Source of the DNA: Crambe crambe
Lineage: Eukaryota; Porifera; Demospongiae; Poecilosclerida; Crambeidae
DNA length: 64,000 nucleotides
Direction of reading: 5' to 3'
NCBI GenBank assembly: GCA_963924555.1
Contig: OZ004585.1
Span: 8,882,556 to 8,946,555 of the forward strand
A model generated the notes under the pieces. It searched no databases, was not told the DNA's origin, and was given only the letters and a program-made list of their open reading frames with translations. Positions 1 to 64,000 of this stretch are shown piece after piece (positions within the stretch are counted from its first letter, which is position 1; the number at the start of each line of letters is the position of its first letter). The position numbers and the translations under genes were made by a program.

Positions 1-1420
1 TAAGAAATAACTAAATTCCCTTAAAATTTAGATGCCCTAAGATGCCATAATTATCATGAAGTGTGTCTGTAGCTACCTTTTAATTTCTTGGTCTTCTTCA
101 ACTACATCTATTGAGTCTTTCTTGGTGGATGGAACGAATACAGGAACTATCTCTTTTCTTAGGACACCATTTTCCATGGCCTGAGCTGAACGAGTATAGG
201 ACAACTTAGCATACTCGTCCTGTTCCTCCCGAGAAATTCCATATTTTTTAGCAGTGTGCTCACCAAAATTTCCCAAATAGGACTGGAAAAAGAAAGTCAC
301 CAGTACAGGAATAGAACCATTTCATGGAAGACATAAGCTATTTATAATATACAAAAAGTTTACAAATCAATGAACAGGATTAATTTAATTGACTTTCAAT
401 TTCTGCTCCATTTTATGGCATGTGTGGTTATAGTGCCATCAGTGCATGTTGTCTCTCTATCACAGCTTATTAAATCCAGACTCTAAGATTTAAAGCTGAC
501 AGTGGTTAAGAGAAATACGAACCTTATTGTACACGTCCCATAAACCATCCTGAATTATTCCATCCACTATCTTATGATGGCCATAAGTATATCCTGTGCG
601 ACTCTTCGGGAGGTAGTAGGGAATGTTGGAAGTACTTTCTAAGCCCCCAGCAACCATAACCTCTGTTGATGACAAGGCTATACTTTGTGCTGCCATCATG
701 ACTGTTTTCATCCCTACGAGATGAAAAAAGAAATGCATGGGTGCTTCACAGAGACTTCAGCAGTTGACTATAGCAAAATTACAGTTGATTCAGAAGGTGA
801 ATTATGAAATATTTCTTTGGAAATAGCAATGATATTTCAAGAAAGTACATTACCTACTGTTTAGTTGGTCCCATATTTAGCTATACCTTCACATCATTAT
901 GCACTACACATAGCTTCACTGCAGACTGTGTTTTGCTGTTATATTGCTCACTTAATGTGAAATAGCTAGCCTTTATTATACCTGAGGAACATGCTTTGTT
1001 GACGGTCATCCATGGAGTGGTCACAGGGAGACCAGCACCAATAGCTGCCTGTCTGGCTGGACCCAATCCCTGACCAGCTTGTATACCAACACCCATGTAC
1101 ACTTCATCTACCTGCAGGCCTAATGTGTTATAACAGTATTAGCTATAAATGAAGAAGAGGCTTACATGCTCTGGTTCGATTTGGGCTCTCTTGACTGCAG
1201 CCTGGATGGCAAAGGAGCCTAGTTGAGTACCTTTTAAGGAAGATAAATCCCCAAGAAAGCTTCCAATGGGTGTCCGAATAGCACTGGCGATGAAAACTTC
1301 CTGTATTCTAGAGTTTCCCCCATGTCTCTTTGCAGTAGTGCTGAAATTTGTGGCCTGATTCTTACTGCAAACAAGACCCTGAACTCGTCTATAGCAGAAC
1401 AGCCTGCTAACTCTAGCCAT
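1..1420 (-). CDS. ACAT1-like thiolase, copy 8 (cut by window edge)
   Basis: Acetyl-CoA acetyltransferase (EC 2.3.1.9), thiolase family; it interconverts two acetyl-CoA and acetoacetyl-CoA, presumably in mitochondria. Visible exons are 1166-1420, 982-1111, 523-713 and 77-282; three further exons should lie left of position 1. The start ATG at 1418-1420 opens a basic, Ser-rich presequence ([12 protein letters not shown]) typical of a transit peptide. The thiolase start (RTPIGSF), the acyl-accepting cysteine (NKACSSG, exon 2) and the start of the thiolase middle region ([11 protein letters not shown]) are present. The visible 782 nt keep frame and consensus splice sites. The presequence differs from the MVGIG-type copies and is nearly identical to the 5' half of the chimeric copy at 10.5-11.0 kb. 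Function is firm at family level; activity of this paralogue is inferred. Confidence 0.88.
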
Positions 1421-1653
1421 CTCTCTCTCAAAAAATTTTTTTCTCCCTTTGCAGGCACATAGCTAAATGTTTTTATTTTTAAAATAGCTTCCACCTTTAC
1501 TTTACAGCTTCCACATTGAGTGTGTGTCAGTGTATGTTATTAAGGCATTACAGAGCTAAATCTGAATAGAGAAAGGTCAGGTACAGGTCACTATATCAAA
1601 GTAATAATAGATGATGATGATTGTTGGGGATACACCCCCACACTGGACATCAG

Positions 1654-1659
1654 ATGACT

Positions 1660-1724
<65 letters not shown>
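1654..1724. repeat. (GAT)n microsatellite followed by ACA triplets
   Basis: About 23 tandem GAT triplets run into GAC and then ACA triplets (to about 1755). It lies in the roughly 510 bp gap between ACAT copies 8 and 7, which otherwise shows nothing recognisable. A similar ATG/ACA tract recurs in front of copy 4 (7391-7574), so the flanking sequence was probably duplicated along with the genes. Confidence 0.9.
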
Positions 1725-1726
<2 letters not shown>

Positions 1727-1933
1727 CGACGACAACAACAACAACAACAACAACAATCAACTTACGGTGTCTTGTACATTAATTTAATTGCAGTAGCATG
1801 ATACATGATGAGGAAGAGGGATTTAAAATTAATGTAAACATGAAGGAGCAGGATATGCCCTTTCAGGTATTATGTATATTATTATATGCAGTCATGAAAA
1901 AACATGGACGGCATATAACGCATGTGTAATTAT

Positions 1934-3784
1934 CTACAGTTTTTCAATGATCATTGCAGAGGCCCCGCCCCCACCATTACAGATGCCTGCAAGTCCCTTT
2001 TCCCCTGACTTAAGGTTGTGAACAAGGTGACCAACAATACGTGCTCCTGACATACAAAAAGGATGGCCCAATGAGATAGCACCTGAAGAAATATAGAAAT
2101 GGAATTGTCACCATTAGCTAACTGGTATTTTGAAGTGATGATCATGATCAGATACTTACCTCCATGGACATTGACAAGAGAAGGATCTAGTTCAATCAAT
2201 TTGATGACTGCCAGAGGCACCACACTAAAGGCCTCATTTATCTCAAATAAGGAAATATCTTCCTTCTTCAGACCACACATGGAGAGGACTTTAGTTATGG
2301 CTGCCACTGGAGCTGTGCAAAAATCTATTGGAGCATAAGATGCATCAGCAAAACCTGCATGAGAAATATGCATGAACTGGCACCAAAGTAATGCTCATAG
2401 CTATAATGTCTAAAACCCAGATTTTATATCTATGATTCTATGTATAGATTATCCTCCCCACTAGCTATTATTTGGTGTCATACTGGGTGAGTTGTATTCT
2501 ACATGATATTCATATACCAACTATTCGCGCCAGAGGCACTGCTCCAGTTCGGTTGGCAGCTGCCTGGCTCATGAGGATGAGGGCAGCAGCTCCATCACTG
2601 AGGGGACTGGAGTTAGCAGCTGTAATGGTCCCCCCTTCCTTGGCACTCAAAAAAACAGGTTTTAAGGATCCTAACTTTGAGAAGTTGACTCTGAGTTGGT
2701 ATATCAAGAAAGAAACCCATAACACAAGACCATGAAGTTATTATTAAAATAATATAGACCTTTTAATTTCTTGGTCTTCTTCAACCACATGTACCAAGTC
2801 TTTCTTGGTGGATGGAACAGACACAGGAACAATCTCTCGTCTTAGGACACCATATTCCATGGCCTGAGCTGAACGAGTATAGGACAGCTTAGCATACTCG
2901 TCCTGTTTCTCCCGAGAAATTCCATATCTCTTAGCAGTATGTTCACCACCATTTCCCATGTAAAACTGCAAAATAATATAGTTAGCTAACTATAAGGTGT
3001 GATCAGAACAAACCTTATTATGCACATCCCACAGACCATCTTGAATAATTCCATCCTTCACCTCATCGTGGCCATAAGTAAGTCCTTTGCGACTCTTTAG
3101 GAGGTAGTAGGGAATGTTGGAAGCACTTTCCATGCCCCCAGCAACCATAACCTCTGTTGATGACAAGGCTATACTTTGTGCTGCTGTCATAATCGCCTTC
3201 ATCCCTATAATTATAATTCAAAAAGCAAGTTATAAATTCTCACTGCTGTAATTTTAGAGTGGCAGTGTGCAAGTCATCAACAATTCACTCGCCTCCAGAG
3301 TAGCAGAGGTCATTATTTGTTAAATTTACATCTACCTGAGGCACATTCCTTAACAACAACTGTGCATGGAGTGGTCACAGGCAGACCAGCACCAAGAGCT
3401 GCCTGTTTTGCTGGAGCCTGTCCATCACCACCAAAGCTATGACCCATGTACACCCCATCAACCTATAACATTAAAATAATTATGCTAGCTAATTTATTAT
3501 AGCTAATGAACTATAACCTGCTCTGGTTCTATTTGGGCTCTTTTGACTGCAGCCTGGATGGCAATGGAGCCTAATTGAGTGCTACGGAGGGGAGATAAAT
3601 GTCCGAAAAAGCTTCCAATGGGTGTCCGGACAGCACTGACGATGAAAACTTCTTGTGGTTTGGAGTTTTCCCCATGGCTCTTGGTACATGCAGTGGTGCT
3701 GAAATTAGTGACGCGATTAGCAGTACAAACAAGACCCTGGATCCGTCTAGAACTCCAGCAAAACAACCTGCCAATTCCAACCAT
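1934..3784 (-). CDS. ACAT1-like thiolase, copy 7
   Basis: Complete mitochondrial-type acetyl-CoA acetyltransferase paralogue, 435 aa predicted (human ACAT1 has 427). Seven exons: 3518-3784, 3336-3462, 3014-3204, 2760-2965, 2518-2690, 2160-2354 and 1934-2082. All junctions keep phase with GT-AG sites. The start ATG opens [18 protein letters not shown], a transit-like presequence. Thiolase landmarks are RTPIGSF near residue 50, the nucleophilic Cys in [26 protein letters not shown] with the catalytic His, and CNGGGGASA with the second catalytic Cys. Compared with copy 1 (13.3-15.4 kb), NKVCSSG has become KECASG and GHPIGM has become GHPFCM, so substrate preference may have shifted. That shift is inference. 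A palindromic TGCGCATGCGCA lies 30 bp upstream of the ATG. Confidence 0.92.
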
Positions 3785-3813
3785 CTCTAGCTCTAGCTCT
3801 CCCGCTCCGATGA

Positions 3814-3825
3814 TGCGCATGCGCA
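3814..3825. promoter_or_regulatory. NRF-1-like palindrome upstream of copy 7
   Basis: TGCGCATGCGCA is a perfect match to the metazoan NRF-1/alpha-Pal consensus YGCGCAYGCGCR. It sits 30 bp upstream of the copy 7 start codon. The same element occurs at matching distance before copies 2 and 4 and in degenerate form at about 4935. NRF-1 controls nuclear genes for mitochondrial proteins, which fits ACAT1. Binding in this organism is inferred. Confidence 0.6.
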
Positions 3826-3957
3826 GAGTTTTAAGCAATTCAATATCAATATTCAAGTGTGTGCCAGTGAATAGAGCAGTCAATTTAAAAAAAATTGTAA
3901 TGACCACTAACAATACAACAACACTAACGATACAAAACAAATACACATGAGTCACTG

Positions 3958-4542
3958 TCACAGTTTTTCAATGATCAGTGCAGAGGCCCTGCCCCCACCA
4001 TTACAGATGCCTGCAAGTCCCTTTTCCCCTGACTTAAGGTTGTGGACAAGGTGACCAACAATACGTGCTCCCGACACACCAAAAAGATGGCCCAATGAGA
4101 CAGCACCTGAAGAAATATAGAAATCATTAGCTAGCTACTGATAGCTAACTGGTGATGATCATGATCAGATACTTACCTCCATGGACATTGATGAGAGAAG
4201 GATCTAGTTCCATCAAATTGATGATTGCCAGAGGCACCACACTAAAGGCCTCATTTATCTCAAATAAGGAAGTGTCTTCCTTCTTCAGATCGACCGCACA
4301 TGGAGAGGACTTTAGTCATGGCTGCCACTGGAGCTGTGCAAAAGTCTATTGGAGCATGAGATGCATCAGCAAAATCTGCGCATGAGAAATATGCATCGAA
4401 GTAATTTTGTCTAAAACCCAGATTATAGTGAATTTTATCATGTTAACTGAGAGAAATGAGTTGTAGATACAAAAATGAGATGGGAAACATAGAGAACCAA
4501 AAATAAAATGCCAACCAAAAAAAACAAAAAAACAACAACAAC

Positions 4543-4614
<72 letters not shown>

Positions 4615-4890
4615 TTAACTAAGTCCCCAGCACAGCAGAAGCATTGCTTCTTTATAGACAATCTCTGCACTAAATAAAAGTAAGATTTTATCTCCCCAGT
4701 GTTGTCCCTAATCCTTCTCCCAAGTTCTTTAATGAATGACATGGCAGCTGAACCAAAGGACCCCGACGTCTCCACTGCCAACGGGACAAAGAGGTACTGA
4801 CACGCTCCTCTTGGTACATGCAGTGGTGCTGAAATTAGTGACGCGATTAGCAGTGCAAGCAAGACCCTGGAACTCCAGCTGCCATCTCTA
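3958..4890 (-). pseudogene. ACAT1-like pseudogene, copy 6 (exons 7, 6, part of 1)
   Basis: Remnant thiolase copy. The last exon (3958-4106) is complete, from the GAVSLGH region to the stop. The penultimate exon (4177-4375) is 4 nt longer than in every other copy because of a small insertion in the stretch encoding CGLKKED, which shifts the frame. Exons 2-5 are absent and replaced by unrelated, TAA-rich sequence. A piece of exon 1 (SAPLHVPR in the shadow frame; [10 protein letters not shown] in the gene frame) survives at about 4800-4883. A relic of the upstream TGCGCATGCGC element follows at about 4935. Copy 6 cannot encode a thiolase. Confidence 0.85.
4546..4611. repeat. (TAA)n microsatellite
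   Basis: About 21 tandem TAA/AAT triplets inside the sequence that replaced exons 2-5 of the decayed ACAT copy. On the minus strand it reads as a long run of tyrosines, which is not evidence of coding. Confidence 0.9.
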
Positions 4891-5131
4891 ACAATCAATC
4901 AATCAATCTTCAATCAATCAACAATGTAGTCGATGTGCATGCGCAAAATTTTAATGGCAATTCAATATCAATGCCACTTCCACATTCAGGCATAGATTGT
5001 AATATAGACTACGTAGGGCTAGGGCTTCAGGTGTGTGTCAGTGTGTGAACGTCAATATAGTAGCAGTTGATTAGGTAAAATCTGTAATGACCGCTAATAG
5101 CTAAAACATTTACATACACACGAGTCACTGT

Positions 5132-5985
5132 CATAGTTTTTCAATGATCATTGAAGAGGGCCCCCACCAATACTGATGCGCATATGCCTGCGAGTCCCTT
5201 TTCCCCTGACTTAAGGTTGTGGACAAGGTGACCAACAATACGTGCTCCTGATATTCCAAAAGGATGGCCTAATGAGATTGCACCTGAAGAAACAGAATTG
5301 TAGCAGTCAAAAAAAACTTCTCCTGCATGATTCACTGATGACTGCTGATGATGTATAATGATCCTATATTTACCTCCATGGATATTGACAAGCCTATTTG
5401 ATGATTGCCAGAGGCACCACACTGAAGGCCTCATTTATCTCAAATAAGGAAATGTCTTCCTTCTTCAGACCGCACATGGAGAGGACTTTGGTCATGGCTG
5501 CCACTGGAGCTGTGCAATAATCTATTGGAGCACAAGATGCATCAGCAGAACCTGCATGAGAAAATATGCATGAACTGAGTGTTACAGGCACCGAAGTAAT
5601 GCTCATAGCTATTACGTCTATGATTGCATAGTTGTCAACTCTCACTGATTGTCACTTATTTTGCCATTGAAGTAGTACACAATTTATATTGGTCTTATGT
5701 AGTACATATTTATATTACTCTTATGGAAGTCTCACTTTAATGATTTTGAAAAATTGGCAGATTATATGTATTCTTTGTCCTCCCCACTAGCTATTTGGTG
5801 CCATACTGGGTGAGTTGTATTCTACACGATATATATTCATAGCTATACCAACTATTTGTGCCAGAAGCACTGCTCCAGTTCTGTTGGCAGCTGCCTGGCT
5901 TATGAGGACGAGGGCAGCAGCTCCGTCACTGAGGGGACAAGAATTAGCAGCTGTAATGGCCCCCCCTTCCTTGGCACTCAAAAAA
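5132..5985 (-). pseudogene. ACAT1-like pseudogene, copy 5 (exons 7-5)
   Basis: Second thiolase remnant. The exon 5 equivalent (about 5848-5985) keeps SAKEGGAITAANSC and the [20 protein letters not shown] stretch. The exon 6 equivalent (about 5391-5551) lacks the segment encoding MELDPSLVN because of an internal deletion. The exon 7 equivalent (about 5132-5286) keeps [15 protein letters not shown] but has lost the CNGGGGASA frame near its end. Exons 1-4 are missing. The copy sits between the remnant at 4-4.9 kb and a 1.8 kb gene-free stretch. Confidence 0.83.
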
Positions 5986-5989
5986 ACAG

Positions 5990-7542
5990 ATTATAGACCA
6001 TCCGTGTAGGTACCTGGCGAACATAGAAATCTTACACAAAATAAGAAAGAGGGTGAAAGGCAAGGTATTTAGCGCAGCAATAATTATGATTATAAGTGAA
6101 AAGGCTCAATGACCTATAGCTGTAGTAGTTTATCGTGTCAGTTTAGTCTATTTACTGTTGCTATGGAAGAAAAACGTGGAAACAGGTGACTGAAAAGTTT
6201 TGTGGCACTCCTACTACTAAAATAGAAGTCTAGCTGCCTTACTTTTGGTATAAAATGAAAGATACTAGTTGACCATAGCTATGTACTCAAGTAGTTTTAA
6301 TTTTGTGCAGGGCTGGAGATGGCATGCCATTTGCCATTGACGGCTTAAGAAGCCATTTCACTATGTTGTTGTTCTTATATGAGATGAGATACCTCCTTGT
6401 ATCAGGGGCAGGAAAGGATACACTGGGGCAGCTTTACTCTTCATCTTGATCCCTCAAAACAAGTATATCACAACAAATCTCGATGAATTGGATGTTCAGC
6501 AGTGCACTATCAGTACTTGTTATTATCATTTTTTTATTATAACATGAAAGGAAATATGTGTAAAGTGACAGTATTAGCTGCTACATTATAGTATCCTTCT
6601 TTACTATAGCTTTTCTTGACAGCCAGCCATGGGTAATCTGAAGAAACAGTAACATCGACATGATTTTTTTACAGGCACCTTTAAAAAGTACATATGTACA
6701 TATAAATGATCACTACCTAACAGATTAGTGGGGGAAAAGAGACTATACTTTTAACATCCAAGCTCCAGAGGTCCACAAAGTCGAACTACCATTGTTACTC
6801 GCAATTATACCCTCTAACACTTGAGAAACCAGCCTTTTTAAGAACTATGCTTGTTTAGCACTATACTAGCCCACTCTTTGCATTCTTTGAACTTACCAAT
6901 TGGCTATAGTTTAGCAGAAATTTGGCACACTTCTTCTCCTCCCCTGTTTGTTTGGGGCAATTTAGCACGAACAGCTGCGCTGCCTAGCGCCTACACGGAT
7001 TGTCGTTATGGGCGCATGTGACCTGTTTCCAACAGAATCCAATCCTTGATCCTGTGTACGTAGTCGAGCTAGTCTAGTATAGCTATGGTACAGTGCACAC
7101 GTGGCGATCGTGAGCAGCTGGAATTTTAGTTACCCTTCAATGGTTAATGGATTTCACATTTATAGAGAAATTTGGGAAGCTTCAGGACTTCTTTGACCAT
7201 TTCAGCTGGTACAGAAGACGATAGTGAAATACTTGTAGAGAGCCATCTGAGGTCGAAGTACTCCGTAATGACTAATGCGCATGCGCTACATATTATTATA
7301 TTCGAGTAAAAATTCCGTGAAATCATGACCGCGAAAACCACGAAATTAAAATCCCTCGAAAATATCTACCCATACGGTATATCAAAGTAATAGATGATGA
7401 TGATGATGATGATGATGATAATTATGATAATGATGATTAGTCTCGCTAGCCAGACTCCTTTTCCCCTCACTATCTTTGCACATACACTTACTTGCACGCA
7501 CGTGGGGAAAAGGAGTCTGAATAGCGAGACTAAATGATGACG

Positions 7543-7573
<31 letters not shown>

Positions 7574-7826
7574 CCTACTTATAGTGTCTTGTACATTAAT
7601 TTAATTGCAGTAGCTAAAAACCTGATACATGATGAGGAAGAGGGATTTAAAATTAATGTAAACATGAAGGAGCAGGATATTTCCAGAGTAGTCCATTAAT
7701 AAGCAGATAACAGGCATGATCTGTGCACCATATTAAAGTATCAGTCACTGTATATATATATATATATATGTATGGTAGTCACGAAAAAACATGGATGGCA
7801 TATGCATATCATGCATGTGTAATTAT
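5990..7826. other. gene-free stretch
   Basis: No exon with homology or sustained coding character on either strand. It holds one short TIR element (7438-7532), ATG/ACA microsatellites (7391-7430 and 7540-7574), an isolated TGCGCATGCGCT at 7276-7287 and an (AT)n run near 7750. It may be the decayed 5' half of copy 5 plus insertions, but I could not align it to ACAT1 exons. Confidence 0.6.
7438..7532. mobile_element. short TIR MITE, TAGTCTCGC family
   Basis: A 95 bp non-autonomous element. The ends read TAGTCTCGCTAGCCAGACTC and its inverted complement (GAGTCTGAATAGCGAGACTA). It is flanked by AATGATGAT/AATGATGAC, a 9 bp target duplication with one difference, although the flank is itself ATG-rich. 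The first nine bases and the following GCCAGAC match the ends of the 1.26 kb element at 36577-37839, so the two probably belong to one transposon group. Confidence 0.7.
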
Positions 7827-9678
7827 TTATAGTTTTTCAATGATCATTGCAGAGGCCCCGCCCCCACCAATACAGATGCCTGCAAGTCCCTTTTCCCCTG
7901 ACTTAAGGTTGTGGACAAGGTGACCAACAATACGTGCTCCTGACATACAAAAAGGATGGCCCAATGAGACAGCACCTGAAGAAAGAAATAAATAGAATTG
8001 TCATCATTAGATAACTGGTAATTTGAAGTGATGATCATGATCAGATACTTACCTCCATGGACATTGACGAGAGAAGGATCTAGTTCCATCAATTTGATAT
8101 TTGCCAGAGGCACCACACTGAAGGCCTCATTTATCTCAAATAAGGAAATGTCTTCCTTCTTCAGACCGCACATGGAGAGGACTTTAGTCATGGCTGCCAC
8201 TGGAGCTGTGCAAAAGTCTATTGGAGCACAAGCTGCATCAGCAAAACCTGCATGTGTTACATAGCTAGGCACTGTAAAACCTGGATTTTATATCTGTGAT
8301 TGTATGCACTGGGAAAAAATATTTGATGACTGTGTGTGTAAAATTCAAAAATAGGCTTCAATCACCACACCCATACTATCATACACTCTGATAGATATAC
8401 TTATATTCTACCTACTACTCGTGCCAGAGGCACTGCTCCAGTTCTGTTGGCAGCTGCCTGGCTCATGAGGACGAGGGCAGCAGCTCCATCGCCAAGGGGA
8501 CTAGAGTTAGCAGCTGTAATGGTTCCCCCTTCCTCGGCACTCAAAAAAACAGGTTTTAAGGATCCTAACTTTGAGAAGTTGACTCTGAGTTGGTATATCA
8601 AGAAGGACTCAAGCACAAGACCATGAAGTTATTATTAATATAGACCTTTTGAGTTCTTGATCTTCTTCAACCACATGTACCAAGTCTTTCTTGGTGGATG
8701 GAACGGACACAGGAACTATCTCTCGTCTTAGGACACCATTTTCCATGGCCTGAGCTGAACGAGTATAGGACAGCTTAGCATACTCGTCTTGTTCCTCCCG
8801 AGAAATTCCATATCTCCTAGCAGTATGTTCACCACCATTTCCCATGTAAAACTGCAAAATAATATAGTTAGCTAACTATAAGGTGTAATCAGAACAGGAA
8901 TTTATCTAACCTTATTATGCACATCCCATAGAGCATCTTGAATGATTCCATCCTTCACCTCATGGTGGCCATAAGTAAGTCCTTTACGACTCTTTAGGAG
9001 GTAGTAGGGAACGTTGGAATCACTTTCCATGCCCCCAGCAACCATAACCTCTGCTGATGACAAAACTATACTTTGTGCTGCTGTCATAATCGCCTTCATC
9101 CCTATAATTATAATTGAACAAGCAAGTTGTAAAATCTAGCTCATTGCTGTAATTTTAGAGTGGCAGTGTAACAGTTCACTTGCCTCCAGAGTATAGCAGA
9201 GATCATTATTGTTAAATTTGCATCTACCTGAGGCACATTCCTTAACAACAACTGTGCATGGAGTGGTCACAGGCAGACCAGCACCAAGAGCTGCTTGTTT
9301 TACTGGAGCCTGTCCATCACCACCAGAGCCATGACCCATGTACACCCTATCAACCTATATTAAACATTTACAATAATATTTAACACACTTTAAAAAATGA
9401 ACTATAACCTGCTCTGGTTCTATTTGGGCTCTTTTGACTGCAGCCTGAATGGCAATAGAGCCTAATTGAGTGCTACGGAGGGGAGATAAATGTCCGAAAA
9501 AGCTTCCAATGGGTGTCCGGACAGCACTGACGATGAAAACTTCTTGTGGTTTGGAGTTTTTCCCATGGCTCTTGGTACATGCAGTGGTGCTGAAATTTAT
9601 AGTGACGCGATTAGCAGTGTAAACAAGACCCTGGATCCGTCTAGAACTCCAGCAAAACAGCCTGCCAATTCCAGCCAT
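7827..9678 (-). CDS. ACAT1-like thiolase, copy 4
   Basis: Complete acetyl-CoA acetyltransferase paralogue, 436 aa predicted. Exons: 9409-9678, 9228-9354, 8911-9101, 8646-8851, 8412-8584, 8053-8247 and 7827-7975, with lengths and phases matching copy 7. The presequence is [18 protein letters not shown]. Exon 1 has one extra codon (VTINFS instead of VTNFS). The nucleophile motif KECASG, NEAFSVV and the GHPFCM histidine are present. The C-terminal catalytic loop reads CIGGGGASA where copy 7 and human ACAT1 have CNGGGGASA, so the residue after the second catalytic Cys is Ile rather than Asn. The reading frame is intact, but this change could lower activity. Confidence 0.9.
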
Positions 9679-9708
9679 CTCTCTCTCTCTCCGCTCCCGC
9701 TCCGATGA

Positions 9709-9720
9709 TGCGCATACGCA
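9709..9720. promoter_or_regulatory. NRF-1-like site upstream of copy 4
   Basis: TGCGCATACGCA, one base from the perfect palindrome seen before copies 7 and 2. It is 31 bp upstream of the ATG and fits the YGCGCAYGCGCR consensus with one mismatch. Confidence 0.5.
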
Positions 9721-9916
9721 GAGTTTTAAGCAATTCAATATCAATACAGGTCAGTGTGCCAGTGAATAGAGCAGTCAATTTAAAAAAAAATTGTAATGAC
9801 CACTAATAATTCAATATCAATACAGGTCAGTGTGCCAGTGAATAGAGCAGTCAATTAAAAAAAATAAATTGTAATGACCACTAATAATACAACACAAATA
9901 CACATAGTCACTGTCA

Positions 9917-10984
9917 CAGTTTTTCAGTGATCATTGCAGAGGCCCTGCCCCACCATTACAGATGCCTGCCAGTCCGACTTAAGGTTGTGGACAAGGTGAC
10001 CAACAATACATGCTCCCGACATACTAAAAGGATGGCCCAATGAGACAGCACCTGAAGAAATACAGAAATAGAATTATCATCATTAGCTAGCTACTGATAA
10101 CTGATAATTTGAAGTGATGATCATGATCAGATACTTACCTCCATGGACATTGACGAGAGAAGGATCTAGTTCCATTAATTTGATATTTGCCAGAGGCACC
10201 ACACTGAAGGCCTCATTTATCTCAAATAAGGAAATGTCTTCCTTCTTCAGACCACACATGGAGAGGACTTTAGTCATGGCTGCCACTGGAGCTGTGCAAA
10301 AGTCTATTGGAGCACAATCTGCATCAGCAAAACCTGAGAATTGGCAGTTGTAAAAGAAGCTAATAAATATAAAAAATATCATGAAAGAAAGCACTTGCCT
10401 AGTATGCATGCCAGAGGCACTGCTCCAGTTCTGTTGGCAGCTGCCACAATTATACTCTATACACTAGCTACACATAGCTTCACTGCAGACTGTGTTTTGC
10501 TGTTATATTGCTCACTTAATGTGAAATAGCTAGCCTTTATTATACCTGAGGAACATGCTTTGTTGACGGTCATCCATGGAGTGGTCACAGGGAGACCAGC
10601 ACCAATAGCTGCCTGTCTGGCTGGACCCAATCCCTGACCAGCTTGTATACCAACACCCATGTACACTTCATCTACCTGCAGGCCTAATGTGTTATAACAG
10701 TATTAGCTATAAATGAAGAAGAGGCTTAACGGCTCTGGTTCGATTTGGGCTCTCTTGACTGCAGCCTGGACGGCAGAGGAGCCTAGTTGAGTACCTTTTA
10801 AGGAAGATAAATCCCCAAGAAAGCTTCCAATGGGTGTCCGAATAGCACTGGCGATGAAAACTTCCTGTATTCTAGAGTTTCCCCCATGTCTCTTTGCAGT
10901 AGTGCTGAAATTTGTGGCCTGGTTCTTACTGCAAACAAGACCCTGAACTCGTCTATAGCAGAACAGCCTGCTAACTCTAGCCAT
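9917..10984 (-). pseudogene. chimeric ACAT1-like pseudogene, copy 3
   Basis: The 5' part (exon 1, about 10731-10984; exon 2, 10546-10675) is of the [12 protein letters not shown] type and nearly identical to 982-1420. The 3' part (a 40 nt scrap of exon 5 at about 10406-10446, exon 6 at 10139-10333, exon 7 at about 9917-10053) is of the MVGIG type. Exons 3 and 4 and most of exon 5 are gone. The exon 1 donor context has changed (ends GAGCC before GTTAAG rather than GAGCAT before GTAAGC), which shifts the frame. Exon 7 has lost about 10 nt around LKSGEK plus one nt in the glycine loop. This is the product of a deletion that fused two neighbouring array members. Confidence 0.85.
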
Positions 10985-11256
10985 CTCTCTCTCTAAAAAG
11001 ATTTCTCCCTCAATAGCTTCCACCTTAGTTTACAACTTCTACATTGAGTGTGTGTCAGTGTTTGAATTCAGGCAAAAATCTGAATAGAGCATGCAAGGTC
11101 AGTTTGTATGATCTGTTTCTTGCATGGCATGATATGATTTGTGCACCCTGTTAAAGTATTAGTAGCTATATTATGTATGCAGTCACGAAAAAACATGGAT
11201 GGTATGCATAATACTGTAACAAAATTGACTAATCATTTTCTACAGTTTTTCGATGA

Positions 11257-13123
11257 TCATAGCCCGCCCCCACCATTACAGATGCCTGCAAGTCCCTTTC
11301 CCCCTGATTTAAGGTTGTGGACAAGGTGACCAACAATACGTGCTCCTGACATACTAAACGGATGGCCCAATGAGACAGCACCTGAGATAACTGGTATTTT
11401 GAAGTGATGATCATGATCAGATACTTATACCTCCATGGACATTGACGAGAGAAGGATCTAGTTCCATCAATTTGATGATTGCCAGAGGCACCACACTGAA
11501 GGCCTCATTTATCTCAAATAAGGAAATGTCTTCCTTCTTCAGACCGCACATGGAGAGGACTTTAGTCACGGCTGCCACTGGAGCTGTGCAAAAGTCTATT
11601 GGAGCATAAGATGCATCAGCAAAACCTGCATGAGAAAATTAATATGAACTCAGTGTTAGCTACATAGCTAGGCACTGAAATAATGGTCACGTAAAACCTG
11701 GATTTTATATCTGTGATTGGAAAAAATATTTATATATAACAAACAAGTAGGGATGACTGCGTGTGTAAAATTCAAAAAATAGGTCCTCCTAATTTCAATA
11801 ACCACACCCATACTATCGTAACTCTGAAAGATATACTTTAATTATACCTACTACTCGTGCCAGAGGCACTGCTCCAGTTCTGTTGGCAGCTGCCTGGCTC
11901 ATGAGGACGAGGGCAGCAGCTCCATCGCCAAGGGGACTAGAATTAGCAGCTGTAATGGTCCCCCCTTCCTCGGCATTCAAAAAAATAGATTTTAAGGATC
12001 CTAACTTTGAGAAGTTGACTCTGAGTTGGTATATCAAGAAAGAAAGCCATAACACTCAAGCACAAGACCATGAAGTTATTATTAGCTAATACAGACCTTT
12101 TGATTTCTTGGTCTTCTTCAACCACATGTACCAAGTCTTTCTTGGTGGATGGAACAGACACAGGAACTATCTCTCGTCTTAAGACACCAGTTTCCATGGC
12201 CTGAGCTGAACGAGTATAGGACAGCTTAGCATACTCATCCTGTTCCTCTCGAGAAATTCTATATCTCTTAGCAGTATGTTCACCACCATTTCCCATGTAA
12301 AACTGCAAAATAATATAGTATAAGGTGTAATCAGAACAGGGATATATCTAACCTTATTATGCACATCCCATAGACCATCTTGAATAATTCCATCCTTCAC
12401 CTCATGGTGGCCATAAGTAAGTCCTTTGCGACTCTTTAGGAGGTAGTAGGGAATGTTGGAAGCACTTTCCATGCCCCCAGCAATCATAACCTCTGCTGAT
12501 AACAAGGCTATACTTTGTGCTGCTGTCATAGTTGCCTTCATACCTAATTGAACAAGCAAATTGTAAATTCTCACTGCTGTAAATTTAGAGTGGCAGTGTG
12601 CAAGTCATCAACAATTCACTCGCCTCCAGAGTAGCAGAGGTCATTATTTGTTTTATTTGTTAAATTTACATCTACCTGAGGCACATTCCTTAACAACGAC
12701 TGTGCATGGAGTGGTCACAGGCAGACCAGCACCAAGAGCTGCCTGTTTTGCTGGAGCCTGTCCATCACCACCAAAGCCATTACCCATGTACACCCCATCA
12801 ACCTTATTAGCTATACATTTACAATATTTAACTCGCTTAAAAAAATGAACTATAACCTGCTCTGGTTCGATTTGGGCTCTTTTGACTGCAGCCTGAATGG
12901 CAATGGAGCCTAATTGAGTGCTACGGAGGGGAGATAAATGTCCGAAAAAGCTTCCAATGGGTGTCCGGGCAGCACTGACGATATAAACTTCTTGTGGTTT
13001 GGAGTTTTTCCCATGGCTCTTGGTACATGCAGTGGTGCTGAAATTAGTGACGCGATTAGCAGTGCAAATAAGACCCTGGATCCGTCTAGAACTCCAGCAA
13101 AACAACCTGCCAATTCCAACCAT
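11257..13123 (-). CDS. ACAT1-like thiolase, copy 2 (altered C-terminus)
   Basis: Acetyl-CoA acetyltransferase paralogue, 427 aa predicted. Exons: 12857-13123, 12676-12802, 12353-12543, 12097-12302, 11848-12020, 11431-11625 and 11257-11381, all in phase. The presequence is [31 protein letters not shown] and the GHPFSM histidine are present. Exon 7 carries a 7 nt deletion just after the CNGGGG codons, so the protein ends GICNGGGGL instead of continuing ASAMIIEKL. The second catalytic Cys is kept, but the last beta strand of the thiolase fold is lost. It may be a recently damaged gene. Confidence 0.85.
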
Positions 13124-13156
13124 CTCTTAGCTAGCTCGGAGCTCCTGCTCCGATGA

Positions 13157-13168
13157 TGCGCATGCGCA
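13157..13168. promoter_or_regulatory. NRF-1-like palindrome upstream of copy 2
   Basis: Perfect TGCGCATGCGCA, 34 bp upstream of the copy 2 ATG, in the same CCGATGATGCGCATGCGCA context as copy 7. Confidence 0.6.
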
Positions 13169-13314
13169 GAGTTTTAAGCAATACCGGTACCATGTACATA
13201 CCACTTCCACATTCACAGTGCCAGTGAATAGAACAGTCAATTTTTGTAATGACCACTAACAATACAACAACACTAATGATACAAAACAAAATATTACATA
13301 CACACGAGTCACTG

Positions 13315-15438
<2,124 letters not shown>

Positions 15439-15602
15439 CTTATGGAACGTTTACGGAAATGAAGTACTAATAAACGGAGATATCCCAAGGTGAGCTTTAT
15501 TTCGTATACAACCGTTGCTGTGGATACTACTATACTGTTGCTGCAGGCAAAATGTAAGTTGCTTTAAAATTTGCATTGGCCGCAGGGAATACTCCATGAT
15601 CC

Positions 15603-18038
15603 ATGATTATAATCACCAGGTCATCAGAAGCAACCTCATCTGGTCATGTGATATACCCCACAGAAGCTGAAGCATTTATCAGTGAATTCAAGCCTTTCAA
15701 AATATCAGAGATTGGATCAGAAAGGTAGTTTAATAGCCATTCTTAGCTGTGGGTACTCGATCATTTCTCACAGATGGAGCAGGCAGAGAGAGCGACTGGA
15801 AAAACTGACACTTCAAGCAGTTTGCAATATTACACAGCAAAGAGATGAATTCATCAAGGATTTTCTCACCTCCCACGAGAAGGTTAGCTAGTAGGTACTA
15901 GGCTTGCCACACCTACTGGTTGAGATTTGTACTTACCACACCCCTTTTAGATTCCAGTTTTGATCCACGAGCTGCTGTCGTTGGAGCTATGGAGGGAGAA
16001 GGTGTTCCGCCCCATGTTGGATAACTCTGCCCACCCTACCAGTGGGTTCCCTGCCTATCTGGTTGTACGTACTGCAGTCTAGGGGGAGGGGGTGGGGAGG
16101 AATTTGATTTTATTTTTGACTTGTCTGCAGCTCTACTCTGAAGGAACTTTGGTTAGTTTATTGGAAACATCATTATTCTATGAGGTACACATCATAGCCA
16201 CTGCCTTAGCCCCTAGCCTTGGTCCATAGTATAATAAGCCTTTCTCCTGTTATTGAGCTATAGACTCGACCCTTACCTATAATATTGATTAAGGGACTTG
16301 CTGCAATTTCCCCTCTGTATTAATTTCGCTCCAGGAATGTTGTGAAAGTGCTGGAGATAGTGTTCTGGATTTAGTGGACTACTGCCATCGACGACTTGTG
16401 GCATTAGCGGCCCAAGGAGAGGAGGAAGGGAGGGTACTGGAGATGAGGCAAGAAGGTTCAAGTAGTGACGAGGAAGAGGAAGATGAGGAGGAAAAAAGAA
16501 AGAAGCAGATCATCAAGGTGGTATACTAATAATGATGAGTGAAAAGGTTACTGTTACTTCCCCTAGGAGCTGAAGGAGCAAGAAAGATCACTTTATTTCA
16601 GCATTAGCATAAAAGCCATCTCTATCCTCCAATACATCACAGACCACCTCGCAGTGTGAGTAGATAAATCAATGGTACCCCATTCCCAAATCTCCATTCC
16701 AATTCCTCTTCCTATCCCCATTCTGCAGATTACCTCTCAGTATTAGTACCAGACTCTTGAATACCCATGGTGAGATCAGAACTAATGCAATCCTTAACAG
16801 GGTTCTCCCCAGAAGAAGACCATGATCACCATGAAGGGAGGCCCAATGATTATGAGTGTACTGAGATGCATGCTCCTGGTGTAGCAGTAATGAATCATAA
16901 GATAAGGGAGGCATAGGGACAAGAATTGAAGGCATAGTGGATGCTGGGGAGAACCCTGCTTTTAACCTTATACAGGGCAATATATACTGGAACACACAGA
17001 TGGATGTCTGTCTGCCATCCATCTGTCTGTCCTCTTTAGATCTTCCCTGCTTGCTAATTGGTCTACTTGAGGTCCATCCTTGGAAAAGAACTGAGAAAGG
17101 TACTATAAATATGAACTGGGTTCTTCTCCAGGGTGATGTTTTTGTTTGTCCCCTTAGGTCGTCAGGAGTGTTATGAGGACGGGCAGTGGAGGGAGATAGA
17201 AGAACGAGTGAAGCTAAGCAAAGTGGAAGGTCAGGTCTGGCTTGCTCTCCACCGCCTCTTACTGGACAATGACTGCCAGCAAAAGTACCAGTTCACTAAC
17301 TTCTCCAAGAACACCATTCTACAGGTATGCTACAGTGAGATTAGTGACTCTGACACAGTCAACCCTTTACCATATTTCCATATATGGATATATGCAAAGG
17401 GTTGCCTAAGCAGGAGTCAGGAGTAAACCTCACAGAAGATCAACCATTTTTTTAATTTTTTCCAGCTTCGTAAGTACATGTCAGCACCACTACTGGAACA
17501 AATCCCCCACCTTGCCGACCTCCAAAGGTACTTGGAACACCTGTCCTTTATGGACCCACCCACACCACAAAGCAACCTCATTCTACAGCAGGTGAGAACA
17601 TAATTGCTAGAGATGAGGGCATGAAATAATGGTTCTGTTAGAACCCGAGCATGAATAACGGTTTTTGCTATAAAGGATCTTCACTCTATTTTGTTCTCCC
17701 TCTTCTCCCAGGCTCCTGTCATTTACGACAAATTGCTTAGCACCAATGCCAAAAAGTGGAGAACTATTGCCAAAGAACATGCCAAACTCTTATTAGAGTC
17801 CACTCCTGCACAGCTCCAAACAGCTGCTAAGCAGTGGACGGCCAGTTCTCACATAGATGTGATGGAGGAGTTAGTGGCAGGGCCACCCAAGTGTGCCCTG
17901 TGTGGAGAGGAGGCCAGCAAGAGGTGCTCGAGATGTCGGAACGAGTGGTACTGTGGGAGGGAGTGTCAGGTCAAACAATGGAAAGCTCATAAGCCCGTGT
18001 GTGACATCATGGCCACGACAGTCACTACTTCCTCGTGA
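15603..18038 (+). CDS. ZMYND10: zinc finger MYND-type protein 10 (dynein-arm assembly)
   Basis: Predicted 463 aa (human 440). ZMYND10 is a cytoplasmic co-chaperone adaptor for assembling axonemal dynein arms in motile cilia. Eleven exons: 15603-15724, 15774-15882, 15951-16064, 16131-16184, 16335-16517, 16567-16655, 16729-16769, 17040-17099, 17158-17324, 17466-17591 and 17712-18038; all splices keep frame. Conserved stretches include [62 protein letters not shown] and the C-terminal MYND zinc finger from [15 protein letters not shown] to HKPVC (about 425-460), with all Cys/His ligands. An acidic Glu-rich linker (about residues 150-165) is longer than in human. The start at 15603 is the first in-frame ATG; an upstream exon is possible. 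The role fits ciliated choanocytes and larvae. Confidence 0.95.
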
Positions 18039-18183
18039 CCCATGTCCAACTGTACACCTTTTAGGAGTAATCAAAAAAAGTCAGGCCACCTATAATGCTG
18101 GTAGCCAGCTGGAATGTAACTTATTTATAGCCATAATTCAATAAATAATAATTATTATTGATCACTGAGAGAATTTTTTTTTT

Positions 18184-19492
18184 TCAGTTGCGTTTTTTCA
18201 GTTGAGGGTCAGTTAGAGGTATTTCTGGCATCTCTGGCATGCTGCTAATGAGTAGGAGCTCACTCTCAATCTTGTCCAGTGTGTCTAAATGCTGGATCAC
18301 TTGGAGTGCCTCCCACTCGTCCTTGAACAGCTGGTTCATGTTTGGCTGTTTGCCACCCATCCCTCCTGCACCAGCTCCCTGCATCGACATCTGCTGAGCC
18401 ATCTGACTCGTTTGATCAGCAGCTGAAAGAGAAGAAGACAGAAGAGATCACATACTGGAATGCATCTCATTTTTTGGGGGGTGACAACAAAATAGGTTAT
18501 AACTTAACTAACCATTGTCAGCTCCGAGAATCAGTCCATAAACGCTCCGGAGACCAAAAACATTCAGAAAGTACCATGATGCTGAGCTCACCCTGTACGT
18601 CATAGATACAGTACTATGGTTGCCCACCTGACTGCCTACTTAGTGAGCACCTACCACCTACCATGAAGCACTGAGTGTTTGCAGTTCAATGCCTCGTTGC
18701 AACATGGCCTTGAACCGTAGAGTGAGAGGAAATGGTACTTTGGCTAGGGGTAAGTGGAAGAGAGAACAAACATGAATGATTCACGATTCAGATTATACCG
18801 TCAAGGATCTCTTAGATGAAATGCTAATCTTTTTTTTTTTTTTTTTTCCACTGCCAGAGTCCATCCAATTAATTGAGCTTACTTGTGATGAAACCAGCAA
18901 ACGTCCAGTTGATCCAACCACCAATCAGAATCATCGGCAGCACATTTGTCATTGTCCCCTTCAGCATTTCAAAGGCCATATTAGGATCTGAGTTCAGCAA
19001 TTACTAGTTGCAAGATTGAACAATCTCTACACACACTACTTACCTCCCATAGCCAGGGGGTTGGTAGCAGGTCGCTTCTCTTTCTTGAAGTATCCCTCCT
19101 CTTCATGATCAAAGAAAGCTTTACGCATCAGGAAAGACTGTGTAGATGGGACAAAGAACTGTAGCCAACTATCTCTTAAAGATGTAGTTTATACTCCGTT
19201 CTTTCTACCTACCTCTTTGGGTATGCATCCTGCATTCTCTCTCAGCAACCTACTTCTCAGGAGAGCTTGACTGTGGATGGTGTTCGGGCAAGGTTATGTG
19301 GTGGGCAGTATTTAGAATTCATGCCCAGGGGCACCCTTACCTGTCTCTGATTTGTTCTCTGGTTAATTTATTATTGTCGTTGCGGAGTAGGACAGTGATA
19401 TAGTGGCGAAGGAGTCCGAATAGCAGGGTGATTAGTACTATGGGCAGGATCACCCACATGCGAATGGCCGGGTCAAGCAGTAACTCGGCCAT
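18184..19492 (-). CDS. EMC3: ER membrane protein complex subunit 3
   Basis: Predicted 269 aa (human EMC3 261). It is the core YidC/Oxa1-like insertase subunit of the ER membrane protein complex, which inserts weakly hydrophobic and tail-anchored helices. Exons: 19341-19492, 19213-19270, 19044-19137, 18883-18987, 18662-18743, 18513-18592 and 18184-18422, all in phase. TM1 is near residues 12-31 ([15 protein letters not shown]). The conserved middle region includes [15 protein letters not shown] and [20 protein letters not shown], then [20 protein letters not shown] and GADNAADQ. The C-terminal tail has a Gly/Met-rich insert (GAGAGGMGG) not in human EMC3. It is tail-to-tail with ZMYND10, 145 bp apart. 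Confidence 0.95.
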
Positions 19493-19646
19493 CACCAATT
19501 ACACGTGAAAATTAATTAAAAGGTCAAAGTCTGATAATTAACTAAATAATGCAATGACAATTTTTATGGGGGAAAGTCACTAATAATGAGATCTAAGCTT
19601 AGAGTAGTTTATAGATGTTCTGTTCTTTAAATTGCAGAGTATGAGT

Positions 19647-20523
19647 TCATATGGTGCAAACAACGCAGGTTATTTCACTTCCAAGGAAGTATGGTGGGCA
19701 ACGGATCCCATCGCATGATGTTTCGGTGAAATAGAGCAGTGAATGATCTCTATCTGATGCTCCACCAGCCACTGCCTCAGCATTCACATCAACACAAACA
19801 GGAACTCTACTTCGATGATTGACATGTGATCTATCTGTCATGAGGTAGCCATAGTATTCTCTTGTCCACGATGAAGATGTGCACTCGGTTCTGCCTGGAA
19901 TCATGATCTTTGCACTGCGTCCAGAAGAATAGCATGCAGAACAAGGAGTATCGTGACCATTTAAGCTTGAAAGTGCTGGAGGGGTATCTATCATCTGATA
20001 TTCTGTGCCATACAGTGTTGCACGGTTTGGTTGCATTCCACGTGTTGTTCTTAAGAATTGAGGGTTTTGATGGAGACAGAGATAACTTGCACTCCCGGCA
20101 TGAGACCAATGACTTCCTACAGTTATTCCTTCATAGAGTCGCAAGGTGTTTGCAGTGCTAGGACATGTTCTCCTCCCCCAGCGGATATAAGTAATTCCTC
20201 TGGCCCCTGGAGGCCCTGGAGGTCCTGGAAGTCCTGGAGTATGCATGTGTGTGTGTGTGTGTGTGTGTGTGGTGAGCATTATAGTTCGATGTCCCAAATA
20301 TGGATTGTATTATCGTAGCTTATTATATACCTGGAGATCCTTGCTCTCCTCCATGAATTCTAATGTTGACTGATCCATATGATCCTTCACAAGTCCCATT
20401 CCCTTCAGCAGGTAGACATAATATGCCTGCACAATATAGTTATGATTGTATCTAGCTAATTACTAGTATTAGAATAGTTTTACCTTTTGCAAGAATGCAA
20501 GTCAGAAGAAAAAGGAGTTTCAT
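19647..20523 (-). CDS. short-chain (spongin) collagen-like secreted protein
   Basis: Predicted 240 aa. Exons: 20484-20523 (signal peptide MKLLFLLTCILA), 20331-20426 and 19647-20233. After the signal comes a short non-collagenous segment with two Cys, then only about five Gly-X-Y triplets (GSPGLPGPPGPPGARG), followed by the sponge short-chain collagen C-terminal domain. That domain begins TYIRWGRRTCPSTANT and contains YLCLHQNP, YGTEYQ, CSACYSS, IPGRTECTSSW-like and VPVCVDVNAEAV stretches with paired cysteines. Such proteins (spongin short-chain collagens, Ephydatia C4 type) are extracellular matrix or attachment components in sponges. The triple-helical part is far shorter than in classical members, so it may act as a secreted lectin- or matrix-like domain instead. 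Confidence 0.88.
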
Positions 20524-20722
20524 TTTGTTTGTAGCTGTTTAGCAGTGTCAGTTCTGGATTAGTGATGACTGGCCTGGCTATCTGACAGAGTCATCTTCTT
20601 TTATAAGATGCAGTGACATCATCACTAGCTGGTCCCTTTGCATTGCTGTATGCTATTTCTATAGTTATCAACCTTAGCTCGCTATAGTAGTTAAGTTATT
20701 CGAGGTTAGCTAATAATATACA

Positions 20723-20762
20723 GGCAGTAAAAGCCATGGTAAGGTCCATGGCTTTTACTGCC
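20723..20762. repeat. perfect 17 bp inverted repeat
   Basis: Arms GGCAGTAAAAGCCATGG (20723-20739) and its exact complement (20746-20762) are separated by 6 bp. Downstream to about 20935 are further inverted copies of TTAACCTT and AGCTTTCAC-type words, so this is probably part of a small palindromic MITE in the gap between the collagen gene and PTPDC1. Confidence 0.6.
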
Positions 20763-21034
20763 CAGACACTATTAACCTTACTAATAGCTTTCACAAGGTT
20801 AATGGCTTTGGCTGTAATGGGACTTATTACCTTTACATTTGGCTTGCAATTGAGTTGCAGAAAAGTTTCTTTTAGCCAGACCATTAACCTTGTGCATGTG
20901 AAAGCTGGTTAAGGTTAATGCAGTGAATTTTAAGAGGTATAGATCATCATTACCCATCAACAAACCCATTAGCTCTGTAGCAAAGGATTATTAGCTATAA
21001 TACATCACATGGAGAAATGCAACATTCTTGAACA

Positions 21035-23334
21035 TCATAAGCTGTTGTGGTTCAATTTGTGAGACCAACAGTTGATCATTTCTCTGATAAACAACTGATG
21101 AGGGTAAGTACTGTCTGCAGCATCACCAGCAGTTGCAGAGGGGATATTTCGAAAGATATCTTTTGCTAATTTAGCAGCAACTGTCCTCAGAAGAGGGTGC
21201 CTGAAGCCACTCCTGCTGATACTCAGTGAGAACAAGGCTGGTACAGGTGGTGTGGCTGGGGGGTTTTCTGGAGCTGAATTAATGGGTGAGGGGGAAGGAG
21301 TTGTCTCGTGAATTGCAGAGAAAAGGAACCCAAAGGTGTCTGTGATTTTTGAAATTATAGCAGCTCTTGCAGCTTCAGTCTGAATAGAAAGGAGGGTGAA
21401 ATGAAGAGTGCAATCTGGTTATAACTTATAGGGCTTTGGGACTTACTTCTGAGGGAGGGGGGAAGAAAAGTTGCTGTAAGGATAAAATGTAAGTGACTTC
21501 CTCTTTATCCATAGACAGTAAAGGTTCCTGAAAGGGAGAAATTAACCCAGAGCGGAAGGTGATATTGAATGAAAAAACAACACGAATGGAGACATATGCC
21601 ATGCATACTTTGAGGGAAGAGAAAAAGGAAGACAGGAGGCAGAATAGAGGAAAGCCACTTGTTTCTGACTGGATCAGCTTCCATTCCAGACTTTTATTTA
21701 TCTCATCCTATAACACACAATTATGATTTTGTGTATTTCATCAATCATATATACTTTACCTTAATGGTAGTTATCCTATCCTGGACATTTCTCTCATGCT
21801 GTGTACCAGAATCTTCACTCCAAGCTAGCAGTGATATGGCCATGCTGCTGTGGTCACACACTCCGTCATCGTCCTTTACTGAGCTCAACTCCAGCAAACG
21901 TTGGCACACATCATAAACTACCTATAGGAAGTGATTACACATTACAGTGGCACTTCTGATAAAGGACCCTCCAAGAAAAGGACAACCTCCCAACAAAGGA
22001 CGTTCTTTGTACATTTTAACCTCCACAAAAAGGACGACTTCTCTACAAAGGACAAATGGCTGATCCCACTGTATAATAAGGAAATAAATGTTCTCCTATG
22101 CTGTGTTATAATTAATACACTAGTGAGTTCCTATGGGTATGTGATGTTACCTTGGGTATGTATTTGAGTTTTTCCTGCTGGTCTCCATGGAGCACTAGTG
22201 CTTGGTTGCGCAGGAGATCATCCAGACCCAGAGAACTGGTGGGAAAGAACGTCCACAGAGGAGTAAGAAATGAGGCAAAATTCTGCACCACCTCGATTTG
22301 GGAACGCGTCTGAATTGATCCAGGTCTGCAGTGAGATAATGTGCATGGATCTATTTCTCATAAAAGCATAGAACCCTCTCAATATGCATTATGAAATGTC
22401 TTTAGGGCCCTAAGGTCGCACACATTGTGGCCACTGTTACTTGATAATACAGTTTATCTGCCCCTCTATCTACCAACCTTTTTAGCCTGACAGTAGTGAT
22501 GGCTTCCTCACTGGACAGTCTGAGGGAGAAGGTCAAGTAACATGCAATGAGGACACCGGTACGACCCAGGCCTGCATGGCAGTGAACTGCAACTCTGCCT
22601 TCTGTTAGAGCAAAATCCATGACCTTCACCATACTCAGGAGACTGGGCAGAGTAGGCACACCATAATCCACCCAACCATAGTTATAGAAGTACACTGAAT
22701 TATAGAAAAGTTTAATTGTGCAGACATGAGTGCCTGTTTAAATACCTCCACTATTCATGAATTCTTCAGGACAGTAGGTAAAGCCACTGGATTGTTCGAT
22801 TCCTGGTCCACATTTCACATGTTCCAATGGTAATTGAAGGTTGATCACAGAATTTATTCCACACCTAGTATTCAATATTTCAGTTGTGCCTCAATAGACT
22901 AATCAGGAGATGTTCCCTTTTCTCAAAGTGCCCATATTGAATAAGAGCCAAGAAAAAATCGGTCAGGAGGTGTGGCAGAAAGAAACAACAACACCAATTT
23001 ATATGCATCTATATTGCCAGATTGGCAGGGTGGTACATCAATTAGAAAGAATACTGTACCTTTTCATCTCTCCAATCAGGTCACAGTTGCGGATAAGATG
23101 AGTCGAGGGTCTGGCCATAGCGAGAATGTCTTCGGTCACCCAGTGTGAATAGAGTCCCCCCACCGCCTTGTCCTCTTCCTCCCACCTCCCACTGTTCTCA
23201 TACTTGCAATTACGTCCGCCACAGAAGAGAGAGCACTGCAGAGATCCGGACGAGATGCGCCTGAGTTTGTCTGATAGAAAAGAGTAGGTAGGAGAGATTT
23301 GAACGGCTTTTCTTCTCGGTGACGAGCCAGACAT
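21035..23334 (-). CDS. PTPDC1: PTPDC1-type protein tyrosine phosphatase
   Basis: Predicted 490 aa. PTPDC1 is a Cdc14-like dual-specificity phosphatase linked to centrosome and cilium length control. Exons: 23060-23334, 22746-22864, 22478-22694, 22151-22325, 21760-21921, 21609-21707, 21447-21527 and 21035-21379, all in phase. N-terminal landmarks: CGGRNCKYEN, GLYSHWVTEDILAMARPS. The catalytic P-loop is HCHAGLGRTGVLIACYL in exon 3, with Cys and Arg of the CX5R motif intact, preceded by YFYNYGWVDYGVP with the general-acid loop Asp. The C-terminal half is weakly conserved and Ser/Pro-rich. It is head-to-head with the L3HYPDH-family gene, 176 bp apart. A MITE sits in intron 4. Confidence 0.93.
21945..22071. 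mobile_element. pogo-type MITE in PTPDC1 intron
   Basis: A 127 bp element with CAGTGG...CCACTG ends, flanked by TA on both sides (21943-21944 and 22072-22073), the target site of Tc1/mariner-pogo elements. The interior has the AAGGACAACCTCCCAACAAA repeat that recurs elsewhere in the window. Confidence 0.75.
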
Positions 23335-23510
23335 ATCAGCTTGTCTAGCAGCTATGGACTAGCCTCCTTAAGAGAGCTAGATTCAAGAATTATAAGCAAG
23401 CAAATCGCTAATCATTCTTATCACCTTAGTTACCAATAAACTTTAATTTTCCATAATAGAGCACACCAGATTCTCTAATTGTAACGATACTTTACCTGAC
23501 GGAGTAGAAG

Positions 23511-25867
23511 ATGGAGAAGAAATCACTGATTAAAACGGTGGAGATGAATACTGGAGGAGAACCCCTCAGAATCATAGTTTCAGGTATTTAGTAAGGAGAG
23601 AACTGCAGAGTCCACAAGGGCCTTAATAATAGCTAGTTGGCCCACCTCATTGCTTGCAATGAAATTTATTAGAGAAAAAAAGGGAAGGAGCAATTCCCCC
23701 CCTCCAACTCCCCTCTGTATTAAAGTTTGCTAACTAGCTAGCTAGTAGTCTAGAGTAGATCATATTCTTATTAGGAAGTGCTCTATCTTTGCTAGGTTAC
23801 CCTAACATTGAAGGAGCACGGATATTGGATAAGCGTCGCTATGTGCAGGAGAATTTGGATCATCTACGGACCATGTTGATGTCAGAGCCTCGAGGACATG
23901 CAGACATGTACGGCGCTTTGCTCGTTGAGACAGATCTCCCTGAGGCAGACATGGCTGCTCTATTCCTTCATAATGAAGGTAGATATTGCAGGGTTAATAA
24001 AAATGGTAGATATTTGCCCTTTTTATTTCTATTATAGGCTACAGTACAATGTGTGGTCATGCTGTCATTTCTCTTGGTCGCTATGCAATTGACTATGGAC
24101 TGGTCAAACCAGTTTCGCCAGAAACACGGGTTGTTATTCAGTGCCCATGTGGACCTGTCACTGCACATGTCAAATATGATTCCAAAACTGGTAAAACGGG
24201 TTCAGTGAGGTTTGAGAGTGTTCCTTCCTTTGCGGTGGCAGTGGATCAGACCATTGAAGTTGGTGAGTTCTCCTCTACTGTAATTATGATGTAGATGATA
24301 GGGGGTTACCCCTTCCTAATTATGATGGAGATGATGGGAGATACTGTAATGCATGCCAATGGTGGCCATTTTTGTGCTATGGAGATTGTGTAACAAAATG
24401 GCCCACCATTGGCATGATAAAAAGATGAATTATACCCTGCATGGATTAGATGGACTGGGTGCAGTGAAGTATGACATTGGTTATGGAGGAGCATTCTATG
24501 CCCTGGTGGATGTCCAGCAGTTGAATATGGACTTGACTGACACACCAGCACAGAAGCTAGAGCAGACAGGCACTGCCATATCTGAAGCCATCCGGTTAGC
24601 AACATGCGTTAAACTCAATTAGCAATTTCACTACACATGCATGACCTTATCAAACTACCATGCATGACCTTCCTGGCAGAATCCTGGAACCATGCAACTA
24701 GTTCAACTCTGCTTAGAGGTTAGCTATCCCAAGTCTGAAAAAGGCTTTAAAAAAAAAAATTATGACCAATTTATTTTAATAGTCAAAAGTGAATGCTTTT
24801 AGAGTGTTAGCTATTGGTCTTGGAAATCTCCCAAGGCTATAGACTTGGTAAAAATGGCTAAAAATTTTTCATGACCAATTTTAAGTTTTGACAGTCAAAA
24901 GTGAATCTAGGCATCATGTTGAATGCGGAGATTTGAATGTTAGCTATTGGTCTTGGAAAAAAATTGGCCATTTTCCAGATAATGGTTTTAGCTACATGTA
25001 ACAGTCAAAAGTGAATGACTTTTAATTATTGACCTATTTATCTCTAAGTGGTCCCCCTCATGCTAGCTGATCTCTTATCTGCAGGTCAGAGGTCAAATTG
25101 ACTCATCCAGAAAATGCTGACTTGGCATTTCTCTATGGGACCATACTTACAGATGGAAGAGACGACATATCTTGCGATTCAACTAAAAACTTGACAATAT
25201 TTGCTGATCGGCAGGTAATTTGAATGCAGCTATATATTTGACTAATGAATGCAAGCATTCTGCAGGGTTTATTTCAAGGGGGGCGAGGGGGGCTTCTGCC
25301 CCCTCTGAATGATGGCTTGCCCCCCCCTAGGAATTAGCTAGCTTTCATAATGAGAATTCCACATACATGTACTGGTTTGTAGTTGCCCCTCCTCACTAGG
25401 CATTTGACCCCCCTCGAGCAAAATTCTGAATTAAACCCTGTTCTGTGTGGGGGCAAGCATACATGTCAAGGTCGTCATGGATTATAAAATCCTGAGCCTC
25501 AGTTAACATCCCTAGTACAGGGTTTCCTCTGTTTAATTGCTTTATTGTAATTAGGTGGACCGGTCTCCTTGTGGTTCAGGGGTCACCACCAGAACAGCTG
25601 TGCAGTACCACAAAGGACAGACTAAACTTGGTGAGTCAAGATAGAGCTTACTTGCATTAACTCCATTCCATACTAGGTCATGAGAAGACATTCTATAATG
25701 GGAAAACTGGTTCCAAAATGAGTGGAATGGCTCTGAGAGTGGAGCCATATGGTTGCTATGAGGATGCAGTGGTGGTTGAAGTGAGTGGGCATGGTTATTA
25801 CATGGGGGAGTCTACCTTTTGGATGGAGAGCAATGACCCCACTGCAAATGGATTCCTCATCAAATAA
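23511..25867 (+). CDS. L3HYPDH: L3HYPDH / proline racemase family enzyme
   Basis: Predicted 340 aa (human L3HYPDH 354). The family dehydrates trans-3-hydroxy-L-proline or epimerises proline/4-hydroxyproline. Exons: 23511-23583, 23796-23978, 24038-24262, 24450-24594, 25085-25214, 25555-25630 and 25677-25867. Motifs: EMNTGGEPLRI, RRYVQENLDHLR, EPRGHADMYGAL, LHNEGYSTMCGHA (Cys91) and YGGAFYALV. The second active-site motif is DRSPCGSG with Cys258. Human L3HYPDH has Thr here (DRSPTGSG), whereas bacterial and trypanosome proline racemases and epimerases have Cys. The pair Cys91/Cys258 therefore predicts a two-base racemase or epimerase rather than a dehydratase. The name follows the closest animal relative; the activity is inferred. 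A collagen-rich animal would need hydroxyproline catabolism. Confidence 0.9.
24353..24415. repeat. hairpin MITE in L3HYPDH intron 3
   Basis: Arms of about 20 bp (ATGCCAATGGTGGCCATTTT at 24353-24372 and its complement with one extra base at 24395-24415) around a 22 bp loop. No clear target duplication. Confidence 0.55.
25263..25440. mobile_element. TIR MITE in L3HYPDH intron 5
   Basis: A 178 bp element with inverted ends CAGGGTTTATTTCA and TGAATTAAACCCTG. It contains C- and G-rich runs. The equivalent in the duplicated unit (about 33574-33762) has an expanded poly-C run, showing that the insertion predates the duplication. Confidence 0.6.
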
Positions 25868-26081
25868 ATCATCATTATCAAGGTAGAAATTTTTCTTGCT
25901 CAACCTAATTTCAAGTCATCAATCTTGTGCTTTTAGAATTAATTTTATAATAATGTCATGATACACAAATAAAATTGGGTGAGGCACAGCTGTTATAAGA
26001 GTTACTATGGGAGCAAGTAGTGACAATACAGAATAGTTTGACTTATGCATGTTTCCCATGGATGCACTTTTCTGACCAGTT

Positions 26082-27105
26082 TCACTGAATACTACAACTG
26101 TGTCTCCTGCTGTTCTGTTTCTGTGGTGACCCTTTACCCACCTGTGAAAGTAGCACTTGGTACTTGCTTGGCAGGGAGGCATGGTCAGGCCACACCCCTT
26201 CCACAGATGGCAAGTGACCCCTTTGAAAGAAGTGGTGGGAGTGAATCTAAATTTGATGGTGGAGAACAGCAATCAATGTGGTTTTGAAATACATGTTTAC
26301 TCATCAGAGCCCAGTCAGACCACTTTTAGGGCTAAATTAACCTTTGACCCTTAATTTATTAAGTGCTAAGTGAACGCCAGTATAATAACAATAACACACT
26401 GTGTAACCACACCCACTTTTCCCACGTCCTGGCCTGGCCACTATAATTTTGCTCCCTATGGGCCTGCTCATTATAGGGGACTCAAAATAACACCTTCTTG
26501 ATTGAGGATGTGAATTTCCCTTCCTTGTTCCTATCAAAGATGACCTGTAGGACATCACTTATTTCTTGGTTCTTTATGGAATAGTAGTCGTCCTGACTCG
26601 GGACCAGTTGGCTTAGTTCATAGCCACAGGCCAACTCAAAGATCACATGACCTATGGTCAATGTCACATGACTTGTGGTTAATATCACGTGACTTATGGT
26701 CTGAGTACAGGTATAATATAAATGTCTCGACTATTGTACTTAACTCACCAAACATAATCACGTCCAAGTCTTCACTATCCACCTCACTCCACTCCTCACA
26801 GACACGAAATCTGTATCCTAGCAATGTGTTCTCATATCCCCCTAGTCGACACACGTCCCCCTCCACAAAGATGTTCCCAGTGTGCACATGTCCGAGAGGG
26901 GGGAATCCCTGCTCATAGAGGAAAAGGATAGCCTAGGGATGGAAAAAGATGCTGTGTATGACAACACTACATGCATGTGGACAGAATGTATCTCTTTAAT
27001 AAATACCTGAAGAATCTGTCTGCCATAGCTTGCCACTTTCCAAGCACTGATGATTGTCTTGCCATTCGTGCCATTCTGCCTCTTAGTGGGTGATGTCTAC
27101 ACCAT

Positions 27106-27173
<68 letters not shown>

Positions 27174-28640
27174 CTTTTGATGTGTGTGATGACGATGTCA
27201 ACCTCCTCTTACTTACCAAGGTAACTAGATCTTGAAGTGAATTCCTACTGGATTCAGACTGCACAACCATGACTTGTGTCTCCTCGGAATCAGGAAAGTA
27301 CTTGACCCCATGAATATTATGCAGTAGAGGATGCTAATAATCAAAACATTGTACCATTATAACCATCACAAAATGCTTTTATAAATCCTCTATTTAAAGT
27401 ACCACCTTGGCTTGGTACGTAGCACTAAAGTACTACCTTGGCTTGGTACTGGAAACAGTGGTTCTTACTTGCAGCCTGTGGAGTCTGTTGAGCGTCTTCA
27501 ACACTCCTGCAGTTGCCTCCATGGCTGACTTACTGTACTTGCCATATTTGGCTGACCACTTCTGAGTAGGTGACACCTACGTATGATTAGTAGGGCAACA
27601 TTCATAGAGTCCTTTCCTATTTACCTTATAAATGAGGTCTTTGAGGGAGCCCCTGCTCATTAGAGGTTGGACTGTCACCACGACATCTGGTTCAGGGAAG
27701 TACTGAACTTCCTCAATGCACTGGAGAAATGGATGCTGCAAAGGAGAGGTCAGAGGTTAGGAGATTGGAATCACACAGAGAATAATTCTTACTTTGAGAG
27801 TGTGAAATAACATATTGAGTGTGTTCACTCCCGTTTCATCGAGTTGGAGAGGACAATGAGAGGACAGAGGAACCTGCAACCAGGAAAATACAAATGAATG
27901 AGTGAGTGAGTGATAGATAGAGCGATCTTATTTATTCCCATACTAACTCTCTCACCACTGTCAACATCTTTGCTTGTTGTCCATCTCCAATCATCGTGTA
28001 CCAAAACTTTCCTCCTCGATAGCCTGGAGTGATGGACTCCATATTATGTTGTGTCACATCCATTTAGCCCCACCCACCTGATGGACATGTTTGTGTTGTC
28101 CGTACTAGCCCGTTACATACCTATGTCTTGCAGGCAGAGAAGACGACAATATTTTCCATTCGATCTGTCCACAAACAATGTAGCTACTCGATCAGCACTG
28201 GCTGCAAGGATAACTACAATTATATAGTCCGAACTTGCGTCAAGTGCAGTAGCTAGATCTTGCATTTAATTGTTTTTTGGTGCTGGAAGCCAGAGGAGTA
28301 TCTACCACTGGGCTGTTTTGTATGACTGGAGTATGGTCAGCAAAACGGTAATAGTAGGTCAAATTAATTTTTTGCCCACCAAAATTAATCATAAATCTTA
28401 GCTACTCCCCTGGAAGCTGGAACTTAGCAGCCACTTATTAACATTAATAAGAAACGATTATTATCCTTTTTTTGCACTGTTCCTACCTCTCTCCACTGCC
28501 TCCCTCTTCCTGCGCTGCAAGTAAGCCACTAGACTGGAGAGGAGGAAGGAGACAGAAGGCAAGACCAGGGAGGCCAGCCATTCCACTAAACGCACCAGCT
28601 GCAAGAGGCTCCACAGAAATGCAACTTCAGCATGTCCCAT
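26082..28640 (-). CDS. membrane-anchored PXK-like pseudokinase, PK1-A
   Basis: Predicted 438 aa. Exons: 28487-28640, 28121-28201, 27956-28023, 27793-27873, 27625-27735, 27469-27576, 27217-27333, 27007-27096, 26749-26932, 26494-26651 and 26082-26246; every junction keeps phase. Exon 1 encodes a hydrophobic anchor (WLASLVLPSVSFLLSSLVAY) followed by a basic stop (QRRKR). The kinase-like region resembles PXK/Slob: GSLKDLIYK, VASYGRQILQ, then GHVHTGNIFVEG in place of the HRD loop and LGGYENTLLG in place of DFG, and VIMFGHVIFELACG. The catalytic Asp of both loops is absent, so phosphotransfer is unlikely. The N-lobe pieces occur twice (HPFLQCIEE and HPLLHNIHG), as if a first domain lost its C-lobe and fused to a second. 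It is tail-to-tail with L3HYPDH. No experimental function known to me. Confidence 0.85.
27106..27168. repeat. (AG)n microsatellite in PK1-A intron
   Basis: About 30 AG dinucleotides. The homologous tract in unit 2 (35430-35479) is shorter. Comparable AG runs lie next to the last exon of PK2-A (29046-29105) and PK2-B (38664-38700), with lengths differing between duplicates. Confidence 0.9.
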
Positions 28641-28884
28641 ATTCAATATCGACTAATAGTGTACAGTAGTATAGTATGCTGCTTTTGTTTAGAACATGAA
28701 ACATCACAAACATCTGCTGCATGCATGGCTCGAGAATAACACGTGTTGATCTAGCAGCCACCACTACTGAAGGCTACAATTACAAAGTTTTTAACTTATC
28801 GCCGCTGATGTGGTGACCCACAAGAATGTCACACGAGCAGTGGCTCCAATACTGTATTATAAAAATATAATAGAGTACACTCTT

Positions 28885-29038
28885 TTACTGGAGTCTGCAG
28901 TCATTTTGTTCACTGAATTGCAGGGGTTTTCCCTTCGATGCTTTAACAAATAGTTTTCTCATGTCTCGAGTCAAAGATTTGTGGTCATGCTCCATGGATG
29001 GAATGGATGCATTTTGAAAGAATGGAAGTCTAATAATC

Positions 29039-29110
<72 letters not shown>

Positions 29111-31087
29111 ACATGCATGAAGTCATGCATATAGGAATTAAGCCACACCTCCTTAATAGAGGACATGAATCTCCCTGTGCTGTCCTGCTGAAAAATGACC
29201 TGTAGGATATCCTTTACTTCCTGGTCCCTAACTGACCCATAATCTATCTCTCCTGGGGTCAGATGACTCAATTCATACCCACAGGCCATCTCGAAGATCA
29301 AATGTCCTGAAATTTTAAATAATCGTAACCTCTTGAGCTGAAGTGACAAAGGAGTGACTTTTTACCAAACATGACAGTGTCAATATCCTCTACACAACTG
29401 AATGTATTGCAGAGGTTGTAGAGGCGTGTCCGGTATCCTAGCAACATATTCTCGTAGCCCCCTAGCATACAAACATCTCCCTCCACGAAGATATTTCCAG
29501 ACTGAATGTGTCCCACTGCTTGACAGCCTTGCTCATATAAGAACAATAGTTCCTGCACAAAGAAAGACACATAAGAATTACCTTACATATTAGTGGGCAT
29601 TATTTAGACCTGTGGATCCCTCAAGAGAAATTTCATATACATATTAATACCTGGAGTATCTGCCTTCCATAACTAGCCACCAAGTTGGCACTGAGCTGCC
29701 TCTTGCTGTAAGTCCGATATTTCTTCATCCAATCATTGGTGGGAGGCGTCTGGACGGGAGGGCCGGTGGGGGTTAATTATTAGTTAAACCTAGTATGTGT
29801 GTTCTTACTCCATAAATGAGGTCTTTGAGGGATCCCCCTTTCTTTAAGGGCTGGAGGATGATGATGTAGTTGGATCCAAGGTAGTGTTGTACTTGTTTTA
29901 TGGTTTCTATGGGGTGGAAGAAGGGAGGCTGGGGGGGGGGGGGGGGGGGGGGGGGGGGAGGGGAAGAGATTACATGAGATTCTGTAAGATGATAGATAAA
30001 AGCTACTCACCCTAAGAGCCAACAGCATCTTGTTAAGGGTATCCAGGCTTTTACCGTTCAACTTGAGGGCACACTTTCTTGAAACTGGAGCCTACGATGA
30101 AGACCTATTCATTATCCCTCTTCAGATTGCAATAGGGTAAAGATTCTCACCATGGTCAAAATTTTCTTCTCACCGTTCTCTCCTATCACTTGGAACCAAA
30201 ATTTCTGCAAACGGCTCCCTACACAGCACATCACATGATTGTCACATGATGACTACACCCCATTGATTAAAGTATTAAACATACCCATGTCAGGTAATGG
30301 TTGCAACTGGCTGTATGTTCCACTTGAGTCCTCCACGAATCTCTGTGCCATTTTCTCGGCAGCAACTACACCAGATATTAAATTCAAAAGGTTATTAGAT
30401 CTATTTCAGCTCAAATCTTGCTGCAGAGATTGTTCCAACCTTGGCCTGGTACCCATTGAAATCATACATACAGTTCCAGAATCTTTGCATCACTCACACT
30501 GGGTGCCCAAAGTCAAGGATGTGTAAATCACAGTAGAGTAAAAAAAAAAAAAAAAAAGTCATACTGTATAAGGAAGTTAATGTCCTATTTTGTTACAAAG
30601 ATTCTGCAATCTCCTGTATGTATGTATCATACTTTTGGAGAGAAAATTTGACCACAAATTCACCTTTTTCTGAATTTTGCTGGTCAAATCTATCATCGTC
30701 TCTTTTCTTTTTCTCTTCCTTCAGTATGACCGCGGTAAAGAGAGATCTAGCATAAAGAAAGTCTGTCACCCATTGCAGGAAGTACACTAGTTTCAGGGAG
30801 AGCTGAAGGGCACCATTCATTAGCAGTCCATTCTCAGGGTCTGCCCTCCTACGTCGGAGCAAGGAGACGAGGTATTTCAAGAAAAAGGAAGTCAGGAAGA
30901 AGCACTCATACACAATCCGCTGTACAATGGGGAAAGTGAGCAAGAAAAACGTCACCACGCCATAACGCAGCAGCCTGCTGATCGTCTTCACTTTTCCCCA
31001 GCTATGCTTTTCATTAATCTGGCGCAGCCAGCCCCGAGCGCCGAAGGCGCGAGGGTCTGGAGACACATAATACTTGGACTTATTCAT
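28885..31087 (-). CDS. membrane-anchored PXK-like pseudokinase, PK2-A
   Basis: Predicted 456 aa if the start at 31087 is used. Exons: 30664-31087, 30285-30365, 30151-30218, 30011-30091, 29809-29928, 29651-29749, 29366-29552, 29149-29306 and 28885-29037. Exon 1 encodes two or three hydrophobic segments (VVTFFLLTFPIVQRIVYECF, FFLTSFFLKYLV, LVYFLQWVTDFLY) separated by basic RRRR. The pseudokinase part has LPDMGSRLQKFWF, GSLKDLIYG, VASYGRQILQ, GHIQSGNIFVEG (HRD site), LGGYENMLLGYRTRLY (DFG site), GHLIFEMACGYEL and the C-terminal IIRLPFFQNA, matching SRLLQMPLFS in PXK. The native ATG seen in copies B and C (MISRLLRYG) is ACG here. The only upstream in-frame ATG lies in an inserted transposon (31015-31457). 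Expression of this copy is therefore uncertain. Confidence 0.8.
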
Positions 31088-31457
31088 TTAGCAAGAAATC
31101 TGCTAAATGAATGAATATCATTATGTGACGTATTCTGACGTTTAGTGACGCGAAATGACGTCACGCGCCACTGGATGACCTCATTTAAAATAGCCACATG
31201 CTCTGCAACAACTCTGAAAGATGCTGCCGACAGAACTGCTGTTAGATTCGGGTACCAATCCATAGGATAGCGGTTGAAGTTTGAGCAGTTGGATGCTTTT
31301 CTATCTAGGAGAGATGTTCCTGCGGTTCTGCCCACTGCGCGCGTAATGCGTCATCGTGACACATGAATAATTGGAAGCATCATCCGGCACTTCCTGCCCC
31401 GGAACAAGTCCCCAGACCCTCGCGCCTTTGGCGCTCGGGGCTGGCTACGCCAGATTA
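31015..31457. mobile_element. 443 bp TIR element in PK2-A first exon
   Basis: Inverted ends TAATCTGGCGCAGCCAGCCC (left) and the complement of TAATCTGGCGTAGCCAGCCC (right), extending about 45 bp. It is flanked by a perfect 9 bp target duplication GCTTTTCAT (31006-31014 and 31458-31466). The empty site is intact in unit 2 at about 40587-40597. Internal sequence shows no transposase, so it is non-autonomous. A 9 bp duplication with long TIRs suggests Mutator-like or a related superfamily, which is inference. Confidence 0.85.
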
Positions 31458-31833
31458 GCTTTTCATCACCTCGCTATATAATAGTTGGAAATGATCGTCA
31501 CCAATTCTGATTAGAAACGTTAAACCTCCATGGAACGCATGCGCACCAGCACAGCAAATAATTTACCCCTTTCCTATGTAAGAAAAAGATATGGATTGAT
31601 GTTGATATTTTTATGCAGGAGGACTACGGAAACGATTTAGAAATGATGAGGCTTGTCCAATTTTCTTGGCACCCCCAAGCACCCATGTGGTCATCTGACT
31701 GGTCACAACCTTTATCCCTCCTTTGCTGCGAGCATGAGGACCACAGTTGTCACGAAGGAACTCCTTTAGATTGGATGGCACTAATGAACCACGCTACATG
31801 TAGATATACATTTATAATGATAAGATGAAATTC

Positions 31834-33007
31834 TTACACTCTTACACTTCCAAGTCTTGAAAATTCAGCCTCGCTGGCAAAAAAGTCATGAAGTTTTATC
31901 TGGAAGAAGTGTAATAAATTCTACTGTCACACTATTCTAATCAGTGGAACATCACACAGTGATAAAGACACTACTGATAGTCCTTTTTCAGAGATGGAAT
32001 GGTCAAAATGCACTCTACAGGACTGGTGGACCATCATATATGTGTGTGTGATATTCCATGTGTCCATTCCATCTAAGTGTACCGTATGGGACAGGTTGGA
32101 CTACATGGGAAGGTATCGGTATACATGATGATATTATATCCATGTGTCCATTCCATCTAAGTGTATCATAGTGTGACTATCATATTATGTGGGAAAATAC
32201 ATTACCATCTTTTCATGTTCTTTTTGTGTTCCTCTTACCTGTTCTATGGTGTGTATGACTGATTCGTCATTGTTCCTCTCAAAAATGAAGCGAAGTGCCT
32301 CCTTACATTCACCATTCCTCACACTCTCAAGCTCAGACTTGCTTGGGAAAACACCTTTTAACTCCCTACCCGTACACATCTCGTAGATCATATGACCTGT
32401 GGGGCGGAGTCCATGTTTTATAAAGGTATTATTAATTTTACTCACCAAACATAATGACATCAATGCTCTGGAGGCAGCCCTCATCTTCAATTTTTCTGTA
32501 GAGGCGTGTCTTGTAGCCTAGCAACGAGTTTTCGTAGCCCCCCAATTGACAGGATAGGCCTTGAACATTGGTGGGTGGAGCATCGTGAAGAGCTTTCCAA
32601 TCAGAATAATTGACATAGATGTTGCCCGTGTGTATGTGGCCAATAAGGGGGAAATCCTGCTCATAAAGGTAAGTAACGGCCTGGGAGGGTGAGGAGGGAA
32701 AGAGAGAGGGATATAGGGAGGGAGAGAGGGGAGAGGTGAGGAAGGAAGGGGGGAAGAGGGTGCGGAGGGAGGAAGAAAGGAAGGGAGGGAGAGAATATGA
32801 AAGACGAGGGAGGGGAGGGGGAGGAGGAAGGGGAGAGGTGAGGAAGGAAGGGGGGAAGGGGGGAGGGGATGAGGAAGGGAGAAGGGGGAGGAGGAGGGTG
32901 CGGAGGGAAGAAGAGAGGGAGGGAGGGAGGGAGGGAGAGAATACGAAAGAGAGTGAAGGATTAGTTTTCTTGCGTCTTTCTATCAAATACCTCTAGAATC
33001 TTCCATC
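31834..33007 (-). pseudogene. truncated PXK-like pseudokinase, PK3-A
   Basis: The 3' end of PK3 only: exons 32991-33007 (cut by the duplication junction), 32446-32680, 32239-32396 and 31834-31899. The protein segments (GHIHTGNIYVN, LGGYENSLLGYKTRLY, GHMIYEMCTGREL, IKLHDFFAS) match the full gene at 43870-47019 essentially exactly. It has no promoter or 5' exons of its own. The intron at 32681-32990 holds a GGGA-rich low-complexity run that reads as Ser/Pro on the minus strand and Arg/Glu/Gly on the plus strand. Confidence 0.85.
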
Positions 33008-33395
33008 AACCATGCAACTAGTTCAACTCTGCTTAGAGGTTAGCTATCCCAAGTCTGAAAAAGGCTTTAAATTTTTTTTATGACCAATTTATTTTAATAG
33101 TCAAAAGTGAATGCTTTTAGAGTGTTAGCTATTGGTCTTGGAAATCTCCCAAGGCTATAGACTTGGTAAAAATGGCTAAAATTTTCCAATTTTAAATTCT
33201 GACAGTCAAAAGTGAATCTAGGCATCATGTTGAATGCGGAGATTTGAATGTTAGCTATTGGTCTTGGAAAAAAATTGGCCATTTTCCAGATAATGGTTTT
33301 AGCTACATGTAACAGTCAAAAGTGAATGACTTTTAATTATTGACCTATTTATCTCTAAGTGGTCCCCCTCATGCTAGCTGATCTCTTATCTGCAG

Positions 33396-34261
33396 GTCAG
33401 AGGTCAAATTGACTCATCCAGAAAATGCTGACTTGGCATTTCTTTATGGGACCATACTTACAGATGGAAGAGACGACATATCTTGCGATTCAACTAAAAA
33501 CTTGACAATATTTGCTGATCGGCAGGTAATTTGAATGCAGCTATATATTTGACTAATGAATGCAAGCATTCTGCAGGGTTTATTTCAAGGGGGGCGAGGG
33601 GGGCTTCTGCCCCCTCTGAATGATGGCTTGCCCCCCCCCCCCCCCCCCCAGGAATTAGCTAGCTTTCGTAATGAGAATTCCACATACATGTACTGGTTTG
33701 TAGTTGCCCCTCCTCACTAGGCATTTGACCCCCCTCGAGCAAAATTCTGAATTAAACCCTGTTCTGTGTGGGGGCAAGCATACATGTCAAGGTCGTCATG
33801 GATTATAAAATCCTGAGCCTCAGTTAACATCCCTAGTACAGGGTTTCCTCTGTTTAATTGCTTTAATTACAATAATTAGGTGGACCGGTCTCCTTGTGGT
33901 TCAGGGGTCGCCACCAGAACAGCTGTGCAGTACCACAAAGGACAGACTAAACTTGGTGAGTCTCTGCACCATTCATTCACAGTTGCTTACATTCTCAGCT
34001 TAATATTACTAACTCCATTCCATACTAGGTCATGAGAAGACATTCTATAATGGGAAAACTGGTTCCAAAATGAGTGGAATGGCTCTGAGAGTGGAGCCAT
34101 ATGGTTGCTATGAGGATGCAGTGGTGGTTGAAGTGAGTGGGCATGGTTATTACATGGGGGAGTCTACCTTTTGGATGGAGAGCAATGACCCCACTGCAAA
34201 TGGATTCCTCATCAATCATTATCAAGGTAGAAATTTTTCTTGCTCAACCTTTTTCAACTAA
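33396..34261 (+). pseudogene. 5'-truncated L3HYPDH copy (exons 5-7)
   Basis: Exons 33396-33525, 33880-33955 and 34029-34261 duplicate exons 5-7 of the gene at 23511-25867 (THPENADLAFLYGT, DRSPCGSG, GFLI). Exons 1-4, including the MCGH cysteine, are missing because the duplication starts in intron 4. The normal stop is lost through a 9-nt difference after LI, so the frame runs on (INHYQGRNFSCS) to a later stop. One residue differs in exon 6 (GVATR versus GVTTR). It cannot make a functional enzyme. Confidence 0.85.
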
Positions 34262-34435
34262 TTTCAAGTCATCAATCTTGTGCTTTTAGAATTAATTTTA
34301 TAATAATGTCATGATACACAAATAAAATTTGGGTGAGGCACAGCTGTTATAAGAGTTACTATGGGAGCAAGTAGTGACAATACAGAATAGTTTGACTTGT
34401 GCATGTTTCCCATGGATGCACTTTTCTGACCAGTT

Positions 34436-35428
34436 TCACTGAATACTACAACTGTGTCTCCTGCTGTTCTGTTTCTGTGGTGACCCTTTACCCACCTGTG
34501 AAAGTAGCACTTGGTACTTGCTTGGCAGGGAGGCATGGTCAGGCCACACCCCTTCCACAGATGGCAAGTGACCCCTTTGAAAGAAGTGGTGGGAGTGAAT
34601 CTAAATTTGATGGTGGAGAACAGCAATCAATGTGGTTTTGAAATACATGTTTACTCATCAGAGCCCAGTCAGACCACTTTTAGGGCTAAATTAACCTTTG
34701 ACCCTTAAGTTATTAAGTGCTAAGTGACCGCCAGTATAATAACAATAACACACTGTGTAACCACACCCACTTTGCCCACGTCCTGGCCTGGCCACTATAA
34801 TTTTGCTTCCTATGGGCCTGCTCATTATAGGGGACTCGAAATAATACCTTCTTGATCGAGGATGTGAATTTCCCTTCCTTGTTCCTATCAAAGATGACCT
34901 GTAGGACATCACTTATTTCTTGGTTCTTTACGGAATAGTAGTCGTCCTGACTCGGGACCAGTTGGCTTAGTTCATAGCCACAGGCCAACTCAAAGATCAC
35001 ATGTTAATATCACGTGACTTATGGTCTGAGTACAGGTATAATATAAATGTCTTGACTATTGTACTTAACTCACCAAACATAATCACGTCCAAGTCTTCAC
35101 TATCCACCTCACTCCACTCCTCACAGACACGAAATCTGTATCCTAGCAATGTGTTCTCATATCCCCCTAGTCAACACACGTCCCCCTCCACAAAGATGTT
35201 CCCAGTGTGCACATGTCCGAGAGGGGGGAATCCCTGCTCATAGAGGAAAAGGATAGCCTAGGGATGGAAAAAGATGCTGTGTATGACAACACTACATGCA
35301 TGTGGACAGAATGTATCTCTTTAATAAATACCTGAAGAATCTGTCTGCCATAGCTTGCCACTTTCCAAGCACTGATGGTTGTCTTGCCATTCGTGCCATT
35401 CTGCCTCTTAGTGGGTGATGTCTACACC

Positions 35429-35484
<56 letters not shown>

Positions 35485-38239
35485 CTTTTGATGTGTGTGA
35501 TGACGATGTCAACCTCCTCTTACTTACCAAGGTAACTAGATCTTGAAGTGAATTCCTACTGGATTCAGACTGCACAACCATGACTTGTGTCTCCTCGGAA
35601 TCAGGAAAGTACTTGACCCCATGAATATTATGCAGTAGAGGATGCTAATAATCAAAACATTGTACCATTATAACCACCACAAAATGCTTTTATAAATCCT
35701 CTATTTAAAGTACCACCTTGGCTTGGTACGTAGCACTAAAGTACTACCTTGGCTTGGTACTGGAAACAGTGGTTCTTACTTGCAGCCTGTGGAGTCTGTT
35801 GAGCGTCTTCAACACTCCTGCAGTTGCCTCCATGGCTGACTTGCTGTACTTGCCATATTTGGCCGACCACTTCCGAGTAGGTGACACCTACGTATGATTA
35901 GTAGGGCAACATTCATGATAGAGTCCTTTCCTATTTACCTTATAAATGAGGTCTTTGAGGGAGCCCCTGCTCATTAGAGGTTGGACTGTCACCACGACAT
36001 CTGGTTCAGGGAAGTACTGAACTTCCTCAATGCACTGGAGAAATGGATGCTGCAAAGGAGAGGTCAGAGGTTAGGAGATTGGAATCACACAGAGAATAAT
36101 TCTTACTTTGAGAGTGTGAAATAACATATTGAGTGTGTTCACTCCCGTTTCATCGAGTTGGAGAGGACAATGAGAGGACAGAGGAACCTGCAACCAGGAA
36201 AATACAAATGAATGAGTGAGTGAGTGATAGATAGAGCGATCTTATTTATTCCCATACTAACTCTCTCACCACTGTCAACATCTTTGCTTGTTGTCCATCT
36301 CCAATCATCGTGTACCAAAACTTTCCTCCTCGATAGCCTGGAGTGATGGACTCCATATTATGTTGTGTCACATCCATTTAGCCCCACCCACCTGATGGAC
36401 ATGTTTGTGTTGTCCGTACTAGCCCGTTACATACCTATGTCTTGCAGGCAGAGAAGACGACAATATTTTCCATTCGATCTGTCCACAAACAATGTAGCTA
36501 CTCGATCAGCACTGGCTGCAAGGATAACTACAATTATATAGTCCGAACTTGCGTCAAGTGCAGGCTAGCTAGATCCTAGTCTCGCGTGGCCAGACCCTTT
36601 ACCAACTGCAGCACGGATGTATTACATCATCCGCACGCAGAAGGAAGGGTCTGGTGTCAGCGTGTACTGGCTCTCGTTGCAGTGGAATGCAATTTACACC
36701 CACGTTCACACCACAAAACCATAAGAGTAAACTGCGCGCTATTATTATTGCATCTGGCTGCTTAGCTATGGAAAATTGTTTTTGCTGTGGAAAGTCTGTG
36801 GCCAGTGCCAATGAGAAGAAGAGAAGGAGACCCTTGTCAAGTCCTGACATATCAAGTGCACTGGAATGCTTTACTGCTCTGATGTCCAGGTTTCCTGAAG
36901 TGGACTGCACCAAGTTGCACACTGACCAACAATTTGCAGAGTGCACTGGCCATTCTTCCTAAGTTTCAGTCAGCACAAGTGGAACCAGGCATTGTAGCAA
37001 CCGATGGTGCTTCACCAGCACCCATAGTTCCTCAATGTAGTCCAAGCAAATCACCAGCTCTTACGGTGAGCTGATATAGTACAGCAGTACTTATAGATTA
37101 ACTGTATAATATCTCCAGGCCAAAATATTCTATCCTTCAAGGCCACAGACTTATATCCTTACACCTAGAAGTAGGAGAGTATATGTAAGCCACCAGGTTC
37201 TTCCTATACACATCAGTGCACAGCAACCTCCTCCACTGTGTGCCACAGAACAGTGATTCAGGGCTGATAAAAATCATCTGGAAATCCCCATTTTCTATCT
37301 TCATTCTTATTGTTGGAGTTGCTGACTGCTGGTCTGTTATATAAGTTGCAGTAATACCCATCCCAGAAACAGAAGCTACCTGGTCTTTCATCAAGGCACT
37401 AAGTGGTGATACCACCAAAATGATAGACTTCTTCTGTACCAATCGGAGCAGGTCAAGTACAGCCTGTTGGCAGGCACACAAATACATCCTTGCCACTGAT
37501 CAGCTGAAACACACTCTCCTCTTGTTCTTTCTTCAAGCCTAGCTACCATACATTTTACATCTGCAGATGCACTGTCTTGTAAAGAAGCCATCGCTTCATT
37601 CTACACCTGCTGAAAAAATAGCCCGGCCGGAATCGCCTACGTTATCGGTGCGCGTGAATATTATTAATGTGATAATAAAACCACACTCCCATAAGCAATA
37701 CACACTAAGTATTGAAGTTCACATTCCTGGGGAATGCAACGAAAGCCAGTACACGCTGACACCAGACCCTTCCTTCTGCGTGCGGATGATGTAATACATC
37801 CGTGCTGCAGTTGGTAAAGGGTCTGGTCACGCGAGACTAAGCTAGATCCTGCATTTAATTGTTTTTTGGTGCTGGAAGCCAGAGGAGTATCTACCACTGG
37901 GCTGTTTTGTATGACTGGAGTATGGTCAGCAAAACGGTAATGGTAGGTCAAATTAATTTTTTGCCCACCAAAATTAATCATAAATCTTAGCTACTCCCCT
38001 GGAAGCTGGAACTTAGCAGCCACTTATTAACATTAATAAGAAACGATTTTTTTCTTTTTTTTCCTTTTTTTTGCACTGTTCCTACCTCTCTCCACTGCCT
38101 CCCTCTTCCTGCGCTGCAAGTAAGCCACTAGACTGGAGAGGAGGAAGGAGACAGAAGGCAAGACCAGGGAGGCCAGCCATTCCACTAAACGCACCAGCTG
38201 CAAGAGGCTCCACAGAAATGCAACTTCAGCATGTCCCAT
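34436..38239 (-). pseudogene. PXK-like pseudokinase PK1-B (damaged duplicate)
   Basis: Duplicate of PK1-A with the same exon layout. It ends at 34436-34438, and exon 1 (ATG at 38237-38239) encodes the same hydrophobic anchor. Two changes break it. In the exon carrying the GHVHTGN and GGYEN motifs, the Arg codon of VCRLGGYEN is TGA (about 35170-35172). A 29 bp deletion near 35003 removes the acceptor of the next exon that is present at 26652-26657 in copy A. Intron 1 carries the 1.26 kb transposon 36577-37839, which by itself need not matter. Without correction it would give a truncated protein. Confidence 0.8.
36577..37839. mobile_element. TIR transposon with RecQ-like helicase remnant
   Basis: A 1,263 bp element with inverted ends of about 105 bp (TAGTCTCGCGTGGCCAGACC at left) and a perfect 10 bp target duplication AGCTAGATCC (36567-36576 and 37840-37849). 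Unit 1 has a single TAGCTAGATCT at the empty site. The plus strand (about 36769-36960) encodes a Cys-containing segment starting MENCFCCGKSVAS. The minus strand (about 37550-37137) encodes a RecQ-like helicase fragment: QLISGKDVFVCLPTG (start of Walker A), then a deletion, then ILVVSPLSALMKDQV and ISPESLF, ending before the DEAH box. It is a deletion derivative of a larger element. I could not assign a superfamily. Confidence 0.8.
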
Positions 38240-38493
38240 ATTCAATATCGACTAATAGTGTACAGTATACTATAGTAGTATAGTATGCTGCTTTTGTTTA
38301 GAACATGAAACATCACAGACATCTGCTGCATGCATGGCTCGAGAATAACACGTGTTGATCTAGCAGCCACCACTACTGAAGGCTACAATTACAAAGTTTT
38401 TAACTTATCGCCGCTGATGTGGTGACCCACAAGAATGTCACACAAGCAGTGGCTCCAATACTGTATTATAAAAATATAATAGAGTACACTCTT

Positions 38494-38659
38494 TTACTGG
38501 AGTCTGCAGTTATTTTGTTCACTGGATTTCTTGAATTGCAGGGGTTTTCCCTTCGATGCTTTAACAAATAGTTTTCTCATGTCTCGAGTCAAAGGTTTGT
38601 GGTCATGCTCCATGGATGGAATGGATGCATTTTGAAAGAATGGAAGTCTAATAATCTAT

Positions 38660-38704
<45 letters not shown>

Positions 38705-40570
38705 ACATGCATGAAGTCATGCATATAGGAATTAAGCCACACCTCCTTAATAGAGGACATGAATCTCCCTGTGCTGTCCTGCTGAAAAATGACCTGTAGG
38801 ATATCCTTTACTTCCTGGTCCCTAACTGACCCATAATCTATCTCTCCTGGGGTCAGATGACTCAATTCATACCCACAGGCCATCTCGAAGATCAAATGTC
38901 CTGAAATTTTAAATAATCGTAACCTCTTAAGCTGAAGTGACAAAGGAGTGACTTTTTACCAAACATGACAGTGTCAATATCCTCTACACAACTGAATGTA
39001 TTGCAGAGGTTGTAGAGGCGTGTCCGGTATCCTAGCAACATATTCTCGTAGCCCCCTAGCATACAAACATCTCCCTCCACGAAGATATTTCCAGACTGAA
39101 TGTGTCCCACTGCTTGACAGCCTTGCTCATATAAGAACAATAGTTCCTGCACAAAGAAAGACACATAAGAATTACCTTACATATTAGTGGGCATTATTTA
39201 GACCTGTGGATCCCTCAAGAGAAATTTCATATACATATTAATACCTGGAGTATCTGCCTTCCATAACTAGCCACCAAGTTGGCACTGAGCTGCCTCTTGC
39301 TGTAAGTCCGATACTTCTTCATCCAATCATTGGTGGGAGGCGTCTGGACGGGAGGGCCGGTGGGGGTTAATTATTAGTTAAACCTAGTATGTGTGTTCTT
39401 ACTCCATAAATGAGGTCTTTGAGGGATCCCCCTTTCTTTAAGGGCTGGAGGATGATGATGTAGTTGGATCCAAGGTAGTGTTGTACTTGTTTTATGGTTT
39501 CTATGGGGTGGAAGAAGGGAGGCTGGGGGGGGGGGGGGGGGGGAAGGGGGAAGAGATTACATGAGATTCTGTAAGATGATAGATAAAAGCTACTCACCCT
39601 AAGAGCCAACAGCGTCTTGTTAAGGGTATCCAGGCTTTTACCGTTCAACTTGAGGGCACACTTTCTTGAAACTGGAGCCTACGATGAAGACCTATTCATT
39701 ATCCCTCTTCAGATTGCAATAGGGTAAAGATTCTCACCACGGTCAAAATTTTCTTCTCACCGTTCTCTCCTATCACTTGGAACCAAAATTTCTGCAAACG
39801 GCTCCCTACACAGCACATCACATGATTGTCACATGATGACTACACCCCATTGATTAAAGTATTAAACATACCCATGTCAGGTAATGGTTGCAACTGGCTG
39901 TATGTTCCACTTGAGTCCTCCACGAATCTCTGTGCCATTTTCTCGGCAGCAACTACACCAGATATTAAATTCAAATGCAAAGAGAGGTTATTAGATCTAT
40001 TTCAGCTCAAATCTTGCTGCAGAGATTGTTCCAACCTTGGCCTGGTACCCATTGAAGTCATACATACAGTTCCAGAATCTTTGCATCACTGCACCCAAAG
40101 TCAAGGGTGTGTAAATCACAGTAGAGTAAAAAAAAAAGAAAAAAAGTCATACTGTATAAGGAAGTTAATGTCCTATTTTGTTACAAAGATTCTGCAATCT
40201 CCTGTATGTATGTATCATACTTTTGGAGAGAAAATTTGACCACAAATTCACCTTTTTCTGAATTTTGCTGGTCACATCTATCGTCTCTTTTCTTTTTTTC
40301 TTCCTTCAGTATGACCGCGGTAAAGAGAGATCTAGCATAAAGAAAGTCTGTCACCCATTGCAGGAAGTACACTAGTTTCAGGGAGAGCTGAAGGGCACCA
40401 TTCATTAGCAGTCCATTCTCAGGGTCTGCCCTCCTACGTCGGAGCCAGGAGACGAGGTATTTCAAGAAAAAGGAAGTCAGGAAGAAGCACTCATACACAA
40501 TCTGCTGTACAATGAGGAAAGTGAGCAAGAAAAACGTCACCACGCCATAACGCAGCAGCCTGCTGATCAT
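38494..40570 (-). CDS. membrane-anchored PXK-like pseudokinase, PK2-B
   Basis: Duplicate of PK2-A, predicted about 424 aa, with an intact ATG (40568-40570; MISRLLRYGVVTFF) and no transposon in exon 1. The exons correspond one to one with PK2-A. The last exon (from 38494) has a 9 nt in-frame insertion relative to A, and exon 1 (40252-40570) lacks a stray Asp codon. Hydrophobic segments and the GHIQSGN and GGYENMLLG motifs are the same. Of the three PK2 relatives, only this copy looks able to make a normal protein. Confidence 0.83.
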
Positions 40571-41049
40571 CTTCACTTTTCCCCAGCTATGCTTTTCATC
40601 ACCTCGCTATATAATAGTTGGAAATGGTCGTCACAAATTCTGATTAGAAACGTTAAACCTCCATGGAACGCATGCGCACCATACCACAGCACAGCAAATA
40701 ATTTACCCCTTTCCTATGTAAGAAAAAGATATGGATTGATGTTGATATTTTTATGCAGGAGGACTACGGAAACGATTTAGAAATGATGAGGCTTGTCCAA
40801 TTTTCTTGGCACCCCCAAGCACCCATGTGGTCATCTGACTGGTCACAACCTTTATCCCTCCTTTGCTGCGAGCATGAGGACCACAGTTGTCACGAAGGAA
40901 CTCCTTTAGATTGGATGGCACTAATGAACCACGCTACATGTAGATATACATTTATAATGATACGATGGAAATTCTTACACTCTTACACTTCCAACTTCCA
41001 AGTCTTGAAAATTCAGCCTCGCTGGCAAAAAAGTCATGAAGTTTTATCT

Positions 41050-42020
41050 GCAAGTAATAAATTCTGAATGTTCCATGCTATTATTGCATGGAACATCCAA
41101 TACGTCTTCCAGATGATGTTTTCAACAGCCTTTCTTTTTTACCTTTGCCTTTACTTGATACTAGCAAGGAACACTTTCTAAAGTTTACAGATGTGTACGG
41201 ACGGGCAGCTACTGTGGTGGACACACTTTACCAGACATCATTATTATTGTTTTGTGTAACTGTTATCCCTTACCAGTTGTATCACCATGTGACATGTTAG
41301 TAGTTCGAGTTGTGCAACTAGCTAGCTCTCTATTTACTATTAACATTGGTTCCTGTCTATCTACTACTCGACACTACCTTCTGAAAGGGATAGACCTTCT
41401 CTAATACCTGTTGCTTCAGAGGAAGCCAAGGAAATTGACAGAGAGAAAATCAGTACTAGTTAGAGGCAAAGTTAGAGCTATTATAGCCTGTGGAGAATGC
41501 AGTAAACCTCGGTGCATCTATTCCCCGTCCGTGCTATCTCCCAAGCAGTTGAAAGAAATTGAAGGCATCAAAGACTCCAAATTGTATACTTGTGGTTCAG
41601 CTCTATTGCCACCTGACTCATCTTATGCAAACAGCATCAGGGAAGCCATTGTGTGCTCATCTTATCTAGAGCCACAGTACTATAGCTCAGTACTAGTACA
41701 CTTTCCACCAGCATGTTATTACTGTGGGTTAGGAGAAGACTCCTTAGTGAATGATGATGAACTCAAAGAACTCAAAGAAATGTATGCTGTTGTATACCCA
41801 ATCTGCTTCATTTGTCAGAGTGATGGTAAAAAGCCGCACTGCAAGCAACCATCAAATTTAGCTAAGAGGCGCAAGACATAACCAATTACAACAATACCAT
41901 ATCAACATGTTTTTGTTAATACTTTCCTTCTAATGTAGTGTTCACATGACGTGCTCATCTGTTTTTCCTGTAAATAAAAAAAAATTATTTTAATGATATT
42001 CATGCTTTTTTTATTTTATT
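41050..42020 (+). mobile_element. inserted block with Cys-rich zinc-ribbon-like ORF
   Basis: Sequence absent from unit 1. An open frame at about 41411-41881 encodes a basic start (RKPRKLTERKSVLVRGKV), ACGECSKPRCIYS, LYTCGSALLPP, ACYYCG and ICFICQSDGKKPHC, that is four CxxC-type pairs suggesting zinc binding, and ends in a basic tail. An earlier piece (about 41088-41297) reads MEHPIRLPDDVFNSLSFLPL. No clean ATG, TIR or target duplication is visible. Proteins of this kind recur near mobile elements in early animals (from memory), so I read it as the 3' end of an element gene. It could instead be a host gene fragment. Confidence 0.45.
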
Positions 42021-42124
42021 TTTATGGCCTAAGGAAGTTAATGTCCTGTTTTGTTACAAAGATTCTGCAATCTCCTGCATGTATGTATCATACTTTTGGA
42101 GAGAAAATTTGACCACAAATTCAC

Positions 42125-42506
42125 CTTTTTCTGAATTTTGCTGGTCACATCTATCATCGTCTCTTTTCTTTTTCTCTTCCTTCAGTATGACCGCGGTAAA
42201 GAGAGATCTAGCATAAAGAAAGTCTGTCACCCATTGCAGGAAGTACACTAGTTTCAGGGAGAGCTGAAGGGCACCATTCATTAGCAGTCCACCATTCATT
42301 AGCAGTCCATTCTCAGGGTCTGCCCTCCTACGTCGGAGCCAGGAGACGAGGTATTTCAAGAAAAAGGAAGTCAGGAAGAAGCACTCATACACAATCCGCT
42401 GTACAATGGGGAAAGTGAGCAAGAAATACGTCACCACGCCATAACGCAGTGAGGCCACGCCATAACGCAGTGAGGCCACGCCATAACGCAGTAGCCTGCT
42501 GATCAT
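42125..42506 (-). pseudogene. orphan first exon of PK2 (copy C)
   Basis: Third copy of the PK2 membrane-anchor exon, with an ATG at 42504-42506 and the same donor. It differs from copy B by 63 nt of in-frame tandem expansions (RYGVASL repeated, LLMNGG duplicated). No PK2 downstream exons follow it; to its left is the unrelated block 41050-42020. It could only be used if spliced to a distant gene. Confidence 0.75.
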
Positions 42507-42520
42507 CTTCACTTCTCCCT

Positions 42521-43325
42521 AAAGTCTATTCGCGTTCACCTCGACCCCGGAAGTAGCTGTGGTGTAGTAAGCTTACGTAAGAACGCGCGTATTAATCCAA
42601 TTAGCCACATAGTTATGGCTAGAAGTACGTATGCGCGGGTAATTGGAGGCAAGCCACGTGTTATCAGTTTAGATCAAGTTATTTTCTCGTTTCTTTTCTC
42701 GTTTTTGCGTGACTTTCTCTCATGCCTGCCATGACTCTCCCTGGACTTCTGCCTTGTTCTTCTACTGGACAATCCCCAGAGAGGTAGGGTGGTTCAGCTG
42801 ACATCTCAAGCCTGCTCCTTCCTTTCCTGATCCCAGCAACTCCTGGAGGGTTTAGCAATGAATGTTCTGTATAAGCTAAACTGCCGGGAAGATTAGCAGT
42901 GATTCGAATATTGTAGTTAAACTTGAAAATGTGACTTCTCATTGATTCTATCGATCTAGTTAGCTAAAAGATTCTGTGATTCAGTTTTCTAGTTAGCTGA
43001 ACTATTCTATAATTCATATTTCTTAGTTTTAACCGGCAGTTACTTGCGTAAGCTAGCTAACTTACTCGAGATTCAGTAGCACCTGGCAGCCATTGTTGTT
43101 GCTCTATCGCGCGCACTACATTCCTTGTGGTGAATGGCAGCTCCATACTTTGCTTATGGGACATACAGCTAACTTCTTACTGGTAAGGATTGAGTCTTTA
43201 TAAAAAGTATCATCATAAATCTCGGATAATTAGCTAGCTGCTGGTGTTTGAAATTTTGAAATTGGTCAAGAATTGAGCAAGTTATCACGGATATAAAAAG
43301 GTCGAGGTGAACGCGAATAGACTTT
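42521..43325. mobile_element. 805 bp TIR element
   Basis: Ends AAAGTCTATTCGCGTTCACC and its complement, extending to GTCGACC/GGTCGAG (about 26 bp). It inserted where unit 1 reads CCCCAGCTATGCTTTTCATC, but no target duplication remains; about 12 bp of target appear lost or the ends recombined. Interior minus-strand frame 42679-42942 has no recognisable domain. Non-autonomous. Confidence 0.65.
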
Positions 43326-43869
43326 CATCACCTCGTTATTATAATAGTTGGAAATGGTCGTCACAAATTAACCGAAGATGCGCATGCGCAAAAAGGTGAC
43401 CTTTTCCTAGGCCTCATAGTCATCTAAATTGCCTGATGCCCAGATGGAGGAGGGATCTAAATACATGATAACAAGATACGAAGAAGCAGGATAATTTGAA
43501 GTCAGTCCACTGAAAGGGATACTGTTTAATCAGAATTTATTAGAAACGTTAAACCTCCATGGAACGCATGCGCACCATACCACAGCACAGCAAATAATTT
43601 ACTCCTTTCCTATGTAAGAAAAAGATGTGGATTGATGTTGATATTTTTATGCAGGAGGACTACGGAAACGATTTAGAAATGATGAGGCTTGTCCAATTTT
43701 CTTGGCACCCCCAAGCACCCATGTGGTCATCTGACTGGTCACAACCTTTATCCCTCCTTTGCTGCGAGCATGAGGACCACAGTTGTCACGAAGGAACTCC
43801 TTTAGATTGGATGGCACTAATGAACCACGCTACATGTAGATATACATTTATAATGATAAGATGAAATTC

Positions 43870-45864
43870 TTACACTCTTACACTTCCAAGTCTTGAAAAT
43901 TCAGCCTCGCTGGCAAAAAAGTCATGAAGTTTTATCTGGAAGAAGTGTAATAAATTCTACTGTCACACTATTCTAATCAGTGGAACATCACACAGTGATA
44001 AAGACACTACTGATAGTCCTTTTTCAGAGATGGAATGGTCAAAATGCACTCTACAGGACTGGTGGACCATCATATATGTGTGTGTGATATTCCATGTGTC
44101 CATTCCATCTAAGTGTACCGTATGGGACAGGTTGGACTACATGGGAAGGTATCGGTATACATGATGATATTATATCCATGTGTCCATTCCATCTAAGTGT
44201 ATCATAGTGTGACTATCATATTATGTGGGAAAATACATTACCATCTTTTCATGTTCTTTTTGTGTTCCTCTTACCTGTTCTATGGTGTGTATGACTGATT
44301 CGTCATTGTTCCTCTCAAAAATGAAGCGAAGTGCCTCCTTACATTCACCATTCCTCACACTCTCAAGCTCAGACTTGCTTGGGAAAACACCTTTTAACTC
44401 CCTACCCGTACACATCTCGTAGATCATATGACCTGTGGGGCGGAGTCCATGTTTTATAAAGGTATTATTAATTTTACTCACCAAACATAATGACATCAAT
44501 GCTCTGGAGGCAGCCCTCATCTTCAATTTTTCTGTAGAGGCGTGTCTTGTAGCCTAGCAACGAGTTTTCGTAGCCCCCCAATTGACAGGATAGGCCTTGA
44601 ACATTGGTGGGTGGAGCATCGTGAAGAGCTTTCCAATCAGAATAATTGACATAGATGTTGCCCGTGTGTATGTGGCCAATAAGGGGGAAATCCTGCTCAT
44701 AAAGGTAAGTAACGGCCTGGGAGGGTGAGGAGGGAAAGAGAGAGGGATATAGGGAGGGAGAGAGGGGAGAGGTGAGGAAGGAAGGGGGGAAGAGGGTGCG
44801 GAGGGAGGAAGAAAGGAAGGGAGGGAGAGAATATGAAAGACGAGGGAGGGGAGGGGGAGGAGGAAGGGGAGAGGTGAGGAAGGAAGGGGGGAAGGGGGGA
44901 GGGGATGAGGAAGGGAGAAGGGGGAGGAGGAGGGTGCGGAGGGAAGAAGAGAGGGAGAGAATACGAAAGAGAGTGAAGGATTAGTTTTCTTGCGTCTTTC
45001 TATCAAATACCTCTAGAATCTTCCATCCACAAGAGGCCACAAGAGTGGGAGAGAGAGGCAAGATTGGTGTGGACTTTGGCGCATACTTCTGCGACCAATC
45101 AAGTGTAGGATCATCCTAAAATGGGTGGAAATGTAGGATGACCTGCCTCCTGCTAGAGTGAAGGATCATGACTAATTATTCCTGACCTGGCAGAAAATGA
45201 GGTCCTTTAGAGACGCCTCCTGTTGAAACGTGATGACTATCACTTTATTGGACTCTTCACAATAATCTATCTTCAGAATGGGCTGCAGATACTCATGCTA
45301 TGAACATAATAACAATGCATCATCAACTTCACCATAGGACAACGACAACAACAACAACAACAACAACAACAAAATCTTGCCTTTAGGGAACTTATTAGTC
45401 TATTGAGTTTTCTGACGTTACTTCTATCTGTCAAATTCACTGGACATTTCTTGGATAGAGTTGTCTATAGGGTGGAGATATTGTAATATATTAAAGTGAG
45501 TGGAGGAGGGTGTGGTCTTACAGTGGTAATGATGGCTGGGGCTCTGAACCAATACTTCTGCAATCTACAACCTGGAGGGATGATTTGTGTGCATGCATGT
45601 GATGGAATATTGCACATACACTACATACCCATATCTGGCAATTTCAGTGGTTCATTTTGAATGTACCGCTTCACCGCCATCACCGCTTCACCTGCGATGA
45701 TTGGATTGTTATCACATCACACTTATTAATCAAGGTGGCTGCCAGAGAAACTTACGTTTTTCCTCACATTCTTGCAGCTCTCGATCATAATTCCTTTTAT
45801 TCCTTTTTTTTTCAGGAGTCGGTGATCTTTTATTCTCCTTTCTATTATAAGTCAGTCATACTTA

Positions 45865-45909
<45 letters not shown>

Positions 45910-47019
45910 ACCTGTTACTGTTATTTGACATGTAAAGGACTACCATCAAGCAGCATGAAGGTATGAATAATTTCAGCCACTAAGAATTTTCACTGAATGA
46001 AACTATCATAAAGTCAGTGGAACTATTTCTATTACCTTGGATCTCATCACCACTAGCCTGCTGCTCGCTACAAGTGCAACCAATCACAATCATAGGAAAT
46101 CCCTCAAAATTTGATTAAAGTTCCTTCTTCTCCCCTTTCCTCACTTCATTATGAAGAGGAGGGAGGGGGAAGGAGAGGAGAAGAGGGAGGGGAGGGGAGG
46201 GGAGGAGAAGAGGGAGGGGAAGAGGAGGGGGATAATAAAGGGAGGGGAGGGGGAGGGGGAGGAGGAGAAGAGGGATGGGGAGGGAGGGAGGGGGGGAGAA
46301 GAGGGAGGGGAGAAGAGAGGGGAGGGGGGACTCACCTCTCACCGATACCCATATGCCAATTTTCAGCAGAGTTTTGGCTGCTATGAAGCACGGGAGGTAT
46401 ACCAAAGCACTCGTCAAAGCACTCTCAGAACACACCACAGCGTGCACTTCACCTAAACTCTCTGAACTAGCATTAATCACAGGGGTAGGGGTAGGGGCTG
46501 CATTAATAAGAGAACAATTATTAATTGAAATAACTGGAGTAGTAAAAAGAATGAGAAATGAGGAAACCTGAAATATTTAATCCTGAAATTGCTTATTAAT
46601 AATTAATTTTATGAGTTACGTTTGTTCTCCAGCAGCTCCGCCCCCTCCTCCTTCTGGAGTCCCTTATCCTGCTGCTTTGCCCCCTCGGCCTCTTTGAGTC
46701 CCTTGTCTTTCCGCTTTGCCCCCTTGCCCTTCTGGAGTCCCTTGTCCTGCTGCTCCGCCCCCTTGTCCTCCCGGTCCTGCTTACATTTCCTGCACACGCA
46801 CAACGAGATATCCCTCAAATATGGAGACTAAACCACATACAGCAGAGATAGGCTTACCTGCTACTCAGGCAGTACAGCACCGCAAGAGGAGCTCCTGCGG
46901 CAATCAAAAGCTGTGTTGGAAACCTTTAATAAGTATACTATTTATGAAGAAGATATCCGGATTTTGCTTACCTTGGTTTTGTCATCCGCCAATACTTTCA
47001 GAACCTTAGATGCTAGCAT
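43870..47019 (-). CDS. membrane-anchored PXK-like pseudokinase, PK3
   Basis: Predicted 434 aa. Exons: 46972-47019, 46858-46910, 46620-46789, 46336-46497, 45629-45691, 45522-45571, 45381-45464, 45187-45297, 45011-45115, 44482-44716, 44275-44432 and 43870-43935; total length is divisible by three. It starts MLASKVLKVLADDKTK followed by a short hydrophobic segment (LLIAAGAPLAVLYCLSS) that may act as a signal anchor, then a charged repeat (DKGLQKGKGAKRKDKGL) and a second weakly hydrophobic exon. The pseudokinase has LPDMGCRLQKYWF, ASLKDLIFCQ, GHIHTGNIYVN, a 16-residue insert before LGGYENSLLGYKTRLY, GHMIYEMCTGREL and IKLHDFFAS. The 45381 exon uses a GC donor (GCAAGA). It is divergent from PK4, 298 bp apart. 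The 644 bp intron holds CT and GGGA repeats. Confidence 0.85.
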
Positions 47020-47317
47020 TTTTCAACTTATGAATGGTGTCGAATGGAGTTAGGAAGCCATAATAAAAGCTCTTTCTTCTAGATTACGATTGGTACGAAC
47101 GCTCCGGCGTGGTGTAAGACTGCGTGGTTGGACACACCCCTTTTGAGAATGGGGGCGTGGCTTGTGTAGAAATTATGCGCAAGTCCAATAGCCTCGTCCC
47201 CCAGGTCTTCCTCTCTCACCGGCATAGTCTCTCACGAAGAAAAGGTAAAGAGAGGAAGGCCTGGGAACGAGGCTACAAGGCCAATGTGAGCATAGATAGT
47301 CTCCGGCATTGTGCACA
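47020..47317. promoter_or_regulatory. divergent promoter region of PK3 and PK4, with hairpin MITE
   Basis: The 298 bp between two opposite start codons must hold both promoters. It contains a hairpin-like repeat at about 47190-47275 (TAGCCTCGTCCCCCAGGTCT... and inverted AGGCCTGGGAACGAGGCTA), probably a MITE. I see no convincing TATA box for either gene. Confidence 0.5.
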
Positions 47318-50300
47318 ATGATAACTTATAATTCGTCTCTTGCGGTTACACAACAGACAGAGGTGAGAGGATAGCACAGAAACTAGAATTCAATAATTCT
47401 GTCATTTTCTAGTGTGAATATCCATGGCCTATGCATGGAATATAACTAATCATTTATTTTCAGGCCATCATCTATAAACCTGCAACTCTTGGTCCAATTG
47501 TTGGTGGTGTTGTTGGTGGTGTAGCAGTGCTACTCATCATCTTCTTCGTCATTTTGGCTGTTTGTTGCAGATCATGCCGCAGACGCAAGCAAAGGGAAGA
47601 GGAAGAAATCCCACTGCAAGAGCTAGAGAAAAAGAAAGAAAAGAGGGAAAGAGAGGAAAGAGAAGAACGAGATAAGCAGAGGAAGATGCAGGAAAAGGAA
47701 GAAGCAGGTAACTAACCCAACTATGATTGAACTTAATAGCTACCACAATTAAATTTTAGAGCAGCCCTTAATCTAGCTATATGGGATCTGGAGGTACTGA
47801 GTTGGCAAGATTGATACATAGTCATTAACTCATAATACTCTAGGTTTTGTTGTGGAGATAGTCAAGAGGATGGGTGAAAGAAAATCGGAGGAGTATTTAA
47901 TCAATTTCAGGCGTCTTCCTGACTTAGGGAGTCGACTGCAAAAATACTGGTTTTCAGGGCATTGCAGGGATGGCAGTGAAGTCTTGGTAGCAGTAGTGAG
48001 TTCAAACTGTCGTTTAATTGTATGCTAGCTACCAGGAATTTGTACATTGTTACTCATATTACAGTCCAGGAATCAATGCTCAACCACAAACATTATTAGT
48101 TCCATTAGCTACAATTTCGTGGTTCATAGTGAGAAGTCCTGTGGCCACAAAATAAATAAGGGCCACTCCTACATTATTGCATTAGCTGGAGTCTTTCTGG
48201 GGAATTGAATGAACCCACCTGTCTCTGTTACTAATGGGCCCACAGTAGTGACTAATGCTTAGCCAGATACTCTGAGTTGTTATGCAAGCTTGTTGGCATA
48301 ATGTTCTTCTAATCCACAGGCTCCATTATCAAAGAAATGTCCCCTAAGGTTGGACGGACCAACACTGGAAGTCATCAACAATGTTCTCTTTCCAAGCATA
48401 CGGAAGGTACCTAGCTACTAGCCTCATACCCAGGCCCGCTAATTACTGATCAAATGACTCTTGACTTTCTTTTGGTCATAGCATCAATTCATTCAACCTC
48501 TTTACGAAGTAATTCATGACACCCGAACATTGCAAGTATTGACTGTACAGCCATTAATCAGCAGGGGTTCCCTCCGGGATCTCATATATCAGGTAAGCAA
48601 ATAAGATACATTAGAAAAAAGCTTCATCATGTGGCACACTATTACTTTAGACATCACCTCGTAATGATTGGTCGCAAAAATACACAAGTTCTGTTGGTGG
48701 TTTGCCAGCCGATAAAATTGCCTTATATGGCAAGCAAATCCTTCAGGCAATTCTTTTTCTGTACAAGCTGGGATTTCCCCATCTGGGTCACATACAAACT
48801 GGGAATGTTTTCATCGTCTCCAATGAGTGGTGCAAACTTGGCGGGTATGAAAACACGTTGCTTGGCTATAGAACACGCCTCTACCGCACCTGTGAACAGA
48901 ACGGCTGTATTGACACCATTGATACTATCATGTTTGGTAAAGATACCACAAGTGTTGTTAAGTACTACTGTCTACAGTAATTATGCAAAGCCCACTTATT
49001 AGCAAACCTTCTCTTATTTCAAGGGAACTTTTTTTCAGTTCAATTTTCAATTAGCAACCACTGCAATGCTTAATAGCAACATTTTTCTTAGGAGCAAAAG
49101 GGCTTTACAGGTTTGTACACTAATGACGATATAAATTGGCCTGCTAGGTCACTTACTGTATGAGATGGCCAGTGGCACGGAACTGCCTGCTGGCACTTTG
49201 GAACCAGAGCACCAACATTACGAAGGCATTGAAGACAATCTCAGAGACATCATTAAGTTCGTGTTCAGCAGAAAATTTGAAAGAGATCTTAAACCAGTGA
49301 GATCCTATAATACATCTCTACAGATATAACATTGTCATTATATCATCATTATAATGACTTAGATTATGAAGGACAAATTTTTTAGTGATATTCCAAGTAG
49401 TGGTGAATCAGTTCAGGTGACTACATGTACACAATTGTGATGGCATTAGGTGGTGGGCTCTTGATTACTTCAGATTGAGGGGACAAAAGAAGTGAAGAGA
49501 CTACTCAGTGATCTCTCCAGAACAGGTCCAGCAAGACAACCCAAACCAGCGGAGGAGACTTCTCCCACTGTAACTGCCAGCAAAGAAGAAGCCCAAAGAT
49601 ACAGTAACTACATATCTAATTTGTACTACTATTACTACTACTGTGAAATGACCACCAGAGACCACCTTACTTAATTAAAAGACCACTTGGCCATGTACTA
49701 ACAGTGGCATGTTAGCCTCCATTAAGAGACCACCTCAGTTCTTCAAAGACTACTTTTCTTAGCTGGTACATGGTCACTAAACGCAGTTATTAGCTATAAT
49801 TATATGATTGTATGATCTCTTATGATGTGATTTGAATAGTGCAGCTGTACTGTTGTGTTAACATTACTGGTTACTCTAATAATCAATGTTCTGATCTGTA
49901 ACAGTCGAGTACTTCTTGGAACATTCCAAGCCACTGCAGCTGGTGTCTCATCTACCAGATATCGGTAGGTCACTTAGCTACACAAATCAGTTATTAGTTC
50001 AGTAGTAATAATAACGAACCAATGTTATGCTTGGTGAACCATAGTATAAACTCTGGCATATTTGTGAGGTTTCAGTTGTAATTATGTGTATACCTTAAAA
50101 CAGGAAGGAGGCAGAGGAAATACTGGTCCAAGATCCGAGATAAAGAGCAGAATCAGATCAGGATTTTATCTATAGTGAGCCATGGACTTTATGGCTATAT
50201 AGCTTGTTAAAATTAATGTGGAGCATTGAGATAACACTAGCCTTTATACCTTTTTCCTGGGCATGAGGCTAGAGATAATAAAATTATATCACTTTGACAA

Positions 50301-52040
50301 CTGTATAAATCACGCAGGCCAAAGTCCCCGATAACTGTTCAATAGCTCTCAGCTCCAGCAACCTTGAAACAATGAATCGCTTCTTCAGTGAAATCAAGGT
50401 AGCTAGCTATTGCTGTAGTGAATTAAGTGTCTTTGCACACTACCATACCATACTCAATCTGATTATGCAGTTATTAATAATTGTGGACTTTGTTTGTTCC
50501 TTTGATAACAGCATCCTCACCTCTACAAGAAGATTGAGTTTCACTATGACCAGGAATCTCATCAGATACTGGCAATTCAACCGCACGCGGAGAAAGGCTC
50601 TCTCAGAGACCGTCTGTGGGGAATTGTAAGTTTTATCCACTAAGCTTTGTAAGTTTTGTCCTTTAATTTGCTCTCTTTCTACAATTCCACCTCCCACGAA
50701 TGCAGAAAGACCCACTGGCTGATTGGTCCAAAAAACGACACAGCACGAGCAATCCTTTGGGCATCAACAAAATCGCTCTCTATGGAAGACAAATCCTCGA
50801 AGTATGTATCATTGCTTCACTTTGTGATATAATTCTTGCTCCTCCCACTACGTATACCCCTAGGCTATTGGATTCTTGTATGAGCAAGGTTTTCCTCCTC
50901 TGGGGCACATCCACGTGGGTAACATCTTTGTTGGGGTGGGTGAAGGTGGGAAGGACATATGTTTGCTTGGAGGGTATGAAAACACACTGCTGGGCTTCCA
51001 ACCAAGTGACAGAGTCTTTGCCTACAAGGAGTACTCTTCCGCCATTGACTTAATGATGTTTGGTAAGTGTACATGTTGGAGTGAGTTACACAGTAGATCT
51101 AGTTGCTATCACTATCAATAAACTGCTCCATATGAGAATTGAGATTACAATGGAACCTTTGATAAAGGAACTCAACAAAGGACAATCTCATACTCTATAC
51201 AAAATAACCTCCAAAAGAGGACAACCTCTCTACAAAGGACAAAAGGAAGTGTGTCCATCATTCGGACGTACAGTTGATTTAGTAAAACTTGTAACAGAGT
51301 TTTGGACTTTTGTAGACCAAACTCTGGATGAAATGTGGTAACCTGTGATAACATTGTAATAGGATGCTGTTGCAAGTCTTATTAAATCAACTGTAATCTG
51401 TAGCTAATAGGGAAGAGCCAAGTTTCTTTAAAAGCTATAGCCATAGGTCTAGTAACTAGTTGGCTAAAGCAAAGTCTAAAGTAATAATGGCTAGCTTACC
51501 TTCCAGGTCATGTGATATTTGAGATGAGTACGGGAAGAGAGTTGGAGAATGAACTGCCTCAGGAAGGTGAGTATGAACTGTTGACGGGAGACAAGAAAAG
51601 CATTGTGGAGCTGCTCAAGTTCATCTTTGAAGTTGGTCACGGTGTCCACCATGATGCCATGCCACACCAAAGTGCACTCCAAAAGGTAGCTGGAGCTAAA
51701 GTTACATCTTTATCAGATATAGCATAGCTAATAATATTATATTACTCAAGCCATTACGTATCTTTTTTCAGGTCATAGATCATGATTTTTTTGGGAATGT
51801 GGTATATGAAGCATTTGATAGTGAACAACAGGTAACTCTATCATTAGCTATTCTTGTTAGCTAACTCTCTCTTATTGTGTGTGTCTCTGACAGGAGGAAT
51901 TGGAAGACCCAATGAAACAGCTGCTTGTGAAGGTTACCAAGAGGAAACGCAAAGGCCATCAGCTAACTAGGGCTTTAGGGAGAGTGAAGGTTCCTAGTAG
52001 TGTCAAGAAACTTTACTCAGAGATGAAATCAGTTCTATGA
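47318..52040 (+). CDS. single-pass protein with two tandem PXK-like pseudokinase domains, PK4
   Basis: Predicted 754 aa from 18 in-phase exons (47318-47362, 47464-47707, 47844-47995, 48320-48406, 48482-48592, 48651-48936, 49148-49296, 49363-49416, 49474-49603, 49905-49964, 50104-50174, 50318-50398, 50512-50625, 50706-50801, 50864-51062, 51507-51685, 51772-51831, 51894-52040). Short outside N-terminus (MITYNSSLAVTQQTE), TM helix at about 27-50 (GGVAVLLIIFFVILAVCC), a highly charged coiled-coil-like stretch (55-95), then domain 1 (about 100-376) and domain 2 (about 420-706). Domain 1 has HIQTGN at 260-265 and GGYEN at 277-281; domain 2 has HIHVGN at 575-580 and GGYEN near 596-600. Neither has HRD or DFG aspartates. 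Hinge motifs GSLRDLIYQ and GSLRDRLWG match PXK. A membrane-tethered scaffold is the simplest reading. Confidence 0.88.
51149..51250. repeat. pogo-type MITE fragment in PK4 intron
   Basis: AATGGAACCTTTGATAAAGG and CTCTACAAAGGACAAA words match the element family defined at 21945-22071. The right end is missing. Confidence 0.45.
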
Positions 52041-52277
52041 GATGCTCAGCAACAATGACATTCAAACATAGGGCTATAGCTATTGATAGGTAGCTTGTAT
52101 AGCTAATTATAATATACACTCATGCATGATGGAGATGATTTATCAAGGGCTAGTGGGAGGGTGTAGGAGGTGTGGCTTCTCCTTCATGGGGAACAACTAT
52201 CTCATTGAAGCAGATTTTTATTATAGGAGTATTTTTGAACATATACACAAATTATAGCACATTATAGTATCATCATT

Positions 52278-54669
52278 TCAGGACGTTGGATGCAGAAGTG
52301 GTTGAACCTTCTTCTTTATCCTCTGACCTACTTCTTTGTATTTTACATGTCCTTTTGTCCTGAACTCATTAAGAGTGTCATCTTGGTTGCGATGTTTCCC
52401 CTTCCTAACTTTCTCTAGGAGATATTTAACCCTCGCTGAGAGAGTTGAAGGTTGCAGCTGTAGAAGCATGAAGGTTGAAGTATATTGTTACTTATGAATC
52501 ACAAGTCAACTCACCTGAATTTGGTTCTGTGGTATCGAAGATAAAGAAGCAGACTTGAAGAATGGTAGCTCAAGAATCTACAGTATTATGATATGATCTA
52601 ATACAATCACAATAACCAACTAGCTCTATCATGTAACTTACATCACTGATGCTATGGCTGAATCCTGCAGCAAATACATACTGCAGTGCTTCCTTTAGCT
52701 CTGGTATTCTAATGGACTCATACTCTTCCATTGATGGAGTCAAAGTAGTGAGTTCTCTCATATAAATCATCTCATACAACACATGACCTGAAACAATAAT
52801 TAACAATGGTGAGCCATGCTAGCTATATATTTCTACATACCAAACATGGTGACATCTATAAACTCTTCTCCACAACTTGTGTATAGATCATAACGATGTG
52901 TCCTGTATCCTAGCAATGTGTTCTCATATCCCCCTAGTCGACACATGCCCCCCTCCACAAAGATGTTCCCAGTGTGCATATGTCCAAGAGGGGGAAACCC
53001 CAGTCCATACAAATACTTCATTGCCTACAGTATACAATGTGAATAAGTGAGACAGTTCTATGTATTCTCTTACTGTTAGAATCTGATGGCCATAGCTTGC
53101 AATTTGTTGCAGAGTTAGCCGGTTATGTCTTCCTCTTTTGATTGCAGTCATCTTACTCTCCCAACCATCCATAGGTTTAGTCTGGTAGATAAATTGTCAT
53201 TAGAAACTTGTGCTAACTATAGGATTAGTTCCATTCTACCCAATATATGAAATCCCTGAGGGAGCCCTCTTCCTGAAGAGGGTAGAGCATAGAGACCAGG
53301 TGATGTCCATTCACCTTCTCATACTCACATTTCACCAGTGGAAGGAGGAAGGGACACTGTACAATGAAGTAATGTGTCAGTGGAAGCAATACACACTAAA
53401 ATGTTACATTGCATCTTACAATACTATACATGTTATGAGCACACCTAATGCACACACCTTGGCAAGATTCTGAGTGAGTTCTGATAGAGCCTGAGAGGAA
53501 GTACTGAGGTATATGGGACATGTCTGGGGTATCTTGGTCTGTAAGAATGGTAAGGTGTCATTAAAATGTAAAATGTTGCTTTAAAATCATACAATAGTTT
53601 GTAGTTGAGTTGATCCTTCTTTGATCATCCAGATTCTCTCGCTCCTTCGCCCTATCATGCAAGAGTTATAAGAGATGTGGTCTAGTTAGCTAATTTTAAG
53701 TGTGCAATATTAATAATCACAGTGCAAACCTTACCTATCCGAGTTTCAAATGTGGATGGTACTTGGGTACAAAATATCTCCTTAGCAGCTGCTATGTTAT
53801 CGGGTGTTTTCCAGCTTTCAGTTGTCGGAATAGGAACTTTTTTATCCCTCACCCTTTCATTTCTTGTTTTCCTTTTCCCCACTACTTTATCTCTAACTTG
53901 TTTAAGTAAATCTTTAGCTTCAGAAGATGAAGCCTATAATTATTATTATAAAGTAAACCAGTTCTGCTATGAATGATTGAGCACTAACTTCAGATTCTGT
54001 TGGACTTGCATGTTGAGTGGCATTGAATTGTGGAATACTTGTAATCTAAATAAAAACATGTAGCTTTAGTAATAGCTATAAAGAGTGTAGCTACAGTGTA
54101 CTTAGGTTACCTCTCTCATCAGAACTACATGATCCTTTTTGCTTTTGCTAATATCAAAGATTCTTTTGAGAATTTCTCTCACTTCACCGTCCTCCACTTT
54201 CTGATAGTCCTCATCAGTAGGGAATACATGCCCAGGTTCAAACCCACATGCCATTTCAAATATCACATGACCTGAAAAAGTGATAGTATAGCCAGTTACT
54301 TCCTATTGCACTCACCAAACATAATTCCATCAATCTGTCTCAAACAGTCTTCTTGCTCAATGTCTCGGTAAAGGCGTGTCCTGTATCCTAGCAACACATT
54401 CTCATAGCCTCCTAGTTTAATGCCCTCTTTAGTGATGAAGATGTTTCCAGTGTGCACGTTACCCAGTGGAGGAAAACCAAGCTCATAAAGGTACAAAAAA
54501 GCCTACATCATTACAATATGATAGATAGTAGCTAGCCAATGGTTTCGATAGTAACACTAACCTCTGATAGCTGACACCCATAGTAAAAGACTTCTTTTTT
54601 CTTAAGTGGCGTTTTGTTCTTTTTATCCATTCCATATTTCTTGTCCCAATCTCTGTCAGGATTGGCATT
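52278..54669 (-). CDS. 5'-truncated double PXK-like pseudokinase, PK5
   Basis: Thirteen in-phase exons, from 5' to 3': 54562-54669, 54316-54502, 54111-54271, 53989-54045, 53735-53933, 53593-53651, 53458-53538, 53240-53356, 53074-53181, 52841-53024, 52642-52787, 52515-52577 and 52278-52457. They encode the end of a first pseudokinase domain (GNVHTGNIFI, LGGYENVLLGYRTRLY) and a complete second one (GRRSERIW, GSLRDFIY, IASYGHQIL, GHMHTGNIFV, LGGYENTLLG, GHVLYEM, ILELPFFK). All exons are paralogous to PK6 (56024 onwards), with equal lengths. Homology to PK6 stops at about 54779, where unrelated repeats begin, so the anchor, ectodomain and promoter are missing. It is probably a truncated duplicate. 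Frames remain open, so very recent truncation or use of a new promoter is possible. Confidence 0.75.
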
Positions 54670-54775
54670 CTATTATTTGTATGCATGCAGTGTGAGTATG
54701 CCAGTCCACATTATACAAGGTACAACGAAGCACTCGTGTGATTTGCTGTGGCACACATGATTATAGCTAAAGGTG

Positions 54776-55195
54776 TGGTAGTAGGCTCTAGTAGGCTGGA
54801 TAATCATTCACAGTAGCTTTTGTTAGGTCTAAGTGGGAGAACTAGAATTTCACTTTAGTATTAGTCTATAGGCAGCGCGCGCGGCCGTCCGAGTCATCCC
54901 TACATAGAGAGTGCTACCGCACTCTCTGATAATAATAATAATAACAATAATAATAATAATAATAGAGAAGAAGAAGAATATAGCGATTTACCTGCTTGCC
55001 GTATTTCTGAAACGGTAAGCTCCCTGGTCCTGAAACTTGGTCTGCACATTGTAGTAGGCTCTAGTAGGCTGGATAATCATTCACAGTAGCTTTTGTTAGG
55101 TCTAAGTGGGAGAACTAGAATTTCACTTTAGTATTAGGCGCGCGCGGCCGTCCGAGTCATCCCTACATAGAGAGTGCTACCGCACTCTCTGATAC
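54776..55195. repeat. pair of ~145 bp direct repeats
   Basis: GTAGTAGGCTCTAGTAGGCT begins both copies (about 54776-54930 and 55050-55194). Each ends with a GCGCGCGGCCGTCCGAG block and a hairpin AGAGAGTGCTACCGCACTCT. The copies differ by a few indels. They lie at the point where PK5 loses homology to PK6, just before the PHD-encoding fragment, so they are probably tied to the insertion that truncated PK5. Confidence 0.7.
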
Positions 55196-55643
55196 TTTGA
55201 AGAGAAGAAAGCAGCTAAGGAGAAGTTAGAGGAAGAAAAAAGGGAGCGAAAGAAAGAACGAGAAAGGAAGAAAAAAGAACGTGAAAATGAGAAGGAGAGG
55301 AGGAGGCTAGGTGGCCTCATTGAGATCAAGAGCAAGAGGTGCTAAGGAAAAGGGGAGGGGGAAAGAATGTTTGACTAAAAGTGAACATGTTGCAGTCAGA
55401 GGAAAACCTGATGGAAGGAATAAAGATGATCAAGATGTACTAAGTTCAGGAAGTGATAGCTCAACAGCTCTATATCCAATAATAGTGATGACTACCAGTC
55501 ATACAGTATGTGAAACGACAACAGAAGGCAACTGGATTGCATGTGATTCCTGCAATAAATGGTATCATCAAAATTGTGTTGCTGTCACAGCTCCAGAAGA
55601 TCTGGATATCTGGTTTTGTGCTGACTGTGAGATTCAGTTGTAA
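55195..55643 (+). pseudogene. PHD-finger fragment, probably pogo/Tigger-type transposase C-terminus
   Basis: Reading from about 55195, a Lys/Glu/Arg-rich segment (KKAAKEKLEEEKRERKKERE) is followed, after a frame interruption, by 55311-55643, which ends in a PHD finger: CETTTEGNWIACDSCNKWYH, then NCVAVTAPED and WFCADC. A charged stretch followed by a C-terminal PHD finger is a layout I associate with DDE/pogo-like transposase genes of sponges and cnidarians. The DDE domain itself is not here. It could instead be a scrap of a host PHD gene. Confidence 0.5.
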
Positions 55644-55653
55644 TTTCGTGGTT

Positions 55654-55686
<33 letters not shown>

Positions 55687-55867
55687 GTGGTTTTGAGGTT
55701 AACTCTTTTCTTGTCTTGAGACTGAAATTCTGGCATTATTGCAATTGTTGTCTTTTTTGACCATTAAAGTTAATGTACAATTATTGGAAAATTTGTCCAT
55801 TAATTGGAAATGGGGGTGGCTATATAAGTATTGGTGTCACAGTCCACCAATTGGTTCAAAACTAGCT

Positions 55868-55901
<34 letters not shown>

Positions 55902-56023
55902 ATTGTTACTGTTAATTTCATCATTCGTAAATAGTGGAGTAGGCTTAAGCTACTTCATATCTATACAGGTTTGTTTCTTAAGTGTCCAGGATATAGTTAC
56001 GCTACCTTACTGATACTATCTTT
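55644..56023. other. gap with poly-G and poly-C runs
   Basis: No gene seen. Contains a 20 bp G run (about 55665-55684) and a 32 bp C run (about 55869-55900). These runs are assembly risk points. Confidence 0.7.
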
Positions 56024-59000
56024 TTAGGTCATCTTTATCTTCCATCTTGCTTCTTTGAGTTTTAGATGTCCTTTTGTCCTGAACTCATTAAGAGTGTCAG
56101 CTTGGTCTCGATGTTTCCCCTTCCTAACTTTCTCTAGGAGATATTTAACCCTTGCCGAGAGAGTTGAAGGCTGTAGAAGCATGAAGGTTAAAGCACCGTT
56201 ACTTATCATGAATCACAACTGACTCACCTGAATTGGGTTCTGTGGTGCTACAGGTAAAGAAGCAGACTTGAAGAAGGGTAGCTCAAGAATCTGTCATGAT
56301 ATAGAAAGGACCAAATATATAGAAGACAATCACTGTTTCATGCAACTTACATCACTGATGCTATGGCTGAATCCATCAGCAAATACATACTGCAGTGCTT
56401 CCTTTAACTCTGGTACTTTAATGGACTCATACTCTTCCTTTGATGGAGTCAAAGTGGTGAGTTCTCTCATATAAATCATCTCATATAACACGTGACCTGA
56501 AACAAATAAATCATTAACAATGGCAAGCCATGCTAGCTACTTAACTACCAAACATGATGACATCTATAAACTCTTTTCCACGACTTGAGTATAGATCATA
56601 GCGATGTGTCCTGTATCCTAGCAATGTGTTCTCATATCCCCCTAGTCGACACATGTCCCCCTCCACATAGATGTTCCCAGTGTGCACATGTCCAAGAGGG
56701 AGAAACCCCAGTCTACGCAAGAATTCCATTGCCTGCATAGAAGGGAACAGTGTAGCTAGATAAAGTGAGTGAGATAGTTCCTGTATTCTCTGACTCTTAG
56801 AATCTGGTGACCAAAGCTTGCAATTGGTATACATGTATATCCATCTTGTTTTCGTCCTTTGATAGCAGTCATCTTACTCTCCCAACCATCAATAGGTTTA
56901 GTCTGGTAGACAAACTGTCATTAGACTTGTGCTAACTACAGAATTAGTTCTATCCTACCCCATACATGACATCCCTGAGGGAGCCCTCTTCCTGAAGAGG
57001 GTAGAGCATGGAGACCAGGTGATGTCCATTCACCTTACTGTACTCACACTCCACCAGTGGAAGGAGGAAGGGACACTATATAATCATGTAATATTGCAAG
57101 CAATACACACTAAAATGTTACTGTTGTGAGCACACCTAATATACACACCTGGGCAAGATCCTGAGTGAGTTCTGATAGAGTCTGAAAGGAAGTACTGAGA
57201 TATATGGGACATGTCTGGGGTATCTTGGTCTGTACAGTAAGAACGGTAAGGTGTCATTAAAACAAAAAAATTGCTTTGAAATCATACAATAGTTTGAAGT
57301 TGAGTTGATCCTTCTTTGATCATCCAGATTCTCTCGCTCCTTCGTCCTATCATACAAGAATTATAAGATATGTAGTCTAGTTAGCTTATTTAAGGATGTA
57401 ATATTAATAATCACAGTGCAAACCTTACCTATCTGAGTTTCAAATGTGGATGGTACTTGGGTACAAAATATCTCCTTAGCAGCTGCTATGTTATCAGGTG
57501 TTTTCCAGCTTTCAGTTGTCGGAGTAGGAACCTTTTTATCTCTCTTCTTTTTCTTTCCAATTTTCTTTCCCCCCACTACTTTATCTCTAACTTGTTTAAG
57601 CAAATCATTAGCTCCAGAAGATAGTGCCTATAATTATTATTAAACCAGTTCTGATATGGAATGAATGAATGATGAAGCACTAACTTCAGATTCTGTTGGA
57701 CTTGCATGTTGAATGGCAATGAATTGTGGAATATGCATAATCTATATAAAAACATGTAGCTTTAGTAATAGCTATAAAGAGTGTAGCTACATGCAGTGTA
57801 TGTTTAAGTTACCTCTCTCATCAGAGCTATGTAATCCTTCTTGCTTGTGCTGATAGCAAAAATTCTTCTGAGAATTTCTCTCACTTCATCATCCTCCACT
57901 TTCTGATAGTCCTCATCAGTAGGGAATACACGCTCAGGTTCAAACCCACATGTCATTTCAAATATCGCATGACCTGAAAAGTGCCACCAGTATAATTGTA
58001 CTAGGACAAATCCCCATATTGCACTCACCAAACATAATTCCATCAATCTGTCTCAAGCAGTCTTCTTGCTCAATGTCTTGGTAAAGGCGTGTCCTGTATC
58101 CTAGCAACACATTCTCATAGCCTCCTAGTTTAATGCCCTCTTTAGTGATGAAGATGTTTCCAGTGTGCACGTTACCCAGTGGAGGGAAACCAAGCTCATA
58201 AAGGTACAAGAATGCCTACATCATTACAATATGATAGATAGTAGCTAGCCAATGGTTTCGAAACACTAACCTCTGATAGCTGACACCCATACTCAAAGAT
58301 TTCTTTTTTCTTAAGTGGCTTTTTGTTCTTTTTATCTATTCCATATTTCTTGTCCCAATCTCTGTCAGGATTGGCATTCTATTATGTGCATGCAGTGTGA
58401 GTATGCCAGTCCACATCATGCAATGAATTAAGCACTTGTGTGATTTGCTGTGGGACACATGATTATATAGCTAAAGGTGTGGCTACCTTGTTTAGCATGT
58501 CTCTCAATGATCCTTTCTTACTGTAAAGTTGGACAATGAATATACCATCATCAGTGACTTCTATCTTCAGTATAGGATGGATGTGATGATGCTGGATACA
58601 TAAACTTAATTCATAATACTGCATAAACTATCTGAGTTAAAGAGCTTACCTGGCCAACTTTGTTCAGAATTTCATCTATCTTTTTCTGTATTTCAGAATC
58701 CAGTTCAAAAGGACATTTCTTTGATATTGGAGACTGCAATAAAAGTCAAGGATGCAAGTTTAGTGGGAAGGGGCTAATGTAGAGAGAGCACAGAGCATAC
58801 CTGTGTCACTAAAACATCTTTTTCGGAGCTTTTCTTCTTTCCTTTGCACCAATGTTTCTGTAGTCGACATCCTGCATTATGAAATCATGTATTATAATTG
58901 TGCATGCACATATGTATGACCATGTAACTTACCTAGGTAAGCATCACACTGATATTCACTAGGGATCAGATCATAGTCCTTAGAATCCTCAAAGAATTTA

Positions 59001-62000
59001 CAGCAATGGTCAGCAGCTGACCCTATTATAGATAATTTTTATGTAGCAGTAGATAACTAGCTATGATGTTATTTCTTACTCCTTTCAACAGATACTTCTC
59101 TTTGAGCCATTGCTCTTAGTTCTTTCTGAGCATCACTTGTTGGCAAATGGTGATACTGATTTCCTTCAAAACATTATATTGGTTGACTAGTACTTAATTT
59201 GTATTATCAAATGATAATACCTCTCTTCTTATATTCGCAACAACAACAGCAGCAGCAGACAACTGCTATTGAACCCAATACGACTGCAATGAATAGGAGG
59301 AGTGAACAAGAACAGATAAACAGATCTATTCCATTTTCACAAACTGCATAGTATCTATGAATCTTGCAAATATGCAAATCAAATATTCTGAATTTATCAT
59401 ACATATGATCTCATACATACATACATACATATTATGACCGAACTCATTGGCATCATTTGCAAGTAGCATGGCCAGTAATAATAAATTGTAGTTGATCTGA
59501 CAAGTTGATGACATATGGCATTGAATTTGAACTGCCTACTTCCTTTTATTGCAATAGTGTCACATCAACTGGAACAATTATTAATGGAGCTATTAGCATG
59601 CTCATGCTATGGCATACAGGTTCGCATAAACTATAGTGACTTCTGGTGGTATTATTACACATATTATGGTATACTAATCATTTTAATCTCTAGATTCTGA
59701 AAAGAATCTATGAAAATTCTCCTCAGCTTGGCCTATAGACAAATTTATATGTAGAGATGTTAGCTATTTACTTTGGTCATTTTCTCCTTGGCTAGAATTT
59801 CTCCTTGACGATTTCAAACAATCAGCTAAATTTTTCATCTCAAACATTTTCCCACCTTCCACTGAACCTGGAAGTAATAAAGACACCACATGGCTTTATA
59901 CAGTAAACTGTCTCTAAGTTATTCACACGGGACAATCAGACGTATAATCAGACCCAAGGGATTATGGGTCTGACTAGCATATAATATATAGACAACAACT
60001 TCACTATAATTTTCATTACCATTCGGTGTACCTGTCCCAACACTCTGATATCCTCCTAAAATGGGATAAAAATACTATAACTGAAATGTAAATTGCAGCA
60101 TTGATCACATGTTTTACTGCGACAGCAAGAATGAAGTCTTGTACAATGACATAAGCAGCAAATCACCACTACCAGCAGCAACATCACCACAGCTGCGACT
60201 GCTGCACCACCTATAACATAACACTACAAGAAGAAATAATTATGACAATAAATGATATTGTGTCATGCCCAGCCCAAAGAAGCCGCAGCTCAAACTTTAA
60301 ATAGCATAAAGTTGGAGTGTGCTACAACCCACCCACGCACTGTGCTTTAACTCACCCACGCAGGGCAAGGGCACAGCACCCTAGTTGCGTTGGGCGGTGA
60401 CCTAGCAGGGCAGCTAGGAGCAAACTGGCATGCAAAACACTAGTGGTGGGCGATATTGATACCAAATATCGATACCTCACTGATGGAACCAAGTATCAGT
60501 ATCGAAATATCAATTAGGCGGGTATCGACCTTATCATGTGACAGTGCAAAGTGCAGAGTACAGTCTATCTAGCGGGTCCCTATCTAGCAGCTGAACAAAC
60601 TTTTTATCAATCCACCACCATTTAGTATCGTATCATTACAGAATCAATATCACTGTTTTTGTGAGAAAAGTACTTGGTATCATATTGTTACAAAAAAGCT
60701 AGTATCGCCCACTACTACAAAACACCAGCCTGTGCTGTGAGACAGCTTGGAAGTTCTGCCTTTTATGCTGGCTACAATCTGAAAAGCTTGTTGGGTTTGA
60801 ACGTGGAATGTGGTCAATGAATATCATTATAAACGTGCACCGTGGTCAATAAATTCCATGTTTCAAACCCAACAAGCTTTTCTGAGAGTGGCTAGTATAA
60901 AAGACAGAACATTCTAGAGTGAGCTGGTGTTTTGCGCACCGCCTTCTTTGATCAGACACAAAATACTTGTATCCCTCATGCTCGGAGTATCCGGATTTAA
61001 AGCTCTTGGCCCTGGGGGGGGGGCACTGCGCGCCCTTGGGCCTCGAGCTTTAAATTGGATACATCCCTCACTCGGGATATAACTATTACATACGAATGTT
61101 GATCTAATCTATGGACTATGTATTCCTTATGTGTATGATAAATACTTGTTCCATATAACTGACTAGAACTCTATTAGTTAGATTGACCATATCATAGCTG
61201 AATACCTTTGGGTCCACATGATGCCATACTTCATCACAAGGTACTGATTCATTAATACGACAAAAATCCATTAATTTGCTTGGAATGGAAATATCACAAC
61301 CTATTAAAGAAAAAAAATATCATTGGCCAAGGTCCAGTTACACACAGAAGCAATCAAAAAGTGATTGTGCAAATATTATCTTATAGCTATGTTAGTCTGG
61401 TGGTCATGGAGCTATATAAGGGATTTTCTTTATGCTTGCAAGCAGCTGAAGATCTTCTTGCTGTACCATTGATCTTTAGATTGTTAGCTAGGACATCATA
61501 TAGCTATGTACTAGAACTTAGACCTGGTATCATGCATGCTTATTGAACTTTGACCTTGATATATCTATACTTATACATCTCATTAACACAAGCTTGCTTG
61601 GTTTGCTCACCTATGAGTTTACCAATTACCTGATGGAGGAGTCATTTCACTTGTGGTTTCATTAGTGGATTCACTGGTAGCCGTAACCATTTCACTTGTG
61701 GTTTCAATAGTGGATTCACTGGTAGCCGTAACCACTTCACTTGTGGTTTCATTAGTGGATTCACTGGTAGCCGTAACCATTTCACTTGTGGTTTCAATAG
61801 TGGATTCACTGGTAGCCGTAACCATTTCACTTGTGGTTTCATTAGTGGATTCACTGGTAGCCGTAACCATTTCACTTGTGGTTTCATTAGTGGATTCACT
61901 GGTGGCCGTAACCATTTCACTTGTGGTTTCATTAGTGGATTCACTGGTAGCCGTAACCATTTCACTTGTGGTTTCATTAGTGGATTCACTGGTAGCCGTA

Positions 62001-62172
62001 ACCATTTCACTTGTGGTTTCATTAGTGGATTCACTGGTAGCCATAACCATTTCACTTGTGGTTTCATTAGTGGATTCACTGGTAGCCGTAACCATTTCAC
62101 TTGTGGTTTCATCACTGTTAACCTCACTCACTTCACTCCATGAGTTGTGATTATTATTCTTGAAGATAGTAC
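56024..62172 (-). CDS. mucin-stalk, transmembrane, double PXK-like pseudokinase, PK6
   Basis: 5' end not found. Exons in order: 61630-62172 (ectodomain: ten 15-residue Ser/Thr repeats), 60118-60210 (TM, AAVAAVVMLLLVVVICCLCH), 60020-60055, 59772-59867, 59221-59283, 59080-59163, 58933-59022, 58801-58871, 58650-58733, 58487-58591, 58271-58378, 58029-58215, 57813-57973, 57685-57741, 57429-57627, 57288-57346, 57149-57229, 56959-57075, 56795-56902, 56549-56732, 56351-56496, 56228-56290 and 56024-56170. Phases match throughout, including mucin exon to TM exon. Domain 1: GCRLQKHW, GSLRDMLNK, GNVHTGNIFI, LGGYENVLLG. Domain 2: GRRSERIW, GSLRDVMYG, GHVHTGNIYV, LGGYENTLLG, ILELPFFKS. HRD and DFG aspartates are absent. 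Linkage of the mucin exon to the kinase exons rests on phase and position. A further Cys-bearing exon at 61206-61300 (CDISIPSKLMDFCRI, VPCDEVW) fits only in another combination. Confidence 0.78.
59284..59343 (-). other. possible alternative 5' extension of a PK6 exon
   Basis: The exon 59221-59283 has two usable acceptors in the same phase (before TCGTATTGG and before TTTGTGAAAATGG). The longer form adds CENGIDLFICSCSLLLFIAV and creates a second hydrophobic helix running into seven consecutive cysteines. Which acceptor is used cannot be told from sequence. Confidence 0.4.
60441..60717. mobile_element. hAT-type MITE
   Basis: A 277 bp element. Ends TAGTGGTGGGCGATA and the complementary TATCGCCCACTACTA; perfect 8 bp target duplication CAAAACAC (60433-60440 and 60718-60725). 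The terminal sequence and 8 bp duplication are typical of hAT elements. It lies in the large PK6 intron, inside the left end of an older palindromic element that runs to about 60938 (CAAAACACCAGC... and inverted GCTGGTGTTTTG). Confidence 0.88.
61650..62113. repeat. 45 bp coding minisatellite (15-residue mucin repeat)
   Basis: Ten tandem 45 bp units within one PK6 exon encode ETTSEMVTATSESTN with few changes (Met/Val, Asn/Ile). The repeat is open in several frames on both strands because the unit length is a multiple of three and lacks stops. The Ser/Thr-rich frame, flanked by splice sites in phase with the TM exon, is the meaningful one. Predicted to be densely O-glycosylated. Confidence 0.85.
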
Positions 62173-62233
62173 CTTTAATAAAAATAGACATCTGCTAGAA
62201 GATATACCACATAGCTAGTGGGAAATTTTGGTA

Positions 62234-62291
<58 letters not shown>
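62234..62291. repeat. (CA)n microsatellite
   Basis: About 29 CA dinucleotides just upstream of the mucin exon acceptor. Confidence 0.95.
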
Positions 62292-62292
<1 letters not shown>

Positions 62293-62592
62293 GTAGTAAT
62301 GTTCTGCTCTAGCACTTTACACATCTCATTATTTACTATTCTTCAAAACTTGTTGTTTATCATAATTATGCCCTTGAGAGAAAAAAATATGTGGTTGTGG
62401 GTGTTTAGGTAAGCCATGAGGTCATGTGGCCAGACATGGCAGCTCCACTAAAAAAATTGTACTAGCTATACAAACTTTCAATGTGAGTTTGTATCTCTGA
62501 GTTAATATCATGCACAATAGAGAGTTTACATATATAGTTACAACTCCATAGTACAACTATGAATAAGTAAGTGTCTTTGTGGCTATTACAGT

Positions 62593-62740
62593 GAATTGCA
62601 AGTTGGTTGTCCAATGCAAGATGCTAAATCTAAAAATAGCTGTACAAACTTGAAGCTGTTCCTGAATAGACGTGTGGCTTTTCCTCAATAGATGCAAGTT
62701 TCAATTTGCACTTTACATTTGGACAACCAACTTGCAATTC
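62593..62740. repeat. perfect 21 bp inverted repeat
   Basis: GAATTGCAAGTTGGTTGTCCA (62593-62613, interrupted here only for description) and its exact complement (62720-62740) enclose about 106 bp. Probably a small MITE. A pogo-type MITE remnant (ending AGAGGTTCCACTGTA) follows at about 62745-62829. Confidence 0.6.
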
Positions 62741-62829
62741 AACACTCTATACAAAATAATCTCCAAGAGAGGACAAACCTCTCTACAAAGGACAAAATGC
62801 TGGGTCCATAATTCAGAGGTTCCACTGTA

Positions 62830-64000
62830 GACCATAATTATATGTGAGAGGAAGGGAAAGTGTTGTGTACACTTTGAGTTGTTTTATCAAGAATGTATCA
62901 TCGTGGGTGTATTCCAGGTGGGCTGGTATAGACATCGAGACTAAGCTAGCTATGGCACTAAAAGTTGCTATCTGAGACTGAGAACATGCAAGTAGCTAAC
63001 AAACAATGTATTTGCTGTGCCCCCTACTGGTTATGGCTATAGATATTGAGTCTCTGCTATGATTGCCTGTCTTTTTCCCATGAGGAGTTAGATAGCCCTA
63101 GACTGTACCATATGTCACACATTGTAGCTATAGAGGTTACTAGATAGGTAGGATCAATTGAACGTCCGTGGAAATTTCCGACTTGCTGAGTAGCAAAACT
63201 GAGCATGGCTCCATAGGAAATCTTACATAAATGCCGAAAAATAACACCCAGTGTTATTTTTTTATAACAGTGCATGCATAGGATGCTACTTTTATGATGT
63301 TAATGTATACAAAGTGATATGTAGCTATGGGAAGTCTATATAGTAGCTTTAATTTCTTCCTTTTAAATGGATTCTCAAAGAAAACTTGTTCATCTTCCTT
63401 CCATTAGCTACCAGTTGTGAATGATGGAAGCAAGTAAGGATCAACATCAAGGAACCAGTACAAGACTAGTAGAAGTAATGTTGGAGTTGACAGTAGCGAC
63501 TATTGACTCAAAAATATTACTTTTAGCTTTTAAATTAACACCTGGTATTATGGGGTGTCATGATCCTGTAGTATGCCTACTGGTGATAGGGTTCTACTTC
63601 AGCATCTACAGTATGTTAAATAATCAGATATAATTATCACAGATTAGCTTGCAAAGCTTCTGTTGATGAACAACGCTGTCTACAAGAGTGCTCCATTGTA
63701 CTAAACTCGTATCTTTCTACCACTCAATCAGTCATCTCTGTGGACATTCAATTGACCACGCCTATCAAAACAACTATTCATATGTGCAGGCATAGAGAAC
63801 TCGAACTTTAACTTAGTACAGACAATTGACCTTTCTCTCCTCCGACTATCTGTTGATCCCTTGACAGGTCCAGATAATCAGGACAGCAGGCCAGTTCTTC
63901 ATGTATGTATTCTCAAATACTAGGTCGGTAGCTCTAGCCCTATGTCCTATGCCCTAGGTAGTCTATCCCTAGCCCTACCTGTACGCTTTTGTCCATAGGT
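62830..64000 (+). other. mostly gene-free end, possible plus-strand exons
   Basis: No gene is recognised. Two candidate plus-strand exons are open and bordered by AG/GT: about 63643-63810 (encodes LACKASVDEQRCLQECS and, later, THMCR-like Cys) and about 63828-63869 (TIDLSLLRLSVDPLT), with the next acceptor at about 63870. The Cys-rich first segment could belong to a secreted or receptor protein that continues beyond the window. Weak support. Confidence 0.25.

Follow-up and report, generated by a model that had tools for sequence, protein, structure and literature searches.

What are the kinase-like domains that lie in tandem in this part of the genome of the sponge Crambe crambe: broken PXK genes, decaying duplicates, ordinary relatives of Slob, or receptors of some kind? 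The window (the whole stretch of 64,000 nucleotides analysed) contains 12 PXK/Slob-like pseudokinase domains and is a portion of a bigger tandem array on C8, where 36 of the 42 domains modelled fall within 8.86–9.07 Mb. On balance, the sequence features described here lead us to favour a branch of the Slob/PXK kinase family that is receptor-like and has been amplified in tandem; its products would be non-phosphorylating membrane platforms.

Single- and double-domain genes in a tandem array

Gene models were built with our own spliced aligner; 38 of the 42 domain models are free of frameshifts and stops (C8b_66780, C8b_68916 and the C1 copy are frameshifted). Chance homology was rejected: P0001, a protein of 742 residues, aligns to the six regions tested with scores of 379–1333, against a top score of 54–74 among the 15 Markov shuffles made for each region and 44–74 for the opposite strand. 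At the gathering threshold, Rfam has no match in the window. The catalytic-loop exons of HTGN...GGYEN type, picked out by the first-pass annotation as a signature, were all found in the window (12 of 12). The conserved exon lengths that it described hold in part: exons of 184/187, 158/161 and 81 nt recur, whereas D has a fused exon of 286 nt and C′ one of 235 nt.

Duplicate pairs are formed by A/A′ (95.8%), B/B′ (96.2%) and C/C′ (98.3%):

26494–28160, minus strand: A, one pseudokinase domain with approximate ends, and a putative anchor ORF at 28652–28464
28924–31087, minus strand: B, one pseudokinase domain; its 5′ ORF is long and hydrophobic
31838–32680, minus strand: C, truncated duplicate of C′, N-lobe missing
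34844–36475, minus strand: A′, copy of A (95.8%) that carries an in-frame stop; ends taken from the duplication offset
38513–40606, minus strand: B′, ~96% duplicate of B (low end from the duplication offset)
43874–45955, minus strand: C′, one pseudokinase domain; exons further upstream (~47018–46857) are candidates for an N-terminal anchor, below the hydropathy cut-off

Other domains are joined in pairs:

47464–51953, plus strand: gene D+E, 17 exons for a transmembrane (TM) segment, pseudokinase 1 and pseudokinase 2
47464–47707, plus strand: TM/juxtamembrane exon of D+E (acceptor picked by eye; hydropathy 3.21)
47844–49416, plus strand: pseudokinase domain 1 of D+E (D)
49905–51831, plus strand: pseudokinase domain 2 of D+E (E)
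52293–54663, minus strand: G+F, a two-domain copy whose 5′ part (anchor and domain 1 N-lobe) is lost
56123–59296, minus strand: gene H+I, with TM (59296–59221), pseudokinase 1 (I) and pseudokinase 2 (H)
60095–60210, minus strand: second TM exon, upstream of H+I (end approximate)

We assign D+E as a two-domain gene because P0001, with which it is co-linear, covers both domains in a single ORF. Residues 23–741 of P0001 align to D+E with no frameshift and no stop (score 1333; shuffles at most 74), and in the tree D groups with P0001 domain 1 (99/98) and E with domain 2 (100/99). A search for the 5′ end of D+E did not find it. H+I is likewise free of frameshifts and stops, and the TM exon upstream is either spliced to it or a remnant of another gene. 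A repeat pair lies at the break of G+F (54778–55194). Eleven paired loci were modelled in all, and in nine of them the best-scoring model is uninterrupted by frameshifts or stops. The second domains may have a single origin, as they already fall on one side of a branch in the tree (76/80), and the first domains may form a single clade, which a topology test does not reject (p-AU 0.47). An initial view of six separate genes was thus abandoned: D+E, H+I and F+G are two-domain genes, P0001 is co-linear with the first of them, and the array extends past the window. That view had overlooked the tandem double domains, how far the array reaches, and the exons for signal peptides and ectodomains.

A probable kinase fold without catalytic residues

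A profile built without PXK matches solved WNK1 kinases (E = 3.9e-5 for the whole sequence, 0.0015 for the best stretch). The 201 matched positions begin in the region of helix C and strand 4 and run to where the C-lobe ends; this covers most of the domain, with the glycine loop outside the match. Including PXK brings the match to solved kinases to E = 2.4e-10. Used alone as query, D finds no kinase in the PDB and scores 13.9 bits against the Pfam kinase model, under the 23.1-bit cut-off.

The residues expected of an active receptor kinase are gone. The HRD Asp is missing from 40 of 40 domains and the DFG Asp from 39, the sole exception being a copy with three frameshifts; the catalytic-loop Asn is present in all 40. 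A G-x-R-x-x-[KR]-x-W motif occurs in every one of the 35 domains with letters at that site, its basic position being Lys in 26 and Arg in nine. We considered whether this Lys might resemble the lysine of WNK, and do not claim it; nor do we claim phosphotyrosine docking at the conserved GYEN, which could at most be inferred. The array domains are predicted to be catalytically dead. Slobs, for their part, are reported as possibly active in a passage of PMC1420674 and in the title of a reference, and JAK and GCN2 appear there as dual-domain kinases (PMC1420674). The array shares with JAK and GCN2 the placing of two kinase-type domains in one chain, but neither of the array's paired domains keeps its catalytic residues, and the protein has a predicted membrane anchor.

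Membrane anchors and ectodomain exons

Each gene had been credited with a membrane anchor. Scored by hydropathy over 19 residues with a cut-off of 1.6, the anchor is clear in D+E (3.21) and H+I (2.82) and marginal in A (1.86); B, however, falls just under the cut-off (1.59), the candidate of C′ lies below it (1.47) and F+G has lost that part. As in D+E and H+I, a strong hydrophobic segment precedes the pseudokinase in 13 of 22 other array models and is missing from nine; some models start too far 3′.

Exons of extracellular type lie near the end of the window:

61146–61301, minus strand: small Cys-containing ectodomain exon
61630–62172, minus strand: ectodomain-type exon of Ser/Thr-rich 15-residue repeats (45-nt units)
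63979–64000, minus strand: part of a signal-peptide exon, the whole of which (~64069–63979) crosses the window end

The repeat that ends at 62172 is an ectodomain-type exon, and its upstream signal-peptide exon begins at 64069, just beyond the window. Signal peptides were called by hydropathy and by eye, and ectodomain exons were assigned to genes from position, phase and recurrence. Exons like that at 64069–63979 lie upstream of copies g97, g126 and g80, in g97 and g126 at 4 to 8 kb from the TM exon. Upstream of two-domain copies lie exons for signal peptides, for mucin-like Ser/Thr repeats and for Cys modules; the Cys module gives eight matches in the genome, every one on C8 at 8.94–9.03 Mb and two of them with a stop. 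No obvious signal peptide was seen by eye in P0001, P0006 or P0008.

Three single-domain neighbours (s152, s156 and s161) are predicted to combine a signal peptide, an Ig domain, a TM segment and a pseudokinase. The I-set model exceeds its Pfam cut-off in one of the three, and one of these genes has a suspected one-base shift. The Ig exon, which gives three matches in the genome, all within the array, is constrained (dN 0.57–0.59 versus dS ~1.6–1.9). A search with an Ig-type member returned seven relatives, whose alignments take in at most 55% of the query and never the Ig part; the evidence for the Ig architecture therefore comes from three genes in one genome. Receptor tyrosine kinases with Ig ectodomains have the same layout as s152, s156 and s161, but the array has lost the catalytic residues and D lies under the Pfam kinase cut-off. 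We take as apparently new here the signal-peptide, Ser/Thr-repeat and Cys-module exons of the two-domain copies and the Ig domain of the three single-domain neighbours.

A proposed receptor-like branch of the Slob family

Little work has been done on the kinase-like proteins Slob and PXK, which are known from neurons and from endocytosis; Slob binds the Slowpoke channel and 14-3-3. The proposed kinship of the domains to PXK is supported: PXK is among the matches listed below, and a PXK query matches the array. In the search for relatives, P0001 (E = 1.3e-125, 44% identity) is followed by named Slobs (3.9e-35 for Anabrus; 1.6e-31), a Bulinus protein (1.5e-32) and PXK (2.2e-16). By these E-values Slob, and not PXK, is the nearer relative of the array; the tree splits three groups and is rooted on PXK, and therefore does not decide which is nearer. 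The suggestion that no such animal family had been described went too far, because in Slob-type proteins of an insect, molluscs and an octocoral PX is likewise absent and the N-terminal part contains a hydrophobic segment. The four that we examined (Anabrus, Dreissena and Dendronephthya, named Slob, and the ‘hypothetical protein’ of Bulinus) all have an N-terminal TM segment, a kinase-like domain ~33–35% identical and a residue other than Asp at the DFG Asp. They differ from the array in having one domain, no obvious signal peptide and no Ig. Those of Bulinus and Dreissena have a C-terminal WH2 motif, which scans of D, s161 and P0001 did not find; because the other two also lack it, we do not treat WH2 as defining the Slob family. 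NCBIfam gave nothing relevant on four relatives.

The array might then consist of tandem-duplicated ordinary Slob relatives, TM-anchored scaffolds with short ectodomains that modulate ion channels or pumps and do not act as receptors; Ig and Ser/Thr-repeat exons would in that case be late, minor additions. The layout shared with insect, mollusc and octocoral Slob types, the short N-termini of P0001, P0006, P0008 and P0009, and the failure of the Ig-type search to find Ig-bearing relatives elsewhere all speak for this. We regard it as possible but doubtful: several copies are preceded by signal-peptide and ectodomain exons, Ig and Cys-module exons are found in this genome only in the array, the Ig exon is constrained, and the Slob-type proteins seen have no tandem double domain.

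In the receptor-like branch that we favour, one or two pseudokinase domains of intracellular type would sit behind a hydrophobic anchor. At the cell surface, short variable ectodomains may detect something or hold it in place, and a fixed pseudokinase platform, paired in the two-domain forms, would recruit partners and perform no phosphorylation, much as fly Slob recruits at the Slowpoke channel and PXK at Na,K-ATPase. The array proteins are probably surface receptors or scaffolds, not enzymes. Such an array, with Ig or mucin-like ectodomains in some members and two dead kinase domains in series in some, would show that an animal lineage turned the Slob/PXK family into cell-surface receptors. 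It would also be a natural set of variants for probing what a dead-kinase platform does at the membrane. Our literature search found no report of such receptors in what it returned.

Copies have been gained and lost, and are apparently homogenised on their 3′ side. A further reading, which we think unlikely, is an immune or allorecognition receptor complex: dozens of surface proteins with diverging 5′ halves (Ig, Ser/Thr-repeat and Cys-module ectodomains) and homogenised 3′ halves, signalling through paired dead kinases. If true, it would define receptors that rely on tandem pseudokinases, in place of catalytic kinases, for their signalling platform inside the cell.

Constraint on the array and separation from PXK

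Median dN/dS is 0.54 for second domains (54 pairs, 11 domains) and 0.46 for first domains (36 pairs, nine domains), the lowest first-domain block being 0.18. Values above 1 occur in one of eight second-domain blocks (1.70; dS is low there) and in the last of nine first-domain blocks (1.23). Judged from these ratios, the coding sequence of the array is under purifying selection overall. Decay into mostly functionless pseudogenes is thus improbable, despite the stop in A′, the truncation of C and G+F and the three frameshifted copies: medians are near 0.5, and the great majority of domain models are free of frameshifts and stops.

PX was reported to be absent from these genes, and at the sensitivity of our search none of the matches on C8 extends over the PX portion of the PXK query; those that do are on C5, C9 and C17. 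That the array is made of fragments of ordinary PXK genes with lost PX exons is scarcely credible and was rejected: the superfamily is identical and a PXK query matches the array, but the genome's two PXK genes, aligned across the PX region, sit apart on C5 and C9, the array has a hydrophobic segment where PXK has PX, and a Gly at the DFG Asp position is common to the array and the Slob-type proteins. PXK (MONaKA) shares with the array a related kinase-like domain and an identical catalytic-loop pattern, GH.HAGN; the Gigantopelta PXK differs in having PX and WH2 and no hydrophobic segment. The DFG Asp is also missing from Gigantopelta PXK, and the PXKs of this genome retain it.

Architecture and extent of the array

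Twelve exons carrying the HTGN...GGYEN signature lie at 26.7–58.2 kb of the window, on both strands, one for each PXK/Slob-like pseudokinase domain (A, A', B, B', C, C' and D to I). Genes were modelled with a purpose-written spliced protein-to-DNA aligner, which in six regions scored 379–1333 on the true strand versus 44–74 on the opposite strand; the best of 15 Markov shuffles per region reached 54–74. D and E, domains 1 and 2 of a two-domain locus, read as a single 17-exon gene without frameshift or stop (aligned span 47491–51953, with the transmembrane (TM) exon placed to start at 47464). The H+I locus likewise yields one model (59296–56123) free of either. The third pair, F+G, lacks its 5' part; two mobile-element-like repeats, 93.5% identical, stand at the break (54778–54931 and 55051–55194).

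Segmental duplication accounts for the pairs A/A' (95.8%), B/B' (96.2%) and C/C' (98.3%), though uncollapsed haplotypes in the assembly could be an alternative source of the near copies. Within these pairs, A' is interrupted by an in-frame stop and C is without an N-lobe. A third copy of B's hydrophobic 5' exon occurs at 42030–42449 (−), with no kinase-like catalytic-loop exon found between it and B'. The array also holds a 105-nt inverted repeat (36577–36681 and 37735–37839, 98% complementary) and a Cys-rich ORF of 158 aa with no Pfam match (41405–41878, +).

When the whole assembly was searched with D, one exon counting as one match, 55 matches reached E ≤ 0.001; C8, the contig that includes the window, holds 49. 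A tblastn search in stretches that were then fetched gave 52 places, from which the 42 long ones were modelled and 10 short or non-array ones set aside. Thirty-six of the 42 modelled domains sit at C8:8.86–9.07 Mb, a cluster ~100–300 kb from the end of this 9.17-Mb contig; the others are at C8:8.00 Mb (two), C8:8.69–8.71 Mb (two), on contig C20 (one) and, as a broken copy, on C1. Neither frameshift nor stop interrupts 38 of the 42 models. The best-scoring model is similarly clean in 9 of 11 paired loci, the remaining two having three frameshifts and one.

Catalytic residues and kinase similarity

Aligning 40 of the genome's own domains shows that the HRD-Asp position is His in 31 and Asn in 9, and the DFG-Asp position Gly in 39; the one copy with Asp carries three frameshifts. 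The catalytic-loop Asn is retained in all 40. No VAIK-type lysine is recognizable in the aligned first and single domains, and most second domains have a Lys near this position, where the alignment is uncertain. Pfam kinase models fall below cut-off against D; a family profile built without PXK matches solved WNK1 kinases (3.9e-5).

Relationship to PXK and Slob

A database search with D returned five hits: P0001, an unnamed 742-aa protein (44% identity, 1.3e-125), slowpoke-binding protein from Anabrus (3.9e-35), a hypothetical protein from Bulinus (1.5e-32), a slowpoke-binding-like protein from Dreissena (1.6e-31) and PXK from Gigantopelta (2.2e-16). A profile search recovered P0001 and two further unnamed proteins. 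P0001 combines a TM segment and two pseudokinase-type domains within a single ORF and aligns co-linearly with D+E; its contig has 2317 bases versus 16 introns in D+E, and its sequence is therefore probably transcript-derived. Searching with s161, an Ig-type single-domain neighbour on C8, gave seven matches, including an octocoral slowpoke-binding-like protein (3.6e-35), the unnamed P0008 and P0009, which is named PXK-like at source yet has a TM segment and no PX match. None of the seven covers the Ig part of s161. Three relatives from other contigs (P0011, P0012 and P0013) carry, in one ORF, a ~170–300-aa insert between HTGN and CRLGGYEN; P0011 shares 46% identity with P0012 across 190 aa spanning the insert end and the following part.

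The genome has PXK genes of its own. Loci on contigs C5 (219684–222380; residues 17–560 of the PXK query P0005, score 1012) and C9 (6040078–6044798; residues 3–471, score 748) both align to PXK including the PX region, and, at the sensitivity of the search, none of the C8 matches to a PXK query extends over its PX part. This outcome speaks against the refuting condition named in the first-pass annotation, that the array consists of fragments of ordinary PXK genes.

In a tree of 45 rows (A', B' and the C1 copy dropped from 48; two of the 42 domains, below 180 aa, absent from the input), P0001 domain 1 pairs with D (99/98) and domain 2 with E (100/99). PXK is separate (100/100), three Slob-type proteins group together (94/89) and so does the array (99/99). 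Because the root was placed on PXK, the tree is silent on whether the array is nearer to Slob; search scores, the absent PX domain and the TM segment point that way. Gly at the DFG-Asp position is common to the array and Slob-type proteins, with Asp in this genome's PXKs, and is a weak character since Gigantopelta PXK has Glu there.

Predicted membrane anchors and ectodomain exons

A hydrophobic segment exceeds our hydropathy cut-off of 1.6 in 13 of 22 array models and, in addition, in D+E (3.21) and H+I (2.82); B (1.59) and a C' candidate (1.47) fall below it. Possible ectodomain exons lie upstream of H+I.

Exons upstream of H+I
64069, just beyond the window end: signal-peptide exon
62172–61630: Ser/Thr-rich repeat exon
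61301–61146: Cys-module exon
near 60.2 kb: TM exon

A second TM exon, at 59296, belongs to H+I itself; the upstream unit could therefore represent the 5' portion of a different gene that has been lost. A similar signal peptide precedes the array copies g97, g126 and g80 and is separated from the TM exon of each by 1 to 8 kb. The Cys module has eight matches, all at C8 8.94–9.03 Mb and two with an internal stop; seven are followed, after 0.1 to 1 kb, by a TM exon modelled for H+I (here its upstream TM exon) or for the copies g65, g80, g97, g106, g126 or g147.

A different front is found in s161 and its neighbours s152 and s156 (C8:9.03–9.05 Mb), which are modelled as signal peptide, one Ig exon, TM and pseudokinase, with matching exon phases. 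I-set passes the Pfam cut-off of 23.7 bits in s152 (28.2) and falls short in s156 and s161; among PDB entries, Robo1 matches the s152 domain best (2.8e-10, over 47 residues). These three genes are the only genome matches of the Ig exon. The s156 TM exon is in frame only via a one-base shift in a T run, from sequencing error or decay.

Constraint, with possible homogenization and function

Constraint was estimated as dN/dS (NG86), with blocks of 30 codons. Second domains give a median of 0.54 (54 of 55 pairs, from 11 of 12 F-type loci), and a single pair exceeds 1; the median for first domains is 0.46 (36 pairs, 9 of 11 G-type loci), with none above 1. Block values span 0.31–1.70 in second domains (one of eight above 1) and 0.18–1.23 in first domains, where only the last of nine exceeds 1. 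Mean dS in first domains is 1.09 at the N-lobe but only about 0.12–0.14 in the C-lobe, a fall which suggests that gene conversion has homogenized their 3' side. Pairwise dN among the three Ig genes is 0.57–0.59 in the Ig exon and 0.23–0.29 in the kinase-like domain, with high dS in both.

Array proteins combine this constraint with the modelled architecture and lost catalytic residues. Such pseudokinases would perform no phosphotransfer and may act as a membrane scaffold, or as a receptor with a fixed intracellular platform. In fly neurons, SLOB mediates changes in KCa conductance (PMC11906214). The Dictyostelium kinome paper states that SLOB orthologues all 'appear to be cytoplasmic' and gives a predicted N-terminal anchor for Dictyostelium SLOB2 (PMC1420674); hydropathy of four animal Slob-type proteins disagrees with the cytoplasmic statement.

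Other genes in the window

Two long ORFs at 16672–20309 (−) have no Pfam match; one contains a short collagen-like Gly-X-Y stretch. Tandem copies of a thiolase (acetyl-CoA acetyltransferase-like) gene occupy 3506–15163 (−), with Thiolase_N or Thiolase_C found by Pfam in all five ORFs tested.
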